Source: Paenibacillus amylolyticus (GTDB taxonomy: Bacteria; Bacillota; Bacilli; Paenibacillales; Paenibacillaceae). From it: 64,000 nucleotides of DNA. A model generated the notes under the pieces. The model saw only the letters and a list, made by a program, of their open reading frames with translations. It was not told where the DNA came from and did not search any database. Of this stretch, positions 1 through 64,000 are shown piece after piece (within the stretch, counting starts at the first letter, position 1; each line of letters starts with the position of its first letter). The stretch is from assembly GCF_029689945.1 (NCBI RefSeq), contig NZ_CP121451.1:2728001-2792000 (forward strand), in the 5' to 3' direction. The position numbers and the translations under genes were made by a program.

Positions 1-1
1 A

Positions 2-919
2 GATACGTACGGTGCATTGTTATTCAAAAAGTATAATGAGGGTATTTCTTCCCCACTGACGCGGATCGCTGTAAGTATCGGTGGCGTTAATAAATGGGGA
101 GTGGACGATGCCGGGAAACTGACACCGGAGTTCCTGACTCCGGAATATGTGGATACGATGAAGCTCTTCAAGCGTCTGTTTAGCGAGGGACTGATTAATA
201 GTGATTTCCCTGCCCTGGACCCTTCTGATGCGGACAAAAAAATGGATTCCGGCCTGGTTGGCATGAAGCTGAATGGTGTGGCACAGAACGGAAAGTCCTC
301 TCAGCAACGGCTTACGCCGAATGCTCCGGATGGAGAGATTGATGTGGCGCCATTCCAGGGAACTGACGGCATTCGTATTGCCGGGGAGCCCGGAAACTAC
401 GGAATGCTGGTCATTCCGAAAGCATCCGTGACGGACGAGGAGCAGTTGAAGAAGGTTCTTACGTTCCTGGATCAATTGATGGATGAGGAATTGAGCACGT
501 TGCAGCTCCGTGGATTGCTCGATGTGCACTACACCAAGACGGCTGATGGGAAAACCGAACTTAAGGATTTTGACGCCTATCAGCGTGAGGTGAAGCCATA
601 TCGGGATAATTTGTTGAGCATTGAAGGTTATAACGTACCTGAACTGGTTGATGTCCCCATTGGTATGAAAGGGACCAAGATGGCACGTGAGAATGAGCAG
701 TACGCCATTGCCAATCCGGCACTTACATTGTCTTCGGCAATCTATACCGAACGTGGTCAGGAGCTGGATCAGATGATCTGGGATGCGCAGACCAAGTACA
801 TTATGGGTAAAATCGATGATGCTGGTTGGGAGCAGGAAATCGCAAGCTGGAGAAAAGCTGGTGGTGATCAATTGATCACGGAACTGGAAGCATCCTATAA
901 GGAATTGAACGGAAAATAA
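2..919 (+). CDS. Extracellular solute-binding protein, C-terminal part (5' end outside window)
   Basis: The reading frame is open from the first bases of the window and ends at TAA 917-919, so only the last ~305 residues are present. The text matches LplA-type family 1 solute-binding proteins of Paenibacillus, which are lipid-anchored receptors delivering sugars to ABC permeases. Visible family features are an aspartate- and glycine-rich middle part, the segment GEPGNYGMLVIPKAS and a C-terminal helix-rich lobe ending WRKAGGDQLITELEASYKEL. The signal peptide and lipobox cannot be seen. The substrate is unknown. A terminator follows about 100 bases downstream, so this is the last gene of its unit. 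Confidence 0.8.
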   Translation, partial: DTYGALLFKKYNEGISSPLTRIAVSIGGVNKWGVDDAGKLTPEFLTPEYVDTMKLFKRLFSEGLINSDFPALDPSDADKKMDSGLVGMKLNGVAQNGKSSQQRLTPNAPDGEIDVAPFQGTDGIRIAGEPGNYGMLVIPKASVTDEEQLKKVLTFLDQLMDEELSTLQLRGLLDVHYTKTADGKTELKDFDAYQREVKPYRDNLLSIEGYNVPELVDVPIGMKGTKMARENEQYAIANPALTLSSAIYTERGQELDQMIWDAQTKYIMGKIDDAGWEQEIASWRKAGGDQLITELEASYKELNGK

Positions 920-1021
920 AGCGGGTGAAATAAAAAGGTTGATCAAATGGAATGATATGGTTTATTCTATGAGTGAGTTTATTTTTCCAATATTATACGA
1001 AAGACCACACCCTTAAAGCAT

Positions 1022-1057
1022 AAGGCTATGAATCTGCGGATTCATGGCCTTTTTTTG
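1022..1057 (+). terminator. Rho-independent terminator after the solute-binding protein
   Basis: A 13-bp stem with one G-T pair (AAGGCTATGAATC with GATTCATGGCCTT) around a TGCG loop is followed by a run of seven T. It closes the upstream transport gene and separates it from the SLH gene. Confidence 0.85.
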
Positions 1058-1263
1058 TGTTTTAAGCGGATGAAGTGGGTCTGTGGAAGGAGTGCTGCAC
1101 ACCTTGATTGGATGGGGATGAATGAAAAATGATACCAATAGCCTAGTCGGACATGGTAGAATATTGATTATTATGGCAAATTTAGGTTTTGGTTATGTAG
1201 AGAAGTCTCTAGGTTGATCAAGTAAAGCATCCCCATACTAAGGTACATAGGAGCGTGAGTAGA

Positions 1264-2532
1264 TTGAAGAAACGAATTGAAGGTCATGAGAAGAAGAAAA
1301 AACGGAATGTTTGGATCATCGGGTTGGTAACGACAGCTGTATTGGCAGGAACACTTTTGCCAGTTGGAACCGTATATCGTACGTCAACAGCAAATGCTGC
1401 ATCGGGCACAAGTGACACGGCTCTGAGCAAATTCAAGGATATTAAAGGTCACTGGGCCCAAGCGACGATTGCCAAAGCTTACGAAAAAAATCTGATCTCT
1501 GGTTATCAAGACGGAACGTTTCGTCCCAATGGCAAAATCACACGTGGGGAATATGCGACTATACTCGCCCGTGCGACTGGACTAGAGAAGGTACAGGCGC
1601 AGAATCCCTTTACTGATCTCAAGGGACATTGGTCTGAAGGGGCAGTTAGCCAGCTTGTCGGACAAGGGTTCATTAACGCTGGCGATTACACAAAAGGTTT
1701 CAATCCAAATGCGGAGCTAACGCGCTATGAGATGATGAAGTGGATTGCCAATGGACTGATCAAGTCCGGCAGCAGCTTCCAAGACGCTTTTAACGATACG
1801 AAAAACACGCTGCTGCCTACACCGGAAGTAAACCGTGGCACCATTCGTAGCGAGCAGATTCCGTATCTTGCCCTTGTTCGCGGGACAGGCATTGTCGGTG
1901 GCTTCCAGGATGGAACATTAAAACCCGCAGATTCCACCACACGTGCAGAAGTATCGGCCATTTTGCTTCGTTATATGGACGTAGAGGGAACGGATGCAGG
2001 GAAGTATAGTGACCTGAATGAAATGAGAGAGGTCGGTACGACGGGTACGAATTTAACGACGATTAGTAATTATTTTTATACTAAAAATTCTGTCAAAGTA
2101 AGTGATATATCTAAAGAGAAGATTAATTTATCAAATAATTCTGGGGTAGTTACACTTCATAGATATATTGTCGTAGATGTTACTCAGGGGAAAGCAAAAA
2201 GCGTCTATGCACCATTATTTATTGGTCCAGAGACACATCTTTTCAAAGGTAATTACATGGCTTTCGCAGATATATCTTTTACATCCAAAATTGATAAATC
2301 CAACTTAATCACATTTAATGGAGGCTTATACAACGGTTTTTTACAGTTTAATCGATTGGACCTTAAGCAAGCATCCAAGAATAGCTTAATTACTATTCCA
2401 GAAAGTTCAAGGGATTTGATAAAAAAAGATGTGGAAAAGAGGTTTTGGGTTACTTCCGTTTTAGATGGTGTAAGGGGAGCATATATCTTTAACGAAAAAA
2501 ATAAAAATGTACTACAAATTCAAAATATGTAA
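1264..2532 (+). CDS. S-layer homology (SLH) domain cell-wall protein
   Basis: Secreted protein of about 422 residues anchored to secondary wall polymers by SLH motifs. After a very basic N-terminus (KKRIEGHEKKKKRNVW) comes a hydrophobic signal segment and a likely AxA cleavage site near TANAA. Two clear SLH repeats follow (FKDIKGHWAQ..., FTDLKGHWSE..., each ending in a TRGEYA/TRYEMM box) and a third more diverged one ending TRAEVSAILLRYM. The last ~190 residues match no family I know and are more AT-rich than the SLH part. The GTG at 1255 sits only one base from the TAGGAG at 1248-1253. TTG 1264, ten bases away, is the better start. Only 27 bases separate its stop from the next start, so the two genes probably form an operon. 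Confidence 0.85.
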   Translation: MKKRIEGHEKKKKRNVWIIGLVTTAVLAGTLLPVGTVYRTSTANAASGTSDTALSKFKDIKGHWAQATIAKAYEKNLISGYQDGTFRPNGKITRGEYATILARATGLEKVQAQNPFTDLKGHWSEGAVSQLVGQGFINAGDYTKGFNPNAELTRYEMMKWIANGLIKSGSSFQDAFNDTKNTLLPTPEVNRGTIRSEQIPYLALVRGTGIVGGFQDGTLKPADSTTRAEVSAILLRYMDVEGTDAGKYSDLNEMREVGTTGTNLTTISNYFYTKNSVKVSDISKEKINLSNNSGVVTLHRYIVVDVTQGKAKSVYAPLFIGPETHLFKGNYMAFADISFTSKIDKSNLITFNGGLYNGFLQFNRLDLKQASKNSLITIPESSRDLIKKDVEKRFWVTSVLDGVRGAYIFNEKNKNVLQIQNM

Positions 2533-2559
2533 GTAGTATTAAATGGTGGTGAAGTATTA

Positions 2560-4547
2560 TTGTGGATACATGGTAAGAGAAATCCTCAATTGTTACCATA
2601 ATTTTTCTTATTAATATATTATGTTTGAATTTGAATTTATCATCGCCTATAGAAGCTGCAGATTCAGATCCGTACGGTCCCAAGAAACAAGAAATATCTA
2701 ATACAATACAGTCGGTAGAAAGGGTAGCAAATCCAGGTGTTTATTGGTATCAGCTTGATAATGGTAGCTTCAGGGCAGATCATACCAATGGACCAACTTT
2801 CTCAGATAACCTTAACAGTAATTCATGTTCTAGACCATTCCCAGCTGAGAAAGAAATACCTAACGAGGTCGATTTTTCCAGATGGCCTGCTGAGTATTGG
2901 CCAGAATTCCAATCTCAGAGAATTACACAGCGAATGGTACAAAACATTCGTATTAAAAGCGTAGATTATCAAACAAGCAATAAGCAGTTATTCTATACTG
3001 GGGTTGGTACCACGGTTATAAGAGAAGGTAGTACTATAGTAAAAATCATTACCAAAACAGGGGGCTCACATCAAGTAACTGAGTGGGATGATTATGAGAA
3101 TGGTGGTAGAACAAATCAAGGTTGTCTTAAGCAAATAGTTGCCTACCATACACCAATGGACATTATTTGGGAAGGCGATCTGGTTGAAGAGAAAGAAATC
3201 GATGTAACACCAGATTCAACTTTAACAATCGGTCAGACAAAGCAAATGAAAGCCAATGTTAGTACGAGGCACTACGGCGAAACAGATTTTAACACTGGCA
3301 TCGACGTGTCACGAAGAGAAGCGGAGATCAAATGGTTTTCTTCTGACGAGTCGATTGCGAGTATAGAGTTGAAAACCGGAATGTTGAAAGCCGAAAGTTC
3401 GGGCACAGTCACTGTGCGTGCGATCTGGAACAATGGTACATATCTGATCTCGGATACTGCAACCATAACTGTCACGTCTGAGCCAGGGCTCGTTGTGAAT
3501 CTGCCGAATGCTTGTAAAGCCAATACCACACCGCTACAGGCAGAAGCCGTTCTAACCAAACCGGATCGCACTGTTCATAAACTGACGGCTCATCCCAAAT
3601 TGACCTGGCAGAGTTCGAATCCAACTGTGGCAACGATCGGCGCTGATGGCAAAATTACGACAAAAGGGATCGTGGGTAGCACCACTATTAAAGCCCATTT
3701 TCTTGATTCTACTCAACAACTGGATGAACAAGGGGCTCAGGTTCTTGAGGTGAAGGACTGCACGGATAATGGGGGAGATCCTGTGAATGCTTGCCCTGTG
3801 ACCATCAGCCCACCTAGTAGAGGAACGGTTATTGAAGCATCGGTTATGGACCCGTCTGTTCGAGGTGTGTTGAAGGCTGACGATCGGGGATCGGAGAAGT
3901 TCGATGTTACCCGTGGTATTCCGACTTCGGAAGATCTCTATGCCAATGTCATGGCGAAGGAATATCTGTTTCAGCACCGTTGGGTAAACATGACAGGAAC
4001 GGTGACTTACACCGTTAATGTGAAAAAGGTTTATCATAAAACCTGGACGATTCCGGGAAGAGCCTCTACTGGTGAAGGGGATCCAGGAACACCTGCTGAG
4101 CCCAGAGAACTTGACGTCCCTGGGGATAAAACCATGCAAGTAACAAGGACCTATAGCTATTGGCAGATCGATAATCTGGAGGTGTATAAGTTAAATGAGG
4201 CAAAGGTATCTAACTATGCGCTAGGTGGTTATGGTGATACCGTGACCCTAATGCCCAATTCATATACACCACCAACTCTGCAATCGGCTATGGATACTGC
4301 GGTTACCAATCATGTGAAACCTGCGCCATGTCAAGAAATTGATCTTGGCATCCAAGGGGTTCCGGGAGGTTCAACTGAACCTCTTACACCGGATGAAACG
4401 TCATTGTTTCAGTCTGAAGCTGAAGCGAAGGTTAGAGAGAACACGGTCAATAACGACAAGGTAATCTTTAATGGAGCGACGATTATGGACCCGGCTCCGG
4501 TAGAAAAATCAGCTCCGCAACCGGGAACGATCCCCAACCTGGCATGA
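2560..4547 (+). CDS. Large secreted Ig-like (BIG2) protein, N-terminal part; frameshifted
   Basis: The long open frame has a TTG at 2625, but the same frame is open back to a TAA at 2574 and encodes a hydrophobic segment (SSIVTIIFLINILCLNL) ending SPIEAAD, a typical signal peptide. A TTG at 2560, six bases after GGTGGTGAAG, starts WIHGKR and joins this frame if one A is missing near 2580. I therefore place the start at 2560. Two Ig-like group 2 domains follow (WFSSDESIASIE...GTVTVRA and WQSSNPTVATIGADGKIT), at roughly residues 215-305 and 307-400. The remainder is unrecognised. The frame ends with TGA inside ATGA at 4544. No ribosome binding site precedes that ATG and one missing G near 4541 would fuse it to the next frame, giving a single ~1213-residue protein. 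Confidence 0.75.
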
Positions 4548-6199
4548 TCGGGGATCTTGTTCTGTACCAGAACCGTCTGACGATCAAGAACACATTGGTG
4601 AACAAAGCCAACCAGCCGACCACGGGTGAGATTGCGTATGGACTGCTCCCCGGCAACATTAACGGAGGGCAGGATCAGAAGTTCCCCATTTTGGGCATCA
4701 ACTCGGTGACAGTCCATACTCCAGTTGTGAACTATGCCTGGGTGTCAGATGATCAGCCGCATAATCAGAAGACTACGCCTGATCCGACCAGAGCTGCACT
4801 TATTTTAGAGCGCCCGTTTATTGTACGAATCCCAACTTCTGGGCAGCACCTTGACGCTGCGAGTTACCCAGGCTATGGAAACCGTGATTACGCAAAATAT
4901 TTTCGAATCAAACAGGTTCGTTTTCCATTCGATGTGTATAACGCTGCCAGAAGCCAGTTTATCCCGGCCCTGACATGGGTGGATATTCCGGTAAATCAGT
5001 TAGACACCCCTTTTTATCTTCCTGTATGGGTAGATGAAGGGAACTATCAGATAGAGTTTCGTAATATCGCCGAAAATGCACCAGCAAACTTCACTGAACA
5101 ACAGGATGCCAACACGAATCTAACCCATCATGTTGCAGCAGATACCGTTGCTGTAGAAGTTATCGGACGATTGTATGATTTTCACATCACGGATATTTCA
5201 GACTACAACTGGGAGATTGTGTTCCGCAAGCGGGTGAGCAGCCCGGAACCAACGGGTGTGAGCTACTGGACTGGTGGAAACAGTATCGACGGAGATCCCC
5301 GAGGTAATTTGGCTCCCTATGTCCTGCCTATTCGTCCCGGCAGTCATCCGGTACAAGGCTTCCGAAATGCAGCGGTGAAGACGGGTTACCATTTCAAGTT
5401 TGATCTGAAAACCAAGGGCAATATGTTTGGAAAACAGGATGGTATCCGAATCACGCCAACGTTCTCTTTTGTGAGTAAAGACGGCACCGCCCGGCAAGAA
5501 GTGGATTTATATTACCATCGGGGACAGGAACGACTTATTCGTATCGGATCGGCACAGGATTTAGAGAAACGCTTTGTTGTGCTGAACTCACGATTACGGA
5601 ATGTACCGGGTACGGAGTTAGGTGATACAGCACGCTACCTGTATACTTATGAACTGTCGGAGGAGGAGCGCAATCAGGTTTCAATGGCGGAACATATGGT
5701 TCGTTTTGTAGATCAGACCTCTCATTATAAAACATGGGTAGGTCGCTATGACTGGATGATACTTCCTTCTCAGATCCGTACATTTATTGGCCCAAAAACA
5801 GATATTCCCTCCAGTGTTAATGTGGATCGGGCGAATGCAGCAATTCAGCGCTGGTATGGGGAGTATAGCTTGCCAGCTGATGTATATGCAGTGCCCAAAG
5901 GAACCGATCTCGAATCCCTTGCCAGACAAAATCGGTTGGATGAGAAGGCAACAGTATTTCTGAGGGACGGTTACATTGTAGTTAATTTCAATATCGAAAC
6001 GTTGCGCAGTGGCAATACGAATGCTCCCCATCTGCAATATATTCATGCACCGTTGATGAATCAATGGCAAATGGAAGGGTTTAATAAGAACCCCATAGAT
6101 GGCTTGGGAAGAAGCTGGCCGATGCAAGATGGGGACGTGGTTCTGTACCACGCAGATCAATCCAGCCGTAATGATTTCCAATCCCAAGTACCTCATTAG
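4544..6199 (+). CDS. Large secreted protein, C-terminal part (continuation of the preceding frame)
   Basis: 551 residues without signal peptide or membrane segment and without a ribosome binding site before the ATG. It is therefore better read as the C-terminal half of the preceding secreted protein after a one-base loss than as a separate gene. The composition is that of an extracellular beta-rich protein (many aromatic residues, Asn and Gly, no cysteine). The stretch from YDFHITDISDYNWEIVFRK to the DGIRITPTF segment resembles large Paenibacillus and clostridial surface proteins annotated DUF5704, which I recall only approximately. The function is unknown. Sitting next to an SLH protein, it may be an S-layer-associated component. 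A terminator follows the stop. Confidence 0.65.
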   Translation: MIGDLVLYQNRLTIKNTLVNKANQPTTGEIAYGLLPGNINGGQDQKFPILGINSVTVHTPVVNYAWVSDDQPHNQKTTPDPTRAALILERPFIVRIPTSGQHLDAASYPGYGNRDYAKYFRIKQVRFPFDVYNAARSQFIPALTWVDIPVNQLDTPFYLPVWVDEGNYQIEFRNIAENAPANFTEQQDANTNLTHHVAADTVAVEVIGRLYDFHITDISDYNWEIVFRKRVSSPEPTGVSYWTGGNSIDGDPRGNLAPYVLPIRPGSHPVQGFRNAAVKTGYHFKFDLKTKGNMFGKQDGIRITPTFSFVSKDGTARQEVDLYYHRGQERLIRIGSAQDLEKRFVVLNSRLRNVPGTELGDTARYLYTYELSEEERNQVSMAEHMVRFVDQTSHYKTWVGRYDWMILPSQIRTFIGPKTDIPSSVNVDRANAAIQRWYGEYSLPADVYAVPKGTDLESLARQNRLDEKATVFLRDGYIVVNFNIETLRSGNTNAPHLQYIHAPLMNQWQMEGFNKNPIDGLGRSWPMQDGDVVLYHADQSSRNDFQSQVPH

Positions 6200-6221
6200 A
6201 GAGAGGTCATTTTAACACTTC

Positions 6222-6267
6222 AAGAAGGCAGACGTGATGTGAATCCACATTGCGTTTGTCTTCTTTT
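6222..6267 (+). terminator. Rho-independent terminator
   Basis: AAGAAGGCAGACG pairs with CGTTTGTCTTCTT (two G-T pairs), extended by TGATGTG/CACATTG around AATC. The T-rich tail is weak but the stem is long. It ends the SLH/secreted-protein unit. Confidence 0.7.
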
Positions 6268-6390
6268 GTGTAATTTGGATTATGGTTGGGCAGCAGAACG
6301 GGTATAAAGACTAAAGAGCACTCGTATCATCCATATTGATAAACTCATCAAACTCCATCCAATTTTCTCAACGAGAGGGGAACAATACAC

Positions 6391-8437
6391 ATGATTGAAG
6401 AAGATAAACAGGAAGTATTGGTTTCAGAAGATACATACCAAGGTAGAGATTTAGGTGTCACAATAGAAGCGCAGACCTTTCGCTTCAAAGTCTGGTCACC
6501 GTTCGCCGTTCAGATGGAACTACTTCTGTATCCTCCTTTGACAGGGGGACCCCGGAGGAAGAGCCGAATCAACTGAAACAGCAGGCGTTACCGATGCAGA
6601 AGATAGAACAAGGCATCTGGGTTCTGGAACTGGAGGGTGATTTAAATAGCTACCGTTACATGTACAAGCCTACTTTCGAAGATGGACATTCGACCAATGC
6701 TGTAGATCCTTACGCACGAGCAGTGACCATGAATGGAGAAATGGGTGTAATTGTAAGTCTGGAGAAGACACATCCGAAGGGATGGAATGAGGATATTCGC
6801 CCGGAATTGAAAAGTCCTGTAGATGCAGTCCTATATGAACTGCATGTACGTGATTTTTCCATTCACCCTTCATCGGGGATAACGAATAAAGGCAAATACA
6901 TGGCTTTTACCGAGACGGGGCTGCGTGATTCGGAGGGCAACACACTAGGGATCGATCATTTGGCTGAACTCGGGATTACCCATGTGCATTTGCTACCCGT
7001 ATTTGATTTTGCGACGGTGGACGAATCCAGAGTAGATGGTGATACGACGGATGGTTCCAACTATAATTGGGGGTATGATCCGCTCCATTACAATGTCCCA
7101 GAAGGGTCCTATGCATCACGTGCAGATGATCCGGAGACACGAATCCGTGAGTTCAAATCCATGTTGCTTGCCCTGCATAACAAGGGAATAGGCGTCATTA
7201 TGGATGTGGTATACAATCATACGTTTGATACGGCAGGCAGCTCATTTGAAAAACTGGTTCCAGGGTACTACTATCGTCAAAATGCTGATGGGACCTACAG
7301 CAATGGTTCAGGTACAGGCAATGAGGTAGCCACTGAACGCGCGATGGTACGCAAGTTTATCATTGACTCGGTCCGTTACTGGGCAGAGGAGTATCATGTG
7401 GACGGTTTTCGATTTGATCTGATGGGCCTGATTGACCAAACTACGATGAAACAGCTTGCAGCGGAATTGCACACCGAAGTGTCATCTTCCATATTGTTAT
7501 ATGGTGAACCATGGGGCGCACTGGATACGCCTCTTGAGGATGATATGACCCTGAAAGGAACCCAGCGCGGGGCGGGCTTTGCTGTATTTAACGATAATTT
7601 CCGCGGCGTGATCAAGGGAGACAGTGATGGAATGGGTACGGGATTTGCGACGGGCGCAAAGGGGAAAGAAGACGAATTGTGGACTGGCGTCCGGGAGCCA
7701 TTCAGGATTTTGCGGACGGTCCATCCGAGACGATTAACTATGTAACGGTGCATGATAATCTTAACCTATGGGACAAAGTCGCACATACACAAGGACTCCA
7801 TGATACGCTGAATTTCCTCACCTATGACGAGGATGGACATATTCGTGGTTGCGAAAGTGTGAAAGAGGCGGTAGAGAAGGCCAAGCCTTACCTGCAGATT
7901 GATCCGGAACACATCCTGGAGAATGAGACGGTTCGGCGTTGTTTGCTTGCCAATGGTATTGTCCTAACCTCCCAGGGGGTTCCCTTAATCGCGGCTGGAG
8001 ATGAGCTGCTTCGCAGCAAATACGGGGATGCCAACAGCCACCAGAGTGGGGATGTAGTCAATGCCATACATTGGGAGCAGAAACAGCTGTTCAAGCCGGT
8101 GTTTGACTATTATCGTGGGTTAATTTTTCTTCGGCGGGAGCATCCAGTATTTCGGCTTCGTACGCGGGAAGAGATTGAGAAGCATGTACGTCTAATCGAA
8201 AAAGCTGATGGGCTGTTGGTATACGAATTGAACGGTACTGCAGCCAGCGATTCGTGGGAACGCATTGTCGTCATCTATAACGCGGCAAAAGAAAACCGCG
8301 ACATCTCTGTTCCCACAGGGACATGGAATGTGATTGTAGAAAACGGACAAGCAGGCGTGGATCCGATACGCATCGTACATGACGGACAGGTACATGTGAG
8401 TGCACTATCCATCACGGTGATGTATTCGAAATCCTGA
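6391..8437 (+). CDS. pulA: Type I pullulanase (GH13, CBM48), two frameshifts
   Basis: Debranching enzyme cleaving alpha-1,6 bonds in pullulan and starch limit dextrins. The corrected length is 682 residues. The N-terminal CBM48 module (FRFKVWSPFAVQ) is followed by the pullulanase signature YNWGYDPLHYNVPEGS and the GH13 regions DVVYNHT, DGFRFDLMG (nucleophile Asp), LYGEPWG (acid/base Glu) and NYVTVHDN. The frame breaks near 6544-6548 (five G, six expected) and near 7693-7695 (GGG, four expected). Adding one base at each restores colinearity with the paralogue downstream. The ATG at 6391 follows GAGAGGGG. There is no signal peptide, so it is probably cytoplasmic and acts on imported maltodextrins or glycogen. 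Confidence 0.85.
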
Positions 8438-8529
8438 TCGCCACAATGTTTGCCAAGCAATGAAGTGTGCAGCTAAGAAAGTGCTCATAAGAACACGTCC
8501 AAGATGTAACCCATCCGTTGGTTCAATAT

Positions 8530-8566
8530 AATAAACACCCCCCTTTCAAATGGAAGGGGGATTTTG
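8530..8566 (+). terminator. Rho-independent terminator
   Basis: CCCCCTTTC and GGAAGGGGG form a GC-rich stem around AAAT, followed by ATTTTGTG. The T tail is short. It lies between the two pullulanase genes, which therefore are separate transcription units. Confidence 0.6.
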
Positions 8567-8788
8567 TGTCTAGCTGAAAGCGTGATAGCTTACCAAACAA
8601 ACTTCGTCGTATCAAACTTCGTCATGCTCGAAAGTGATGTTAACATTCCTGGATTAGTGTGGGATTTACATATTTTTCCGTTTAAATGAGGATCATTTTG
8701 CATGATATTCTTGTGTATTTTTGAACTTTTTTTGTCGGGACAGGTACAAATGCTGTCAATCTATAGCGCTAATTTTCATATCTATATT

Positions 8789-8803
8789 TTGAAAGCGATT
8801 GCT
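8789..8803 (+). promoter_or_regulatory. Catabolite-responsive element (cre) upstream of the second pullulanase
   Basis: TTGAAAGCGATTGCT fits every fixed position of the cre consensus WTGNAANCGNWNNCW bound by CcpA with HPr-Ser-P. It lies about 120 bases before the pullulanase start, in a 460-base gene-free stretch that holds nothing else I can name apart from the terminator. It implies glucose repression of the pullulanase. Confidence 0.65.
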
Positions 8804-8923
8804 AATCGAATACGTAAATGGAACCGATATGATGAGTACAGACAACCCCGGGTTGACAAATCACGTCCCACTCCGTAACATCGGGACAACACGAAAACAA
8901 TGGATATAAAGGCGGTGGGAACG

Positions 8924-11800
8924 ATGCCGGAATGGACTTCTTTTCGTTACGAAGGCAACGATCTTGGCTTAACATATACTCGTGCTGCAAGTACCTTTAA
9001 ATTGTGGGCACCTACGGCACAACAGGTTGATATATTGATTTTTGAGGATGAAGGGCAGTACAACGAAGATGGCAAGGTGCAAGAGCATAAGGGTGGACGT
9101 GAACATTCTTTAACAAGTGATGCGGACGGAATATGGACGTTGGAGCTTTCAGGCGATTGGGCAGGACAATATTATATGTACCGAATCACCCATAATGACA
9201 AGCGGATTGAAGTGGTTGTTGATCCTTACGCCAGAGCGGTGACGGCTAATGGGCAACGAACAGCGATTATCGACCCTGAGACCACCAACCCGGTCGATTG
9301 GGACCTGGATGTCAAACCTGCTTTCCTGCGTCCTGTCGATGCTGTGTTGTATGAGTTGCATGTCCGTGATTTCTCCTCAGACCCACATGCAGATATTCCG
9401 TATAAGGGAAAATATCTGGCATTTACCGCATCCGGTCTGACGGATCAGGCCGGCAATAGCATTGGCATAGACCATCTTGTCGAACTGGGAGTCACTCATG
9501 TACATCTTCTGCCTGTGGCGGATTATCAGACCGTGAATGAACTCGCTACGGCAGAGGTTGGTTCGAATGTCAGAGCACCCTACAACTGGGGATATGATCC
9601 GCAACATTATAATGTTCCTGAAGGTTCCTACGCTACCGACCCTCGTGATCCGGCAGTTCGAATTCGGGAGTTCAAATCACTCGTACAATCGCTGCACAGG
9701 CAAGGCATCCGCGTTGTGCTTGATGTTGTCTATAATCATACGTATAGCGTGGAAGAAGGACCTTTTGAACGGATTGTACCCGGTTATTATTACCGTTATC
9801 GGGAGGATGGCACCCTCAGTGATGGTTCTGGTGTAGGCAATGAATTGGCGACAGAACGTCCAATGGTGCAAAAATATATTCTGGATTCTCTCCGTTATTG
9901 GGCAGAAGAATATCATGTGGACGGTTTTCGATTTGATCTTATGGCCTTGATTGATACGGAAACGATGAATGAATTGACACGCGAATTGCGAGAGCAGATT
10001 GACCCGGCATTTCTGATCTATGGGGAACCATGGACGGGTGGAGATTCACCCTTGGATCGCAAAACATTAAAAGGAACCCAGCGAGGTCAGGGATTTGCTG
10101 TATTTAATGATCACTTTCGCAGTGCAATCAAGGGCGATAGCGATGGCAGCGGCAGCGGGTTTATCACGGGTGCCGGAGGACAGGAATATGAGATTCTCAG
10201 AGGATTAGCCGGAGCACTGGATGATTTCACATCTTCACCTGTGGAAGTAGTCAATTATGTAACTGCCCATGACAACCTCAATCTGTGGGATAAAATAGCG
10301 ACAACCTTGAACCTTAGACATGAATTGGGATTTCCCGTATGGAAGGACGGACAGCCCGTGGGTGGCGGGAGTGCTGAATCCGCTGTAAAAGCAGCAGATC
10401 CTTATCGGTATGTGGATGCAGATGATGTTATGGATCATGAGATGGTTCGTCGCTCGTTACTGTCGTCCGGCATTCTGCTGACTTCTCAAGGCATTCCGTT
10501 TCTGCATTCAGGGGATGAGCTGCTCAGGTCCAAAGCCGGTGATCATAACAGTTATCGGAGCGGCGATGCGGTGAACGCCATCACATGGGCCAACAAATCA
10601 CGGTTCAGACCGGTGTTCGACTACTATCGTGGTCTTATTCATTTGCGGCGAACACATCCCGCTTTTCGCATGATTGATGCTGAACAGGTACGAAATCACC
10701 TACGTGTAATTCGTGCGGATGGCAATGTTGTTGCCTTTATCCTTCAGGATGGTGCGAATCAGGACACCTGGAATCAGATTATGGTCATTTATAACGGAAC
10801 GGAACATGAGCAGCATGTGGACCTGGGGGAAGGGGACTGGCATGTCGTAGTCAATGATCATCAGGCAGGTACAGATCTGATCGAGACTGTTCGTGGTACT
10901 GTTCAGGTAGAACGATGGTCATTAATGGTATTGTATGACACAGAGCATGCCGGAGGTGCTGAACCGTCAACCGTGGAGATTAGTTTTCCTCGTCAGGTGT
11001 ATAGCCCGAAGGAGACGACTCGACTGCGTGCAATCGTACGGGACAGTATTGGCAATGTAGTGGAGAAAGCCCCGGTTAGCTGGACTTCTTCTGACCCGGA
11101 TATTATTCAGATCCAGCCTGATGGAACAATCCATGCACTGGAGCGAGGAGAAGCTTCGATTACAGTGCACTGTGGAAATATAACGGCGAATTGTATGTTA
11201 CAAGTGGATTATCGTCATGCTGAACGAATTGAAATCGTTGGCGAACCTGTCATGTATATGACTCGAATCAGTCGCTTCCGTGCCTTGGTTCTGGATCAAT
11301 TCGGTCAGCCGCTTCAGGATGCGAATATACGCTGGAGCTCCTCTCATCCAGAATGTGCTGCGGTGAGTGCAGCAGGAATTGTACGTGCGATAACCTCTGG
11401 AGTAACCCATATTATTGCCGAAGCTGGAGGAATCAGGGCATCTCTTGCCGTGACGATTCACAAACAGATTTCGCGAACCGTCACGCTCCGATATGAACGG
11501 GAAGACCGGCATTATGAAGGTTGGGATGTCTGGGTATGGGGCACAGGTATGGAAGACGGCGCAGTTCGGCTGGAACAAGTAGGAAATGCCGCAGAAGCCC
11601 GCTTCCGCGTAGCTCCAGGTTTGCATCACCTGGGGTTGATCATTCGCTTGAATGGATGGGAAGCCAAAGATACGTGTGGAGACCGTTACGTGGACATTGT
11701 ACCTGAAGATGGGGACGTGCATATAATTGTCCGTAGCGGATCAGACGAGATGCAGATCATTCGCGAAAGCGAAAAAACGGAGGATCGTGACAGCGCGTAG
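8924..11800 (+). CDS. pulA: Type I pullulanase with two Ig-like domains and a C-terminal CBM41-like domain
   Basis: 958 residues, intact. The order is CBM48 (to ~residue 110), then the GH13 barrel with DVVYNHT (~266), DGFRFDLMA (~332, nucleophile Asp), IYGEPW (~365, acid/base Glu) and YVTAHDN (~447). The signature YNWGYDPQHYNVPEGS is present. Two BIG2-type Ig-like domains follow (WTSSDPDIIQIQPDGTI, ~682-760; WSSSHPECAAVSAAGIV, ~764-845) and finally a pullulanase-associated/CBM41-like domain (~849-945) with WDVWVWG and LNGWEAKD. The ATG at 8924 follows AAAGGCGGTG; the upstream ATG at 8900 has no such site. No signal peptide is visible, which is odd for a protein with adhesion-like and starch-binding tails. 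Confidence 0.88.
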   Translation: MPEWTSFRYEGNDLGLTYTRAASTFKLWAPTAQQVDILIFEDEGQYNEDGKVQEHKGGREHSLTSDADGIWTLELSGDWAGQYYMYRITHNDKRIEVVVDPYARAVTANGQRTAIIDPETTNPVDWDLDVKPAFLRPVDAVLYELHVRDFSSDPHADIPYKGKYLAFTASGLTDQAGNSIGIDHLVELGVTHVHLLPVADYQTVNELATAEVGSNVRAPYNWGYDPQHYNVPEGSYATDPRDPAVRIREFKSLVQSLHRQGIRVVLDVVYNHTYSVEEGPFERIVPGYYYRYREDGTLSDGSGVGNELATERPMVQKYILDSLRYWAEEYHVDGFRFDLMALIDTETMNELTRELREQIDPAFLIYGEPWTGGDSPLDRKTLKGTQRGQGFAVFNDHFRSAIKGDSDGSGSGFITGAGGQEYEILRGLAGALDDFTSSPVEVVNYVTAHDNLNLWDKIATTLNLRHELGFPVWKDGQPVGGGSAESAVKAADPYRYVDADDVMDHEMVRRSLLSSGILLTSQGIPFLHSGDELLRSKAGDHNSYRSGDAVNAITWANKSRFRPVFDYYRGLIHLRRTHPAFRMIDAEQVRNHLRVIRADGNVVAFILQDGANQDTWNQIMVIYNGTEHEQHVDLGEGDWHVVVNDHQAGTDLIETVRGTVQVERWSLMVLYDTEHAGGAEPSTVEISFPRQVYSPKETTRLRAIVRDSIGNVVEKAPVSWTSSDPDIIQIQPDGTIHALERGEASITVHCGNITANCMLQVDYRHAERIEIVGEPVMYMTRISRFRALVLDQFGQPLQDANIRWSSSHPECAAVSAAGIVRAITSGVTHIIAEAGGIRASLAVTIHKQISRTVTLRYEREDRHYEGWDVWVWGTGMEDGAVRLEQVGNAAEARFRVAPGLHHLGLIIRLNGWEAKDTCGDRYVDIVPEDGDVHIIVRSGSDEMQIIRESEKTEDRDSA

Positions 11801-11845
11801 TTTCTTTATTGATAACGTCGTACTTCGTACGTCAACACATTTAAA

Positions 11846-11880
11846 AATCAGCAGTTGGAAGAGATTCCGACTGCTTTTTT
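11846..11880 (+). terminator. Rho-independent terminator after pulA
   Basis: AGCAGTTGGAA pairs with TTCCGACTGCT (one G-T pair) around GAGA, followed by TTTTTT. Confidence 0.85.
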
Positions 11881-11936
11881 GGTTTAAATATAGGAGGTCC
11901 TTGCCTGCCAAAAAATAAAGAAATGTCCTGTATCGT

Positions 11937-11963
11937 GTTTTAGATCCTTCCTTATTGGGGTAA
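11937..11963 (+). promoter_or_regulatory. SigB-like promoter of the L25/ctc gene
   Basis: GTTTTA, a 15-base spacer and GGGTAA resemble the general-stress SigB consensus GTTTAA-N12-15-GGGTAT. The B. subtilis ctc gene is a classical SigB target with a similar promoter. The element lies about 115 bases before the ATG. Whether this organism has a SigB-type factor cannot be seen here. Confidence 0.45.
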
Positions 11964-12079
11964 ATATAGATATGGCCCACGATTCGGCCAAAGAAAAAAG
12001 ACCACTATGGTCTATGAGAGAAGCCTTAGCGCTTTCCACAAATATAATGTAGTGATCCCTTGAAGGAGGATGTTCAATC

Positions 12080-12709
12080 ATGAAATCCAACGGAAAAATG
12101 GCTCAACTTACAGCAACGCCAAGAACTGAAAAGAAAGGTGCAGCACTGCGCCTGTTAAGACAAGGTGGACGAGTTCCGGCTGTCGTTTATGGCCCGGGAC
12201 AAGAAGGTGCCTCCATACATGTAGATGAAAAGGAAATGCTGAAAGTGGCACGCACAGGCCGCTCCGAAATGTTCAACCTGAATGTTAAGGGTGGTAAAAC
12301 GATTCCCGTACTGATCAAGGATCAGCAAGAGCGTAACGGACGTTTGCTGCATGTCGACTTTTTGCAAATTTCCAAGAACAAACCAATCAGCGTAAGTGTA
12401 ACAATCGACTTCCAGGGTACAGCAGCCGGTTCAAAAGCGGGTGGTGTATTCCAAACACAGGAAACACAATTGGAAGTAGAGGGTTTGCCAGCGGATCTGC
12501 CAACTTCCATTGAGGTTGATGTGAGCGGATTAGACATTGGTGATCGCTTGACTGCTGCGGATATCAAATTGGATAAAGGTCTGACACTGATAACATCACC
12601 TGAATCCATCATCGCTTCCGTTATGCCGCCACAAGCAGTTGAAGAAGAGCCAACGGCTTCTGCTGAGGAAGCTGAACCGGCAGCTGAAGAAAAAGCTGCA
12701 GAAGAATAA
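12080..12709 (+). CDS. rplY: 50S ribosomal protein L25 / general stress protein Ctc
   Basis: 209-residue TL5/CTC-type L25 that binds 5S rRNA in the large ribosomal subunit. The N-terminal L25 beta-barrel (to ~95, with RVPAVVYGPG) is followed by the TL5 C-terminal domain (FQGTAAGSKAGGVFQ, LPADLPTSIEVDVSGLDIGD) and an acidic Glu/Ala tail (EEPTASAEEAEPAAEEKAAEE in two blocks). Length and domain order are normal for the long CTC form. AAGGAGGATG lies before ATG 12080. A strong terminator follows, so it is a single-gene unit, possibly stress induced through the SigB-like promoter. Confidence 0.95.
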   Translation: MKSNGKMAQLTATPRTEKKGAALRLLRQGGRVPAVVYGPGQEGASIHVDEKEMLKVARTGRSEMFNLNVKGGKTIPVLIKDQQERNGRLLHVDFLQISKNKPISVSVTIDFQGTAAGSKAGGVFQTQETQLEVEGLPADLPTSIEVDVSGLDIGDRLTAADIKLDKGLTLITSPESIIASVMPPQAVEEEPTASAEEAEPAAEEKAAEE

Positions 12710-12748
12710 GCCAAGTTCAAGGATCTCAACAGATCCGATGCTTAGCCG

Positions 12749-12775
12749 AAGCCCAGTCCTAGGACTGGGCTTTTT
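12749..12775 (+). terminator. Rho-independent terminator of rplY
   Basis: Perfect inverted repeat AAGCCCAGTCC / GGACTGGGCTT with a two-base centre followed by TTTTT. Confidence 0.9.
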
Positions 12776-12873
12776 AAATTTATATTTTCAGGACAAAAGA
12801 ATGTTGCTAGTCGCTTGAAGAATGAGAATGTACTACAATACATGTTAAAGGGCAAGAAAGTAGGGTTAATGCA

Positions 12874-13394
12874 ATGTTTGATCCAACGGTGTATGACAAT
12901 CTGAAAGTCGGGTTTGAGAATTATCTCTATGATATGGATAACCTGGATGAACGGATCCAGATTACGGGGCGCAAAGATCGGCTGGAGATGGCTGTGATGT
13001 CCAGAGAGTTCACGTTGCAATTTTCTCTCAGGAATCGCCCGGAAGTAACAGGAGAAGTTCTGTTAAGCAGTTCTCTGGAGGAGCTTGCAGCGGAGATACT
13101 GGAGACGCCGGGTGCGCATCCAGGTTGCCGTTTGGAGCTGCGGTTTAGTATGGTTGTGAAGGAGCCTGAGGAGAAGTGCCCGGCTATTCTTCCGATAATG
13201 CAGAAGAGCTGGCCAGAGCAGAGGATATGCCAGAACGTCCAATATATTTTTGATGAACAGCCAATGAAGTATAACGTCACAGCTCATGTTTATTTCGACC
13301 GCAGTGTGAATGAAGACCAGATGGGGATATTGCTGAACTTTGTGAGCATATGGCAAATGTGATGGATCAATTATTACAGTTGCATAACCAGTAA
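12874..13394 (+). CDS. Hypothetical protein, frameshifted near its end
   Basis: Begins MFDPTVYDNLKVGFEN and is rich in charged residues, without signal peptide or membrane segment. I do not recognise the family, but it looks like a cytoplasmic protein conserved beside other housekeeping genes. The open frame stops at 13362. One extra G in the GGGG run at 13323-13326 gives a longer natural C-terminus (DIAELCEHMANVMDQLLQLHNQ over 22 residues) ending at TAA 13392-13394 just before the terminator, for 173 residues in total. The start ATG is preceded by AAGAAAGTAGGG, a modest ribosome binding site. Confidence 0.6.
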
Positions 13395-13401
13395 TTCCAA
13401 G

Positions 13402-13440
13402 TAAAGCCTTGTCTCCTCGTTGAGATCAGGGCTTTTTTTT
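13402..13440 (+). terminator. Rho-independent terminator
   Basis: AAAGCCTTG...CTC pairs imperfectly with GAG...CAGGGCTTT, followed by eight T. Confidence 0.75.
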
Positions 13441-13667
13441 GTATTATTTTTAGAAAATTGTATAGGCTTTCAGGCTTAGGTTTAAAAGCTTTTGGGTTAA
13501 TATTTTACGCAAGCAAGTAAGAGAATGTATATTAAAAGGGGGTAAGAGTGCAATTGGACTATACAAAAATGGTGAAATTGCGAAAATAACATTGGGACTA
13601 AAGATTTAGTTCTGTACTAAAGGAACTAGTTTTCCTTGCCGATAAAATATCGAAGGGGAGAAACTAC

Positions 13668-14648
13668 ATGACAGAGAAATTAATTCGTCTGCTGCGTATA
13701 CTTCAGGCTATACAAGCAAATCCTGGAATTTCGGCCAAGGAGTTGGCGCTGAAATGCGGTACGACTGTACGCACGATTTATCGTGATCTCCGGATTTTGG
13801 ATAGGGTGGCCCCGATTATGAATGAAGGATACGGCAAGGGTTACCGATTTATTGGTGAGTTCGCCATGTATCCATTAGATTTTACTGAACAGGAAGCCAT
13901 GGTCTTCTCCATGCTTCCATCCGTAGTTGATACCTCCAAGTTACCTGCTGAGTTCGATTCGGCTTTTGACAAGGTCATGTCGGCTCATACCAAATTAAAA
14001 TCAAGAAACAGTGACATTGTAGAGAATATTGCGGGAATTATTCGGATGGGCACGCCAGCTTATCGTGAAGAAGGAAAAGACCCTAATTTGCTGATTCCCA
14101 TCATTGAAGCTATTCTAAGCCAGCAAACCATTCGCACTCAATATCATACGCTGACAAGAAATGAGATCACAGTCCGGGATATCGATCCCTATTATCTCAT
14201 TCCGCGTGATCAACGTTTTTATTTGATTGGCTATTGCCATTTGCTGCAAAAAGTTCGATTGTTTCGGATCAGCCGTTTTTTGGATGTGACACGAACAAAT
14301 GACGGTTTCGACAAGGGTGATTTCAACATAACGCAGTATATGAAGAACACATGGTCTATTGACCGTGGCGATGAGCATATCCATTTCAAGGTAAGATTCT
14401 CCGAGAAAGCGGCCCCCTACATAAAGGAAGAAGAAATGTTTGTCCGCCCGCGAATGACGAATATGTCGGATGGGGGCTTGTTATTTGAAGTGACACTGAA
14501 TAGCAGCCGAGAATTTTTGAAATGGTTGTATCAATTTGGACCTGAGGCAGAGGTGCTTGAACCTCGTGAGTTTCGTATAGAGATACGCAGGCAACTTGTC
14601 GAGTGGTTGGAACATTATGAAACCGATATACCTATGTTAAAATTTTAA
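13668..14648 (+). CDS. YafY-type transcriptional regulator (HTH_11 and WYL domains)
   Basis: 326 residues. The N-terminal DeoR-like winged helix (LLRILQAIQANPGISAKELA, TTVRTIYRDLRIL) binds DNA. The central part and the WYL-type ligand domain (DPYYLIPRDQRFYLIGYCHL, then FRISRF) follow, with a WCX-like C-terminal extension (FEVTLNSSREFLKWLYQFG). WYL domains are thought to sense nucleic-acid or nucleotide ligands. GAAGGGGAG lies before ATG 13668. The upstream ~270 bases contain short AACTAGTT-like repeats that may be an operator. The HIRAN gene starts 32 bases after its stop, so the two are probably co-transcribed. A second WYL regulator lies at 32.4 kb on the other strand. Confidence 0.85.
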   Translation: MTEKLIRLLRILQAIQANPGISAKELALKCGTTVRTIYRDLRILDRVAPIMNEGYGKGYRFIGEFAMYPLDFTEQEAMVFSMLPSVVDTSKLPAEFDSAFDKVMSAHTKLKSRNSDIVENIAGIIRMGTPAYREEGKDPNLLIPIIEAILSQQTIRTQYHTLTRNEITVRDIDPYYLIPRDQRFYLIGYCHLLQKVRLFRISRFLDVTRTNDGFDKGDFNITQYMKNTWSIDRGDEHIHFKVRFSEKAAPYIKEEEMFVRPRMTNMSDGGLLFEVTLNSSREFLKWLYQFGPEAEVLEPREFRIEIRRQLVEWLEHYETDIPMLKF

Positions 14649-14680
14649 TCATGGAGAAATACCGGAAAAGGAGCAGGAAT

Positions 14681-15042
14681 ATGAGTACCAAATTATTTGC
14701 AGCGATGTATGGAATGGAACACTTCCATGGCGTGCAAGCTTTACATGTGGGGGATACCGTGTATCTCGTCAAAGATCCAGATAATCGCTTGGATCATCAA
14801 GCGATTAAGGTGGTTATTCCACCGATCGGAGCCGTAGGTTATATCGTTAATGATCCGCTTATTGTACCGCATGGATGTTGGATCGGGCAGCATTCTACGA
14901 TGTGTTTCATCAACTAACATGTGCCAAAGTACGATTCATGATGAAAGACATGGTTATTATGGAGCTGATAGAGATGACCCATATTCCTGTTCCACATATG
15001 GATTCTTTGATTACGGGATGGCAATTTCGTGAAAAGGCTTGA
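14681..15042 (+). CDS. Stand-alone HIRAN-domain protein, frameshifted
   Basis: HIRAN domains (found alone or in Rad5/HLTF helicases) bind DNA ends or modified DNA. The N-terminal part shows the pattern FHGVQALHVGDTVYLVKDPDN, D-x-x-A-I-K-V and GAVGYIVND typical of the fold. The frame ends early at 14917. One missing G near 14890 restores AFYDVFHQLTCAKVRFMM and a C-terminus ending FREKA at TGA 15040-15042, 120 residues in total. ATG 14681 follows AAAAGGAG by seven bases. It sits 32 bases downstream of the WYL regulator. A role in DNA damage handling is inference from the domain only. Confidence 0.7.
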
Positions 15043-15097
15043 TCACCTGATAGGGGCTTTATTTTTGTCAAAAAGGTCATTACGACTAGAAGAAGGC

Positions 15098-16201
15098 TCA
15101 TTTACGGATGAGCCTGGTATAGGTAGCTTCCAGATGTATGGCGGTTCTGGCCCAACTGAAGTGTGCCCTTGCACTGTCTCGGCCGGACTTTCCTAACATC
15201 TTGGCAAAAGAGGGGTTGCTTGCGAGTTTGTGCAGACAAGAGGCGAAACGTTGGGGATGCTGATAAGCGGTGACAAGGTATCCATTGACACCTGATTCAA
15301 TAATCTCACGAATGCCTCCGTTATCAGAAGCAATGACGGGCAAGCCTGATGCCATCGCTTCAACATTAACCAGGCCAAAAGCTTCATGTTCTTGAGAGGG
15401 GCACACCAGACAATCGACGGCCCGATACAACCGATCGATATGCTCATGGTTTATCTGACCACGGAAGGAAACATGGACTTTTAGCTTATGGGCAAGTTCG
15501 CGTAGTTTACGCACGTAATATGGAGGTCCTTTGCCTGCAACAACCAGTTGAACAGGCATCTGTCGCTGAAGAATGGCAGTTGCACGAATTAATACGTCTA
15601 CACCTTTTCCAGGGATAAGCCTGCCGACATAGAGAATAGAGAATGGTTGGGTTATTCCAAATTGGGTACGCAGTTGAACCTGTTCATCGGCGGATTCAAC
15701 AGGCCTGAACCGGCTCAGATCTGCACCCAAGGGTACAACACTCATTCGGCGTTTTACCAACGGGAATCTGCGGCCTAGCCTTTGTCTCAGGGATTGGCTG
15801 TTGACGGCAATCCAATCAGCCTTTTTCAACGATGTGAGTCTGGAAGGTCCGGGCTGGGCAAACGTTAAGGAGTGAAGATAGAGTACAACGGGAGTATGTG
15901 GAAAAGCTCGTTTGACGGTCGCCATACTTCTGGGCCTGTTATCGACCTGAATGACATCATAGGGTTGTTTGGATAACAGACGAATGACTGCTTTGGTATA
16001 CCTGTCAGGACTTGATGCAGGAACGCGTTGAATGGTGATTCCATCGATCTGTTCTGTGGTGGTGAGACCTTCCATTTGACGACTTATGATGGTCACCTGA
16101 TGGCGGTGTGCAAGTTCGCGAGCGATTCCCAGTATACAGATTTCCACGGAACCGTTGCCTGGCACAGGTAATTTTTCGGGTGCAACCATAGCAATTTTCA
16201 T
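15098..16201 (-). CDS. Glycosyltransferase family 4, CotSA-like
   Basis: 367-residue GT-B fold enzyme that transfers a sugar from a nucleotide donor. The start MKIAMVAPEKLPVPGNGSVE is close to B. subtilis CotSA (YtxN), a spore-coat-associated glycosyltransferase. The C-terminal donor-binding half has LYVGRLIPGKGVDVLI and the E-x7-E motif within EAFGLVNVEAMASGLP. No signal peptide or membrane segment is present. The gene is read alone on the minus strand, convergent with the HIRAN gene and divergent from the DUF3817 gene. AAGGAGCC lies before the ATG. A role in spore surface or cell-surface glycosylation is inferred from the similarity. Confidence 0.82.
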   Translation of the reverse strand: MKIAMVAPEKLPVPGNGSVEICILGIARELAHRHQVTIISRQMEGLTTTEQIDGITIQRVPASSPDRYTKAVIRLLSKQPYDVIQVDNRPRSMATVKRAFPHTPVVLYLHSLTFAQPGPSRLTSLKKADWIAVNSQSLRQRLGRRFPLVKRRMSVVPLGADLSRFRPVESADEQVQLRTQFGITQPFSILYVGRLIPGKGVDVLIRATAILQRQMPVQLVVAGKGPPYYVRKLRELAHKLKVHVSFRGQINHEHIDRLYRAVDCLVCPSQEHEAFGLVNVEAMASGLPVIASDNGGIREIIESGVNGYLVTAYQHPQRFASCLHKLASNPSFAKMLGKSGRDSARAHFSWARTAIHLEATYTRLIRK

Positions 16202-16421
16202 TCATGATCAGGCTCCTTCTTGTCCGAGATCTGTAACACTTTTCGTCATATATCTTATGAGAAGCTGAGGCATTTGGCTCCTGCGAAAAGGTAGGTAATC
16301 CACCTATTTGAGGGCGCAGGAATAATCTGCTGCATGGAATGAAGCGGAGATATTTGGCTTTTGTGATATACTGTACGGGAACAATTAAGTTCGTTACATG
16401 TATAGAAGCAGGAGGAAAATA

Positions 16422-16733
16422 ATGTTACATTCTATGCTGGGTCGCTTCCGGCTGATGTTGTGGTTGCAGGGAATTTCGTATGTGTTGTTACTGTTTGTTG
16501 CTTTTCCGTTGAGAGATGCTGGGGTTATGCCGCAGGCTGTCACGTGGTTTGGCAATTTGTACGGTTTTTTATTTTTAATGTATTTGTTATTTATGGTGAG
16601 TATGTACACCTCACAGAAGTGGCGTCTCCGACGTCCAATTGCCCTGTTCTTCATTTCTTTCGTTCCACTGGGCAATATGATCTACGATATTTTGGTATTC
16701 CGTAAGCTGTACCGTCAACTAAATAAAGCTTGA
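16422..16733 (+). CDS. DUF3817 family membrane protein
   Basis: About 103 residues with three predicted membrane segments: LWLQGISYVLLLFVAFPL, WFGNLYGFLFLMYLLFMV and ALFFISFVPLGNMIYDI. The N-terminal pattern FRLM...EGISYxLLLFVAFPL is that of DUF3817 proteins (YdzA-like); here Gln replaces Glu. The function of the family is unknown. AGGAGG at 16410-16415 fixes ATG 16422. No terminator is obvious before the riboswitch leader that follows. Confidence 0.75.
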   Translation: MLHSMLGRFRLMLWLQGISYVLLLFVAFPLRDAGVMPQAVTWFGNLYGFLFLMYLLFMVSMYTSQKWRLRRPIALFFISFVPLGNMIYDILVFRKLYRQLNKA

Positions 16734-16803
16734 CTTTATTTAAGATTATGAAATATGATGAGTACAGATTACACAACCCGTTCCAACTAAAACTACATAT
16801 TCC

Positions 16804-16899
16804 TGTTAAAGGGGAGTAGCTTTTACAGTAAAGTCGTCAATTCGGGAGTATATCCCCGGCTTTATTGGCAGCAAATTTGTTGTTAGCGAGACCTTTACC
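16804..16899 (+). ncRNA. yybP-ykoY manganese riboswitch aptamer
   Basis: The 5' box AAAGGGGAGTAGC at 16808-16820, the internal CCCCGG segment and the 3' box GCGAGACCTTTACC at 16886-16899 are the hallmarks of the yybP-ykoY element, a Mn2+ sensor. P1 is formed by GTTAAAGG with CCTTTACC. The 3' strand of P1 is also the 5' strand of the terminator at 16888-16930, so metal binding should favour read-through. The downstream gene is a TerC-family protein, the standard partner of this riboswitch. Confidence 0.9.
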
Positions 16900-16930
16900 A
16901 AGTTTTCATGCTCGGTAAAGGTCTCTTTTT
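16888..16930 (+). terminator. Riboswitch-controlled terminator 1
   Basis: GAGACCTTTACC and GGTAAAGGTCTC form a perfect 12-bp stem followed by TTTTT. It overlaps the 3' strand of the aptamer P1 helix, so folding of one excludes the other. Confidence 0.88.
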
Positions 16931-16938
16931 GTGGATAT

Positions 16939-16978
16939 AAAAGGACCTTACCAGCGATGGTAAAGGTCCTTTTTTTTG
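16939..16978 (+). terminator. Second tandem terminator in the riboswitch leader
   Basis: AAAAGGACCTTACC pairs with GGTAAAGGTCCTTTT, with a one-base bulge, followed by eight T. It repeats GGTAAAGGTC of the first terminator, so it could also pair with the aptamer's CCTTTACC. It ends 30 bases before the TerC start. Confidence 0.8.
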
Positions 16979-17007
16979 TACATCATAAGGATATTAAGGA
17001 GGAGTCA

Positions 17008-17828
17008 ATGTTGGAAGTTTCATTATTATTGGAATATGGGTGGGTACTGGCTGTCTTAGTTGTTCTGGAAGGATTACTTGCAGCAGATAATGCCTTGGTA
17101 CTCGCCATTATGGTTAAACATTTACCTGAAGAAAAGCGCAAAAAAGCGTTGTTCTATGGTTTGATGGGTGCATTTGTTTTCCGTTTAGGTTCGTTATTCC
17201 TGATCTCTTTCCTCGTCGATGTATGGCAGGTACAAGCGATTGGTGCCCTGTATCTCCTGTACATTTCGATTAACCACATCGTTAAAAAGGTACTGGGGAG
17301 TCGCAATAAGACAGATGAAGCAGCTGATTCAACGCCTAAGAAACCAAAAAAACAATCCGGTTTCTGGATGACCGTTTTCAAGGTCGAAGTAGCGGATATC
17401 GCATTTGCAGTTGATTCCATCCTGGCAGCCGTTGCTTTGGCCGTGGCGTTGCCACCAAGTGGATTGCCTGCAATTGGGGACTTGACGGTGGACAGTTTAT
17501 CGTTATCTTCCTCGGTGGATTCATCGGTCTTGTGATTATGCGTTTTGCAGCCTCATACTTTGTAAAATTGCTTCATTCCCGTCCAGGGCTTGAAGTTGCG
17601 GCTTTTGTGATTGTAGGTTGGGTAGGGGTTAAGCTGGCAGTTATTACACTTGCACACCCTTCATTGGGTGTTCTGGATGAGCATTTCCCGGAAAATAAAA
17701 TTTGGAAATTTGGATTCTATATTGTACTGATCACCATTGCGGTATGTGGTTGGTTCCTGTCTTCCAAAGTTCCTGCAAAAGAAGACGAAAATCCGGTTGA
17801 AGAGTTGGAAAAACAAGCAGGACTGTAA
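17008..17828 (+). CDS. TerC-family membrane protein, probable Mn2+ exporter; frameshifted
   Basis: 273 residues after correction, with about seven membrane segments, matching the TerC/Alx/YkoY family that exports Mn2+. The conserved ligands include EGLLAADNALVLAIM in the first half and EVADIAFAVDSILAA in the second. The open frame stops at 17535 because one G is missing near 17484 (GACTTGACGG read for GACTTGGACGG). With it, GGQFIVIFLGGFIGL joins VIMRFAASYFVKLL. AAGGAGGAG precedes ATG 17008. Regulation by the upstream yybP-ykoY riboswitch is strongly indicated. Confidence 0.88.
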
Positions 17829-17867
17829 TCATCAGGTTACGCTAACAACTTAATAATTATTAGCTGC

Positions 17868-17904
17868 AAAACAGGAGGTTGTCCCAGGACAGCCTCCTGT
17901 TTTT
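17868..17904 (+). terminator. Rho-independent terminator after the TerC gene
   Basis: AACAGGAGGTTGTCC / GGACAGCCTCCTGTT (wobble and bulge in the middle) followed by TTTTT. Confidence 0.85.
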
Positions 17905-17950
17905 GTGTACATATGAAACACACACCAAGTCTCATTTTCCAAGAAAAGGG

Positions 17951-17980
17951 TTGACACATGAATTTCAGTGCCTTTAATAT
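17951..17980 (+). promoter_or_regulatory. SigA-type promoter
   Basis: TTGACA at 17951-17956 and a -10 like TTAATA/TAATAT at 17974-17980, spaced 17-18 bases. It reads into the small frame at 18015. Confidence 0.6.
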
Positions 17981-18014
17981 AAGACTTAACATTAACGAAG
18001 GGAGGCCGAGAGAC

Positions 18015-18110
18015 ATGATGCTTGGTTATGATCTGAATCAAACAGGACGCACGGTAGACACAACTTCATATCAGGCTCATCGTCTTATTGGCCTCATACG
18101 GTCGACATAG
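18015..18110 (+). CDS. Small peptide frame (31 residues) with strong ribosome binding site
   Basis: The frame starts MMLGYDLNQTGRT and ends LIGLIRST. GAAGGGAGGC at 17997-18005 lies nine bases before the ATG, and a good promoter is ~40 bases upstream. It has no hydrophobic core and no family I recognise. Downstream within the same unit are two inverted repeats (GCATATCG...CGATATGC at 18118-18150; ACAGCATA-TT-TATGCTGT at 18188-18205) and a terminator at 18235-18272. It could be a real micropeptide, a leader peptide for the RtcB unit, or a non-coding RNA that happens to carry a frame. Confidence 0.4.
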   Translation: MMLGYDLNQTGRTVDTTSYQAHRLIGLIRST

Positions 18111-18234
18111 GAGATAGGCATATCGTTTAGCAGTTATATAATCGATATGCGTTCTTCGCTTATATTATAGCGATGGATGACAGACACACAGCATATTTAT
18201 GCTGTTCTGTTCTCCATTATTGTCATTCAGTAGA

Positions 18235-18272
18235 AGTCATGGGCGAATAGCCTATGGCTTTTTTTATTTTTT
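18235..18272 (+). terminator. Terminator-like hairpin before the RtcB gene
   Basis: AGTCATGGGC pairs with GCCTATGGCT (with G-T pairs) around GAATA, followed by TTTTTTTATTTTTTA. It would end the small unit starting at 17951 or attenuate transcription into the RtcB gene. Confidence 0.6.
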
Positions 18273-18327
18273 ATATTACAGATGAATCAGCAAACCGAAT
18301 TTGCTGAACGTACAGGAAGGAACCAAC

Positions 18328-19796
18328 ATGTTTATGAATACAGAATTTAATTTATTTGCCAACCCCAATGAAATCACAGGGGCCTACCGGCATGAAGTGA
18401 AATTGCCTTCAGGGGACCTGACCGTATATGCTGCGCAACAACTTTTTTCCTCGCTCGATTACAAGGTATTCGAAATGGCGAACAATAATCTGCAGATTCC
18501 GGGAATCTCTTATATGAGTTACACGCCTGACGTGCATGTCGGTGTAGGTACCTGTATTGGAACAACAGCCGTGTGGGATGCGCAGAACGGATACGTATCT
18601 CCCTCCATCGTGGGCAGTGACATCGGCTGCGGCATGCGAGTGCATATGACAAACTTGCACAAGGACGAACTGAAGGACATCAAGCTTCGCCGCAAACTCG
18701 TGAAGGCTATTGAGAAAGTATTGCCGATGGAGGCGAACCAGCGAGGTCATTACTCGGATATCAGACTGGAGCATATCGTTCGTAAAGGGCTGCATGGTTT
18801 ACCCAAAAAGTATATTCCGGACAGCTATACCCCGAAAAAATCAACCTCGATTACGCATGTGGAAAGCAGCAAGTTCAGTTACGATGAGGATGTGTTAAAC
18901 CACGTTCCTGATATGACATGGCATCGTTCGCATCGGCAGCTGGGAACACTGGGTGGCGGGAATCATTTTGCCGAGATCCAGGCGATTGAGATTGCTGAAG
19001 AGAATCGTGAAATTGCCGAAGCTTGGGGATTGTATGATGGACAGATCGTGGTCATGATTCATTCCGGCTCTCGTGCGTGGGGTGGTTATGTAAGTCAGAC
19101 GAGTTCGTCAGCAATCGCCAAAGTCATGCAACGGCTTAACCTGGGAACATCCGATCCGAGACTGGTATTTGCTCCATTGGAGCACGCGGAAGGTCGTCAT
19201 TATGTGAACATGATGTATTCTGCATTGAATTATGCGGTTGTCAATCGACACCTGATTGCGTATGCTATTCGCGAAGCATTCCGGGATGTATTTGGCTCCA
19301 AATGTGAATTCCGTACGTTGTACGATCTGATGCACAACTATGCCTGGGAGGAGTCTCACGCAGACCAAGGTTCCGTTTTTGTACATCGTAAAGGAGCGAC
19401 ACGTGCGTTGCCGGCAGGGCATCCGGACAATCCCAAGCCGTATCTGGCAACAGGCCATCCGGCACTTATTCCGGGTCCATGGGGACTGCTTCATACATTA
19501 TGGTAGGTCAGCCGCAGGGTGCTGATAATTATTATTCAATATGTCATGGTGCGGGCCGCATCCGTTCACGGACGGCAACGAAACGATTGGTTTCCGTAGA
19601 AGATTTTGCTTCTGCACTGGGTGTCGGTACAGCAGATGAGATCGTGGTTAACCAACGCTCACTTGAATCCATTATTGATGAATCACCTCAAGCTTATAAA
19701 AATGTAGATGAAATTATAGACAGTGTTACCGGCGCAGGCCTGGCTCAAGTTGTAGCCAAATGCAAACCGCTTGCAGCGGTGAAGGGAGCGAAATAA
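18328..19796 (+). CDS. rtcB: RtcB-family RNA ligase, frameshifted
   Basis: RtcB joins RNA 2',3'-cyclic phosphate or 3'-phosphate ends to 5'-OH ends using GTP and Mn2+, in tRNA splicing or RNA repair. The corrected protein is 489 residues. Metal and nucleotide residues are visible: SDIGCGMR, LGGGNHFAEIQ, MIHSGSRAWG, and the guanylylated histidine in CHGAGRIRSR. The frame breaks near 19476 because one T is missing (GGGTCCATGG for GGGTTCCATGG), which restores IPGSMGTASYIMVGQPQGA. ATG 18328 follows AGGAAGGA by six bases. Its stop overlaps the start of the AAA ATPase gene by one base (TAATG), so the two are translationally coupled. Confidence 0.88.
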
Positions 19797-21100
19797 TGAC
19801 AGTAAACACAAAACAAACCGATCCAACCCAGGCGATCTATACCTATGATGAACAACATGATACTCGAATTCGAGTGGAAGGGTACGCCATCTATTCAAGG
19901 CTGATCCGTGGAATCAGTGAGGCACTCCATCAGCGCTACGGCATTGAATATAAGCTATATGCCAGTTCTGACCCGAACAATGAATACTGGGAGTTACTCC
20001 GGGAAGACTTGCAGAATGGCAGTGCTGAAGTGGAGTTGGTAGCCCGCATATTCGAAGATCTGGAGCTTCAGACGTTGCATTACAACGATGATGGCGATGT
20101 GCCCACGTACGGTGTGCATTACTCCATTCGTAACAACGTATTTGCCTATCCGAAATGGGGCGTAGCTCTTGTCCGTGTTCCATTTTTCCGAGAGAACGGA
20201 ATCTACAGTGAAGACTTTGTTTTTGCTGTCGGTGATGAGGAGATGAAGCAATTTCTGGGCAGTGTCCGGGAACGGGAACGTCAGCAAAATATGAAAAAAG
20301 TGACGGTATACACTGATGCCCGTAATGGCAGCGACCGTCATGTCGAATCCATTACTCGTTCCGTGGGAAGAGATGATGTTGTGCTCTCGGAAGAGATCAA
20401 ACAGGATATTTTCCGCTCGCTGGATCAGTTCTTCGAAGCGGATCGTTCCTTCTACAGAGATTATGATATCCCGTACAAACGGGGAATTCTATTATATGGA
20501 CACCCCGGAAACGGCAAGACCACGTTGGTGAAATCCATTGCGGGAAGTATCCGGGACCGGCTGCGTATTGGCAGATAACGGAGTATACCAACAGTGAATC
20601 GGTGCGTGAAGTATTTGAGGCTGCCAAACGGCTCGCACCGATGGTACTGATCATTGAGGACATCGATTCGATGCCGGATGAAGTGCGTTCCTTTTTCCTG
20701 AATACATTGGATGGAGCGACGTCGAAAGAAGGCATTTTCCTGATCGGGACTACGAATTATCCGGAGAAAATAGATCCTGGCCTCATGAACCGTGCTGGAC
20801 GGTTTGACCGGGCATACGAAATTCCGTTGCCAGATGAGGCGCTGCGCTTGCAATATTTGCGTCAACGTGGCTTCACCGTATTCGCAGGTGAAGAGGGAAC
20901 GATAGAAGCAGCTCGTCTGACCGATACGTTTTCTCTTGCGCAGCTGAGGTGAGTTGTATGTGAGCGCTGCGCTAGAATGGCATCAGAATGGACAGACCGA
21001 TATTGTGAAAGTCATTCAGTCCATGCGTGGTGAGCTGGACAAGAGCCATAAACATACTTGGCTGGCACAGCCAGGGAAGGGTCGTGCAGGCTTTTATTGA
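19796..21100 (+). CDS. AAA-family ATPase (YjoB-like), two frameshifts
   Basis: 434 residues after correction. The ~220-residue N-terminal region resembles no enzyme I know. The AAA module has Walker [10 protein letters not shown], Walker [13 protein letters not shown] and the second region of homology [22 protein letters not shown] with its arginine fingers. The overall form recalls B. subtilis YjoB, a chaperone-like single-ring AAA protein. One C is missing near 20551 (restoring [16 protein letters not shown]) and one G is extra near 20948 (restoring [16 protein letters not shown]); the product then ends GRAGFY at 21100. Coupling to the RtcB gene suggests it remodels the ligase or an RNA-protein substrate, which is inference. 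Confidence 0.8.
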
Positions 21101-21338
21101 TCAGACTTAACCCATCCATCTTATACTATGACGAAATTTTATAAATAATCCTACCTCAATTGGTGATACTAACCTTGTCTGTTCTAACATACAATGACTT
21201 TCGGGAGGTACATAAAGCAGCCATGAGCTGGTGAGATGCCGGAAAGTAACGTGATCTGTTTCGTAGTGGGCCAAGGCCTATTTTGCAGAGAAGAATGCAT
21301 AGGACAAACGGTAATATGCAAAAATTTTTATGCCAATT
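21101..21338. other. Gene-free stretch between the AAA ATPase and GlsB genes
   Basis: About 300 bases lie between the AAA ATPase stop and the glsB start. Apart from the SigB-like promoter at its end, I see no frame with a ribosome binding site, no clear terminator and no RNA family that I recognise. Confidence 0.5.
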
Positions 21339-21363
21339 GTTTAAATGCTTCTGTAGCGGTTAA
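21339..21363 (+). promoter_or_regulatory. SigB-like promoter of the GlsB-type gene
   Basis: An exact GTTTAA, 13 bases, then GGTTAA (4 of 6 to GGGTAT). It lies 45 bases before the start of a general-stress membrane protein whose B. subtilis relatives are SigB dependent. Confidence 0.4.
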
Positions 21364-21407
21364 TAGTAGACAGACAACAACAAAAACTTTAATTAGAGGT
21401 GAATGAT

Positions 21408-21665
21408 ATGGGTTGGTTATGGTCATTAATTATCGGTGGTATCATTGGATGGTTGGCAGGTTTGATCGTTGGTCGTGACATCCCGGGTGGTGTTATTGGT
21501 AACATCATTGCCGGTTTCATTGGTGGATGGTTAGGTGGAGTAATCTTGGGTGATATGGGTCCTGAGATGGGCGGATTCCACATTGTACCTGCGTTGATTG
21601 GTGCGATTGTACTTGTAGCGATCGTAAGCTTGATCTTCCGTTCGATGGGTCGTAGTCGCGGGTAA
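21408..21665 (+). CDS. GlsB/YeaQ/YmgE family stress-response membrane protein
   Basis: 85-residue glycine-rich membrane protein of the transglycosylase-associated family. Three segments are visible: LWSLIIGGIIGWLAGLIVG, GVIGNIIAGFIGGWLGGVI and IVPALIGAIVLVAIVSLIF, ending in a basic RSMGRSRG tail. The GGIIGWLAGLIVG and GNIIAGFIGGWLG repeats are diagnostic. Relatives are induced by general stress; the molecular function is unknown. AGAGGTGAATGAT precedes ATG 21408. It forms a single-gene unit with its own terminator. Confidence 0.88.
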   Translation: MGWLWSLIIGGIIGWLAGLIVGRDIPGGVIGNIIAGFIGGWLGGVILGDMGPEMGGFHIVPALIGAIVLVAIVSLIFRSMGRSRG

Positions 21666-21719
21666 CCAGTTTCAGGATAAATTCTTGAACAAGTTGTCAT
21701 TCAAAATGAATTACCAATG

Positions 21720-21768
21720 AAGAGGTTGATTGAGAGCCATAACGATGGCTTTCAATCAACCTCTTGTT
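21720..21768 (+). terminator. Long Rho-independent terminator, possibly bidirectional
   Basis: AAGAGGTTGATTGAGAGCCAT and ATGGCTTTCAATCAACCTCTT form a 21-bp stem with one mismatch around AACG. The tail is TGTTGTTTT. Confidence 0.85.
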
Positions 21769-21843
21769 GTTTTAGAATATAAGAAGATATGTGTATCAGC
21801 TATCTATATTCATACGTAGTTTAGATAAGAGGGGATGAACGGA

Positions 21844-22359
21844 ATGGAAAAAGCTACATTCGCCGGCGGATGTTTCTGGTGTATGGTTACACCGTTTGAA
21901 GAACAACCGGGCATTCATGGCATTATATCGGGTTATACTGGCGGTCACGTCGAGCATCCAACATATGAGGAAGTCAAAACCGGAGAGACCGGTCATGTGG
22001 AAGTGGTTGAGATTACATTTGATCCGGATGTATTCCCTTACGAACGATTGCTGGAGCTGTACTGGCCTCAGATTGATCCGACGGACGACGGAGGTCAATT
22101 CCAGGATCGGGGGACGCAGTACCGTACGGCGATCTTTGTGCATAATAAACGTCAGCGTGAGCTTGCTGAACAGTCCAAGCAGGAGTTGGCAGCCAGCGGA
22201 CGATTCAGTCAACCGATTGTTACGGAAATTCGGGATGCAGCTGTATTCTATCCGGCTGAAGACTATCACCAGGATTACCATAAGAAGAACGAGAAACATT
22301 ATAAGGAAGACCGTGCGTTATCCGGACGGGACGAATTTATAGACGAGAATTGGAAATAG
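21844..22359 (+). CDS. msrA: Peptide-methionine (S)-S-oxide reductase
   Basis: 171-residue MsrA reducing methionine-S-sulfoxide in oxidised proteins. The catalytic GCFWCM is at the N-terminus, followed by SGYTGG, the tyrosine/glutamate-rich core (HPTYEEV, TGHVEVVEITFDP), DDGGQFQDRGTQYRTAI and the C-terminal AEDYHQDYH. The resolving cysteines of the longer type are absent. AGAGGGG lies 11 bases before ATG 21844; ATG 21835 is in frame but too near to that site. It is flanked by terminators on both sides. Confidence 0.95.
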   Translation: MEKATFAGGCFWCMVTPFEEQPGIHGIISGYTGGHVEHPTYEEVKTGETGHVEVVEITFDPDVFPYERLLELYWPQIDPTDDGGQFQDRGTQYRTAIFVHNKRQRELAEQSKQELAASGRFSQPIVTEIRDAAVFYPAEDYHQDYHKKNEKHYKEDRALSGRDEFIDENWK

Positions 22360-22384
22360 GATCATTCAATCCTGTCCATATCAT

Positions 22385-22424
22385 AAGCCGGGAGAGCTCC
22401 TTATGGAACTCTCCCGGCTTATTA
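22385..22424. terminator. Bidirectional terminator between msrA and the convergent gene
   Basis: AAGCCGGGAGAG and CTCTCCCGGCTT form a perfect 12-bp stem, flanked by T on one side and A on the other, lying between two convergent genes. Confidence 0.85.
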
Positions 22425-22487
22425 TTGAATAGAGCTTTTCGTTTGGGTTATAGGCGTACGATAAGTAGCCAGTATGACACTCTTTTG

Positions 22488-23759
22488 TTATTTTGCAGAA
22501 TTGGACTTCAGTACATACTTGGCCAATGTCTCATCGTTCAGGGAATAGATGACATCATCCACATAGGTAGAGACACCTTCTAATGTAGGGACTGTGGCAC
22601 TAGTTGTGTAGATATGCACGTTTTCCAGCGTCTGCGGATCAAGAATATATCCTGTTTTGGCAAAATCCAGCTGGTACTGACCATCCTGTGTCTGGTCAAC
22701 ATGCATCAATGCAGGCTGTGCGTCCTTGAACGTACGCTCAGTCACTTTGCCTTTCATCGTGTACAGTTCCAGCTTCTGCCCTGTAAGGACTGTATAGCCG
22801 TTGCCAGCCGTCTGGATATAGGCATCACCGGCAATGGCACGTCCCCAAGCAAGCTTGCCGTCGGTGCCAAAGCCCATCAGTCGGTTACCCGTATTCTCGA
22901 AGTTGGCACGCATGAGGATTGAACCATCGTCCAGAATGGCCAGTGATTCACCGCCGCCATCTCCCAGTGTATTGGCATTGGCAGGGAATTGGTAGAAGGA
23001 CAGACGATTCAACGTACGATCATAGATCTCCACTTTGGGATTCGCAGCTTGCTGCCAGAAGTTGCCTACCTTGGTTTGTTTGCTGGCATCCACTATAATT
23101 CGACCATGATCAGCCTTGAGCACGTTGCCGTTAATGGTCTTTTCGGTAATCAACTTGCCCTTTTTGTCATATAACGAGATGGCTGAGCGAACGGAACCGT
23201 TCGATTGCACGCCCTGACTTGAAGCAACCATCAGCGTATCGTTATCCAATAAGGATATGCTTGCAGGTGAATTCACCGTTTTGATCCAGTTGGTCTTGCC
23301 GGATGTATTGAATGAGTACAATTTTTTGGTTTTGTCCGAATATTCCATATACACATACGCTGTACCGTTGCTGGCATATACCGAATCGGAGTAGGTGGTA
23401 TAAGGACCGCTTTTCTCATGGAATATCGTATTCCACTTCAATTGTCCAGTTGTAGCATCGAATGCCTGGAGAGAGTCCAGCTGCCAGTCCAGTGTTGTTT
23501 TGCTGCTTGTTTTCGTTACAGGCTGGGAGGCATGTACATAGACAAGATTTTTGGATGGCACGGCATGGATTGCCTTGATCAGGACATCTTTCTCTGTATT
23601 AGCCTCAGTGAGCATCAGGGAAGATGACGTCCACGCCGGTTTGGGCATGGATTCGGGTGAAGCGGCAGCGTAACTCGTTGTATTCATGGTGAAGAGGAGC
23701 ATGCCGCCAAGAACGAGGGCAGCCCATGTTTTGGACTTGTGTTTGGTCAATGTGTGCAA
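22488..23759 (-). CDS. Secreted PQQ/WD40-like repeat protein
   Basis: 423 residues from TTG 23759, which has AAAGGTGG eight bases before it. The longer frame to 23825 lacks a ribosome binding site. The product starts HTLTKHKSKTW, then has a hydrophobic signal segment ALVLGGMLLFTM and a cleavage site near SYAAAS. The rest is a series of beta-propeller blades with patterns like YVHASQPVTK, LQAFDATTGQLKWNTIF and GTAYVYMEYSDKTKKLYSFN, typical of PQQ-like (outer-surface BamB-type) propellers. No enzyme residues are visible. It is probably an extracytoplasmic binding or scaffolding protein of unknown partner. Confidence 0.75.
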   Translation of the reverse strand: MHTLTKHKSKTWAALVLGGMLLFTMNTTSYAAASPESMPKPAWTSSSLMLTEANTEKDVLIKAIHAVPSKNLVYVHASQPVTKTSSKTTLDWQLDSLQAFDATTGQLKWNTIFHEKSGPYTTYSDSVYASNGTAYVYMEYSDKTKKLYSFNTSGKTNWIKTVNSPASISLLDNDTLMVASSQGVQSNGSVRSAISLYDKKGKLITEKTINGNVLKADHGRIIVDASKQTKVGNFWQQAANPKVEIYDRTLNRLSFYQFPANANTLGDGGGESLAILDDGSILMRANFENTGNRLMGFGTDGKLAWGRAIAGDAYIQTAGNGYTVLTGQKLELYTMKGKVTERTFKDAQPALMHVDQTQDGQYQLDFAKTGYILDPQTLENVHIYTTSATVPTLEGVSTYVDDVIYSLNDETLAKYVLKSNSAK

Positions 23760-24020
23760 GTGATAAACCACCTTTCTTCTTCGGTTCAAAGGGAACCGAT
23801 TGTTGAATTTTACCATTGATGTCATATTGAATTCAACCGAACGCGCTGTAACCTTTTATCATTGGTTTGTTGATATATCCATGTTTGATGAAGTGTGAGG
23901 GTTACAGGGAATTCATCTTCTTTCGATGAAGGTGGAAGTCTGATATATTTAGTGCGGTGATAAGCCATATCTGCGTAAAACTACGGAGAGAACATAGGGA
24001 ATAGAACAAGGAGAAAAGCT

Positions 24021-24617
24021 ATGAACTGGAGTGAACATGTGACCCTATGGGTCATAGGAATTATTGTCATATTACTACTGCTGGCCTGGATTATTCGCCG
24101 TGTTATCGGGCGCGGGCAGCGAATACGAAGTGAAGCCAATCCTCGGAAGATTACGATCAAGGACATCGATAAAATGGAGGATGGTTCGGAGTTTGAATTA
24201 TATCTCTATCATTTATTCGAAGAGCTCGGGTACAATGAGGTTCATAAAACGACGAGCAGCCGGGATTTCGGGGCCGATCTGGTGTTTGTTGATAGACTTG
24301 GCAGACGAAGTGTTGTGCAAGCGAAGCGATATGGCGCAAACCATCCCGTAGGATTAAGTGCGGTGCAGGAAATATATACGTCCATGCGTTATTATGAAGC
24401 CGACCGGTCGATTGTATTAACGTCCGCCCGATACACTGAAGCTTGCCGGACGCTTGCAGCAGTCAATGGAGTGAAATTGCTGGACCGGGAAGACCTGATG
24501 GAATTAATTCTGTTATTCAAAGCCAGAAGAGTAGAAGAAGCACTGGAATTGATCGAAGAAGATGATCATGAACCCATTGAGACGTGGCAGTCCCGGCGAA
24601 AACGGCAATCCCGCTAA
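24021..24617 (+). CDS. Membrane-anchored Mrr-type restriction endonuclease-like protein
   Basis: 198 residues. An N-terminal membrane helix (LWVIGIIVILLLLAWII) is followed by a basic linker and an Mrr_cat (PD-(D/E)xK) nuclease domain. The domain shows FELYLYHLFEELGY, the motif DFGADLV, the catalytic VVQAKRY (QxK), and AVQEIY. Mrr-type domains cut modified or foreign DNA. Membrane-tethered forms are common in Firmicutes but their role is not settled. The start ATG follows AAGGAGAAAAG. No methyltransferase or other restriction gene lies next to it. Confidence 0.82.
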   Translation: MNWSEHVTLWVIGIIVILLLLAWIIRRVIGRGQRIRSEANPRKITIKDIDKMEDGSEFELYLYHLFEELGYNEVHKTTSSRDFGADLVFVDRLGRRSVVQAKRYGANHPVGLSAVQEIYTSMRYYEADRSIVLTSARYTEACRTLAAVNGVKLLDREDLMELILLFKARRVEEALELIEEDDHEPIETWQSRRKRQSR

Positions 24618-24741
24618 AAAATGAACGGGAAGCCTCACTGTTATAAATGTGTACGTCTCATTCCAATAGAAAGCACCTTCACTTGCGTAGCTGCACATGA
24701 TATATTGAGTGTATATCAACCAAAGGAGTGTGTAATCCATT

Positions 24742-24969
24742 ATGGCACGTACACAAACACAAAAAGCATTACGCAAAGCAGAGCGGTCAGGTCAATGGTG
24801 CTCAGAACAGAGCCGAAGAGTGAACGGAGATTATGGTGCGTTATCCCAGCATGTACGGATCATGCCTACGAAGCAGGAAAAATTGCAAAAGGTCAAACAC
24901 AAGAAGCAGATCATCCAGGATGGTGGTGCTTCTTTTTATTTTGTTTGTGAGGTACGGATTAATGAATAA
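24742..24969 (+). CDS. Small basic conserved hypothetical protein
   Basis: 75 residues beginning MARTQTQKALRKAERSGQW, with a central RVNGDYGALSQHVR and a conserved-looking PTKQEKLQKVKHKKQ. The pattern (Arg/Lys-rich start, PTKxEK, KHKK) is that of small Bacillales proteins of unknown function. CAAAGGAGTGTG precedes the ATG. No membrane segment. It lies alone between the Mrr and YcaQ-like genes. Confidence 0.65.
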   Translation: MARTQTQKALRKAERSGQWCSEQSRRVNGDYGALSQHVRIMPTKQEKLQKVKHKKQIIQDGGASFYFVCEVRINE

Positions 24970-25085
24970 GTAAGACGATAGAATGCTTTCTTTGGTTGGA
25001 AAGTAATCATGTGGACTGTTAAAATTATGCTAATGAATTGAATTATCAATCCTTGTAAATTTAATGAAGGGAAGAACCTATACAT

Positions 25086-26390
25086 ATGACAACTGCGCTG
25101 CATCTGAATAAAAAAATCGTTCGGCGTTTTTTGCTGCATACGCAAGCTTTACTGGGACGTTGGCCCGCAGTTTCCTTACCTTCGGGACCCGATCAAGTTC
25201 TGAGTTTGATTCGCTCCCTCGGCTGCGTGCAGATCGATCCTGTGGCTGCTGTAACCGGAAACCAGCATTTGGTGCTGGGTGCTCGTGACCCGGGTTATAC
25301 GGCTGACAGCCTTAATGCGCTGCTCAGTGAACACAAGGTGTTTGAATATTTTGCCAATGCTGCTTGTGTCATACCGATCGAGGATTATGCACTCTTTGAA
25401 CCTGTGCGTGCCCGGTTAAGGGAGCGTCTGGCTCCGTCCCTGCAAGGTCTGGAGAAAACAGTACAGCATGTGTTACAGCGTTTGAAGGAAGAAGGACCTT
25501 TACCATCAAGAGCCTTCCGTGCTGTTGAGCGGGTAAGTGGTTACTGGGACAGTGCAGATGTGCCGAAGACGAAGGATACCACACTTGCACTGAATCTACT
25601 TTTAGACTCTGCTGTGATTCGTGTGGTGGCGAGGCAGGGGAACGAACGTTATTTTCATATTACCGAAGACATATTGCAGCAACAAGGACTTCCATTGGAA
25701 GAAGATACTGATATGTTGGTCCAGAGACAGGCTCTCATGGATAAATACATTCATGCGTATCGCGTCGTGGATGCCCGGGATCCCCGTCTGGGTTGGCTAA
25801 AATCTACAGCTGCTGAACGACGCGCCGATATTGCAGCCCGTGTGTCAGATGGACGAATGATTCCGCTTAAGGTGGAGGACGTGGCAAACCCTTATTATAT
25901 ACGTGCTGAAGATGAGGATATGCTAATGCAAATGGAGAGGGAAGAGCCACACTATGATCCATCTGGCCCGGTCCGTTTCCTGCCGCCACTGGACAACCTG
26001 TTATGGAGAAGAGAACGGATTGTCGATTTATTCGATTTTCATTATAAATGGGAGATTTATACGCCAGAGGTGAAAAGAACCTACGGTTATTATGCCATGC
26101 CGATTCTTCATGGTGATCGGTTGATCGGACGCATGGACCCGCGACTTGATCGCAAAACGGGAGTCCTTACAGTTCGCTTGTTGTCCATGGAAGAAACGGC
26201 TCCACCTGTGGCGGAATGGATGAACGATTTTCGGGAGGGGCTGCAATTCTTTGCAACCATGCATGGGGCGCGTTCCATCTCTATTGAGAAGACGGTACCG
26301 AAAGAGCTGAAAAGCAGCTTAAATCGATATGAGCAGGGGATATACGAAAAATGTATTGAGACGGAAATTGGAATGGATAAGAGGATCTAG
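25086..26390 (+). CDS. YcaQ/AlkZ-family winged-helix DNA glycosylase-like protein
   Basis: 434-residue HTH_42 family protein. YcaQ/AlkZ enzymes unhook interstrand DNA cross-links with a catalytic QxD motif, here CVQIDPVAAV at ~53-62. Tandem winged helices follow (RFLLHTQALLG, FEYFANAACVIPIEDY, LPSRAFRAVE), and a C-terminal beta-rich domain with FLPPLDNLLWRRERI and HGDRLIGRMDPRLDRK, both typical. The ATG at 25086 follows GAAGGGAAG. It adds to the DNA repair genes of the window (AlkD-like, Ogt, HIRAN). A terminator follows at 26431. Confidence 0.82.
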   Translation: MTTALHLNKKIVRRFLLHTQALLGRWPAVSLPSGPDQVLSLIRSLGCVQIDPVAAVTGNQHLVLGARDPGYTADSLNALLSEHKVFEYFANAACVIPIEDYALFEPVRARLRERLAPSLQGLEKTVQHVLQRLKEEGPLPSRAFRAVERVSGYWDSADVPKTKDTTLALNLLLDSAVIRVVARQGNERYFHITEDILQQQGLPLEEDTDMLVQRQALMDKYIHAYRVVDARDPRLGWLKSTAAERRADIAARVSDGRMIPLKVEDVANPYYIRAEDEDMLMQMEREEPHYDPSGPVRFLPPLDNLLWRRERIVDLFDFHYKWEIYTPEVKRTYGYYAMPILHGDRLIGRMDPRLDRKTGVLTVRLLSMEETAPPVAEWMNDFREGLQFFATMHGARSISIEKTVPKELKSSLNRYEQGIYEKCIETEIGMDKRI

Positions 26391-26430
26391 GATGAAAGGA
26401 TTCAGAACAGACCCAAAAAAGGACAGAAAA

Positions 26431-26456
26431 AGGGGGAACCTTATGGTCCCCCTCTT
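26431..26456. terminator. Terminator between convergent YcaQ-like and fabV genes
   Basis: AGGGGGAACC / GGTCCCCCT with one bulged A around TTAT. It is preceded by an A-run for the minus strand and followed by a weak CTTC tail. Confidence 0.65.
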
Positions 26457-26536
26457 CATTGATTCTAGATCAGATGTTTAGCATTGCATCAGTAGCGCTA
26501 AGGAAAACCTAAGCCCACGTCCTTGCAAAAACTTCT

Positions 26537-27730
26537 TTAGTTCACCAGATGCGGCATTTCAACGTTTGGATCAACGTCTGCTTCATAATCCACACCATCG
26601 GTTTCAAAACCAAACAGCTGGAAGAATTCGCGACGATACCCTTCCAGATCGGACAGATCGTAGATATTCTCTGTGGTCAATTCATTCCAGAGTTTCGCCA
26701 CTTCTTCCTGAACGTCAGCTCTCATCTCCCAATCGTCAATGCGAATGCGACCTTCGGCATCGGTTGGAACTTCTCCACCCGCATACAGGCGATCAGCGAA
26801 CAGACGCTGCAATTGCTCGATGCATCCCTCATGCAAGCCTTTTTCTTTCATGACTTTGTACAAAGCAGAGATGTACAGTGGCACCACTGGAATCGCGGAG
26901 CTGGATTGAGTCACGAGCGCTTTGGCTACAGTTACGTAAGCACGTCCGCCTTTGGCACTTAAACGATCATTCAGCTTGTGTGCTGTGGCTTCCAGATGGT
27001 TCTTCGCCTGACCGATGGAACCATCACGATAAATGGCATGGGTAAGTTCAGGTCCGATGTAGGAGAACGCAATCGTTGTTGCATCATCTGCAAGCACGCC
27101 GCCTTGTTGTAGGGCATCCATCCATAGTTCCCAATCGTCTCCACCCATCACGGTTACCGTCTGACGAATTTCTTCTTCAGTAGCCGGCTCCAGAGTAACC
27201 GAGCTGATCTCGCCTGTGTGGAAATTTACCGTTTTGTTCGTGTAGGATTGTCCAATAGGCTTCAACACAGAGTTGTAAACTTCGCCCGTGTTTGGATCAA
27301 TACGTCGTGCGGACGCAACGCTGTACACAACCAGATCCACTTGACCGAGTTCACTGCGAATCAGTTCAACGGCTTTGTCTCGTGTTTCATTTGCGAATGC
27401 ATCACCTGTGATGCTGTACGATTTCAGGCCTGCTTCTTCCGCGGCTTTCTCAAATGCAGCGGAGTTGTACCAGCCTGCTGAAGCTGTGCGTTTTTCTGTA
27501 GAACTGCTAGGACGGTATATGCCGATCGTATTTGCTCCTGCTCCAAAAGCAGAGACAACGCGTGACGCCAGACCGTATCCGGTGGAAGCACCAATCACGA
27601 GCACGTTACGCGGTCCTTTTAATTCCGGTTGGGATTTCACATAATCAATCTGTTCCTGTACTTGCGCAGCGCAACCTACAGGATGGGAAGTGGTACAAAT
27701 AAAACCACGTGTTCTTGGTTTAATAATCAT
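26537..27730 (-). CDS. fabV: Trans-2-enoyl-ACP/CoA reductase FabV
   Basis: 397-residue NADH-dependent enoyl reductase of fatty acid synthesis, the large triclosan-tolerant type. The N-terminal MIIKPRTRGFICTTSHP, the NADH-binding VIGASTGYGLASRV and the catalytic Tyr-x8-Lys (YRDGSIGQAK) are all present. The length fits the family. On the minus strand AAAGGATG lies before the ATG. It is divergent from the HTH-TPR regulator and shares a 200-base upstream region with a perfect dyad at 27821-27837, which suggests that regulator controls it. Confidence 0.93.
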   Translation of the reverse strand: MIIKPRTRGFICTTSHPVGCAAQVQEQIDYVKSQPELKGPRNVLVIGASTGYGLASRVVSAFGAGANTIGIYRPSSSTEKRTASAGWYNSAAFEKAAEEAGLKSYSITGDAFANETRDKAVELIRSELGQVDLVVYSVASARRIDPNTGEVYNSVLKPIGQSYTNKTVNFHTGEISSVTLEPATEEEIRQTVTVMGGDDWELWMDALQQGGVLADDATTIAFSYIGPELTHAIYRDGSIGQAKNHLEATAHKLNDRLSAKGGRAYVTVAKALVTQSSSAIPVVPLYISALYKVMKEKGLHEGCIEQLQRLFADRLYAGGEVPTDAEGRIRIDDWEMRADVQEEVAKLWNELTTENIYDLSDLEGYRREFFQLFGFETDGVDYEADVDPNVEMPHLVN

Positions 27731-27820
27731 TTATTTGCATCCTTTCATATTCAGCTCATGTTTCAGCATTTCGATCAAATGCTCGTATACATACCTCCTT
27801 ATTGTAAAACAATTACCTCG

Positions 27821-27837
27821 GAAACGGAAACCGTTTC
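27821..27837. promoter_or_regulatory. Perfect dyad, probable operator between fabV and the HTH-TPR gene
   Basis: GAAACGG-AAA-CCGTTTC is a perfect 7-bp inverted repeat with a 3-base spacer, located in the divergent promoter region. It is a candidate binding site for the neighbouring HTH regulator. Confidence 0.55.
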
Positions 27838-27933
27838 GTTAGATTTCGACGGAAGAATGGCGTTATATCTTCAATTTTGCGATGATGTGAATAGAAGGTG
27901 CTCGCTTGTTACGATAGAAAGGACAGGGATACC

Positions 27934-29214
27934 ATGCTGAAAGAACGTATTGAACTATTAAGCAAAAGGAAACAAATCTCCCGTAAAGACCTGGTGGAAG
28001 GTCTGGTCACGCAGGCCCATTTTGCCAATATCCTGGCGGAACGTTATCCGCTCCCTGAGGACTTGGCAGAAGCGATCGCCGAGCGTCTCGGTGTATCTCC
28101 TTCCTATATTCTTAAGGCTGCGGCTCAGGATGAGGATACACTCAAGCGGGCAGAGGTTATTTTTGAACAAATGTCCGTTCCAGCGTCGGCAATATCTGAA
28201 GATACGGTGCATGCGCTGGAAGATCGGGATGACACGCTGACGGTTGAGCTGACAACGGCCTTGATGAAGGCGGTCTATTATCAGCAATTAAACGATGCAA
28301 CGGCTCATGAGTATATACATACGTCCTACCTCAATTTCTATCTGGAAAAATACGGTCGTCCAGACGATGTTGATCTTCCGCGTCCGTTAGTCAAAGCACT
28401 TTTGTTCTATAAAATACAATATTATCGCTCCAAAATGGCCTTTGTAGATGTATTAACTCATGCAACCCGGCTCAGTGAACTGGCACTTCCCGGCAGTGAA
28501 TTCTGGCTGTCAGTGCAAAATATCAAGATGGAAGCCTATATTCAGGTCAAACAGTATGAGGAAGCAAAACAGGTATTTGAGCTTACGATGCGTCATGTCT
28601 ATGATCAGCGGATGTTCCATCGATTGTCCGGGTTATATGTGGCATATAGTGGCTATTGCTTCGCAATGGGGCTGGTTCAGGAGGCACTCTCGGCATTAAC
28701 AATGGCGGAGGCAAACCTTGTGTATGCGGGCAACCAGGGAGATCTGGTGACGGCGATTGCCAACAATCGAATTGTCATGCTGACGATGACAGGTGAACTG
28801 GATCAGGCGCAGGCGGAGATTGAACGATTTGAGTCACTGTTGCAGCAGGAACCGGTGGAAACCCGAGAGGCCATGCAGCCACTCATTCAGGTGTATCGCT
28901 GTGAGGTGTCGCTGGCACGTAAGAACTGGGGTATACTTGCGCAGAGTATAGACCAACTTTTGAAATGTGCTACAACACAGGATCAACAGATGAGTGCAAT
29001 TTTCTACCAGAGCCAGCTGTCTCTGGCGCACGGGGATCGGGAAGTTTTCATGGATCGGGCGCTTGCCTGTCTGCCTTATTTTGAATCCGCGCAGCATGTC
29101 ATGCGGCTTGAACCGTTATATGAGGGGCTGGCCGTGGTGTCCGAGGATCAGCGCAAGTACAAGGAAGCCGCCATGTATTATCGAAAACTGGTATATTTGT
29201 TACGCAAAAAATAG
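27934..29214 (+). CDS. HTH-TPR transcriptional regulator (RRNPP-like)
   Basis: 426 residues. A short N-terminal XRE-like helix-turn-helix (MLKERIELLSKRKQISRKDL, then AHFANILAERYPLPEDLAEAIAERLGVSPSYIL) is followed by about 350 residues of TPR-like helices (MEAYIQVKQYEEAKQVFELT, YKEAAMYYRKLVYLLRKK). This architecture is that of peptide-controlled RRNPP regulators (PlcR, Rgg, NprR). GAAAGGACAGGG precedes ATG 27934. It is divergent from fabV. Whether it responds to a peptide cannot be told, but a short frame with a good ribosome binding site lies directly downstream. Confidence 0.78.
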   Translation: MLKERIELLSKRKQISRKDLVEGLVTQAHFANILAERYPLPEDLAEAIAERLGVSPSYILKAAAQDEDTLKRAEVIFEQMSVPASAISEDTVHALEDRDDTLTVELTTALMKAVYYQQLNDATAHEYIHTSYLNFYLEKYGRPDDVDLPRPLVKALLFYKIQYYRSKMAFVDVLTHATRLSELALPGSEFWLSVQNIKMEAYIQVKQYEEAKQVFELTMRHVYDQRMFHRLSGLYVAYSGYCFAMGLVQEALSALTMAEANLVYAGNQGDLVTAIANNRIVMLTMTGELDQAQAEIERFESLLQQEPVETREAMQPLIQVYRCEVSLARKNWGILAQSIDQLLKCATTQDQQMSAIFYQSQLSLAHGDREVFMDRALACLPYFESAQHVMRLEPLYEGLAVVSEDQRKYKEAAMYYRKLVYLLRKK

Positions 29215-29268
29215 ACTGAATTTGAACGTAATTTTAGTATTCACTCGTGTTAACCAAGAGGAGTACAA

Positions 29269-29340
29269 ATGTTGAATAGCGCTACTGACATACCGTTGTC
29301 AGTAGCGTTATTTTATCATCATTTAAGTAAACATATTTGA
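29269..29340 (+). CDS. Short frame (23 residues) downstream of the HTH-TPR regulator
   Basis: MLNSATDIPLSVALFYHHL and four more residues. AGAGGAG at 29257-29263 lies five bases before the ATG. The frame contains the terminator hairpin of the regulator gene. RRNPP systems usually encode the signalling peptide right after the receptor, which is the only reason to list it. It lacks a typical export signal. Confidence 0.25.
   Translation: MLNSATDIPLSVALFYHHLSKHI
29280..29315 (+). terminator. Terminator of the HTH-TPR gene
   Basis: CGCTACTGACA and TGTCAGTAGCG form a perfect 11-bp stem around TACCGT, followed by TTATTTTAT. Confidence 0.85.
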
Positions 29341-29424
29341 AGTAAATATAAAGGGATATAAGGCCGATTCATGCCCCACAAGATGATCGGGTACTTTTAT
29401 TCTATAAAAGGAAGGGTGTATTTT

Positions 29425-29829
29425 ATGTATTTTGCTTCTGTACGTATTATTACTGACGACGTGGATCGTCTTGTCGAGTTTTATGAGAAAGTCATGGGTG
29501 TTTCAGCGGTACGCCCCGCGCCTGTCTTTGCCGAACTCGTTATCCCATCATGCACCCTGGCGATCGGCCACTCTCAGACGGTACTCCTGTTTGGCATTGG
29601 TTCTGCCGTGGCAGCGAACAATCACACAGTCATCCTCGAGTTCCGCGTCCAAGATGTTGATGCCGAATATGAGCGCTTGAAGCCGTTTGTGGACGAGTGG
29701 GTAAAGGAACCGACCACGATGCCGTGGGGGAATCGTGCTGTGCTTTTCCGTGATCCTGATGGCAATCTCGTCAATCTCTTTCAACCAGTGACCGAGGAAG
29801 CGATCAAACGTTTCAGCGGTAGGGTCTGA
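29425..29829 (+). CDS. VOC-family (glyoxalase/dioxygenase-like) protein
   Basis: 134 residues with one vicinal-oxygen-chelate fold: VRIITDDVDRLVEFYEKVMG at the start, a middle strand LEFRVQDVDAEYERLKPF, and the closing WGNRAVLFRDPDGNLVNLFQ typical of glyoxalase/bleomycin-resistance proteins. The metal-binding Glu of the last strand is replaced by Asn in NLFQ, so enzyme activity is doubtful. GGAAGGGTG precedes ATG 29425; the longer frame back to 29371 has none. It is a single gene. Confidence 0.85.
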   Translation: MYFASVRIITDDVDRLVEFYEKVMGVSAVRPAPVFAELVIPSCTLAIGHSQTVLLFGIGSAVAANNHTVILEFRVQDVDAEYERLKPFVDEWVKEPTTMPWGNRAVLFRDPDGNLVNLFQPVTEEAIKRFSGRV

Positions 29830-30101
29830 TTTCGGGGAACAGCTCGCTCCGTGTAAAAGGTTGAAAAGGTGTGTATTCGTAATTACTTGGTACAAAAAAT
29901 AGCTGGCAATCGTAAAATGAAGATCAGATTAGCAGAAATTTATTGCGAAATTGGCTTCGATCCTTACTTAAGAAACGATTATCCTGTAATTTAGTTGCCG
30001 GATTTTTCGTTTTTTTGTATGTCGCCAGAAGGGTATTCAAGGAACAACGGTGGTGTTTATAATTTAACTATAATCAAATTAAAACAAATGAGGTGCTTAT
30101 T

Positions 30102-30521
30102 ATGATGGGATGGTTCGGTAAAAAGAACAAGCAGGAAGATGCCATTGCCAAAGCGGATAAAATGATGAATAAAGGACTCACTGGCATGATGATGAAGGGC
30201 TTCGTATCCAAGGAACATCGGGAGGCGATTAACCAAAGTCTGGATTCGGCAAAACAAGCACAATGGGCAGCGAGTGGTTCGCTTCCGTTAACAGCTACAG
30301 CTACCGTGGTGACCATCACGGATACAGGCAGACTGATCAATTTTGATCCGATTGTTGTGCTTGTCTTGGATGTGACAGAGACGAACGGTAACCAGTATCA
30401 GCGAACACTGGAAACACTGGTGTCCAAAATGCAGATTCCGCGAGTTGGCGATCGGGTGGGATTGGGCCAGAATCCATCGAATCCGTCCGAACTGATCTAC
30501 ATGGGGTTGTTGTCAGTATAG
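30102..30521 (+). CDS. Hypothetical protein, first of a pair of related genes
   Basis: 139 residues with a charged methionine-rich start (MMGWFGKKNKQEDAIAKADK, then MMNKGLTGMMMKGFV). A beta-rich domain follows with TATVVTITDTGRLINFDPIVVLVLDV and a RVGDRVGLGQNPSNPSELIYMG ending. The domain looks like the repeated beta unit seen in the next gene (VILDV-type strands followed by a G-D/I-V stretch). I know no function. AGGTG at 30091-30095 precedes the ATG. It is separated from the next gene by ~105 bases without a terminator, so the two are probably one operon. Confidence 0.65.
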   Translation: MMGWFGKKNKQEDAIAKADKMMNKGLTGMMMKGFVSKEHREAINQSLDSAKQAQWAASGSLPLTATATVVTITDTGRLINFDPIVVLVLDVTETNGNQYQRTLETLVSKMQIPRVGDRVGLGQNPSNPSELIYMGLLSV

Positions 30522-30626
30522 AGGGATCGGGTAAGAGAAGGTGATAACTATACAAATAATGCGTATAACAACGAATAAAGAATAATACAGAGATATGAAT
30601 AGAAAGATTAGGAGAGGGTGGGACAT

Positions 30627-31421
30627 ATGGTAGGTTTCCTGAGATTCATTGGCGTATTAACGGTATTCGGTGTGGGGTTCTCCCCATTTCTGGCACAGCA
30701 ACTGTGGAATGATCCGTTTATCATTATGCAGGCATGGTGGTATACTCCGGCAATCTTTGCCGGGTTTGCACTGATCTTTGTTCCTGCAATATTGAGCCAT
30801 ATTTTCGGTATGGGTCGGGTCAAGACAGGTTTACCTGCAGTGGGGGTTATCAAGAGCGTACAACAGACGGGCACGTATATTAATGAACAACCGGAGGTTC
30901 GATTGAGTCTGACGGTGTCGCGGAAGGGACGCGAGAAATACGATACGGAGATGAAAACCGTCATTCCACTGACCTCCATGGCACAGTTTCAGCCGGGCAG
31001 TTTCATTCCGTTAGTGGTCTCTGTGAAGGATGATCGCAAGGTAGGGCTTGATATGAAAGGGCAATTATCACAGGAGGATATACAGCAATTGCTGGATGAA
31101 AAGATGGTACAGCAAGGGGTATCCCCTGAGATGATGGATATTGCAAGAACAGGCGAAAAAGCGATGGCCAAGATTCTCGATGTCACTCCACTTGGGAGTG
31201 GAGGCAGTAATAAAATCAAACTCCAGCTCAAACTCAGCATAACCAAGACGAACGGTGAAACCTTCCATGTGACAACGCAAAAAGAAATTTTGTCATCTGC
31301 GCTGTCGCAAGTGCAGCAAGGTCATATCATTAACGTCATCTATTCACAGCAAGATCCGACGAAATTGGTGCTGGCGTTAAATGTACAAGAACAACAATTA
31401 AATGACTTATTCTCTTCATGA
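30627..31421 (+). CDS. Membrane-anchored hypothetical protein, second of the pair
   Basis: 264 residues. Two N-terminal membrane segments (FLRFIGVLTVFGVGFSPFLA and WWYTPAIFAGFALIFVPAIL) are followed by two similar beta-rich units: AVGVIKSVQQTGTYINEQPEV...SFIPLVVSVKDD and AMAKILDVTPLGSG...HIINVIYSQQDPTKLVLAL. Between them lies a helical stretch QEDIQQLLDEKMVQQGVS. The second unit resembles the single domain of the preceding protein. GGAGAGGGTGGG precedes the ATG. Function unknown; a cell-envelope role is a guess from the membrane anchor. Confidence 0.65.
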   Translation: MVGFLRFIGVLTVFGVGFSPFLAQQLWNDPFIIMQAWWYTPAIFAGFALIFVPAILSHIFGMGRVKTGLPAVGVIKSVQQTGTYINEQPEVRLSLTVSRKGREKYDTEMKTVIPLTSMAQFQPGSFIPLVVSVKDDRKVGLDMKGQLSQEDIQQLLDEKMVQQGVSPEMMDIARTGEKAMAKILDVTPLGSGGSNKIKLQLKLSITKTNGETFHVTTQKEILSSALSQVQQGHIINVIYSQQDPTKLVLALNVQEQQLNDLFSS

Positions 31422-31433
31422 GAATGTAGATAA

Positions 31434-31480
31434 AAGGAGGTCGTACACGTCATGTTAATGACATGTACGACCTCCTTATT
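31434..31480. terminator. Bidirectional terminator
   Basis: AAGGAGGTCGTACA and TGTACGACCTCCTT form a perfect 14-bp stem, with an inner GTCAT/ATGAC arm, between convergent genes. Confidence 0.85.
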
Positions 31481-31520
31481 GCATTTCGTATGTACAACAG
31501 ATGCAAGCAACGTACTGCTA

Positions 31521-32335
31521 TCAGACAATACCAAGGCGCATACGATAAGAAAAGAGTACTGTTCTGGATTGTCCGTCAAATACACGATTAGCCAACGCTT
31601 TGAACTCGTCGGCAGCCGTTAATAGCTCATCCGCTCCGAGCTTCAACGCCGTTTGCAAGCCGCCTTGGCTCAAGGCCAGGTTCACGTATCGGTCTGCATC
31701 AAAGGTCTCGTGGTGATGAAACACGATTTCCCGCACATATCGGAACAGACCGGACTCCTGAATCTGCTGCAGATGCCCATCCTTGCTCCATTTGTGTGCC
31801 TGGCTATCCTGGGGAGCCAGACTGGCTGCTCGTTGATCTGCTTCCTTATTCAGCTTCAGGTAAGCTTGTTCTAACTGCCAGTCTAACATTGGCGGCCAGT
31901 CGCAATCGTAGGCAGCAAATATGCCCCCTGTGCGAAGGACACGTGCGAACTCGCGTAGTGTGGCTTGCGGCTCCATCCAGTGAAATGACTGGGAGCAGGT
32001 CAGGACATCGACGCTGCCATCCGGCAGTCCGAGGTCGTGAGACAATCCCGACACGAATCGCAGGTTATCCGGCTTCCCGGCAGATTCCCACTTGGATTCT
32101 GCTACAGACCTCATGTCATCACTCGGTTCGAAGCCGATGATGCGTTCTGCCTCATTAAGCCAGATCCACGAGGATAAACCGGTGCCACAGCCAATATCTG
32201 CGACCATACGCGGAGTGCTGCCAAGATATGTGGTTAGAATATCCACCACTTCAGTGGGGCAGCTGGTCGGTTCTGATCGTATAACGTACCGAATCCTTTG
32301 AAACGTTCCACATTGTTGCGCCTAATGTCTTGCAT
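31521..32335 (-). CDS. Class I SAM-dependent methyltransferase, frameshifted
   Basis: 271 residues after correction. The product begins MQDIRRNNVERFKGFGTLYD, then the SAM-binding motif I VADIGCGTGLSSW and further Methyltransf_11 motifs (VDVLTCSQSFHWMEPQATLREFARVLRTGG in two parts), as in ubiquinone/menaquinone-type small-molecule methyltransferases. The substrate is unknown. The open frame lacks the N-terminus because one G (plus strand) is missing from the GGGG run at 32256-32259; restoring it joins QNRPAAPTEVVDILTTYLGS. AGGAGG lies eight bases before the ATG on the minus strand. Confidence 0.83.
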
Positions 32336-32407
32336 GGATAAGCCTCCTTCGATCAGTTAGATGACGGAGAGTCAGCTGTGATCAGAATTGTATAGACCTA
32401 TATTATA

Positions 32408-33352
32408 TCATTCATTGTTGGGCAGTTTGTTCATGACATTCTGCAAATGTTCAACGGCTTTGATATGACGTCTGAGCAGTTCCTGTCCAACATGAACAGG
32501 CTCGATTACGGTCAGCTCGGAACCAAATGACAGCAGGAAGGAGTAGAGCCATTCCCCCACATTCAATTCGAGAGACACACGAAGCCTGCCATCCGGCTCT
32601 TTTTTAACGAGGGACGGTTCAAAAAAATCATACACCCGGTATGCAATGTTGCTGGAGAACGAAAGTGTCAGAGGCGTCAGGACAGGAGCTGCCTCTGATC
32701 CAGGGTGGGGTGACCCGGCATGAACAGGATGATCTTCGTGTTTTCTCGCCAGAAAAGCCAACTGAGTGATCCGTTTCATCTTGAATGTCTCGAATTCTTT
32801 CCGATCAGGGTCGTCATGAATATAACCTTTGAAGTACCATGTACTATTTTTAAAAATAAGCTTCTGTGGTTCCACAGTAGGAATGCTTTTCTCACCATCC
32901 GAATTCACATAATGAAACGTAATGAGTTGATTCGTTAATATGGCTTGTTTCACCTGATTGAACAGTTCTCTCTCTTGCAGGGGGATGCTGCCCCAGGGTG
33001 AGAAATTGAACTCAATCCAGTCCAGCTTGTGATCAAACAATGCGGTTAACCGTTGCAGCATATGGGCACTGTTAAGGTGTGGGATCGCACTAATGCTATA
33101 GAGTCCCATCAAGATTTCGTTCTGGTCTTCTTCCGACAGCAGCGACTTGTCCATGACATAGTTGTCCATGAGATGAATACCGCCATGCTTGCCGGTCGTT
33201 GTATAGACGGGAATGCCCGCAGCGCTCAGTCTGTCGATATCGCGGTACACCGTACGTACAGAAATCTCGAACATACGGGCGAGTTCTGGTGCAGTGGCTT
33301 TCTTTTTCTCCAATAACAAAAGCAGCATTCGAAATAATCGGTTATTTTCCAT
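32408..33352 (-). CDS. YafY-type transcriptional regulator (HTH and WYL domains)
   Basis: About 314 residues. Winged helix MENNRLFRMLLLLLEKKKAT and RTVYRDIDRLSAAGIPVYT, then a WYL domain (FHYVNSDGEKSIPTVEPQKL, TWYFKGYIHDDPDRKEFETF, FKMKRITQL) and a WCX-like tail (VGEWLYSFLLSFGSELTVIEP). The ATG at 33352 has no ribosome binding site, but a TATAAT lies eight bases before it on the minus strand, so the mRNA may be leaderless. A palindrome TTCCATGGAA covers the start. It is divergent from the 6-phospho-beta-glucosidase gene and may control it or itself. Confidence 0.83.
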   Translation of the reverse strand: MENNRLFRMLLLLLEKKKATAPELARMFEISVRTVYRDIDRLSAAGIPVYTTTGKHGGIHLMDNYVMDKSLLSEEDQNEILMGLYSISAIPHLNSAHMLQRLTALFDHKLDWIEFNFSPWGSIPLQERELFNQVKQAILTNQLITFHYVNSDGEKSIPTVEPQKLIFKNSTWYFKGYIHDDPDRKEFETFKMKRITQLAFLARKHEDHPVHAGSPHPGSEAAPVLTPLTLSFSSNIAYRVYDFFEPSLVKKEPDGRLRVSLELNVGEWLYSFLLSFGSELTVIEPVHVGQELLRRHIKAVEHLQNVMNKLPNNE

Positions 33353-33376
33353 GGAATGATTATACCATGACAATAG

Positions 33377-34873
<1,497 letters not shown>

Positions 34874-34966
34874 TTTGATGTGAAAAAATTGATCCGCCTG
34901 TTCCCTTCAATGGGACAAGCGGTCCGTATAGCTCTGAACGTGTTCAGAACTATATATGAACACAAA

Positions 34967-35006
34967 AATACCCGGCTATCCTTCAGTCAAGGAAAGCCGG
35001 GTATTT
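34967..35006. terminator. Bidirectional terminator
   Basis: AATACCCGGCT-A-TCCTT and AAGGA-A-AGCCGGGTATT with a CAGTC loop, between convergent genes, followed by TTTC. Confidence 0.85.
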
Positions 35007-35029
35007 CTATGTGCACGCACTGGCGGAGA

Positions 35030-35694
35030 TTATGCCAGCCTTCTGCTTTGCAGTTGGGACATGCGCTCCAAATGCCGCCGGTAAAACCATATGCATGTGG
35101 AGAGCCAGCATCCACTTAAGAAGTATCCGCCAACAATATCACTTGGATAATGTACACCCAGGTAGATACGACTTATACCAATGGTCAGTATAAAGATGGC
35201 GCTGGCAATAATCATCAGCACACGTCCGGTGACGGTGGGTACATGTTTCCAGATGAGAAAAGCCAGTCCACCATAAAGGCTAAATGCGGCCATGGAATGT
35301 CCACTGGGAAAGCTATAGCCGCTCACTTCGATGATTCGGTTAATGGTAGGTCTCGCACGTTGGAATACCAGCTTAAGCAATGCATTTAACAGGGTTGAAC
35401 CGGCGAGCACACAAGCCAGGAAGAGTAGTTCGCGTTTGTGTCGCAGCCAAACGTATAACACAATCATCGCAATGATTGTAATGAAGACCACGGGCATTTC
35501 GCCGCCGATCCAAGTGAAAAACTGCATGAATTGTGTCATGCCGGGGGATTCCAACCCCTGAATCCAGCCGATTAGCGTATCATCAAATCGATGAATCTGG
35601 TTGTCGCTGATGGACAGCGCGATGCTTATAAAAGCGATCATGCATAACGCTGCAACGAGCAGCGGATTGAGATGTTCTTTTTCAAGTTGTGCAT
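35030..35694 (-). CDS. PAP2-family membrane phosphatase, frameshifted near its start
   Basis: 221 residues after correction, five or six membrane helices. PAP2 motifs are KLVFQRARP, YSFPSGHSMAAF and SRIYLGVHYPSDIVGG with the catalytic histidines. Such enzymes dephosphorylate undecaprenyl pyrophosphate or phosphatidic/phosphatidylglycerol phosphates on the outer membrane face. The frame opens internally at 35641. With one more T in the T-run at 35678-35682 the protein starts at ATG 35694 (MHNLKKEHLNPLLVAALC), eleven bases after CGGAGGAA on the minus strand. Confidence 0.87.
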
Positions 35695-35866
35695 CAAGTG
35701 TTGAGTTCCTCCGTGATGTGGGATTTCGAATGTTACGCCCTTGCGTATATCGGACATAAACATATTCTTATTATGCTATAATTTTACAATAAATATTGTA
35801 GCAATAAAAATATGTAACCGTAACAACGGTTGTTCAAGCAGAGAATCTAGGAGGGGAGCGGTCGGA

Positions 35867-36442
35867 ATGAAACGACGGTTGCTGGTGTTTATATCGGTTT
35901 TGCTGTTGGTTACATCGGGGTTAGCTCTATTTCCCGGAGAGAAAGTGTATGCTTGCAGTTGTGTGGAGAGTGATGTTCAGAAGAGGTTGGAAACGTATAC
36001 TACGGTATTTACAGGCGAAGTGGTGAAGAAAGGTCCATCGCAGCAATCGAAGAATGACGGCATGTTAAGAGAATATACCTTTGATGTAAGTACGGCATGG
36101 AAGGGAGTCGACGCCAAAAAAATGAACATCATCGCGAGTGACGGTGGGTCTGAATCCTGTGGTATTCAATTTGAAAAGAATCAGTCCTACCTGATCTATG
36201 CTTATCAATATGAAGTGGATCATAAGCTGCATACGAATCTATGCAGTGGCAATGTTCCAATGGAACAAGCCGGAGATGATCTCAAATTGCTGGGCGCGGG
36301 CAAGGTTGTGAGTGGAAAAGATTTTGAAGAAACCAGTCATGGTGGGCGGAGTGTACCTTTCGATCTCATCTTATATGGTACAATCATTTTATTAGCAGTA
36401 ATGATAGTCGTGTGGTTCTGGAGACGGAAGAAAAGAATATGA
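35867..36442 (+). CDS. NTR/TIMP-like secreted or membrane-anchored protein
   Basis: 191 residues. Signal peptide (KRRLLVFISVLLLVTSGLAL) cleaved just before ACSCVES, so the mature protein starts near a Cys-x-Cys as in netrin-like/tissue-inhibitor-of-metalloproteinase folds. The NTR-like core has VFTGEVVKKG, TFDVSTAWKGV, IIASDGGSESCGIQF, YLIYAY and TNLCSG. A C-terminal helix LILYGTIILLAVMIVVWFW and a basic tail anchor it to the membrane. The function in Bacillales is unknown; animal NTR domains bind proteases. TAGGAGGGGAG precedes ATG 35867. Confidence 0.72.
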   Translation: MKRRLLVFISVLLLVTSGLALFPGEKVYACSCVESDVQKRLETYTTVFTGEVVKKGPSQQSKNDGMLREYTFDVSTAWKGVDAKKMNIIASDGGSESCGIQFEKNQSYLIYAYQYEVDHKLHTNLCSGNVPMEQAGDDLKLLGAGKVVSGKDFEETSHGGRSVPFDLILYGTIILLAVMIVVWFWRRKKRI

Positions 36443-36499
36443 TTGCAGATCTGATGAAAATTGAAAGTTGGATTGGATAACAGAAGGTTTGAAAAAAAT

Positions 36500-36551
36500 A
36501 ATCCTCTTACAGCGCGTTAGTTAAGGTACATTAACGCGCTGTAAGAGGATT
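36500..36551 (+). terminator. Very strong hairpin terminator
   Basis: AATCCTCTTACAGCGCGTTA and its exact reverse complement form a 20-bp perfect stem around an 11-base loop, with A before and T after. Confidence 0.88.
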
Positions 36552-36606
36552 TTCAATGGGAGTCTCAAACTTGTATCCATTTGGAGTCGAGATTAACTAT
36601 CCTATG

Positions 36607-36655
36607 GAACTATAAAAATTAAACTAAATATTCTTTAGTTCAATTTTTATAGTTC
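36607..36655 (-). terminator. AT-rich hairpin overlapping the 3' end of the AraC gene
   Basis: GAACTATAAAAATT-A-AACTAAA and TTTAGTT-C-AATTTTTATAGTTC form a 21-bp stem with one mismatch. The last codons and TGA stop of the minus-strand gene (36640) lie inside one arm, so the hairpin ends both translation and probably transcription. Confidence 0.65.
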
Positions 36656-37425
36656 AGCTGCAACATGTATTCATAAGCGGTGACGCCGAATACCCGTTTG
36701 AAATGCCTGTTCAGATGGGTCAGATCCACGAATCCGCAATCAGCAACAGCGGCATAGACGTCCTTCTGCATTTCAATCGATTGACGGGCACGCTCCACCT
36801 TGCAGTTCAAGAAAAACTGGTAGGGGGATATGCCGGCTTGTGACTTGAATTCACGGATAAACTGAAACTTGGACATGCCGAATTCGGAACTCAGATTGTC
36901 CAGCTTGAGTACATCTTCGGTGCTGCACAACATGATTTCCTTGGCTCTTCGAACCAGACTGTCCTGAGGCAGCCAGAGCTTGGTATCCATCTCCTTCTGA
37001 GCCAGAAGATGAACCAGATCAAAGACCCGTTCGCTGCACTCGGCTTCGTCCTGTCTGAGTTGAACGGCGTCATTCAGCATCAGGATCTTACGTGCAAGTT
37101 CGGAATCATAGACGATGGGACTTCCAAAACGCAATTCCTTTTTGTCGATAATCTCCTCAACCAGGTCCGGCTTCAAATACAGCATCACATAATCAATGCC
37201 AGCCTTATCATAGGAGCTTCCATCATGGGACTGTTCACGATTGAACAACATGACGCCATTTTGGTGAGAAGCCTGATATTGTCCGTCCAGGTTATACTGT
37301 TGAATGCCGCGCAGTGTCACGCCAACGGCATACTCTTCGTGGCAATGTTTTTTGTATGCAAAATCAGTAAAGCTGGCGGATAGTGCCAGCACGTCTTGCG
37401 ACTTTTTATAATTAAACCGTTCCAT
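36640..37425 (-). CDS. AraC-family transcriptional regulator
   Basis: 261 residues. N-terminal cupin-like ligand domain (YKKHCHEEYAVGVTLRGIQQ, NREQSHDGSSY) and C-terminal double helix-turn-helix (KLDNLSSEFGMSKFQFIREF, SPYQFFLNCKVERARQSIE, FVDLTHLNRHFKRVFGVTAY). GGGAGG lies eight bases before ATG 37425; the GTG at 37434 is within that site. The LysE exporter gene ends 20 bases upstream on the same strand, so the two form an operon. The regulator probably controls the exporter, a common pairing. The ligand is unknown. Confidence 0.86.
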   Translation of the reverse strand: MERFNYKKSQDVLALSASFTDFAYKKHCHEEYAVGVTLRGIQQYNLDGQYQASHQNGVMLFNREQSHDGSSYDKAGIDYVMLYLKPDLVEEIIDKKELRFGSPIVYDSELARKILMLNDAVQLRQDEAECSERVFDLVHLLAQKEMDTKLWLPQDSLVRRAKEIMLCSTEDVLKLDNLSSEFGMSKFQFIREFKSQAGISPYQFFLNCKVERARQSIEMQKDVYAAVADCGFVDLTHLNRHFKRVFGVTAYEYMLQLNYKN

Positions 37426-37444
37426 GCAGCACACCTCCCAAGCT

Positions 37445-38025
37445 TTAGATCAATCCGGATACTATAATGGCTGAGTATAACAAAAAAGGGCCATGAGAAT
37501 ACTCAGTAATTTTTGGTGTCGATTCAGCAGCGTTCTGAAAACCGTGCCAAACACAACCCAACTGGAATAGGCGAGAAAACCAATAAAGGTAATGAGCAAC
37601 ACGAACAGAAACGATGAGAAGGAACTTTGATAAAAGGGCAATACATAGCTTGGAATGACCGTGAACGTAAACAAGACCACTTTTGGATTCACAAATTGCA
37701 TAATGAAACCGTTCCAGAAACCGGTCACTTGTTTCGGTGCATCCTCGGTGGTACCCATTTTGTAAATCTGGTAAGCCAGATACACCATGTACAGCCCGCC
37801 GACAATCTGCATCACCTTCAGGATTCCGGGCAACACACCGGCAAGAAGGTGATTAAGAAACGCTGATGCGGCAAGCAACAGACCAAACGCCAGTGTAGCT
37901 CCCCAGACATAACGCATTGTTTTTCGTGCGCCAACGATCTGTGTAGAAGAAAGAATTACGATATTGCTAGGGCCGGGGGTGAATGTAACAACGATGCAGT
38001 AGATTAAAAAAGATGCAAGATTCAT
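37445..38025 (-). CDS. LysE-family amino-acid/metabolite exporter, frameshifted at its end
   Basis: 193 residues after correction, about six helices. LysE/RhtB signature: TPGPSNIVILSSTQIVGARK at the start, then WGATLAFGLLLAASAFL, MQIVGGLYMVYLAYQIYKMG and FWNGFIMQFVNPKVVLFTF. The open frame stops at 37462. One more A (plus strand) in the run 37482-37487 gives the normal LysE ending MALFLLYSAIIVSGLI at 37445. It is co-transcribed with the AraC regulator. Confidence 0.86.
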
Positions 38026-38231
38026 AATGATGATGCTCTCCTCTGGTTGTAGTCTAGTTCCATGATCATACGTCCAGAGGGATAAACCATATAGTACATT
38101 ATTGCAGCAGATACACCGGTAACAGCAGGAGCTTGCTTTTAAAAGATAAGAGATAGTTTTCTTTTTGAATGATTGCGTTTACAATTTAGACGATGTACAC
38201 GGTGATCAGATTACTTGAGGAAGTGAACGGA

Positions 38232-39238
38232 ATGAAAAAAATGCTGCTGGTATACATTTTACTAATCTCAGCCTTTGCGCTGTATGTGTTGAGATTCGAA
38301 TACAACAGTCAGGTAAACAGTTCATGGGAGGACCGGGGGCTGCGCGGTGATATCGGGGAGACGTATATCATGATTACTTTCCAGTCAGGATTGGAGTATT
38401 GGAAGAGCCCGCTCAAAGGCTTTGAAGATGCCGGGGATGCGCTGGGTGTAACCGTAGAATACCGCGGTGCTACCCGGTATGATGCGAAGGAGCAGACCAT
38501 GGTAATTGAGCAGGCCATCGCTCGTAAACCGGCGGGCATTGCCATATCTGCAATCGATCCGCAATCGCTAGTTCCCGCGATTAACAAGGCAATCGAAGCT
38601 GATATCCCTGTGGTATTATTTGACGCGGATGCACCGGGCAGCCAGGCCTATTCTTTTCTTGGGACAGACAACTATAAGTCGGGTGTAATGGCCGCCGATA
38701 AAATGGCTGAACTGCTGGGTCGTGAGGGAAAGGTCGCGGTTGTAACCTCGCCAGGACAACAAAATCATGAAGAACGGACAAAGGGCTTCCGCGATACGAT
38801 CAAGACGAGATACCCTTCCATGCAGGTCGTTGAAGTGGCAGACGGACACGGTGATGCGATGGTATCCCGAGACGAAACGCTGAGAATGATGAAGGAACAT
38901 TCGGAGCTTGCGGGTATTTTTGTAACTGAAGCTACCGGAGGAGCAGGAGTGGGGGAAGCCGTTCAGACTTCGGGGACAGCCATCCATTGCAGATTATTTC
39001 GTTTGATACGAATAAGGATACATTGGACATGATCAAGAATGGTACAATCTCCGCTACGATTGCACAGGGAACCTGGAATATGGGATATTGGTCACTTCAA
39101 TATTTGTTCCATCTGCATCACCAATTAACGGTTCCTGCCCCTTCCTCATCCGGTGAGAATGCACCACTTCCCGTGATGGTAGACACAGGGATCTCTGTGG
39201 TGACACGCTCCGATGTGGATGATTACTATGCCAAATAA
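38232..39238 (+). CDS. Membrane-anchored periplasmic-type sugar-binding sensor (XylFII-like), frameshifted
   Basis: 335 residues after correction. An uncleaved N-terminal anchor (MKKMLLVYILLISAFALYVL) is followed by a family 4 (RbsB-like) sugar-binding fold: GLEYWKSPLKGFEDAGDALG, KPAGIAISAIDPQSLVPAIN, FLGTDNYKSGVMAADKM, FVTEATGGAGVGEAVQ. In clostridia XylFII-LytS-YesN sense xylose, and the same order (binding protein, kinase, regulator) occurs here. The frame breaks at 38972-38975 (GGGG, five expected), restoring TSGDSHPLQIISFDTNKDT. ATG 38232 follows GAGGAAGTGAACGG. It overlaps the kinase start by 11 bases. Confidence 0.83.
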
Positions 39239-41198
39239 CAACGAAGATTTCAAGAGTCCAGGGCCTTGGAGCAGGAGAGCAATCGGTTCAACTTTCAGGA
39301 ATGGGATTAGGCGTTTACGCTTGCGTAATATGCCCCTTCGCTACCAGCTGATGCTGCTTTTTCTGCTATTCGCCATTGTGCCCTCTGTAGGACTCGGGTT
39401 GCTTGTGAACTGGACGGTGGAGCGGGTAGTCGAACGACAGGTTGAAGGGCATACCATGCAACTAATTGGCAAAGTGAATGAAGCGTTGAATAGCAAAATG
39501 GAGAATTTGCAAAACATGACCTATCTGATTGCATTTGACCCGGATATTGCTGCTTTTATGGACGACAACATGTCACTGAACGATAATGCAGGCATGGAAT
39601 CCATCAACACCGACACCCCTGGCAAGACGGAGCAAAACCGGTTATATGGCATCAAGCAAACCTTGCAGGGGTTCACAACGTTGTATCCTGAAATCGCGGG
39701 GATTGTTCTCGTCAATGCAAGTGGTGACTATATTAGCAACGAGATGTATCCACGAGCGGAGCAGAGCCTGATTCAGGAAAATTGGTATCAAAAAGCATCG
39801 GCCAACCCGGGCATATTCATGGTATTGGGACAGCCAAAAGAGCGTAATCTCACGACACATGTACGGTATAAGGATGATGAGATTGTATCGGTTGCGCGTT
39901 CCATAACGGATGAAGCGTCAGGACGTGTGCGAGGCGTTATTATGATTGATCTGAAACTAAGGTCGGTCTCGCAGGCTGCCCGTAATGTAACCCTGGGGAA
40001 ATCCGGTTATGTGATGGTGACGGATGCAGAGGGACAAAGTGTATACAAGCCTGAACTTCCGCTAATAGAACACATTCCCACAGACTGGTTCCCCTCTGGT
40101 GAGAGTGGAACTTTTACCGCCGAAACAGAGGGTGGAACGTTATTATTCATGTATCAGTCGTCTACTTTTACGGGTTGGAGAACAGTAGGGGTATTTCCTA
40201 CCAGAGACTCGATATCCGAAGTACGCCAGATCCAGTTTTACGTGGTTAGTTTTGTATTTGTGGTGTGTTTATTCGGCCTGAGCGCCTCTTTATGGTTCTC
40301 CCGTTCGATTGCCCAGCCTATTTTCCGGCTCATGTCCTATATGCGCAGGGCGGAGACTGGCAATCTCAGACCAGGTCGCTGGAGCGATCGCGCTGACGAG
40401 ATTGGCATGCTTGGCAACAGTTATAACCGAATGCTGGCACAGATTCGACAACTGATATCCTTAAATGAATTGCGGGAGCGGCAGAAGCGTGATGCTGAAA
40501 TGCGAAGTTTGCAGGAGCATATCAAACCACACTTTTTGTACAATACCCTGGATACGATTCATTGGATGGCACGCAAAGAGGGAGCGGAAAATGTGTCCGG
40601 CATGGTTGGCGCGCTGTCTCGATTATTTCGCATCGGGCTTAGTAAAGGACAGGATTACATTCCGCTGCACTCCGAGCTCGAGCATATGACCAGCTATATG
40701 CAAATTCAGCAGACACGATATCGTGATCGTCTTCAGTATACATTGAATATTCCAGCGGAACTGCGGGACCTTTTTGTGTTAAAGCTGTTGCTTCAGCCTC
40801 TGGTAGAGAATGCAATCTATCATGGCATCAAGGGCCGGCGCGGGCCGGGACATATTCGGGTGGATGCCAGGTTGGAACATAACCGATTACTGCTGACCGT
40901 TCAGGATGATGGAGCAGGAATGTCCGGCGAACGGCTTGCCGAGATGCGACATCTGCTCGAAGCTCCTTTGGCCAGTTTGGAAGCGTCTTCCCCTGGGATC
41001 ACAGGCAAAAGTTATGGCATGTTGAATGTGCAGGCCCGTCTCCGGCTGTCCTTTGGCGAGGAGTACGGTATTGTGCTGGAGAGCCAGGAAGGCGAAGGAA
41101 CTCGGGTGACCATCATTCATCCGTTGATGCGAGAGCTCCCACCCATCCAGCAAATCAATAACGAAGAGAGGCAGGAGAATGAATGGGAAAATTCATAA
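39228..41198 (+). CDS. Sensor histidine kinase, LytS/YesM type
   Basis: About 656 residues. A membrane helix (LMLLFLLFAIVPSVGLGLLV), an extracellular dCACHE-like sensing region, a second helix (FYVVSFVFVVCLFGLSASL), HAMP (IAQPIFRLMSYMRRAETGNL), then the His_kinase motif IKPHFLYNTLDTIHWMA with the phosphorylated His and a HATPase module (QPLVENAIYHGIKG, VQDDGAGMS). The start is uncertain: ATG 39228 (MPNNNEDF) or 39213. It overlaps both neighbours, a translationally coupled three-gene signalling operon. Confidence 0.88.
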   Translation: MPNNNEDFKSPGPWSRRAIGSTFRNGIRRLRLRNMPLRYQLMLLFLLFAIVPSVGLGLLVNWTVERVVERQVEGHTMQLIGKVNEALNSKMENLQNMTYLIAFDPDIAAFMDDNMSLNDNAGMESINTDTPGKTEQNRLYGIKQTLQGFTTLYPEIAGIVLVNASGDYISNEMYPRAEQSLIQENWYQKASANPGIFMVLGQPKERNLTTHVRYKDDEIVSVARSITDEASGRVRGVIMIDLKLRSVSQAARNVTLGKSGYVMVTDAEGQSVYKPELPLIEHIPTDWFPSGESGTFTAETEGGTLLFMYQSSTFTGWRTVGVFPTRDSISEVRQIQFYVVSFVFVVCLFGLSASLWFSRSIAQPIFRLMSYMRRAETGNLRPGRWSDRADEIGMLGNSYNRMLAQIRQLISLNELRERQKRDAEMRSLQEHIKPHFLYNTLDTIHWMARKEGAENVSGMVGALSRLFRIGLSKGQDYIPLHSELEHMTSYMQIQQTRYRDRLQYTLNIPAELRDLFVLKLLLQPLVENAIYHGIKGRRGPGHIRVDARLEHNRLLLTVQDDGAGMSGERLAEMRHLLEAPLASLEASSPGITGKSYGMLNVQARLRLSFGEEYGIVLESQEGEGTRVTIIHPLMRELPPIQQINNEERQENEWENS

Positions 41199-42511
41199 AA
41201 TCGACCGTGGCAACTTCAACTCAAACAGATGAGACAATCGCATCAACCACGATGATGGAGAATACGCCGGACAGCCATGTGGCGAAGAAATACCGCGTGC
41301 TCATCGCTGATGATGAACCGATCATTCGGGAGGGGATTCGGGATGCCATTGACTGGACAACGCTCGGGATGGAGGTTGTAGGTGAAGCGGAAGATGGAGA
41401 AGAAGCGCTGGAACGGGCTGCTGACCTGGATGTAGATATTGTTCTCGTTGATATGAATATGCCATTTCTGAACGGAATCGAACTCATTCGTGCCCTTCAA
41501 CAGAAGTGCCCCGGCTGTCGTTACCTGATCATCTCGGGACATGATGAATTTGCTTATGCGCAGGAGGCGGTTCGTCTTGGCGTAGAGGATTACATCTTAA
41601 AGCCTGTGCAAGCAGAACAATTATATGCGGCACTTGAGCGATTGCATCAGCGACTTACGGAGGAGCACCAGAGGACGGCATATGTACAACAGGCAGCCCA
41701 TCAGATTGAACGTAATATCCCGCTGCTTCGCCAGCGATTTATGCTGGAGTGGATGGAAGGGCTGGCAGAAGGGAAGGATCTGACAGAGCAGCTTGTGTTT
41801 TTGCGTCTGCCCGCCGTCCCACCTGTGCAGATTGGGATCGTGCGCTGGCCTGCTGCTGAAGCGCGTCAGACGATACTGAGAGAGAGTGATCGTCAACTAT
41901 TTCTCTTTGCAGTGGAAAATATAATGAGTGAACTGCTGGCAGACCTGCCGCATGTTCTGTTCCGGGACCCCAGCGGATTGATCGGCATGTGTCTGTGGCA
42001 GCAAGCTCCCGAAGAGGTAGAGTCCCTTCTGGAAAAGCAGATCAGCTCTTGCCTGAATATTGCCATCCATGCTCATGTGGAGACACATTCGGGAACACTG
42101 GAAGACACGCCGGATACGTACCATCATTGCCGTGAACGGGTATACGAAGAAGTGCAGTTGTCTCCTCTCGTTCGCCGGGCAAGACAACTTATTCACGACG
42201 AGTATGCCGAGCGGGAACTGACCCTGGAATCACTCGCTTTCCGTCTACAAGTATCTGCCGTATACCTTAGCCGTGTACTGAAGAAAGAGCTGAATGATTC
42301 CTTTGTCACGCTTGTGACGCATGCCCGCATACGCAAGGCTGCACAATTATTGGACTCAACAACGCTGCCAATTCACACCATAGCTGAGCGGGTAGGTTAT
42401 GATACCCAGCATTATTTTAGCACCGCGTTCAAAAAAACAATGGGCATTTCGCCTGCGCAGTATCGAAAGAATGGAGGGACGGCTGATCGTCCTTCAGCGA
42501 ATCGATATTAA
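41183..42511 (+). CDS. YesN-type response regulator (REC and AraC HTH)
   Basis: 442 residues. After a ~32-residue Ser/Thr-rich N-terminus comes the receiver domain: VLIADDEPIIREGI, phosphorylated Asp in IVLVDMNMPFLNGIELI, then IISGHDEFAYAQEAVRLG and DYILKPV. A variable middle region and a C-terminal AraC DNA-binding module (LESLAFRLQVSAVYLSRVLK, IHTIAERVGYDTQHYFSTAF) follow. GCAGGAGAATG precedes ATG 41183, inside the kinase gene. It probably activates the sugar ABC operon 310 bases downstream. A terminator follows. Confidence 0.9.
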   Translation: MGKFIKSTVATSTQTDETIASTTMMENTPDSHVAKKYRVLIADDEPIIREGIRDAIDWTTLGMEVVGEAEDGEEALERAADLDVDIVLVDMNMPFLNGIELIRALQQKCPGCRYLIISGHDEFAYAQEAVRLGVEDYILKPVQAEQLYAALERLHQRLTEEHQRTAYVQQAAHQIERNIPLLRQRFMLEWMEGLAEGKDLTEQLVFLRLPAVPPVQIGIVRWPAAEARQTILRESDRQLFLFAVENIMSELLADLPHVLFRDPSGLIGMCLWQQAPEEVESLLEKQISSCLNIAIHAHVETHSGTLEDTPDTYHHCRERVYEEVQLSPLVRRARQLIHDEYAERELTLESLAFRLQVSAVYLSRVLKKELNDSFVTLVTHARIRKAAQLLDSTTLPIHTIAERVGYDTQHYFSTAFKKTMGISPAQYRKNGGTADRPSANRY

Positions 42512-42552
42512 TTACAGTGATCACTAATACGTGATGCATGATGAATGAGAAG

Positions 42553-42600
42553 GATGTGTTCTACTTCGTGTGAAGCGAAGTGGAACATGTCTTTTTTTTA
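42553..42600 (+). terminator. Terminator of the sensor operon
   Basis: GTGTTCTACTTCG pairs with CGAAGTGGAACAT (one G-T pair) around TGTGAAG, followed by eight T. It separates the signalling operon from the ABC transporter operon. Confidence 0.85.
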
Positions 42601-42761
42601 CACTCTGAAATGATCCTTCGTCGACTGTGCTCACAATTCATATTTCCATCAAAAGTTAAATTTTTATAAAAAAGGTTCAAAACGTGCAAAGACCTTCCGG
42701 CATCTCGAATGCTACCATTGGTCTCAGATAGGAACGGCACACAACAGACGCACTACCTTCA

Positions 42762-42776
42762 TTGTAAGCGTTATCT
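42762..42776 (+). promoter_or_regulatory. cre box upstream of the sugar ABC operon
   Basis: TTGTAAGCGTTATCT matches all fixed positions of the cre consensus and lies 45 bases before the binding-protein start. The rest of this 310-base gene-free stretch holds the preceding terminator and presumably the YesN target sites, which I cannot point to. Confidence 0.7.
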
Positions 42777-42821
42777 TAGAATTCATTCAGAACGTATGAC
42801 GTGAGGAAAGGGGAACTTCAT

Positions 42822-43907
42822 ATGAAAAAAGGAGCAATGCTCATCTGGCTTCTGGTGATGACCTTGATGCTCTCGGCCTGCAATCTGGCAGAGAGTGGCA
42901 CAGGCAGCAAGGAAAAGGGATATGTCGGTATATCGATGCCAACCAAATCATCAGAGCGATGGGTGGGAGACGGGGAGAACATGGTCCGTCTGTTTCAGGA
43001 GCAGGGGTACAAAACCGATCTTCAGTACGCTGAGGACGTGGTTGAAAATCAGATTTCACAGATTGAAAACATGATCACCAAAGGCGTGGATGTAATGGTC
43101 ATCGCATCCGTGGATGGCAACACACTAACGGATGTCATCAAGAAGGCGCATGACGAAGGAATCCAAGTGATCTCGTATGATAGGCTCATTCGCAATACGC
43201 CTTACTTGACCTACTACGCCACGTTTGACAATTTTAAGGTGGGTGTGCTTCAAGCCTCCTACATCGAACAAAAGCTTGGACTCAAGGATGGTAAAGGACC
43301 GTATAACATTGAATTGTTTGGTGGCTCTCCAGACGATAATAACGCCTATTTTTTCTTCGATGGCGCGATGTCTGTGCTTAAGCCGTACATTGAATCCGGC
43401 AAACTGGTGGTTCGCAGCAAGCAGATGACGATGGCCCAGATTGCGACCTTGCGCTGGGATGGAGCATTAGCCCAGTCACGAATGGATAACCTGCTGAGTG
43501 CCTATTACTCGGGTGATCATCTGGATGCCGTGTTATCTCCATATGATGGAATTAGTATTGGGATTATCTCATCCTTGAAAGGGATCGGTTACGGTACATC
43601 GAACAAACCGCTGCCCGTAATTACAGGACAGGATGCCGAACTTGCCTCGATCAAGTCGATTGTGGCCGGGGAACAGACGCAGACCGTGTTCAAGGATACA
43701 CGGAAGCTAGCCGAGAAGACCGTAGAGATGGCCAATAGCATTTTGCAAGGAAAACAGGCGGAAGTGAATGATACAAAATCATATAACAACGGAATTAAGG
43801 TTGTACCGGCGTATCTCCTGGATCCCATCTCCGTGGACCGTACAAATGTGGAGCAGGATATCGTGGGTACCGAGTATTACACGAAGGAAGAGATCGGACT
43901 GAAATAA
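42822..43907 (+). CDS. chvE: Sugar ABC transporter substrate-binding lipoprotein (ChvE/XylF type)
   Basis: 361 residues. Lipoprotein signal [20 protein letters not shown] with the lipobox LSAC, so it is anchored outside the membrane. The family 4 binding fold shows [57 protein letters not shown] and [16 protein letters not shown], the pattern of ChvE/XylF multiple-monosaccharide (xylose, glucose, arabinose) receptors. GAGGAAAGGGG precedes ATG 42822. First gene of a three-gene import operon under cre and probably YesN control. Confidence 0.9.
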
Positions 43908-43928
43908 TAAATGAAAGGAGCACATCCC

Positions 43929-45479
43929 ATGGCCGGAATCATTCTGGAAATGAAGAATATCACCAAAACCTTTCCAGGCGTCAAAGCGCTGGAAAATGTC
44001 AATCTGAAAGTCCGTGAAGGCGAGATTCATTCCATATGTGGTGAAAATGGCGCAGGTAAATCTACGTTGATGAAGGTGTTAAGTGGTGTATATCCACATG
44101 GCATGTACGAAGGCGACATTTTATTTCAGGGCAAGAAATGTGAGTTCAAGGATATCAAGCAGAGCGAGGATCTGGGAATCGTCATTATCCATCAGGAGTT
44201 GGCCCTGATTCCCTACCTTTCGATCGCAGAGAATATTTATTTGGGCAATGAGCGTGCGAACAGAGGAATCGTAGACTGGAAGGAAACTTTTGTAGGTACA
44301 CGGGAACTGCTCTCGAAGGTGGGATTGAGCGAAAATCCGAACACGCTAGTATCCAGCATTGGGGTAGGCAAGCAGCAACTGGTCGAAATTGCGAAAGCGC
44401 TCTCTAAGAAGGTACGGCTGCTTATTCTGGATGAGCCAACCGCTGCGCTGAACGAGGACGATAGTGAAAATCTGCTGCAATTAATGCTGGAATTCAAGAA
44501 ACAGGGCATCGCCTGTATCCTGATCTCGCACAAGCTGAATGAGGTATCCAAGGTATCCGATTCCGTCACCATTTTACGGGACGGCAAGACGATAGAGACG
44601 TTGGATATGAAGAAGGAAAAAGTGACGGAGGACCGGATCATTAGCGGAATGGTAGGGCGTGATCTCACCAGCCGTTATCCGGAGCGTCATGCCACCATAG
44701 GGGAGATCATCCTTGAGGTGAAGGACTGGACGGTATATCACGAACATCATGCCGAGCGGAAAGTACTGGATCAGATCCATATGAATATCAGACGTGGTGA
44801 GATTGTAGGGATTGCCGGGCTGATGGGCGCAGGGCGCACCGAGCTTGCCATGAGTATCTTCGGCAAATCCTATGGCCGGAATATTACGGGACAGCTCATC
44901 AAGAATGGTAAGCCGATCCAGAACAATACCGTCACGGAGGCTATCCAGAACGGGTTTGCTTATGTCACAGAAGACCGCAAGGAATACGGACTCATTCTGA
45001 TGGATGATATCAAGCGCAATATCTCCTTAACGGGCCTCAGCAAACTGACACGAAACGCGGTAGTGAACGAGCGTGAAGAAGTGCTGGTGGCGGAAGAGAT
45101 GAAGAAAAGCATGAATATCAAGGCACCAAATATATTGCAGAAGACGGGTAATCTGAGTGGGGGCAACCAGCAAAAAGTGGTGCTGAGCAAATGGATTTTT
45201 GCCGGACCGGATATTCTGATCCTGGATGAACCTACCCGCGGGATTGATGTGGGAGCGAAATTCGAAATCTATACGATCATTCATCGGCTTGCTGCGGAAG
45301 GCAAGGGCGTGCTGGTAATCTCATCCGAGCTTCCGGAGGTTCTTGGCCTGTGTGACCGGATCTATGTAATGAATGCCGGACGAATCACCGGAGAAGTCAG
45401 CCGGGAGCAAGCATCGCAGGAAACGTTGATGAGATATATGACCAAGTCTGGAGGCGGCAAGCATGGAAATGATAACTAA
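43929..45479 (+). CDS. Sugar ABC transporter ATP-binding protein (GguA/MmsA/XylG type)
   Basis: 516 residues, two fused ATPase domains. Domain 1 has Walker [13 protein letters not shown] and Walker [12 protein letters not shown]; domain 2 has a degenerate P-loop ([14 protein letters not shown]), signature [14 protein letters not shown] and Walker [15 protein letters not shown]. This is the normal arrangement for ribose/xylose-class importers. AAAGGAG fixes ATG 43929. The downstream permease overlaps it by 17 bases. Confidence 0.92.
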
Positions 45480-46626
45480 ACTGTTCAAAAATAATATCCG
45501 TCAATACGGCATGATTATTGCCCTGGTAGTGATTATGCTCTTGTTCGAGGTACTGACAGGCGGGCTGTTGCTCAAGCCGATTAACATCACGAATCTGATC
45601 CTGCAGAACAGCTACATCTTGGTGCTGGCGATTGGGATGGTGCTGGTCATCATTACCGGGCATATTGATCTGTCTGTCGGTTCCATTGCAGCCTTTGTGG
45701 GTGCGGTTGCCGCGATTATGATGGTGGATTGGCAGCTTCCGGCTTGGCTTGCGGTTATCGCTTCATTGCTGGTTGGCGCTCTGATCGGTGCATGGCAAGG
45801 CTTCTGGATCGCGTATGTGCGAATTCCGGCATTTATCGTGACACTGGCAGGGATGTTGTTGTTCCGAGGTTTGACGATGATCGTGCTTGAAGGGCAGTCC
45901 ATCTCTCCTTTTCCGGCTGGATTCCAGAAAATAAGCTCGGGCTTCCTGGCGGACGTTCAATTCTCAGGTTTCGGTCTCGTATCCATCATTGTGGGTCTTG
46001 TGCTTACCGTCTGGTACATTATTAATGAGGTGAGGGAACGCCGTTCCCAGAAAAAATATGGATTTGAGGTCGTTTCACAGACACTGTTTCTGCTCAAGCT
46101 GATTGTGGTAGCTGTCGTGACGAATCTGTTTACCTTTGTCCTTGCGAGTTATGCGGGTATTCCAAATATTCTGGTTCTGCTGTTTGTCCTGATCGTAGTG
46201 TACTCCTTCGTGATGAATCGTACCGTTATGGGACGTCATGTGTATGCGCTTGGAGGTAATGAGAAGGCCGCAGGTCTGTCCGGAGTCAAAACGAAAAAGG
46301 TAACCTTCTGGGTGTTCGTAAACATGGGTACACTTGCCGCAGTATCCGGGTTGATCTTCGCCGCACGTCTGAATGCGGCTACGCCAAGGGCGGGTACCAA
46401 CTTCGAGCTGGATGCCATCGCGGCTTGCTTCATCGGTGGTGCTTCCGCTTCAGGCGGTATAGGTACAGTATTTGGTGCCATCATCGGTGGTTTGGTCATG
46501 GGTGTACTGAATAACGGGATGTCCCTGATTGGTCTCGGTATTGACTGGCAGCAAGGGATTAAGGGATTGGTACTGCTGCTGGCTGTAGCATTTGATATCT
46601 ATAATAAAAATAAAAGATCGGCGTAG
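45463..46626 (+). CDS. Sugar ABC transporter permease (GguB/MmsB/XylH type)
   Basis: 387 residues with about ten helices of the BPD_transp_2 family. Visible features: [40 protein letters not shown], the EAA-like [20 protein letters not shown] and [20 protein letters not shown] near the end. The long length fits the GguB/MmsB/XylH subgroup rather than RbsC. The start lies inside the ATPase gene. It is the last gene of the import operon, and a terminator follows. Confidence 0.92.
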
Positions 46627-46642
46627 CACGTGATACAATCAA

Positions 46643-46678
46643 AAAACAGACCTTGATCTCAGGATCAGGTCTGTTTTG
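46643..46678. terminator. Bidirectional terminator
   Basis: AAAACAGACCTTGATC and GATCAGGTCTGTTTT form a 15-bp stem (one bulge) around TCAG, between convergent genes. Confidence 0.88.
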
Positions 46679-46697
46679 CCGTATACACCAATTTTAT

Positions 46698-48068
46698 TTA
46701 CATCAAGGCATCGAGGAAACGTGTGGCGATTCCAAAATAGATAAACAGGGACAAGATATCATTCAAGGTGGTGATTAATGGGCCAGAGGCGACAGCAGGG
46801 TCCACTTTGAAACGACTAAGCAGAAGCGGAATGCAGGTACCGGTCAGTGTACCGATGACGAGAGTAAGGAACAGAGACACCCCAATAATGGCGCCCAGCA
46901 GCCAGTCCCCTTGCCAGAAATAAGCAATGACAGTGATCAGTAATCCGCATACCAAGCCAATCATGGTGCCTACTTTGATCTCCCGACCAATCAGAGCGAG
47001 TACGGTGGATTTGTCGAGCTTGCGTCCGATCAATCCGCGTACCACAACAGCCAGAGATTGTGTTCCTGTGTTACCGGTCATACCCGCGATCATCGGCATG
47101 AAGAATGCCAGTGCCACCACCTGATTCAGCGTATCCTCGAAGAAATCGACGATGCTTCCCGAGATTAAACCAATCAGCAGAAGCAGAATGAGCCAGGGCA
47201 GTCTGCGTCTGACGGCAACGAGTGGTTTGGTATCAAAGTCGATATCCTTGCCGCCACCACCCATCTTGGCCAAATCTTCACTGGCTTCATCCATAATAAT
47301 ATCAATGACATCATCCATCTGAATGATACCGCATAGCCTGTGATTCTCGTCCACTACCGGAAGCGCAATAAACTCATAACGCTGCAGAAGCTGGGCCGCT
47401 TCTTCCTGGTCCATATCCACTGTGGCATGGATCACCCGCCGGGTCATCAGTTCTTCGATCCGGGTCTTGTCGTCTGCCAAGGCAAGAGAGCGATAACTCA
47501 CGACACCGACCAGTTTGCCTTCATCATCCGTCACATAGAGGTAACTGGAGGCCGAGATATGCATGGTACCTTGCGATTGCCGCAAGGCTTCCTTCGCTGT
47601 CTCATGGGATAGCAAGGTCCGGTACCGATCTGTCATGATGCGTCCGGCTGTCTCCGGCGGATAATTAAGTACAGACCGGATAATGGCAGAGTGATCCAGA
47701 TTCATGTTGGACAGCAATTCTTCTCTGCGTTTGGCAGGCAAATCGTGCATGAACCGGATCAGATCACTTTTGTCCATCTGCTGCATGACTTCAAGCGTTC
47801 GTTCCGGCCCGAGTCGTTCAAACAGCTGAATCTGTTCTTGCAGCTTCAGGGTCTCAGCGAGATCCGCCAGAGCATCGGGTTTGAACAGGAGAAGAAACCG
47901 ATTGGTTTCTTCTTCAGGGAACTTTTTATATACGAGTGAGAGGTCGTAGGGATGCAGTTCTTTCACCAACTTATAGAAATCGGGAAGGTTCCGGGATTGC
48001 ACATGTTGCACGAGTTGTTCGGTGATCTCCTCCACGGAGAAATCTTTCTTGGTATGAGGTCCGTTCAT
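46698..48068 (-). CDS. mgtE: Magnesium transporter MgtE
   Basis: 456 residues. The MgtE_N superhelical domain (LVQHVQSRNLPDFYKLVKEL to ~130), two CBS domains (~140-265, with VGVVSYRSL and CGIIQMDDVIDIIMDEASED), the plug helix and five membrane helices (LPWLILLLLIGLISGSIVDF, MPMIAGMTGNTGTQSLAVVV). The conserved GMTGNTGTQSLAV lines the pore. Mg2+ bound between the domains gates the channel. AAAGGAGTGTCG precedes the ATG on the minus strand. I see no room or motif for an M-box riboswitch. Confidence 0.93.
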   Translation of the reverse strand: MNGPHTKKDFSVEEITEQLVQHVQSRNLPDFYKLVKELHPYDLSLVYKKFPEEETNRFLLLFKPDALADLAETLKLQEQIQLFERLGPERTLEVMQQMDKSDLIRFMHDLPAKRREELLSNMNLDHSAIIRSVLNYPPETAGRIMTDRYRTLLSHETAKEALRQSQGTMHISASSYLYVTDDEGKLVGVVSYRSLALADDKTRIEELMTRRVIHATVDMDQEEAAQLLQRYEFIALPVVDENHRLCGIIQMDDVIDIIMDEASEDLAKMGGGGKDIDFDTKPLVAVRRRLPWLILLLLIGLISGSIVDFFEDTLNQVVALAFFMPMIAGMTGNTGTQSLAVVVRGLIGRKLDKSTVLALIGREIKVGTMIGLVCGLLITVIAYFWQGDWLLGAIIGVSLFLTLVIGTLTGTCIPLLLSRFKVDPAVASGPLITTLNDILSLFIYFGIATRFLDALM

Positions 48069-48256
48069 CTCGACACTCCTTTCTAAACGGTCAACTCCAT
48101 ATTTTTAAACGAAATGGGTAAGCGGTTAAACAATGAGGGGAAAAGAGAGTCCCCAAATGATATTGTAATCTTGCTCAAACATTCGATATGGGCTTACAAA
48201 CAGCCGCTGCAAGGATATACTTGTTGTACAGCAACAGACGAGGAGGACATGCGCTA

Positions 48257-48965
48257 GTGGAAATAGATATCAGAACACAATTGCTCAGCATGGTTGAGCC
48301 GGAGTATCAGAAATTCTCGGCTGCGCTGATTCCCAACATCACGAATGTACTAGGTGTAAGGTTGCCCGCCTTGCGAAAGATTGCCAAGCAGATTGCTGCG
48401 GGGGACTGGCGCACGTATCTGGAGACGGCAGACGATGAATATTTTGAAGAAGTGATGCTGCAAGCGATGGTCATTGGGCATGTTCAGGCTGATCTGGACG
48501 AGCTGCTGAAGGCTATTGAAGCATTTGTACCGAAGATTGACAACTGGTCGGTGTGCGACAGCTTCTGTGCGGGACTGAAATATACGAAGGTGCATTCGGA
48601 GCCGATGTGGGCATTCTTGCAGCCGTATCTGACATCAGATCAGGAATATGAGATTCGGTTTGGCGTGGTCATGCTGTTGAATTTTTATCTGGATGAGATA
48701 TATTGATCGGGTTCTAATCGCATTGGATCGGATCAGGCACGAGGCGTATTATGTGAAAATGGCGGTTGCGTGGGCGATCTCGATGGCTTATGTGAAACAA
48801 CCTGAGGTGACTCTGCGTTATCTGAACCATAATACGCTGGACGATTTCACGTATAATAAGGCACTTCAGAAAATCACGGAATCGTATCGGGTTGATCCGG
48901 AGAGCAAGCAGATGATCCGCAGTATGAAACGTAAGGTGAAAAAGCAGGTTATCTCCAAGTCCTAG
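48257..48965 (+). CDS. DNA alkylation repair protein (AlkD-like HEAT-repeat glycosylase), frameshifted
   Basis: 235 residues after correction. AlkC/AlkD-type HEAT repeats remove bulky alkylated bases. GVRLPALRKIAKQIAAGDW at the N-terminus, EVMLQAMVIGHVQADLDELL, DNWSVCDSFCAGLK and YYVKMAVAWAISMAYVK are typical. The frame shifts near 48698; one extra A (GAGATATATTG for GAGTATATTG) restores FYLDEYIDRVLIALDRI. GTG 48257 follows AGGAGG by ten bases; the ATG at 48249 leads to an immediate stop. It is followed after 36 bases by ogt, a repair pair. Confidence 0.85.
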
Positions 48966-49001
48966 CATGAAGCATTCCACCGGAGAGAGGACAATAAACG
49001 G

Positions 49002-49556
49002 ATGAGAAAAAAGTTGATGTACACCACGATGCAGTTGGACGGTCGACCCTGGGTGCTAATCGCTACGGAACAAGGATTGTGCCGAGTGGTCATGCCTAAC
49101 GAAACACTGGAGGACTGGAACGGCTGGTTACAGAAAGTTGCACCTGGCGTGGAACTGGAAGAGAATGAGTATGCGCTGAAACAAACAGGCATGATGGACT
49201 GGTTGCAGTCCTATTTTGCAGGGGAACCAATGGCGTATACAGACGCGATCCCACTGGACTTGATCGGAACGAACTTTCAGCAGGAGGTATGGAAAGAACT
49301 GGGCCGTGTCCCTTATGGTGAGATACGGACCTATGGCGACATAGCTGCTGCGATTGGAAGACCTTCCGCTGTACGAGCGGTTGGTGCTGCAAATGGGACC
49401 AATCCGATTCCGGTTTTGTTACCCTGCCACCGTATTATCGGGGCCAATCGCAAGCTGACCGGGTTCCGTGGAGGGTTGGAGATGAAGCGCAGACTGCTGG
49501 ATATCGAACAGATTGAAGGCGTGACCGATGGAGGGCATGCGCGGTTTCATTTTTAA
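49002..49556 (+). CDS. ogt: Methylated-DNA--protein-cysteine methyltransferase
   Basis: 184 residues. Suicide enzyme moving O6-alkyl groups from guanine to its own cysteine, here in LLPCHRIIG. N-terminal ribonuclease-like domain, helix-turn-helix with IRTYGDIAAAIGRPSAVRAV and the arginine finger, then NPIPVLLPCHR and FRGGLEMKRRLLDIE. GGAGAGAGGAC precedes the ATG. It lies directly after the AlkD-like gene, so the two may be co-induced. Confidence 0.93.
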   Translation: MRKKLMYTTMQLDGRPWVLIATEQGLCRVVMPNETLEDWNGWLQKVAPGVELEENEYALKQTGMMDWLQSYFAGEPMAYTDAIPLDLIGTNFQQEVWKELGRVPYGEIRTYGDIAAAIGRPSAVRAVGAANGTNPIPVLLPCHRIIGANRKLTGFRGGLEMKRRLLDIEQIEGVTDGGHARFHF

Positions 49557-49773
49557 TAGACTGGCGTATTCAAGAACATGAAGGTGATCGGACAGGGCAG
49601 GCACATATTGTGCCTGTTTTTCGCATCTATAAAGGTAAGGTAATACAAACGTCCCGCATATGGAACACCAACATTTTACGTATTTTTGCCCGGTGAAACG
49701 GTATGGTACCATGGATTATAGATTAACAATCGGCATCCGCAAGACGTAATGCCGGGTGAGAAAGAGGAATGAC

Positions 49774-51003
49774 ATGATGAAGCAGGCGTATTGGTTAACA
49801 AACGTGATTTTGGAGCGGAGTTATGTTCGGGAAGGGGAACAGGTAACAGGGACTCGGACAACCCCTGCTCATCTGCGGATTGAAGATGGAGTGATCGCGG
49901 CGATTGCGGAAGGAGACACGCCGTTATCTAGCGATCTGCCACAAGTAGATGGCAAGGGACTGTTACTGCTGCCTTCGTTCGAGGAGGCACATATTCATCT
50001 GGACAAAACGTACTACGATGGGCCGTGGACAGCGGTTAAACGGATCTCCAGTATTTTCGATCGCATTGAAGAAGAGAAGGTGTTGTTGCCCAAGCTGCTA
50101 CCAGATGCGAAGCGTCAAGCGGAGCGTATTCTGGCCTTGATCCAGGGGCACGGGTCCACTCATGTACGCAGTCATTGCAATATCGAACCCGTCAGTGGTT
50201 TGAAAAGACTGGAAGCGACGCGGCAGGCATTGGAATCTTTTTCGGGCAAAATGTCTTCGGAAATCGTAGCTTTCCCGCAGCATGGACTGCTTCGTTCGAA
50301 TTCAGTGGAGCTTATGGGTCAAGCGATGAAGGAAGGTGCAACGCATGTGGGCGGACTTGATCCGCATACCGTGGACGAACAGATCGAGAAATCACTGCAT
50401 GCCATGGTTGAACTGGCGGTTCAGCACCAGGCGGGTATAGACATACATCTGCATGATGGCGGGCAGGCCGGTAAACAAACGTTGCTGGAACTTGCGAATC
50501 TGACTGAAGCAGCAGGGCTTCAGGGCAAAGTTACGGTGAGCCATGCGTTCTGGTTCGCCCGCGCAGAGCAGCAGGAAGCAGAGGATATGGCGCAGCGAAT
50601 GGCTTCGCTGGGCATGGGCATTGCTTCCACGGTGCCTATCGGCAGAACGATGATGCCTCTTCCGATGCTCCAACGTATAGGCGTGAACGTGAAGCTGGCG
50701 ACAGACAGCCTGACGGATCATTGGTCTCCTTTTGGCAACGGAGATCTGCTAGAGAAAGCGGGACGCTTCGCAGAACTGTACGGATATAGCGACGAACTGT
50801 CCTTGTCTCAATCTCTGGCATTCGTAACAGGGGGGATCACTCCACTGGATTCACAAGGAGAACAGGTATGGCCGAAGGTGGGAGACACAGCAAGCTTTGT
50901 ATTGGTGCATGCAAGTTGTTCGGCAGAAGCCGTTGCGCGGCGATCTGCGCGGCAGGCCGTATGGTACAAGGGGCAATTGGTGAGCGGATCGACATCGGAT
51001 TGA
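49774..51003 (+). CDS. Amidohydrolase, cytosine deaminase-like
   Basis: About 409 residues. Metal-dependent hydrolase fold: EAHIHLDKTYY (first metal ligands), VRSHCNIEP, DIHLHDGG, VSHAFWF and the metal aspartate region LATDSLTDHWSPFGNGD. The EAHIHLDK and SHAFxx motifs place it with cytosine deaminase/creatinine deaminase-like enzymes (CodA group). The substrate is unknown. ATG 49774 or 49777 follows AAAGAGGAATG. No pyrimidine transport gene is next to it. Confidence 0.83.
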   Translation: MMKQAYWLTNVILERSYVREGEQVTGTRTTPAHLRIEDGVIAAIAEGDTPLSSDLPQVDGKGLLLLPSFEEAHIHLDKTYYDGPWTAVKRISSIFDRIEEEKVLLPKLLPDAKRQAERILALIQGHGSTHVRSHCNIEPVSGLKRLEATRQALESFSGKMSSEIVAFPQHGLLRSNSVELMGQAMKEGATHVGGLDPHTVDEQIEKSLHAMVELAVQHQAGIDIHLHDGGQAGKQTLLELANLTEAAGLQGKVTVSHAFWFARAEQQEAEDMAQRMASLGMGIASTVPIGRTMMPLPMLQRIGVNVKLATDSLTDHWSPFGNGDLLEKAGRFAELYGYSDELSLSQSLAFVTGGITPLDSQGEQVWPKVGDTASFVLVHASCSAEAVARRSARQAVWYKGQLVSGSTSD

Positions 51004-51023
51004 GGAATAGAGAGCGGGTACAG

Positions 51024-51045
51024 CCACGGGAAACCGTGGTTTTTT
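51024..51045 (+). terminator. Rho-independent terminator
   Basis: CCACGG-GAAA-CCGTGG, a stem with a GAAA tetraloop, followed by TTTTTT. Confidence 0.85.
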
Positions 51046-51128
51046 GGCATGGAAAAAGAGGAAGGAACTGTTCGCAACTACCACATTTTGGGTTATGATG
51101 GACGTAGTTACTGAAGGGAGCCATACGA

Positions 51129-51538
51129 ATGAAGATTGAATATGCAACGGAAGCGGACTACGACTACATCATGGATAGAGATCGGCATATCCATCAAGCA
51201 CTTGTGAAAACGAAGATTCGTGAAAAGAAATATTCATCCTCTGGAGCGAGGACGATGGATCAAGAATTGGATGGATGAGGTACGGTTACTTTTGGGACAA
51301 CCTTCCCTTCATGAATATGATCTGGATTGATGAACCCTATCGAAGCGGTGGAATTGGCAAAAAAGTGGTGCATCACTGGGAGAATCTAATGAAGCAACAA
51401 GGCTTCGATACCGTGATGACTTCAACGCAATCAGACGAACATGCCCAACATTTCTATCGAAAGCTGGGGTATGTTGACGCAGGGGCTCTGTTGCTGGATA
51501 TACAACCTTTGGAGATTATATTGATCAAGAAAATCTAG
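51129..51538 (+). CDS. GNAT-family N-acetyltransferase, frameshifted
   Basis: 136 residues after correction. The product begins MKIEYATEADYDYIMDRDRH and contains the acetyl-CoA loop YRSGGIGKKVVHHW and HAQHFYRKLGYVDAG. The frame breaks near 51226 where one G is missing (GAAAAGAAATATTC for GAAAAGGAAATATTC), restoring REKEIFILWSEDDGSRIGWM. CTGAAGGGAG precedes ATG 51129. First of three consecutive GNAT genes. The substrate is unknown. Confidence 0.82.
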
Positions 51539-51569
51539 TGATAAGCTTGAAGGGGCGTGGACGGCGGAT

Positions 51570-52019
51570 ATGGAGCAAGTGACACTACAACCTATAACGG
51601 AAGAAAATGAACTCGAATGCATCCATCTTAAACCGCGGGAAGATCAGCTGGATTTGGTCGCAAGCAATGCGGATTCATTGAAGCATGCGGAGAAGGAAAT
51701 TACGTCCAAACCATACGGCATTTTCGCAGAGGATCAGATGGTCGGTTTTATTTTATATGATAATGAGGTCTATCATGACGGGTATTACTGGATTCTGCGC
51801 TTCATGATTGACGAGAAGCATCAGGGGAAGGGCTACGGTAAACGTGCCATTCAAGAAGTGATTCATACGTTGCAAGATAGAAAGGACTGTCAGCAAATCA
51901 GGGTATCCCATGTTCCTCATAACAGTGCGGCAAATGCGCTGTATAAGCGTTGCGGGTTTCAGGACACGGGTGAATTCGAGGACAACGGGGATATCATTCT
52001 AAGTTATCAAATGAGGTAA
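51570..52019 (+). CDS. GNAT-family acetyltransferase, polyamine (BltD-like) type
   Basis: 149 residues. Starts MEQVTLQPITEENELECIHL; the acetyl-CoA binding motif is DEKHQGKGYGKRAIQEVIHT and the closing NSAANALYKRCGFQDTGE. The pattern of YWILRFMID before the loop resembles spermine/spermidine acetyltransferases such as BltD. It starts 31 bases after the preceding GNAT gene with GGGGCG as a weak ribosome site. Confidence 0.83.
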   Translation: MEQVTLQPITEENELECIHLKPREDQLDLVASNADSLKHAEKEITSKPYGIFAEDQMVGFILYDNEVYHDGYYWILRFMIDEKHQGKGYGKRAIQEVIHTLQDRKDCQQIRVSHVPHNSAANALYKRCGFQDTGEFEDNGDIILSYQMR

Positions 52020-52036
52020 CAGGGAGGGAAAGCCTG

Positions 52037-52465
52037 ATGATAAGAGAGGCAGAAGCCAGGGATGCGGCGGTGATCGAAAGGCTGTATACAGAGTTATTAC
52101 CAAACAACCTGAACACAAAGGTGCTTGCAGAGCGTATTGAAGAAGTTCGAAATAACCCAAACAGTTTCTTGTTCGTATATGAACTGGGAGATCAGGTGAT
52201 TGGCACGGCTCATTTACATATATGTCTGGATGCTTTGGTGGAGGATAGACCCTTCGGCGTCGTTGAGCGGGTAATCATTACGGAACATGTGCAGAGCAAG
52301 GGATATGGTTCTGAATTGATGAAATATGTAGAGCATGTATGTGTGCAGAAAAATTGTTTAAAGGTGTTTCTGACGAGCGGATCATCCAGACACGAAGCAC
52401 ATCACTTTTATACCAGATTGGGGTACAACGGAGAATCCAGCAAGGCATTCAAAAAGTATTTATAA
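52037..52465 (+). CDS. GNAT-family N-acetyltransferase
   Basis: 142 residues: MIREAEARDAAVIERLYTEL, central IGTAHLHICLD, acetyl-CoA loop HVQSKGYGSELMKYVEHVC and EAHHFYTRLGYNGESSKAF. Complete, no lesion. GGGAGGGAAAGCC precedes the ATG, 17 bases after the preceding gene, so it is part of the same unit. Confidence 0.86.
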   Translation: MIREAEARDAAVIERLYTELLPNNLNTKVLAERIEEVRNNPNSFLFVYELGDQVIGTAHLHICLDALVEDRPFGVVERVIITEHVQSKGYGSELMKYVEHVCVQKNCLKVFLTSGSSRHEAHHFYTRLGYNGESSKAFKKYL

Positions 52466-52509
52466 CTTAATGTATAACATTCATATGGAAAAGGACGTAG
52501 AAGCTACGA

Positions 52510-53211
52510 ATGAAAGATAACCAACATTCAGTTCAAGATCTCAGACTCATCGTTACCTTGCTCGTGGCTACTTTTTGTTGTCTGTGTGCTGTGATGTATT
52601 TACGGGCCCAAACAGATACGGATATGTATCGATTCTTAAGCTGGGATATGTTCCTGGCATGGGTACCATTCATCATCTCATCCTGTATTAGATACATATT
52701 CAATAAGAAAGTAACCACAACGAGCGTTATATGTATGTGCCTGATGTGTGCAGTGTGGCTCTTTTTTCTGCCGAATTCAGCTTACCTGTTTACAGAGATC
52801 CTGCACTCATTCCGATATTTTGATGCTCAAGGGGAGGTCAGGTTTTGGGTTAATATTGATTTTTGGTATGGACTCACCCTGACGTTTGCCGTAGCGATCA
52901 TAGGCTTGCTGTGCTCGACTTGTTCGATTATTCAAATCCACGGCATGTTAAACAAATTAGTAAATAAGTACGTTAGCATGTTGGTTGTGGGCTTGATTCT
53001 GCTATTGAGCAGTATAGGAGTCTACATTGGTAGATTTAATCGCTGGAATTCGTGGGATGTATTATCCAGGCCCGGGAAGACCTTCGTGGATCTTGTGAAT
53101 GATTTCAATGCAGCGAACAGCATCATGGTTGAGTTTGTCGTCATTGTATTTACCGTTCAACTTTTTGGCTACGTTATCGTATCTTTGCTAACCGCAAGGT
53201 CTAGCAGTTAA
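52510..53211 (+). CDS. DUF1361 membrane protein
   Basis: 233 residues, six or seven helices. Typical DUF1361 stretches are FLSWDMFLAWVPFIISS, LFFLPNSAYLFTEILHSFR and GVYIGRFNRWNSWDVLSRP. The family function is unknown. A ribosome site AAAGGACGTAG precedes ATG 52510. It is read with the GNAT genes. Confidence 0.85.
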   Translation: MKDNQHSVQDLRLIVTLLVATFCCLCAVMYLRAQTDTDMYRFLSWDMFLAWVPFIISSCIRYIFNKKVTTTSVICMCLMCAVWLFFLPNSAYLFTEILHSFRYFDAQGEVRFWVNIDFWYGLTLTFAVAIIGLLCSTCSIIQIHGMLNKLVNKYVSMLVVGLILLLSSIGVYIGRFNRWNSWDVLSRPGKTFVDLVNDFNAANSIMVEFVVIVFTVQLFGYVIVSLLTARSSS

Positions 53212-53290
53212 GTATTCAATTTGAAAGGGTAAAGGAACAGCCATTGCGTATTTATTTATAAAAATGACACATAGGAGGCAATATCACACG

Positions 53291-53920
53291 ATGGGTAATC
53301 TTAATTTTATCGATAAACTTCCTCCCATTAGTAAATGCAAACAGATTCTAAAGGCAGCAGCTATGCTGGATGCCATTTTGATGTCGGAATGGGAGTACAG
53401 GTATTACTCGTATAATTCCCAGTGGGACACGAATGAGCAAATGGCATCCATGAGAGATGGGCAAGGAAATCATTATTTTGCAATATTCAGTCCGAATGGG
53501 CTGATTATTAAAGGCTTTGATAAAGAGTATGCACTTCAGCATAAGGTTGACAGGAGTGATGTGGTAAAGAGTGTTCCAGAAGCATTTCATACATTTTTGA
53601 CAGAGCCGGCATTTGTAATGGACCAGACGACGTTCTGTATCTGGAGTGTGGCGGATCAGGAAGGGTGGTCTGCGGGCACGGTACTTGGGGATCATGAATA
53701 CGAACTGTTAGAGATTTTAGTAGGCGGCGCGAAATATTATCATGCTTGGGCACAGGATTACTACGAGATAGCGTTGAATATCAAACTGGTTGAACAGGTA
53801 TTTGATATGAAGCCGATCGATGAGGTCTTACTACATCAATTAAATGTTGAACTGAGATTAAGTGATATCGAAGATGAAATTGCAGAAATTGGATACCCGG
53901 ATAAGGACATGAACGTATGA
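53291..53920 (+). CDS. Hypothetical protein, first of an overlapping pair
   Basis: 209 residues, acidic, no signal or membrane segment. Recognisable blocks are LPPISKCKQILKAAAMLDAI, WEYRYYSYNSQWD, MASMRDGQGNHYFAIFS and CIWSVADQEGWSAG. Similar proteins occur in Bacillales but I know no function; the style (acidic, single domain, paired with a second small gene) recalls immunity proteins of polymorphic toxins. AGGAGG at 53273-53278 precedes ATG 53291. It overlaps the next gene by four bases (ATGA). Confidence 0.6.
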   Translation: MGNLNFIDKLPPISKCKQILKAAAMLDAILMSEWEYRYYSYNSQWDTNEQMASMRDGQGNHYFAIFSPNGLIIKGFDKEYALQHKVDRSDVVKSVPEAFHTFLTEPAFVMDQTTFCIWSVADQEGWSAGTVLGDHEYELLEILVGGAKYYHAWAQDYYEIALNIKLVEQVFDMKPIDEVLLHQLNVELRLSDIEDEIAEIGYPDKDMNV

Positions 53921-54378
53921 AGGCGATAACGCAGGAAATCACGGAAGAATTATTAATGGCAATGGATATGTACGAGAGAATTGCACGGCAATTGATCGAC
54001 CAACTGATATTGGAAACGGATCAGCCAGATCGGACAGCAATTCTCGCAGGGGCTTACGATATGCTGACCAACGCAGATGTAATCCATGGAGAAGAAGAAT
54101 TGACGGGCAACTGGTATTTTGATGTTCACGGCGAGCACTGTATGTTCAAGAATACCGAAACAGGGCAGACATTGGAGGTTGCTCTGGGTAGTCCAGCGGA
54201 TGTGGGCAACATGGACCCTTACTTTTTTTACAATTTCATCAAAACAACACCTGAGCTCGCACACCTGACTCCGTACTTTGATCATCCGTTCCAGGACATG
54301 CTGGATTTCTTCGAACGTTTGGAAGCAGAGCATGTGTTAATTCATGTCCACGGGGTGGCGTATAGAAAAGTGATTTAA
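53917..54378 (+). CDS. Hypothetical protein, DUF6896-like, second of the pair
   Basis: 153 residues. The segment WYFDVHGEHCMFKNTETGQT and DPYFFYNFIKTT resembles the DUF6896 pattern (small His/Cys box, then a DPYFF motif); I recall this family only approximately. It starts inside the stop of the preceding gene, so the two products are made together. No neighbour is a recognisable toxin. Confidence 0.6.
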   Translation: MKAITQEITEELLMAMDMYERIARQLIDQLILETDQPDRTAILAGAYDMLTNADVIHGEEELTGNWYFDVHGEHCMFKNTETGQTLEVALGSPADVGNMDPYFFYNFIKTTPELAHLTPYFDHPFQDMLDFFERLEAEHVLIHVHGVAYRKVI

Positions 54379-54415
54379 TGGTCTACCGGTGATTAGAATT
54401 GAGGAGGAATGACGT

Positions 54416-55359
54416 ATGAGTTTAACGGAATGGTCCACAGATATACTTCAATATGATCTGTCGGATGAATATTCGATTCGCAGAGCTGATTTTGCCGAAT
54501 GGGGATTATATTGCACGGTTTATTATGATATGCGTTATGTCGGATTTTTCAGAGAAGAAGAGTTCAGTTCTTCCAAGATCAGTGCGTACTGGATTTACAA
54601 GGGGGAAAGCAAAATAGGTGGCGTGAGAATGGAGCCTAACCGGATGTATCATTTGTTTTTTATCCCGCCATTCCAGCAGTGCTTTGAGGTATTGAAGCTT
54701 CTGAAGCATACATTAATACAGTGGTCGGATCGCACTAAACGCATTCTGACCTTTGAGATTCTGCCGGACCAAGTCGATCTGTTCGCAAGAGCCGGGTTCT
54801 GGCCAGTGGAGTTCAGATGTCGCTGGATGCAGCGGCCTACAGATCATTTTGACATCGAATGGGACAACAGGGTAACCGTGAAAAGTCCAGAGATTATCGA
54901 GAGCGAAACTGGCAACAGAAGATATGTGAATGAAGCTGAAATTGGCAGATGTGACATGGAGAGTTTTGCAGGAAGTCTGGAAGCGACACGAAGAAAACAT
55001 ACCACTCTTTCAGATTTTATACCAAACGACGACCCTAATTATACGAATGAAATTCTGACCCACGCTTCAACGCTTGTATACGACAAGGAAACAGGGCAGC
55101 TTATTGCCAATTGTCGCTTGTGCTTGCAGGATAATCAGGCGGCTGTATACAGTATCGGAGTGCTCCCGCCTATAGAGGCAGAGGTCTGGCTACGCTGATG
55201 TTACAGAGAGCATTAAATGAACTTAAGGGGAAGTATCCTGTTCTGCGATTATACGTGATGCAGGGGAATGATGCCGAGTCCGTGTATCTGAATCTGGGCT
55301 TTATTCCGGGTGTGCAGGAGATTCAGACGATGTACATTCCAGAGGAGGAATCACAATGA
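54416..55359 (+). CDS. Two-domain GNAT-family acetyltransferase, frameshifted
   Basis: 314 residues after correction. The first half is a degenerate GNAT-like lobe (MYHLFFIPPFQQCFEVLKLL); the second half is a normal GNAT domain with STLVYDKETGQLIANCRLCL and the acetyl-CoA loop AYRGRGLATLMLQRAL. That loop is broken near 55168 because one G is missing (CCCGCCTAT for CCCGGCCTAT). The corrected frame ends at TGA 55357-55359. GAGGAGGAATG precedes ATG 54416. Confidence 0.8.
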
Positions 55360-55545
55360 AGGTTGCCATCTTAACCGATATTCATGGGAATATTCCTGCA
55401 CTTCAGGCGGTACTGGCGGATATCGATTCCATATGACAACAGGGAGTATCTGCAATCGTATGAACGGTTGAACGTTCCGGATCGTGCTTTCCTTTTGAAG
55501 GCATTCCATGGGAATCAGTTGGAAAGAGACTACGAGGGACAGTGA
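55356..55545 (+). pseudogene. Metallophosphoesterase remnant with its middle deleted
   Basis: MKVAILTDIHGNIPALQAVL is the N-terminus of a calcineurin-like phosphoesterase (the DxH motif of metal site 1). After 25 residues the frame stops at TGA 55434. Directly behind, in another frame, lies what looks like the protein's C-terminus (REYLQSYERLNVPDRAFLL to GQ, ending 55545). The remaining metal motifs (GD, GNHD, GHTH) are absent. A family member is about 230-250 residues, so roughly 180 residues are missing. This is a true deletion, unlike the one-base breaks elsewhere. The start overlaps the GNAT stop (ATGA). Confidence 0.65.
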
Positions 55546-55588
55546 CTTTCGTAGCAACGTTCTGTTTCTTGGGAAAGGAGAGATGTAC

Positions 55589-55738
55589 ATGGGAATGATC
55601 ATTATGTTGGTGTTTTATCTGTTCCTCGGTATTGTTGTTGTGAAAGTTGGAATAGATAATTCAAAAAATAGTCAGCACATAAAAGAAATATTATCAGAGT
55701 TAAGGGAAATAAAGGACTTATTAAAAGAGCGAAGGTAA
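55589..55738 (+). CDS. Small single-span membrane protein
   Basis: 49 residues: one membrane helix (MIIMLVFYLFLGIVVVKVGI) and a charged, coiled-coil-like tail (HIKEILSELREIKDLLKERR). AAAGGAG at 55574-55580 lies eight bases before ATG 55589. The DNA is more AT-rich than that of its neighbours. Function unknown. Confidence 0.6.
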   Translation: MGMIIMLVFYLFLGIVVVKVGIDNSKNSQHIKEILSELREIKDLLKERR

Positions 55739-55754
55739 AGAAGGTGGGATGTGT

Positions 55755-55928
55755 ATGATTTACAATTTACAAGGTGAACCCAATATGGAGCCTGTTGTTG
55801 GGATGCATCAGAACGAAAAGCAAGCCACGATCCGTTGGGGATTATGGCACATGGCTGACCATAACCGTTATCATCAAGCTCATATTAATCAGCTGAGGAA
55901 GTGGTTCCAAACAAAGACGGATTGCTAA
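55755..55928 (+). pseudogene. DinB-family C-terminal fragment
   Basis: 57 codons. The stretch RWGLWHMADHNRYHQAHINQ matches the C-terminal metal-site helix of DinB/YfiT-like proteins, which are normally ~150-165 residues. The rest of the fold is missing. AAGGTGGGAT precedes the ATG, so a short product may still be made. It is most likely the end of a gene removed by the same deletion activity that cut the phosphoesterase next to it. Confidence 0.5.
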
Positions 55929-55953
55929 TACATAACCGGTCGATCTTCTAGAG

Positions 55954-56859
55954 TCAAATCTGAAGTACACGAATAACAATATCCTGATTATGGTTACCGA
56001 AACCGGCACCGTAGATCGTTAAACCGCCTACGTTGGGGCTTGTCTCGTCAACGGTGAAACGAAGCGTCCAGAACGGTTCGTCTAGTTTGACATCTTTCAG
56101 AGTAATGTCCGACATCCGCTCACCATCCATATACGTACCGGAGGCATCGATACGTATGGTCTTCAATAAACCGTATTGATTCACATTGCGATGCCACCAT
56201 TCCGGTGTATATTTGCCGCGCGCTGCTCTGCCGAAGTCGGCAGGGCTTGTCCATGTTCCAAGAGAAATGCCATTGAAGGTGAAGCTAATATCCGAGGGCC
56301 AATGATCCCGTAAACCAGGAGCCTCCGAGGCTAATTCCATCGAAATTTCGATAGCGTCGGTAGTTTGATCCGGCAATACAAAATTAGGTGTTTTATATTC
56401 AACATAGCCCTTCCCAAACCACAGGACAGCAGCATGTACCCGCTCGGGATCAAGGAAGTAACGCGGATCATCCCAGACGCCGATTTCTTTCTCAAGTGTG
56501 CCTAGCCCACAGGTAGGGTGAATATCAAAAGCAGTGTAGTGCCCAACAGATATTGTCTGCTCTCTGGTTCGTGAAGTTCGGCTTGCGGATGGCAGCTCGA
56601 TCTCAATCTGATTTTGTTTAAGGTAACATAATTTGTGTGTTCCTCCGTTAATTCGAACTCGTCTGCTCCCAATCAGGCCGGCATCCTCCAGTTTGCGAAT
56701 ATGCATCGTGACAATGGAGGGGCTAAGCTCCAATACTGACGCAATATCCTTCACATTCATCTCGCGATCTGCAATCATATCCATGATTCTCCATCTGACT
56801 TCACTTGCCAGCGCCTCATATAAAGGAAGGAACCGGGGCTCCCCATTTGCTTTGATCAT
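55954..56859 (-). CDS. ArsR-type winged-helix regulator with large C-terminal domain
   Basis: 301 residues. HTH_20/ArsR-like winged helix (LYEALASEVRWRIMDMIADR, VKDIASVLELSPSIVTMHIR, KLEDAGLIGSRR), then about 200 residues of beta-rich sequence without a family I can name, possibly a ligand-binding jelly roll (GFGNHNQDIVIRVL at the end). It is divergent from the GH43 gene; the AT-rich 180-base gap presumably holds the operator. Control of the xylosidase is inferred from position. Confidence 0.8.
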   Translation of the reverse strand: MIKANGEPRFLPLYEALASEVRWRIMDMIADREMNVKDIASVLELSPSIVTMHIRKLEDAGLIGSRRVRINGGTHKLCYLKQNQIEIELPSASRTSRTREQTISVGHYTAFDIHPTCGLGTLEKEIGVWDDPRYFLDPERVHAAVLWFGKGYVEYKTPNFVLPDQTTDAIEISMELASEAPGLRDHWPSDISFTFNGISLGTWTSPADFGRAARGKYTPEWWHRNVNQYGLLKTIRIDASGTYMDGERMSDITLKDVKLDEPFWTLRFTVDETSPNVGGLTIYGAGFGNHNQDIVIRVLQI

Positions 56860-57039
56860 CTGTACAACTCCCTACCCTCAATCTGCTAAAATCACATATA
56901 TATTAATTTAATAAAATTAGCTCCAAGATGCAATCCAGAATCATTGCAAGTTAATGGGCAATGGTGTTTAATTTTTTTAGTTGCTACGAAGTTAAATTCT
57001 TATATTTATGAATTTTGAAATAAGAGATGGAGTGAAATA

Positions 57040-58530
57040 ATGAAATACAATAACCCTGTTGTCAAAGGTTTCTATCCAGACCCTAGTGTGATTAAGGTGC
57101 ACGACACCTACTACATGGTGTGCAGTTCTTTTCAATATTTTCCGGGCGTACCGCTCTTTGAAAGCAAGGATCTGCTGAATTGGAAGCAGATTAGTCATTG
57201 CCTCACTCGTACAAGCCAGATTCAGCTCGAGACGGTGAACAGCTCCGGGGGCGTATTTGCTCCAACGATCAGGCATAATGACGGGCGTTTTTATATGGTC
57301 ACAACGAACGATACGACGCATCAGAATTTCTATGTATGGACGGATGATATTTACGGAGAATGGTCTGAGCCTATTTATGTGGATCAAGGCGGGATTGATC
57401 CCGATTTGTATTTTGAAGATGGGAAGACCTTGTTTATGAGTAACGGGGTGGATGATCAGGGTGTTGGCGGAATTGTACAGTGTGAGATTGAGATCGAAAC
57501 CGGTCACAAATTGACGCCAGGGCGGACCATCTGGAATGGGACAGGTGGACGATATCTGGAGAGCCCACATCTGTATAAAATGAACGGTTATTATTACCTG
57601 CTGGCAGCCGAAGGCGGCACCGAGTATGGTCACATGGTTACGTATGCACGGGGCACTTCTTCTTCAGGTCCATTCGAGGCTTATGCGCACAATCCAGTTC
57701 TAACCAATCGTAATCTGGGTGGATATGAGCTGCAGGGGGTAGGACATGGTGACTTGGTTGAGGATGATCTGGGGAACTGGTGGCTATTTCACTTGGGATT
57801 CCGTCAGATTGGCAGATGGGCGACGTACCATCATCTGGGCCGTGAGGTGTTCCTGACGCCGATTACGTTTGATGAAGATGGATGGTTTACAGCCGGGCAT
57901 GAAGGCACAACGCTGACGAGTTTTGAGACTAATCGTATTCCCGAAACAGTGATCCAGCAGGATAAGAAGAGTTATACGTTTGAAAATACAGACTGGAACC
58001 TCGACTGGTGTTACCTTCGTCATCCAAAAAAGGAGCATTATCAGCTTGAATCAGACAAGCTTACGCTAACAGGAACTGAAGTAACGCTGGACGTTCCGGC
58101 ATCCCCTACGTTCATCGGGCTACGTCAAAAAGATTTTAATGCCACGATTTCAGTCGATGTTAGTCTGACGAATGGGGAGGCCGGTGTCACGATCTACATG
58201 GATGAGAATCATCATTATGAAGTGGCTATTCGTCAGAAACAGGATGGCTATAAGGTGATCGAGCGTCTGAATATTGGGGATATCAAATCGATTGAACATG
58301 AAGTGGGTCTGGGAAATAAACAGCATGCAACGCTGATGATTCGCTCCAGTCATGAACGCTACAGCTTTTTGCTTCAAGCAGATGGTGAAGAGATTCTGCT
58401 AGGCACGGCACAGACGAGATACTTATCCTCGGAGGTGGCAGGAGGATTTACAGGCGTACTTATCGGGTTATACGCGAGTGGACAAGATGCTTCGGCTGAG
58501 TTTACCAATTTCCAATGTGAATATCATTAA
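57040..58530 (+). CDS. GH43 beta-xylosidase / alpha-L-arabinofuranosidase
   Basis: 496 residues. Five-bladed propeller with catalytic base Asp in KGFYPDPSVIKVHDTYYMV, pKa-modulating Asp in GGIDPDLYFEDGK and acid Glu in YLESPHLYKMNGYYYLLAAE. The C-terminal ~200 residues are the beta-sandwich typical of the long GH43 xylosidases (GLRQKDFNATISVDVSL). There is no signal peptide, so it acts on imported xylo- or arabino-oligosaccharides. GAGATGGAGTG precedes the ATG. It pairs functionally with the GH10 enzyme at 62.7 kb. Confidence 0.9.
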   Translation: MKYNNPVVKGFYPDPSVIKVHDTYYMVCSSFQYFPGVPLFESKDLLNWKQISHCLTRTSQIQLETVNSSGGVFAPTIRHNDGRFYMVTTNDTTHQNFYVWTDDIYGEWSEPIYVDQGGIDPDLYFEDGKTLFMSNGVDDQGVGGIVQCEIEIETGHKLTPGRTIWNGTGGRYLESPHLYKMNGYYYLLAAEGGTEYGHMVTYARGTSSSGPFEAYAHNPVLTNRNLGGYELQGVGHGDLVEDDLGNWWLFHLGFRQIGRWATYHHLGREVFLTPITFDEDGWFTAGHEGTTLTSFETNRIPETVIQQDKKSYTFENTDWNLDWCYLRHPKKEHYQLESDKLTLTGTEVTLDVPASPTFIGLRQKDFNATISVDVSLTNGEAGVTIYMDENHHYEVAIRQKQDGYKVIERLNIGDIKSIEHEVGLGNKQHATLMIRSSHERYSFLLQADGEEILLGTAQTRYLSSEVAGGFTGVLIGLYASGQDASAEFTNFQCEYH

Positions 58531-58536
58531 GAAGTG

Positions 58537-58570
58537 AAGAGGAGGGCCTGAGGGTCCTTCTCTTTTTGAA
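58537..58570 (+). terminator. Terminator after the GH43 gene
   Basis: AGAGGAGGGCC and GGGTCCTTCTCT pair with wobbles around TGA, followed by TTTTTG. Confidence 0.7.
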
Positions 58571-58687
58571 ATTTGTGAGAAACTCATATTAACTATATGG
58601 CATCCCTACATAATCTACATGTAACAAAAGGTTGAAGGAAAGTGTTATTTAATTATATAGCATATTGAGTAACCAAGGAGGAGTTGT

Positions 58688-59233
58688 ATGGAGGAACAAT
58701 GGAGAATTGCAAAATATGATCCGGCATGGCCTGTTATGTTTCTGGAAACGGGTTTGGAATTAAGATCATCATTAGGCGAAAAGGCTGTGCGAATCGATCA
58801 TGTTGGGTCAACTTCAATTGTCGGGATAGACGCCAAACCCATTATCGATATACAAATATCTGTTTCCAATGTTGAGAATCTGTTGGACTACAAACGTGAG
58901 ATCGAAACCGTCGGTTTTGTATTCAGAGCAGAAAATTCAGATAAGTCTAAACGATATTTTCGGGAAGTGCCCGGAAGCAGAAGGATACATATACACGTTA
59001 GACAGGCAGGCAGTTTCTCCGAGCAGATGACCTTGCTATTCAGAGACTATTTAAGGGAGCATCCAGAAGATCGTCTGAAATATGCGGAAGAAAAGCACAG
59101 ACTCATGTCATTGTATAAAGATCAGCGTCCCAAGTATGTTGAAGGAAAAGGACCGACGGTGTGGAGTATATTACAGAGAGCGCATCATTGGTCTCAAGAA
59201 ATCGGATGGCAAACGGCAAAATCTGATGCATAA
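58688..59233 (+). CDS. GrpB/UPF0157 family nucleotidyltransferase-like protein
   Basis: 181 residues. IDHVGSTSIVGIDAKPIIDI is the diagnostic nucleotidyltransferase-like GS...DxD motif of the GrpB family, with WRIAKYDPAWPVMFLE in front and FRDYLREHPEDRLKYAEEK near the end. The biochemical role is unknown. AAGGAGGAG precedes ATG 58688. Confidence 0.87.
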   Translation: MEEQWRIAKYDPAWPVMFLETGLELRSSLGEKAVRIDHVGSTSIVGIDAKPIIDIQISVSNVENLLDYKREIETVGFVFRAENSDKSKRYFREVPGSRRIHIHVRQAGSFSEQMTLLFRDYLREHPEDRLKYAEEKHRLMSLYKDQRPKYVEGKGPTVWSILQRAHHWSQEIGWQTAKSDA

Positions 59234-59287
59234 GCGCAGCCAATGAGCACATCCAATGAATAGAGATAACCCTATTGGAGTGATGAG

Positions 59288-59671
59288 ATGAACATGGGAA
59301 GAAAGCTGATGACAACCCTTCTAACCATCATTTGTTTTACTTTGGCTGCAAGTCTCATATCGATGAATGAATCCTACAGTTTTGATTTTTACATTATTAT
59401 TTATCTGGTATACGCGACTCCCTTGATCCTATTGATCGGGCTACCTTTATCCATATTGCTGGACGATCTGCTCCGCCGAATAAAATTGGTCAATCATGTG
59501 TTGTATCTAAGTACGAGGATCTTGGGTTATGCATGTGCTGGAGTTCTAGGCATGTATATATACTATGTGCTCATGGGAGCAGGAGAAGAAATATTGAATT
59601 TCAAAGAGATGTCAGGCATGATCTTATTTGGCGTTCTTGCTGCCATTCTATTTGTACTGATTGATATGTGA
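59288..59671 (+). CDS. Hypothetical membrane protein
   Basis: 127 residues with four predicted helices (LMTTLLTIICFTLAASLI, FYIIIYLVYATPLILLIGLP, LGYACAGVLGMYIYYVLM, MILFGVLAAILFVLIDM). No family recognised. GGAGTGATGAG precedes ATG 59288. A second small membrane protein gene follows after ~70 bases. Confidence 0.6.
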   Translation: MNMGRKLMTTLLTIICFTLAASLISMNESYSFDFYIIIYLVYATPLILLIGLPLSILLDDLLRRIKLVNHVLYLSTRILGYACAGVLGMYIYYVLMGAGEEILNFKEMSGMILFGVLAAILFVLIDM

Positions 59672-59738
59672 TTGGAGGTTTTGTTAAAGACGCGAAGAAG
59701 AAAGAGTTGAATTAATTGATTCGTCAGGAGGAGAGGTA

Positions 59739-60020
59739 TTGGTTAGTAACAAAAGACTCATGAATCTATCAGCCTGGCTTGCTGTATTAGCCATTCTATG
59801 TATTCCTGGAACTTTACATACGGAAGATGGACCGCTCCGAACAGAGTATGGTTTCCCGCTCCGATTCTTTACGGATTATCATATTGCCAACTCGGACGGA
59901 ACAATCTGGTTTATATCTGGCATCCATTTAAATGTACTTCTATATTTGTTCAATGTCCTGTTTATTTATGCAGGTATTCATGTAATTTTGTATATTAAAA
60001 AGAGGTTAACCAGAACGTGA
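59739..60020 (+). CDS. Hypothetical membrane protein, TTG start
   Basis: 93 residues with two helices (LSAWLAVLAILCIPGTL and LNVLLYLFNVLFIYAGIHVI) separated by an aromatic hydrophilic stretch. TTG 59739 is five bases after CAGGAGGAG; no ATG is available before the first helix except after NKRL. It is followed 13 bases later by a GNAT gene. Confidence 0.6.
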   Translation: MVSNKRLMNLSAWLAVLAILCIPGTLHTEDGPLRTEYGFPLRFFTDYHIANSDGTIWFISGIHLNVLLYLFNVLFIYAGIHVILYIKKRLTRT

Positions 60021-60033
60021 AAATGGAGTGATT

Positions 60034-60573
60034 ATGATGAAACAACTTCCAGTAGAATGGAAGTCAGACAGGCTCATGATTTCAGATGTGAAAGAGTCCG
60101 ACATTCCTGAACTTCAGTCGATTTATGATACCAGTCGATACATGCATCAATGGGATGGACGAGAGCATGATCTGGATTATGTGAAAAAATGTTTTGAAGA
60201 AGGCCACCTTCCGCCAGAAGGGAAAATGGAGAGTTATCGAATTCAATCCATTCGTACGGCGGATGAAGATCGCAACATTGGTTTGTTAAGTGTCTACCAC
60301 GGTTATCCTTCTGATGATTCGCTATATCTTGAGTTTCTGTATATTCAGAGTGAAATCCAGAAGCAGGGATATGGACAAGAATTAATTCAGGCACTGACTC
60401 TCCATTGTTCCGATCTAGGCTACAAGGAGATTCGAATTAACGTGGCGCTCAAAAATTGGCCTGCATTACGTTTCTGGATTAAATCCGGATTCAATCAGAT
60501 TAGCGGAATTTATGGTGATCTCGAACATGCTAATGATACCTTTGCCAATACGGAATTGATCAAATCTCTCTGA
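60034..60573 (+). CDS. GNAT-family N-acetyltransferase
   Basis: 179 residues. RimJ-like layout: WKSDRLMISDVKESDIPELQ, NIGLLSVYHGYPSDDSLYL, acetyl-CoA loop EIQKQGYGQELIQAL and INVALKNWPALRFWIKSGF. AATGGAGTG precedes ATG 60034. Substrate unknown. Fifth GNAT gene in 9.5 kb. Confidence 0.84.
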   Translation: MMKQLPVEWKSDRLMISDVKESDIPELQSIYDTSRYMHQWDGREHDLDYVKKCFEEGHLPPEGKMESYRIQSIRTADEDRNIGLLSVYHGYPSDDSLYLEFLYIQSEIQKQGYGQELIQALTLHCSDLGYKEIRINVALKNWPALRFWIKSGFNQISGIYGDLEHANDTFANTELIKSL

Positions 60574-60601
60574 AAGCACAAATGAAAAGGGGAATATATC
60601 A

Positions 60602-61092
60602 ATGGAAACTTTCTTTCGTTACAACTGGATCGTGCGTGAGCAATGGTATGCGTGGTGTGAGGATGTACCGCTTGAAGAATTGCTTCGGCCTCGAACGGGC
60701 GGAGTAGGCAGCATATTAGAAACGTTGTTTCATATCATTGATGTAGAGTGGAGCTGGCTTCAGTTGCTTCAGGGCAAACCAGATGATGCAGAAGATTACG
60801 CAAACTACCAGAACCTTGCAGCAGTAAGACAATTGGATCGCAGATTACGTCCGGATGTGGAGGCATTTGTTACAGCATGGGAGTCGAGTATGGAAAAAGA
60901 GCTTATATCGATCTTCGCTCGGCTGGTAAGCCTGATACATATTCATGGGGAGAAGTCATGCGACATGTGATCGCCCATGAGATTCACCATATGGGGCAGC
61001 TATTGGTATGGGCCAGAGAATTGGGCAAGCAGCCGGTATCCGCCAATGTCATTGGCAAAGGCCTGATTGTACCTGACTACCCTGGGACCTGA
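60602..61092 (+). CDS. DinB-family protein, frameshifted
   Basis: 163 residues after correction. Four-helix DinB/YfiT-like fold with metal-binding histidines in ETLFHIIDVEWSWLQLL and VIAHEIHHMGQLLVW. Such proteins act in small-thiol-dependent or damage-related reactions. One G is missing near 60925 (CTGGTAAG for CTGGGTAAG), which restores LGKPDTYSWGEVMRH. AAAGGGGAATAT precedes ATG 60602. A further DinB fragment lies at 55755-55928. Confidence 0.85.
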
Positions 61093-61122
61093 AAGTCTCT
61101 TAACATGAAAGAAGGGAAAACG

Positions 61123-61995
61123 ATGACGATTCAACTTAGTCAGATGAATTGGATTGAACTGGATGAGTGTGTCCAGCAGGTGACTGATCAGGTGGTTCAG
61201 TTCGTTCCTTTGGCACCGGGACTGGAAGCGACTGTGATGAGATTCGAAATAGATGATCAGCAGTACGTATTGAAGGTCTGGGACAAAGATTCCAAACCGG
61301 ATATTGCCAAACAATATCGATTATTGTCCAAGCTGTATCAAATTGGAATTCGTGTGTCCAAACCCTACGGTTGGGGATTGGACGATCAACAAAATCAAGT
61401 GCTGCTCACGAGCTATGATGGAGAGCCAGTAACCCAATTAACACAAACCAAACTAACACATATGGCTGAGCGATTATTGGAGGTCCATCGTTATCCGGTG
61501 AATGAAGTGGGTGTTGGAGAAGATGGAGAATACATATCCAGAACTGATTTTGTTCAATACTTCTTTCCTCAGATCGAATTACACGAAGATATTCATGAGC
61601 ATCTCACAAACCTGATTCAGCATGTCCAGATTAAACAGGCATGTCTGATTCATGGTGATTATAATCTGGGAAACATTCTTGAAATGGACGGCCATTACAC
61701 TATTATCGATTGGACTAACGGACAATACGGTGATCCAAGGTACGACATCGCATGGTCTGTTTTTCTTATCACCATCTATAATGGGGAAAGTTTCGGCGAG
61801 ATGTATCGCGCTGAATTTGCGCGTGCTGCGAGTGGTGTGCATACGCTGGAAGAGGAACAGATTTTTGGAGCCATCGCTTGCCTGCGCTGGATTTTGTTAA
61901 AGCGCGTTGGAGATGTACCGATGGCGCCAGATGTCATGGAACGGGTTCGAAACATAGCTGTCCATAGTCCATATTTGAAGGAACACCTGCTGTAA
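61123..61995 (+). CDS. APH-family (aminoglycoside phosphotransferase-like) kinase
   Basis: 290 residues. Kinase fold: the ATP-binding lysine in YVLKVWDKD, catalytic loop CLIHGDYNLGNILE and metal Asp in YTIIDWTNGQYGDPRYDIAW. The closest relatives are mostly small-molecule kinases of unknown substrate, so a resistance function should not be assumed. GAAGGGAAAACG precedes ATG 61123. Probably co-transcribed with the DinB gene 30 bases upstream. Confidence 0.82.
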   Translation: MTIQLSQMNWIELDECVQQVTDQVVQFVPLAPGLEATVMRFEIDDQQYVLKVWDKDSKPDIAKQYRLLSKLYQIGIRVSKPYGWGLDDQQNQVLLTSYDGEPVTQLTQTKLTHMAERLLEVHRYPVNEVGVGEDGEYISRTDFVQYFFPQIELHEDIHEHLTNLIQHVQIKQACLIHGDYNLGNILEMDGHYTIIDWTNGQYGDPRYDIAWSVFLITIYNGESFGEMYRAEFARAASGVHTLEEEQIFGAIACLRWILLKRVGDVPMAPDVMERVRNIAVHSPYLKEHLL

Positions 61996-62131
61996 TCATA
62001 GTTAAGGAATATCGGGGACGACAGTATGCAATGTAATGAGAATCCGATCACTTTTTTTGCAAATAAAATACACAGCCTGTCCTAAATCAGCGATCCGCGC
62101 ATACCTATGATAACAGAGGAGCGTGATCGTT

Positions 62132-62479
62132 ATGGAACAGAAAGTACAAACCTATTTTGAATTGAAGCAGCAGCAAAAAGATATTGAGCAACAGTTGTCG
62201 GTACTACGAGATGAGATTGTTGCATATTGTGCAGAACAAGGGCTTTATGAGACGCAGGTTGGTGGTTACACGGTGAAAACGGTGCTTCAGCACCGGAAGG
62301 AATACGATGATCAGAAGCTGTATGCTTCACTTCCAGACCCGGACATCTGGCGATTGTTGTCCAAGGTAGACAGCCATAAGCTGAAAAGTCTCATCAAGCT
62401 GAACATTCTCTCCGAGGAGCAAATTAACCCGGCATGTACAGTGAAACAGGTGACCTTGTTACAGGTGGACAAGCTCTAA
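62132..62479 (+). CDS. Hypothetical coiled-coil protein
   Basis: 115 residues. Starts EQKVQTYFELKQQQKDIEQQ, a coiled coil, then a compact beta/helix part (GLYETQVGGYTVKTVLQHRK, PDIWRLLSKVDSHKLKSLI). It recalls the small phage and plasmid Gp157-like or nuclease-associated proteins, but I cannot place it. AGAGGAG at 62115-62121 favours ATG 62132 over GTG 62123. Confidence 0.6.
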   Translation: MEQKVQTYFELKQQQKDIEQQLSVLRDEIVAYCAEQGLYETQVGGYTVKTVLQHRKEYDDQKLYASLPDPDIWRLLSKVDSHKLKSLIKLNILSEEQINPACTVKQVTLLQVDKL

Positions 62480-62539
62480 CGTTTCATATCTTCTTATACA
62501 TGAGTTGAGTTTTAAAATGAACATCACGATCACATAGCA

Positions 62540-62606
62540 CCTTCGTTGAAGAGTTCTGTTGCAGTGAGCAGTGGAACAAACGTGGAGGTGTTTTTGTTTT
62601 GCGAAA
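62540..62606 (+). terminator. Imperfect terminator-like hairpin
   Basis: CACCTTCGTT and AACGTGGAGGTG can pair imperfectly around a long loop, followed by TTTTTGTTTT. It lies in the 240-base gap before the xylanase gene. Confidence 0.4.
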
Positions 62607-62664
62607 GAAGAAGGCCCGTGACGATAAATAGTTAAATATGAGGGGAAGAAGTATAATTTGTTCA

Positions 62665-62679
62665 TTGTAAGCGTATTCA
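62665..62679 (+). promoter_or_regulatory. cre box upstream of the GH10 xylanase gene
   Basis: TTGTAAGCGTATTCA matches all fixed cre positions and shares TTCATTGTAAGCGT with the cre of the sugar ABC operon. A TATAAT at 62652-62657 just before it would place the box at the start of transcription, suited to roadblock repression. Confidence 0.7.
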
Positions 62680-62722
62680 ACAGACGGTATGATGGATAAA
62701 AACGGGCAGGGAGGAATTGTAA

Positions 62723-63729
62723 ATGCCAACAGAAATTCCATCGCTACATGCTGCGTACGCGAATGCGTTCAAAATAGGTGCTGCTGTACATACCGGAATG
62801 TTGCAGTCCGAAGGAGAATTTATCGCCAAACACTTCAATAGCATTACAGCTGAAAACCAGATGAAATTCGAAGAAATTCATCCGGAAGAGGGGCGTTATG
62901 CATTTGAGGCGGCGGATCAACTTGTTGATTTTGCTGTTGCCCAAGGAATTGCGGTTCGGGACATACTTTGGTCTGGCATAATCAGACATCGAAATGGGTT
63001 TTCGAGGATAGTTTGGGTGCTCCCGCTTCCAGAGAATTGTTATTATCCCGCTTGAAGCAACATATTGATACGGTAGTAGGTCGATATAAAGGGCAAATCT
63101 ATGCGTGGGATGTGGTCAATGAAGCCATTGAAGACAAGACCGACTTATTCATGCGGGACACCAAGTGGTTACAGCTAGTGGGAGACGATTATTTGCTGCA
63201 AGCATTCAGCATGGCTCACGAAGCTGATCCAAATGCTCTGCTTTTCTATAATGATTATAACGAGATAGATCCGGTCAAACGGGAGAAAATATACAATCTG
63301 GTTCGGTCCTTATTGGATCAGGGAGCGCCTGTACACGGGATTGGGTTGCAGGGGCATTGGAATATTCAAGGCCCTTCAATTGAGGATATCCGAATGGCGA
63401 TTGAGCGTTATGCTTCACTGGATGTGCAGCTGCATGTTACCGAGCTGGATCTATCCGTGTTTCCTTACGAAGATCGTCGAACGGACCTCACTGCACCGAC
63501 TTCGGAGATGGCTGAGCTACAGAAGCGTCGTTATGAAGAGATCTTCAAGCTGTTCCGTGAGTATAAATCATCCATTACCTCTGTGACGTTCTGGGGCGTA
63601 GCGGACAACTATACCTGGTTAGATCATTTCCCGGTACGCGGACGTAAGAATTGGCCATTTGTTTTTGATCAACAGTTGCAGCCAAAGGAATCATTTTGGC
63701 GTATAATTAAAGATAACGAAAAAGCATAA
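62723..63729 (+). CDS. Intracellular GH10 endo-1,4-beta-xylanase, frameshifted
   Basis: 335 residues after correction. (beta/alpha)8 enzyme with ITAENQMKFEEIHPEEG, acid/base Glu in AWDVVNEAIEDK, LFYNDYNEID, GIGLQGHWNI and nucleophile Glu in LHVTELDLSVF. No signal peptide, so it is of the intracellular type that cuts imported xylo-oligosaccharides. The frame breaks at 62958-62960 (GGG, four expected), restoring VRGHTLVWHNQTSKWVF. GGGAGGAATTG precedes ATG 62723. Confidence 0.92.
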
Positions 63730-63796
63730 TTCGAGATAAAAAAAATGAAGATGTTTGCGTATCGAATCCAATTTCTGTCCGAAATGAGATGAGTAT

Positions 63797-63967
63797 ATGG
63801 ATCGCATCCGCAATTATCTGATGATATTTGCAGGGAACATGGTCGCAGCCTATTTTATTTTTGAAGAGGGAACACTGGCCAAGCCGATGATGTTTGCCAC
63901 ACTCATGATGTTACTGGTCATGCTGATTGATTACATGAAGAGCAGAAACAAATATTCATTGGAGTAG
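63797..63967 (+). CDS. Small membrane protein
   Basis: 56 residues: two helices, YLMIFAGNMVAAYFIF and PMMFATLMMLLVMLIDYM, then a basic tail KSRNKYSLE. Only a weak purine-rich site (GAAATGAGATGAG) precedes the ATG. No family recognised. It lies 67 bases after the xylanase gene. Confidence 0.5.
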   Translation: MDRIRNYLMIFAGNMVAAYFIFEEGTLAKPMMFATLMMLLVMLIDYMKSRNKYSLE

Positions 63968-64000
63968 CGTAACTCAATATGGTTATAAGCGATCCTGTGA

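Follow-up and report, generated by a model that had tools for sequence, protein, structure and literature searches.

Single-base frame breaks in a Paenibacillus amylolyticus genome record are most likely uncorrected assembly errors

Introduction

One-base indels are characteristic of mismatch-repair-deficient hypermutators, in which they favour homopolymers while essential genes stay open. In insect endosymbionts, slippage at poly(A) produces frameshifted genes with conserved flanks; it is restricted to long A runs and occurs in AT-rich genomes. Frameshifted genes are also a feature of draft assemblies. The Kastor paper (PMC12007338) describes a long-read draft of a bacterial genome in which pseudogenes, most of them due to frameshifts, made up 23.3%, a figure that fell to 5.6% after correction. 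The deletion errors of that draft are linked to homopolymers; they peak after runs of four to five, and few are seen at non-repeated bases.

The window considered here is a stretch of 64,000 nucleotides from the P. amylolyticus record NZ_CP121451.1, and site coordinates refer to it. An earlier note on its sequence had listed 20 positions at which genes appear to be broken by small frameshifts, mostly one-base losses, and had taken uncorrected sequencing errors as their likeliest cause.

Results

Frame breaks in the window

The alignment to close Paenibacillus relatives that the note had suggested was made with four genomes. At 19 of the 20 listed sites, every relative that could be aligned differs from the window in the DNA alignments, at or close to the site, in a way that changes the reading frame, and at these 19 sites the relatives have one frame; all four relatives were alignable at 17 of the sites and three at the other two, 60925 and 62959. 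The confirmed sites comprise 17 losses of one base, a one-base gain at 20948 and a two-base loss at 48698. They are carried by 17 genes, sites 6546 and 7694 lying in one gene and 20551 and 20948 in another. The proposed division into 18 losses and two gains is borne out in the excess of losses and in the gain at 20948; the supposed one-base gain at 48698 is the two-base loss.

Comparison of the relatives' genes with the window gave 16-19 frameshift junctions, a count that takes in a few places beyond the listed sites, against 0-4 when the relatives were compared with each other (12 comparisons). Divergence or chance is thereby ruled out as the source of the breaks. Sites 33468 and 37485 were detected by DNA alignment only, without a gene-versus-window junction. 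Junctions near 12000, 42736, 42792 and 52469-52507 were left out, being upstream of genes or within doubtful ORFs. The note had regarded the same indels in independent isolates as evidence against its reading; at nine sites compared with 20 named Paenibacillus loci (those with at least 72% identity among 80 loci), the window is out of frame in 165 of 166 comparisons.

The remaining listed site, 2580 (2560..2600, +), lies upstream of an ORF at 2625. It has no DNA alignment in any of the four relatives; their N-termini begin to align only at about 2589-2658, in the same frame as the ORF, and the N-terminus at the site is too divergent to judge. A break at 4530..4547 (+) interrupts what the four relatives encode as a single ORF of 1219-1228 aa; the 2625-4544 piece had no match in an NCBIfam search. 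A type I pullulanase-like gene, whose product has 682 aa in relatives, is broken twice, at 6543..6549 (+) and 7692..7695 (+). Two genes to which no name was given are broken at 13322..13326 (+), where the relatives have 171-174 aa and three of the four give a junction, and at 14882..14890 (+), where they have 120-133 aa. The relative G008, which has no junction listed at 13324, carries two more one-base differences downstream of that site. Further breaks lie in a YkoY-family membrane protein gene (17475..17484, +; 290-291 aa in relatives) and an RtcB-like gene (19470..19485, +; 487 aa), and an AAA-ATPase gene of 446 aa in relatives is broken both at 20549..20551 (+) and at 20946..20948 (+), the latter being the sole one-base gain among the listed sites.

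In the second half of the window the broken genes include a SAM-methyltransferase-like gene (32255..32264, -; 271-284 aa in relatives), a PAP2-phosphatase gene (35663..35668, -; 242-243 aa) and a periplasmic sugar-binding protein gene (38969..38975, +; 345-346 aa). The GH1 glycosidase gene is broken near its start (33466..33470, +) and the LysE-type translocator gene, of 193 aa in relatives, near its 3' end (37481..37487, -), each by DNA alignment with 4/4 relatives. The DNA-alkylation-repair-family gene at 48694..48703 (+) has lost two bases against 4/4 relatives. This loss and a one-base gain leave an identical frame. Genes left unnamed are broken at 51222..51230 (+; 142-144 aa in relatives) and at 55163..55170 (+; 314-328 aa, no Pfam match). 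A DinB-family gene (60893..60898, +; 159-167 aa) and a GH10 xylanase gene (62958..62960, +; 333-334 aa) are broken against 3/3 alignable relatives. Most of the positions first proposed fit; the breaks placed at 35680 and 60925 are really near 35663 and 60893.

Changes absent from the list were also found. A four-base gain near 16200 (16197..16203, -) lies close to the start of a glycosyltransferase-like gene whose family matches are below the cut-off, and a one-base loss near 26310 (26309..26310, +) falls at 98% of the length of a gene that encodes 415 aa in three relatives; both differ from 4/4 relatives. In the window, about six additional one-base losses fall in DNA that is mostly noncoding. 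The GC content of the stretch is 43-50% in 4-kb steps. That corrected genes have lengths divisible by three follows from the way the correction is made and hence carries no evidence.

Rates in the rest of the assembly

The assembly measures 6.83 Mb in three contigs, one of which contains 6.82 Mb. Private indels were counted in gene-wise alignments of three regions, after ORFs missing from any compared genome and indels with poorly conserved flanks had been dropped. The ORFs removed were 47 of 295 near the origin, 26 of 152 at 5.7-5.9 Mb and, in the window, 34 of 69 with G011 as reference or 33 of 70 with G002. Near the origin (248 genes, 250,937 aligned bases) there are 93 private one-base indels, against 13 in the relative G011 and seven in G016, and 68 of the 248 genes (27%) are hit, against 12 in each relative. 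At 5.7-5.9 Mb (126 genes, 133,552 bases) the indels number 53, against eight and three in the relatives, and the genes hit 42 of 126 (33%), against nine and three. Non-triplet private events have a density of 0.39 per kb near the origin; the counts give about 0.42 per kb for 5.7-5.9 Mb and 0.49 for the window.

Pooled over the three regions, 421,278 aligned coding bases contain 162 one-base indels private to this genome, of which 143 are losses and 19 are gains. Since the relatives too have private one-base coding events (21 in G011, 11 in G016), about a tenth of those counted in this genome may be real or alignment noise. Across thirds of genes ranked by conservation the density is uneven (0.635, 0.177 and 0.342 events per kb); it is highest in the least conserved third, where it may be inflated by misalignment or by a few real events. 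Some of the counted ORFs may be spurious, and a repeated 114-aa ORF probably lies within rRNA operons. Estimated completeness is 95.84 here versus 99-100 in 17 other sampled genomes of the genus.

Two further, cruder tests, which set this genome apart from the relatives less clearly, were superseded. Near the origin, a pairwise comparison gave 126 junctions in 98 of 346 genes when G016 genes were set against this genome and 57 junctions in 54 of 391 genes in the reverse direction; being unpolarised, it was replaced by the three-way alignment. A strict whole-DNA test found 17 private one-base differences in the window (15 losses, two gains) and 20-30 per relative under an uneven rule, in which the window's differences had to coincide in position across all relatives and those of a relative in one only; it also included noncoding DNA, and was superseded by the gene-wise alignments.

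Homopolymer dependence and sequence context

The rate of loss climbs from 0.15 per 1000 runs of one base to 65 per 1000 runs of six, a 430-fold rise. In longer runs it is 47 per 1000 at seven (2/43 runs), with none in the four runs of eight. Near the origin 34 of 81 losses sit at single bases or in runs of two. The attribution of many breaks to homopolymers holds in part for the window: among the 15 one-base losses placed by its five-way gene alignments, three lie in runs of at least five and eight in runs of one or two. Of the 5-mers near the 34 short-run losses, none survives correction over 512 words (best P 2.9e-4). Methylation-linked miscalls were considered as well; with no enriched 5-mer near the short-run losses, no motif is claimed.

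Essential and mismatch-repair genes

Equal damage to housekeeping and accessory genes is not demonstrated by the window alone, which has few of the former; core genes are, however, hit elsewhere in the assembly. The dnaA gene is present as two overlapping frames, with no second full copy in the assembly, and measures 1346 bases here versus 1347 in two relatives. The adjoining gyrB is in three pieces, with no gyrB-family match up to the cut-off; as its start differed, its split was judged from the pairwise junctions and the family search. The only copy of rpoB is split across two frames, a further split gene is, on our own reading of its sequence, presumably guaB, and rpoC is intact. In a living cell the splitting of single-copy dnaA and rpoB, together with gyrB, would be lethal. 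Both mutS and mutL are split in the record, by the same kind of break.

Discussion

Each of the biological explanations has some of these observations on its side. The broken mutS and mutL, and the preference of losses for long homopolymers, are what a true indel mutator would display, a strain in which mismatch repair was lost and the breaks are real mutations. Yet at 0.4 breaks per kb about one would be expected in a gene of the length of mutS, and at such an error density the two splits, themselves of the doubtful kind, are ambiguous as evidence of a mutator. The sole dnaA, the sole rpoB and the gyrB next to dnaA are split too, the hits extend to about a quarter to a third of compared genes in the two other regions, and the short-run losses near the origin do not fit, slippage being rare in runs so short. 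A mutator is thus extremely unlikely. The same holds for a mutS/mutL-deficient mutator with thousands of one-base losses whose broken essential genes would be rescued by recoding or slippage on a wide scale. Programmed ribosomal frameshifting or transcriptional slippage, by which the genes would be functional as recorded, agrees with the protein similarity that runs on past the breaks on both sides in the gene-versus-window junctions. It is the least credible account of all, practically nil: the relatives have one frame, hence no conserved recoding site, the short-run losses share no 5-mer after correction and at many breaks a slippery run is absent. The earlier note had rated the mutator and programmed frameshifting as less likely; both fail.

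Natural decay, in which many accessory genes are becoming pseudogenes, is also very unlikely as the general explanation. Over the three regions there are 18 private in-frame nonsense substitutions versus nine in G016 (the G011 count is zero by construction), and because of this a minority of genes may be truly decayed, or may be spurious ORFs; the event density, too, is highest in the least conserved genes. Private one-base indels nevertheless outnumber private nonsense substitutions nine to one (162 versus 18), and essential genes are hit as well. Relaxed selection is not visible in the broken genes, since their substitutions are distributed over the codon positions (0.162/0.092/0.746) as in G016 (0.165/0.086/0.749) and G011 (0.157/0.094/0.749). 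Decay may account for a few per cent of events.

Because they are absent in relatives and breaks of their kind also split essential genes, the breaks are almost certainly, on the evidence of sequence comparison, uncorrected base-level errors in the assembly consensus and not mutations of the living strain. This agrees with the sequencing-error reading first proposed, which is borne out in most respects, by the similar density in three regions, the excess of losses, the homopolymer dependence, the hits in essential genes and the absence in relatives; the density is uneven across conservation classes. The reads would have under-called homopolymer lengths, and the consensus would have kept the error. 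As one contig contains nearly the whole assembly, the platform was presumably a long-read one, and the source assembly is probably an insufficiently polished long-read assembly. Assuming a uniform density and equal damage to noncoding DNA, the whole record would hold some 2,600-2,900 such errors. The two small contigs were considered as spike-in control DNA that might hint at the platform; a megablast search against 50,697 phage records gave no match, and by eye their ORFs resemble related prophage fragments, so that they give no clue to it.

The finding is a caution about the record and not a biological feature. ORF-based annotation is expected to call between roughly a quarter and a third of the genes split or pseudogenes, and there is a risk that the strain will be mislabelled a mutator since mutS and mutL appear broken. 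Its gene counts are unreliable, and the record should be flagged in, or excluded from, pan-genome, gene-loss and pseudogene studies until it is polished.

The record resembles that of a hypermutator in its one-base indels biased to homopolymers and differs in the splitting of essential genes present in one copy. With poly(A) slippage in endosymbionts it has in common genes that are frameshifted between conserved flanks; unlike there, GC is 43-50% and many breaks lie without a run. The long-read draft of PMC12007338 was assessed with reads and correction, whereas the evidence here comes from relatives only, and its errors peak after runs of four to five, unlike the 34 of 81 losses in runs of one or two near the origin here. 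With that draft the record shares the predominance of frameshifts, deletions tied to homopolymers, about a quarter of genes called as pseudogenes and a lowered completeness.

Frame breaks in the window

Twenty sites at which genes of the window lose their reading frame were listed in the earlier note. The window occupies positions 2728001–2792000 of contig C1. The corresponding stretch was taken from the genomes of four relatives, and their intact ORFs were matched to the window DNA in search of junctions, places where the match jumps frame. There are 18, 19, 16 and 19 junctions for G016, G011, G008 and G002 respectively (60, 62, 46 and 58 genes tested). As a control the relatives were matched against each other, which gave 0–4 junctions in each of 12 comparisons. 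The list holds for 19 of its 20 sites, each of which is a frame-changing indel against every alignable relative; the site near 2580 has no alignment. These 19 breaks comprise 17 one-base losses, one one-base gain and one two-base loss, and are distributed over 17 genes. At 13324 one relative has two extra one-base differences just downstream.

The window is also one base short of every relative that aligns, three or four in each case, at 12037, 14677, 30009, 32387, 58663 and 62641, mostly in noncoding DNA. Two adjacent pullulanase-like genes (6594–8437 and 8900–11800) are 60% identical in one part and 44% in another, and the first alone is split.

A 966-amino-acid protein encoded in the window matches 80 named loci, 20 of them with at least 72% identity. 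Two of these, PAMC 26794 and DE0301, were judged identical with the genomes G002 and G008. The 20 loci allow 166 comparisons by alignment at the nine sites from 4541 to 20948, and in 165 of them the locus is out of frame relative to the window; the single exception has a larger indel close by. The frames of the relatives are therefore continuous, which is the outcome of a check proposed in the earlier note, alignment with Paenibacillus relatives.

By this protein the nearest named relatives are five genomes with 91–95% identity: Paenibacillus sp. PAMC 26794, P. polymyxa ISL-58 (as filed), P. xylanexedens DSM 21292, Paenibacillus sp. SZ31 and P. xylanexedens DE0301. The ISL-58 locus (95% over 966 amino acids) lies near the P. 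xylanexedens genomes, a hint that its species name is wrong. In Paenibacillus sp. PCH8 unitig_0 (10001–12897) the match to the gene is 2,897 bases, a multiple of three minus one, and this record may carry similar errors.

The same defect in other regions

The breaks are not peculiar to the window and recur in the other regions sampled. Around the replication origin, 400 kb of the assembly under study (G000), 400 kb of G016 and 360 kb of G011 were compared, with 248 of 295 G011 ORFs present in all three genomes (250,937 aligned bases). Private one-base losses and gains number 81 and 12 in G000, 5 and 8 in G011, and 6 and 1 in G016; of the 248 genes, 68 carry a private non-triplet indel in G000, against 12 in either of the relatives. 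At 5.7–5.9 Mb, where 126 of 152 ORFs with 133,552 bases were compared, losses and gains are 47 and 6, 6 and 2, and 1 and 2 in the same order, with 42, 9 and 3 of the 126 genes hit. In the window, 35 of 69 ORFs are common to all five genomes. Their gene-wise alignment shows 15 one-base losses, a single one-base gain and two further non-triplet indels, with 16 genes affected; the relatives have 0–2 affected genes. When G002 serves as the reference, 15 genes of 37 are affected, against 0–1. Over the three regions together, one-base losses number 143 and one-base gains 19, which makes 0.38 such indels per kb of the 421,278 bases aligned.

Two cruder tests, superseded by the gene-wise alignments, separate the genomes less well. 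A pairwise origin test, unpolarised so that the changed genome is not distinguishable, found 126 junctions when G016 genes were matched to G000 (98 of 346 genes) and 57 in reverse (54 of 391). A strict whole-DNA test of the window, which applied an uneven rule and included noncoding DNA, counted 17 private one-base differences in the window and 20–30 in each relative.

Shape of the indels

The earlier note placed many breaks in homopolymer runs. Near the origin losses are indeed commoner in longer runs, at 0.15, 0.33, 1.5, 4.1, 30, 65 and 47 per 1000 runs of one to seven bases. Runs of one or two bases nevertheless hold 34 of the 81 losses, so homopolymers explain the pattern only in part, and the claim was too strongly worded for the window. 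No sequence motif stood out near these 34 losses.

Events per gene are mildly over-dispersed (chi-square per degree of freedom 1.38), with 180 genes lacking an event against 170.9 expected under a Poisson law. Density is not flat across thirds of conservation, at 0.635, 0.177 and 0.342 events per kb from least to most conserved, so that the most conserved third exceeds the middle one. The first value may be inflated by misalignment or by a small number of real events.

Essential genes and the origin of the breaks

DnaA and RpoB are indispensable to a living cell. The single copy of dnaA in G000 is spread over two overlapping frames and is one base shorter than both relatives' copies. The adjoining gyrB is in three pieces; one further near-full-length match to its family, at 852 bits against a cut-off of 882.4, is probably parE. 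The rpoB gene lies in two frames with 853 and 401 codons open, and the gene read as guaB is split; rpoC is intact. Many of the breaks lack a slippery run, so slippage cannot rescue dnaA and rpoB. These split essential genes are the strongest argument for a faulty record rather than an altered strain.

Taken alone, the splitting of both mutS and mutL would look like a mutator strain in which their loss lies behind the breaks, but a density of 0.4 breaks per kb already predicts about one break in a gene as long as mutS, and a mutator could no more live without DnaA and RpoB than any other cell. As for natural decay, private in-frame nonsense substitutions over the three regions are more numerous in G000 (18) than in G016 (9; G011 is zero by construction), an excess that would allow for a few genuine pseudogenes, yet 18 is far below the 162 private one-base indels of G000. 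Across the codon positions, private substitutions in the broken genes are distributed as they are in the relatives, and selection is therefore not visibly relaxed.

The frame breaks are thus most likely uncorrected assembly errors, and they carry no biological novelty. This agrees with the sequencing error favoured in the earlier note. The breaks have no counterpart in the relatives compared, recur in the other regions sampled and split essential genes. The assembly has 6,832,320 bases in three contigs, the largest of 6,824,844, and an estimated completeness of 95.84, against 99–100 in 17 other genomes sampled from the genus. The other two contigs, of 3,533 and 3,943 bases, have closely similar ORFs in common and, judged by eye, resemble pieces of related prophages (helicase-like and sigma-factor-like); megablast against phage records gave no match. 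The contiguity and the shape of the errors suggest a long-read platform. The pattern resembles the kind reported for long-read bacterial drafts in PMC12007338, where one draft had 23.3% pseudogenes, mostly frameshifted, and 5.6% after correction, and where deletion errors were linked to homopolymers.
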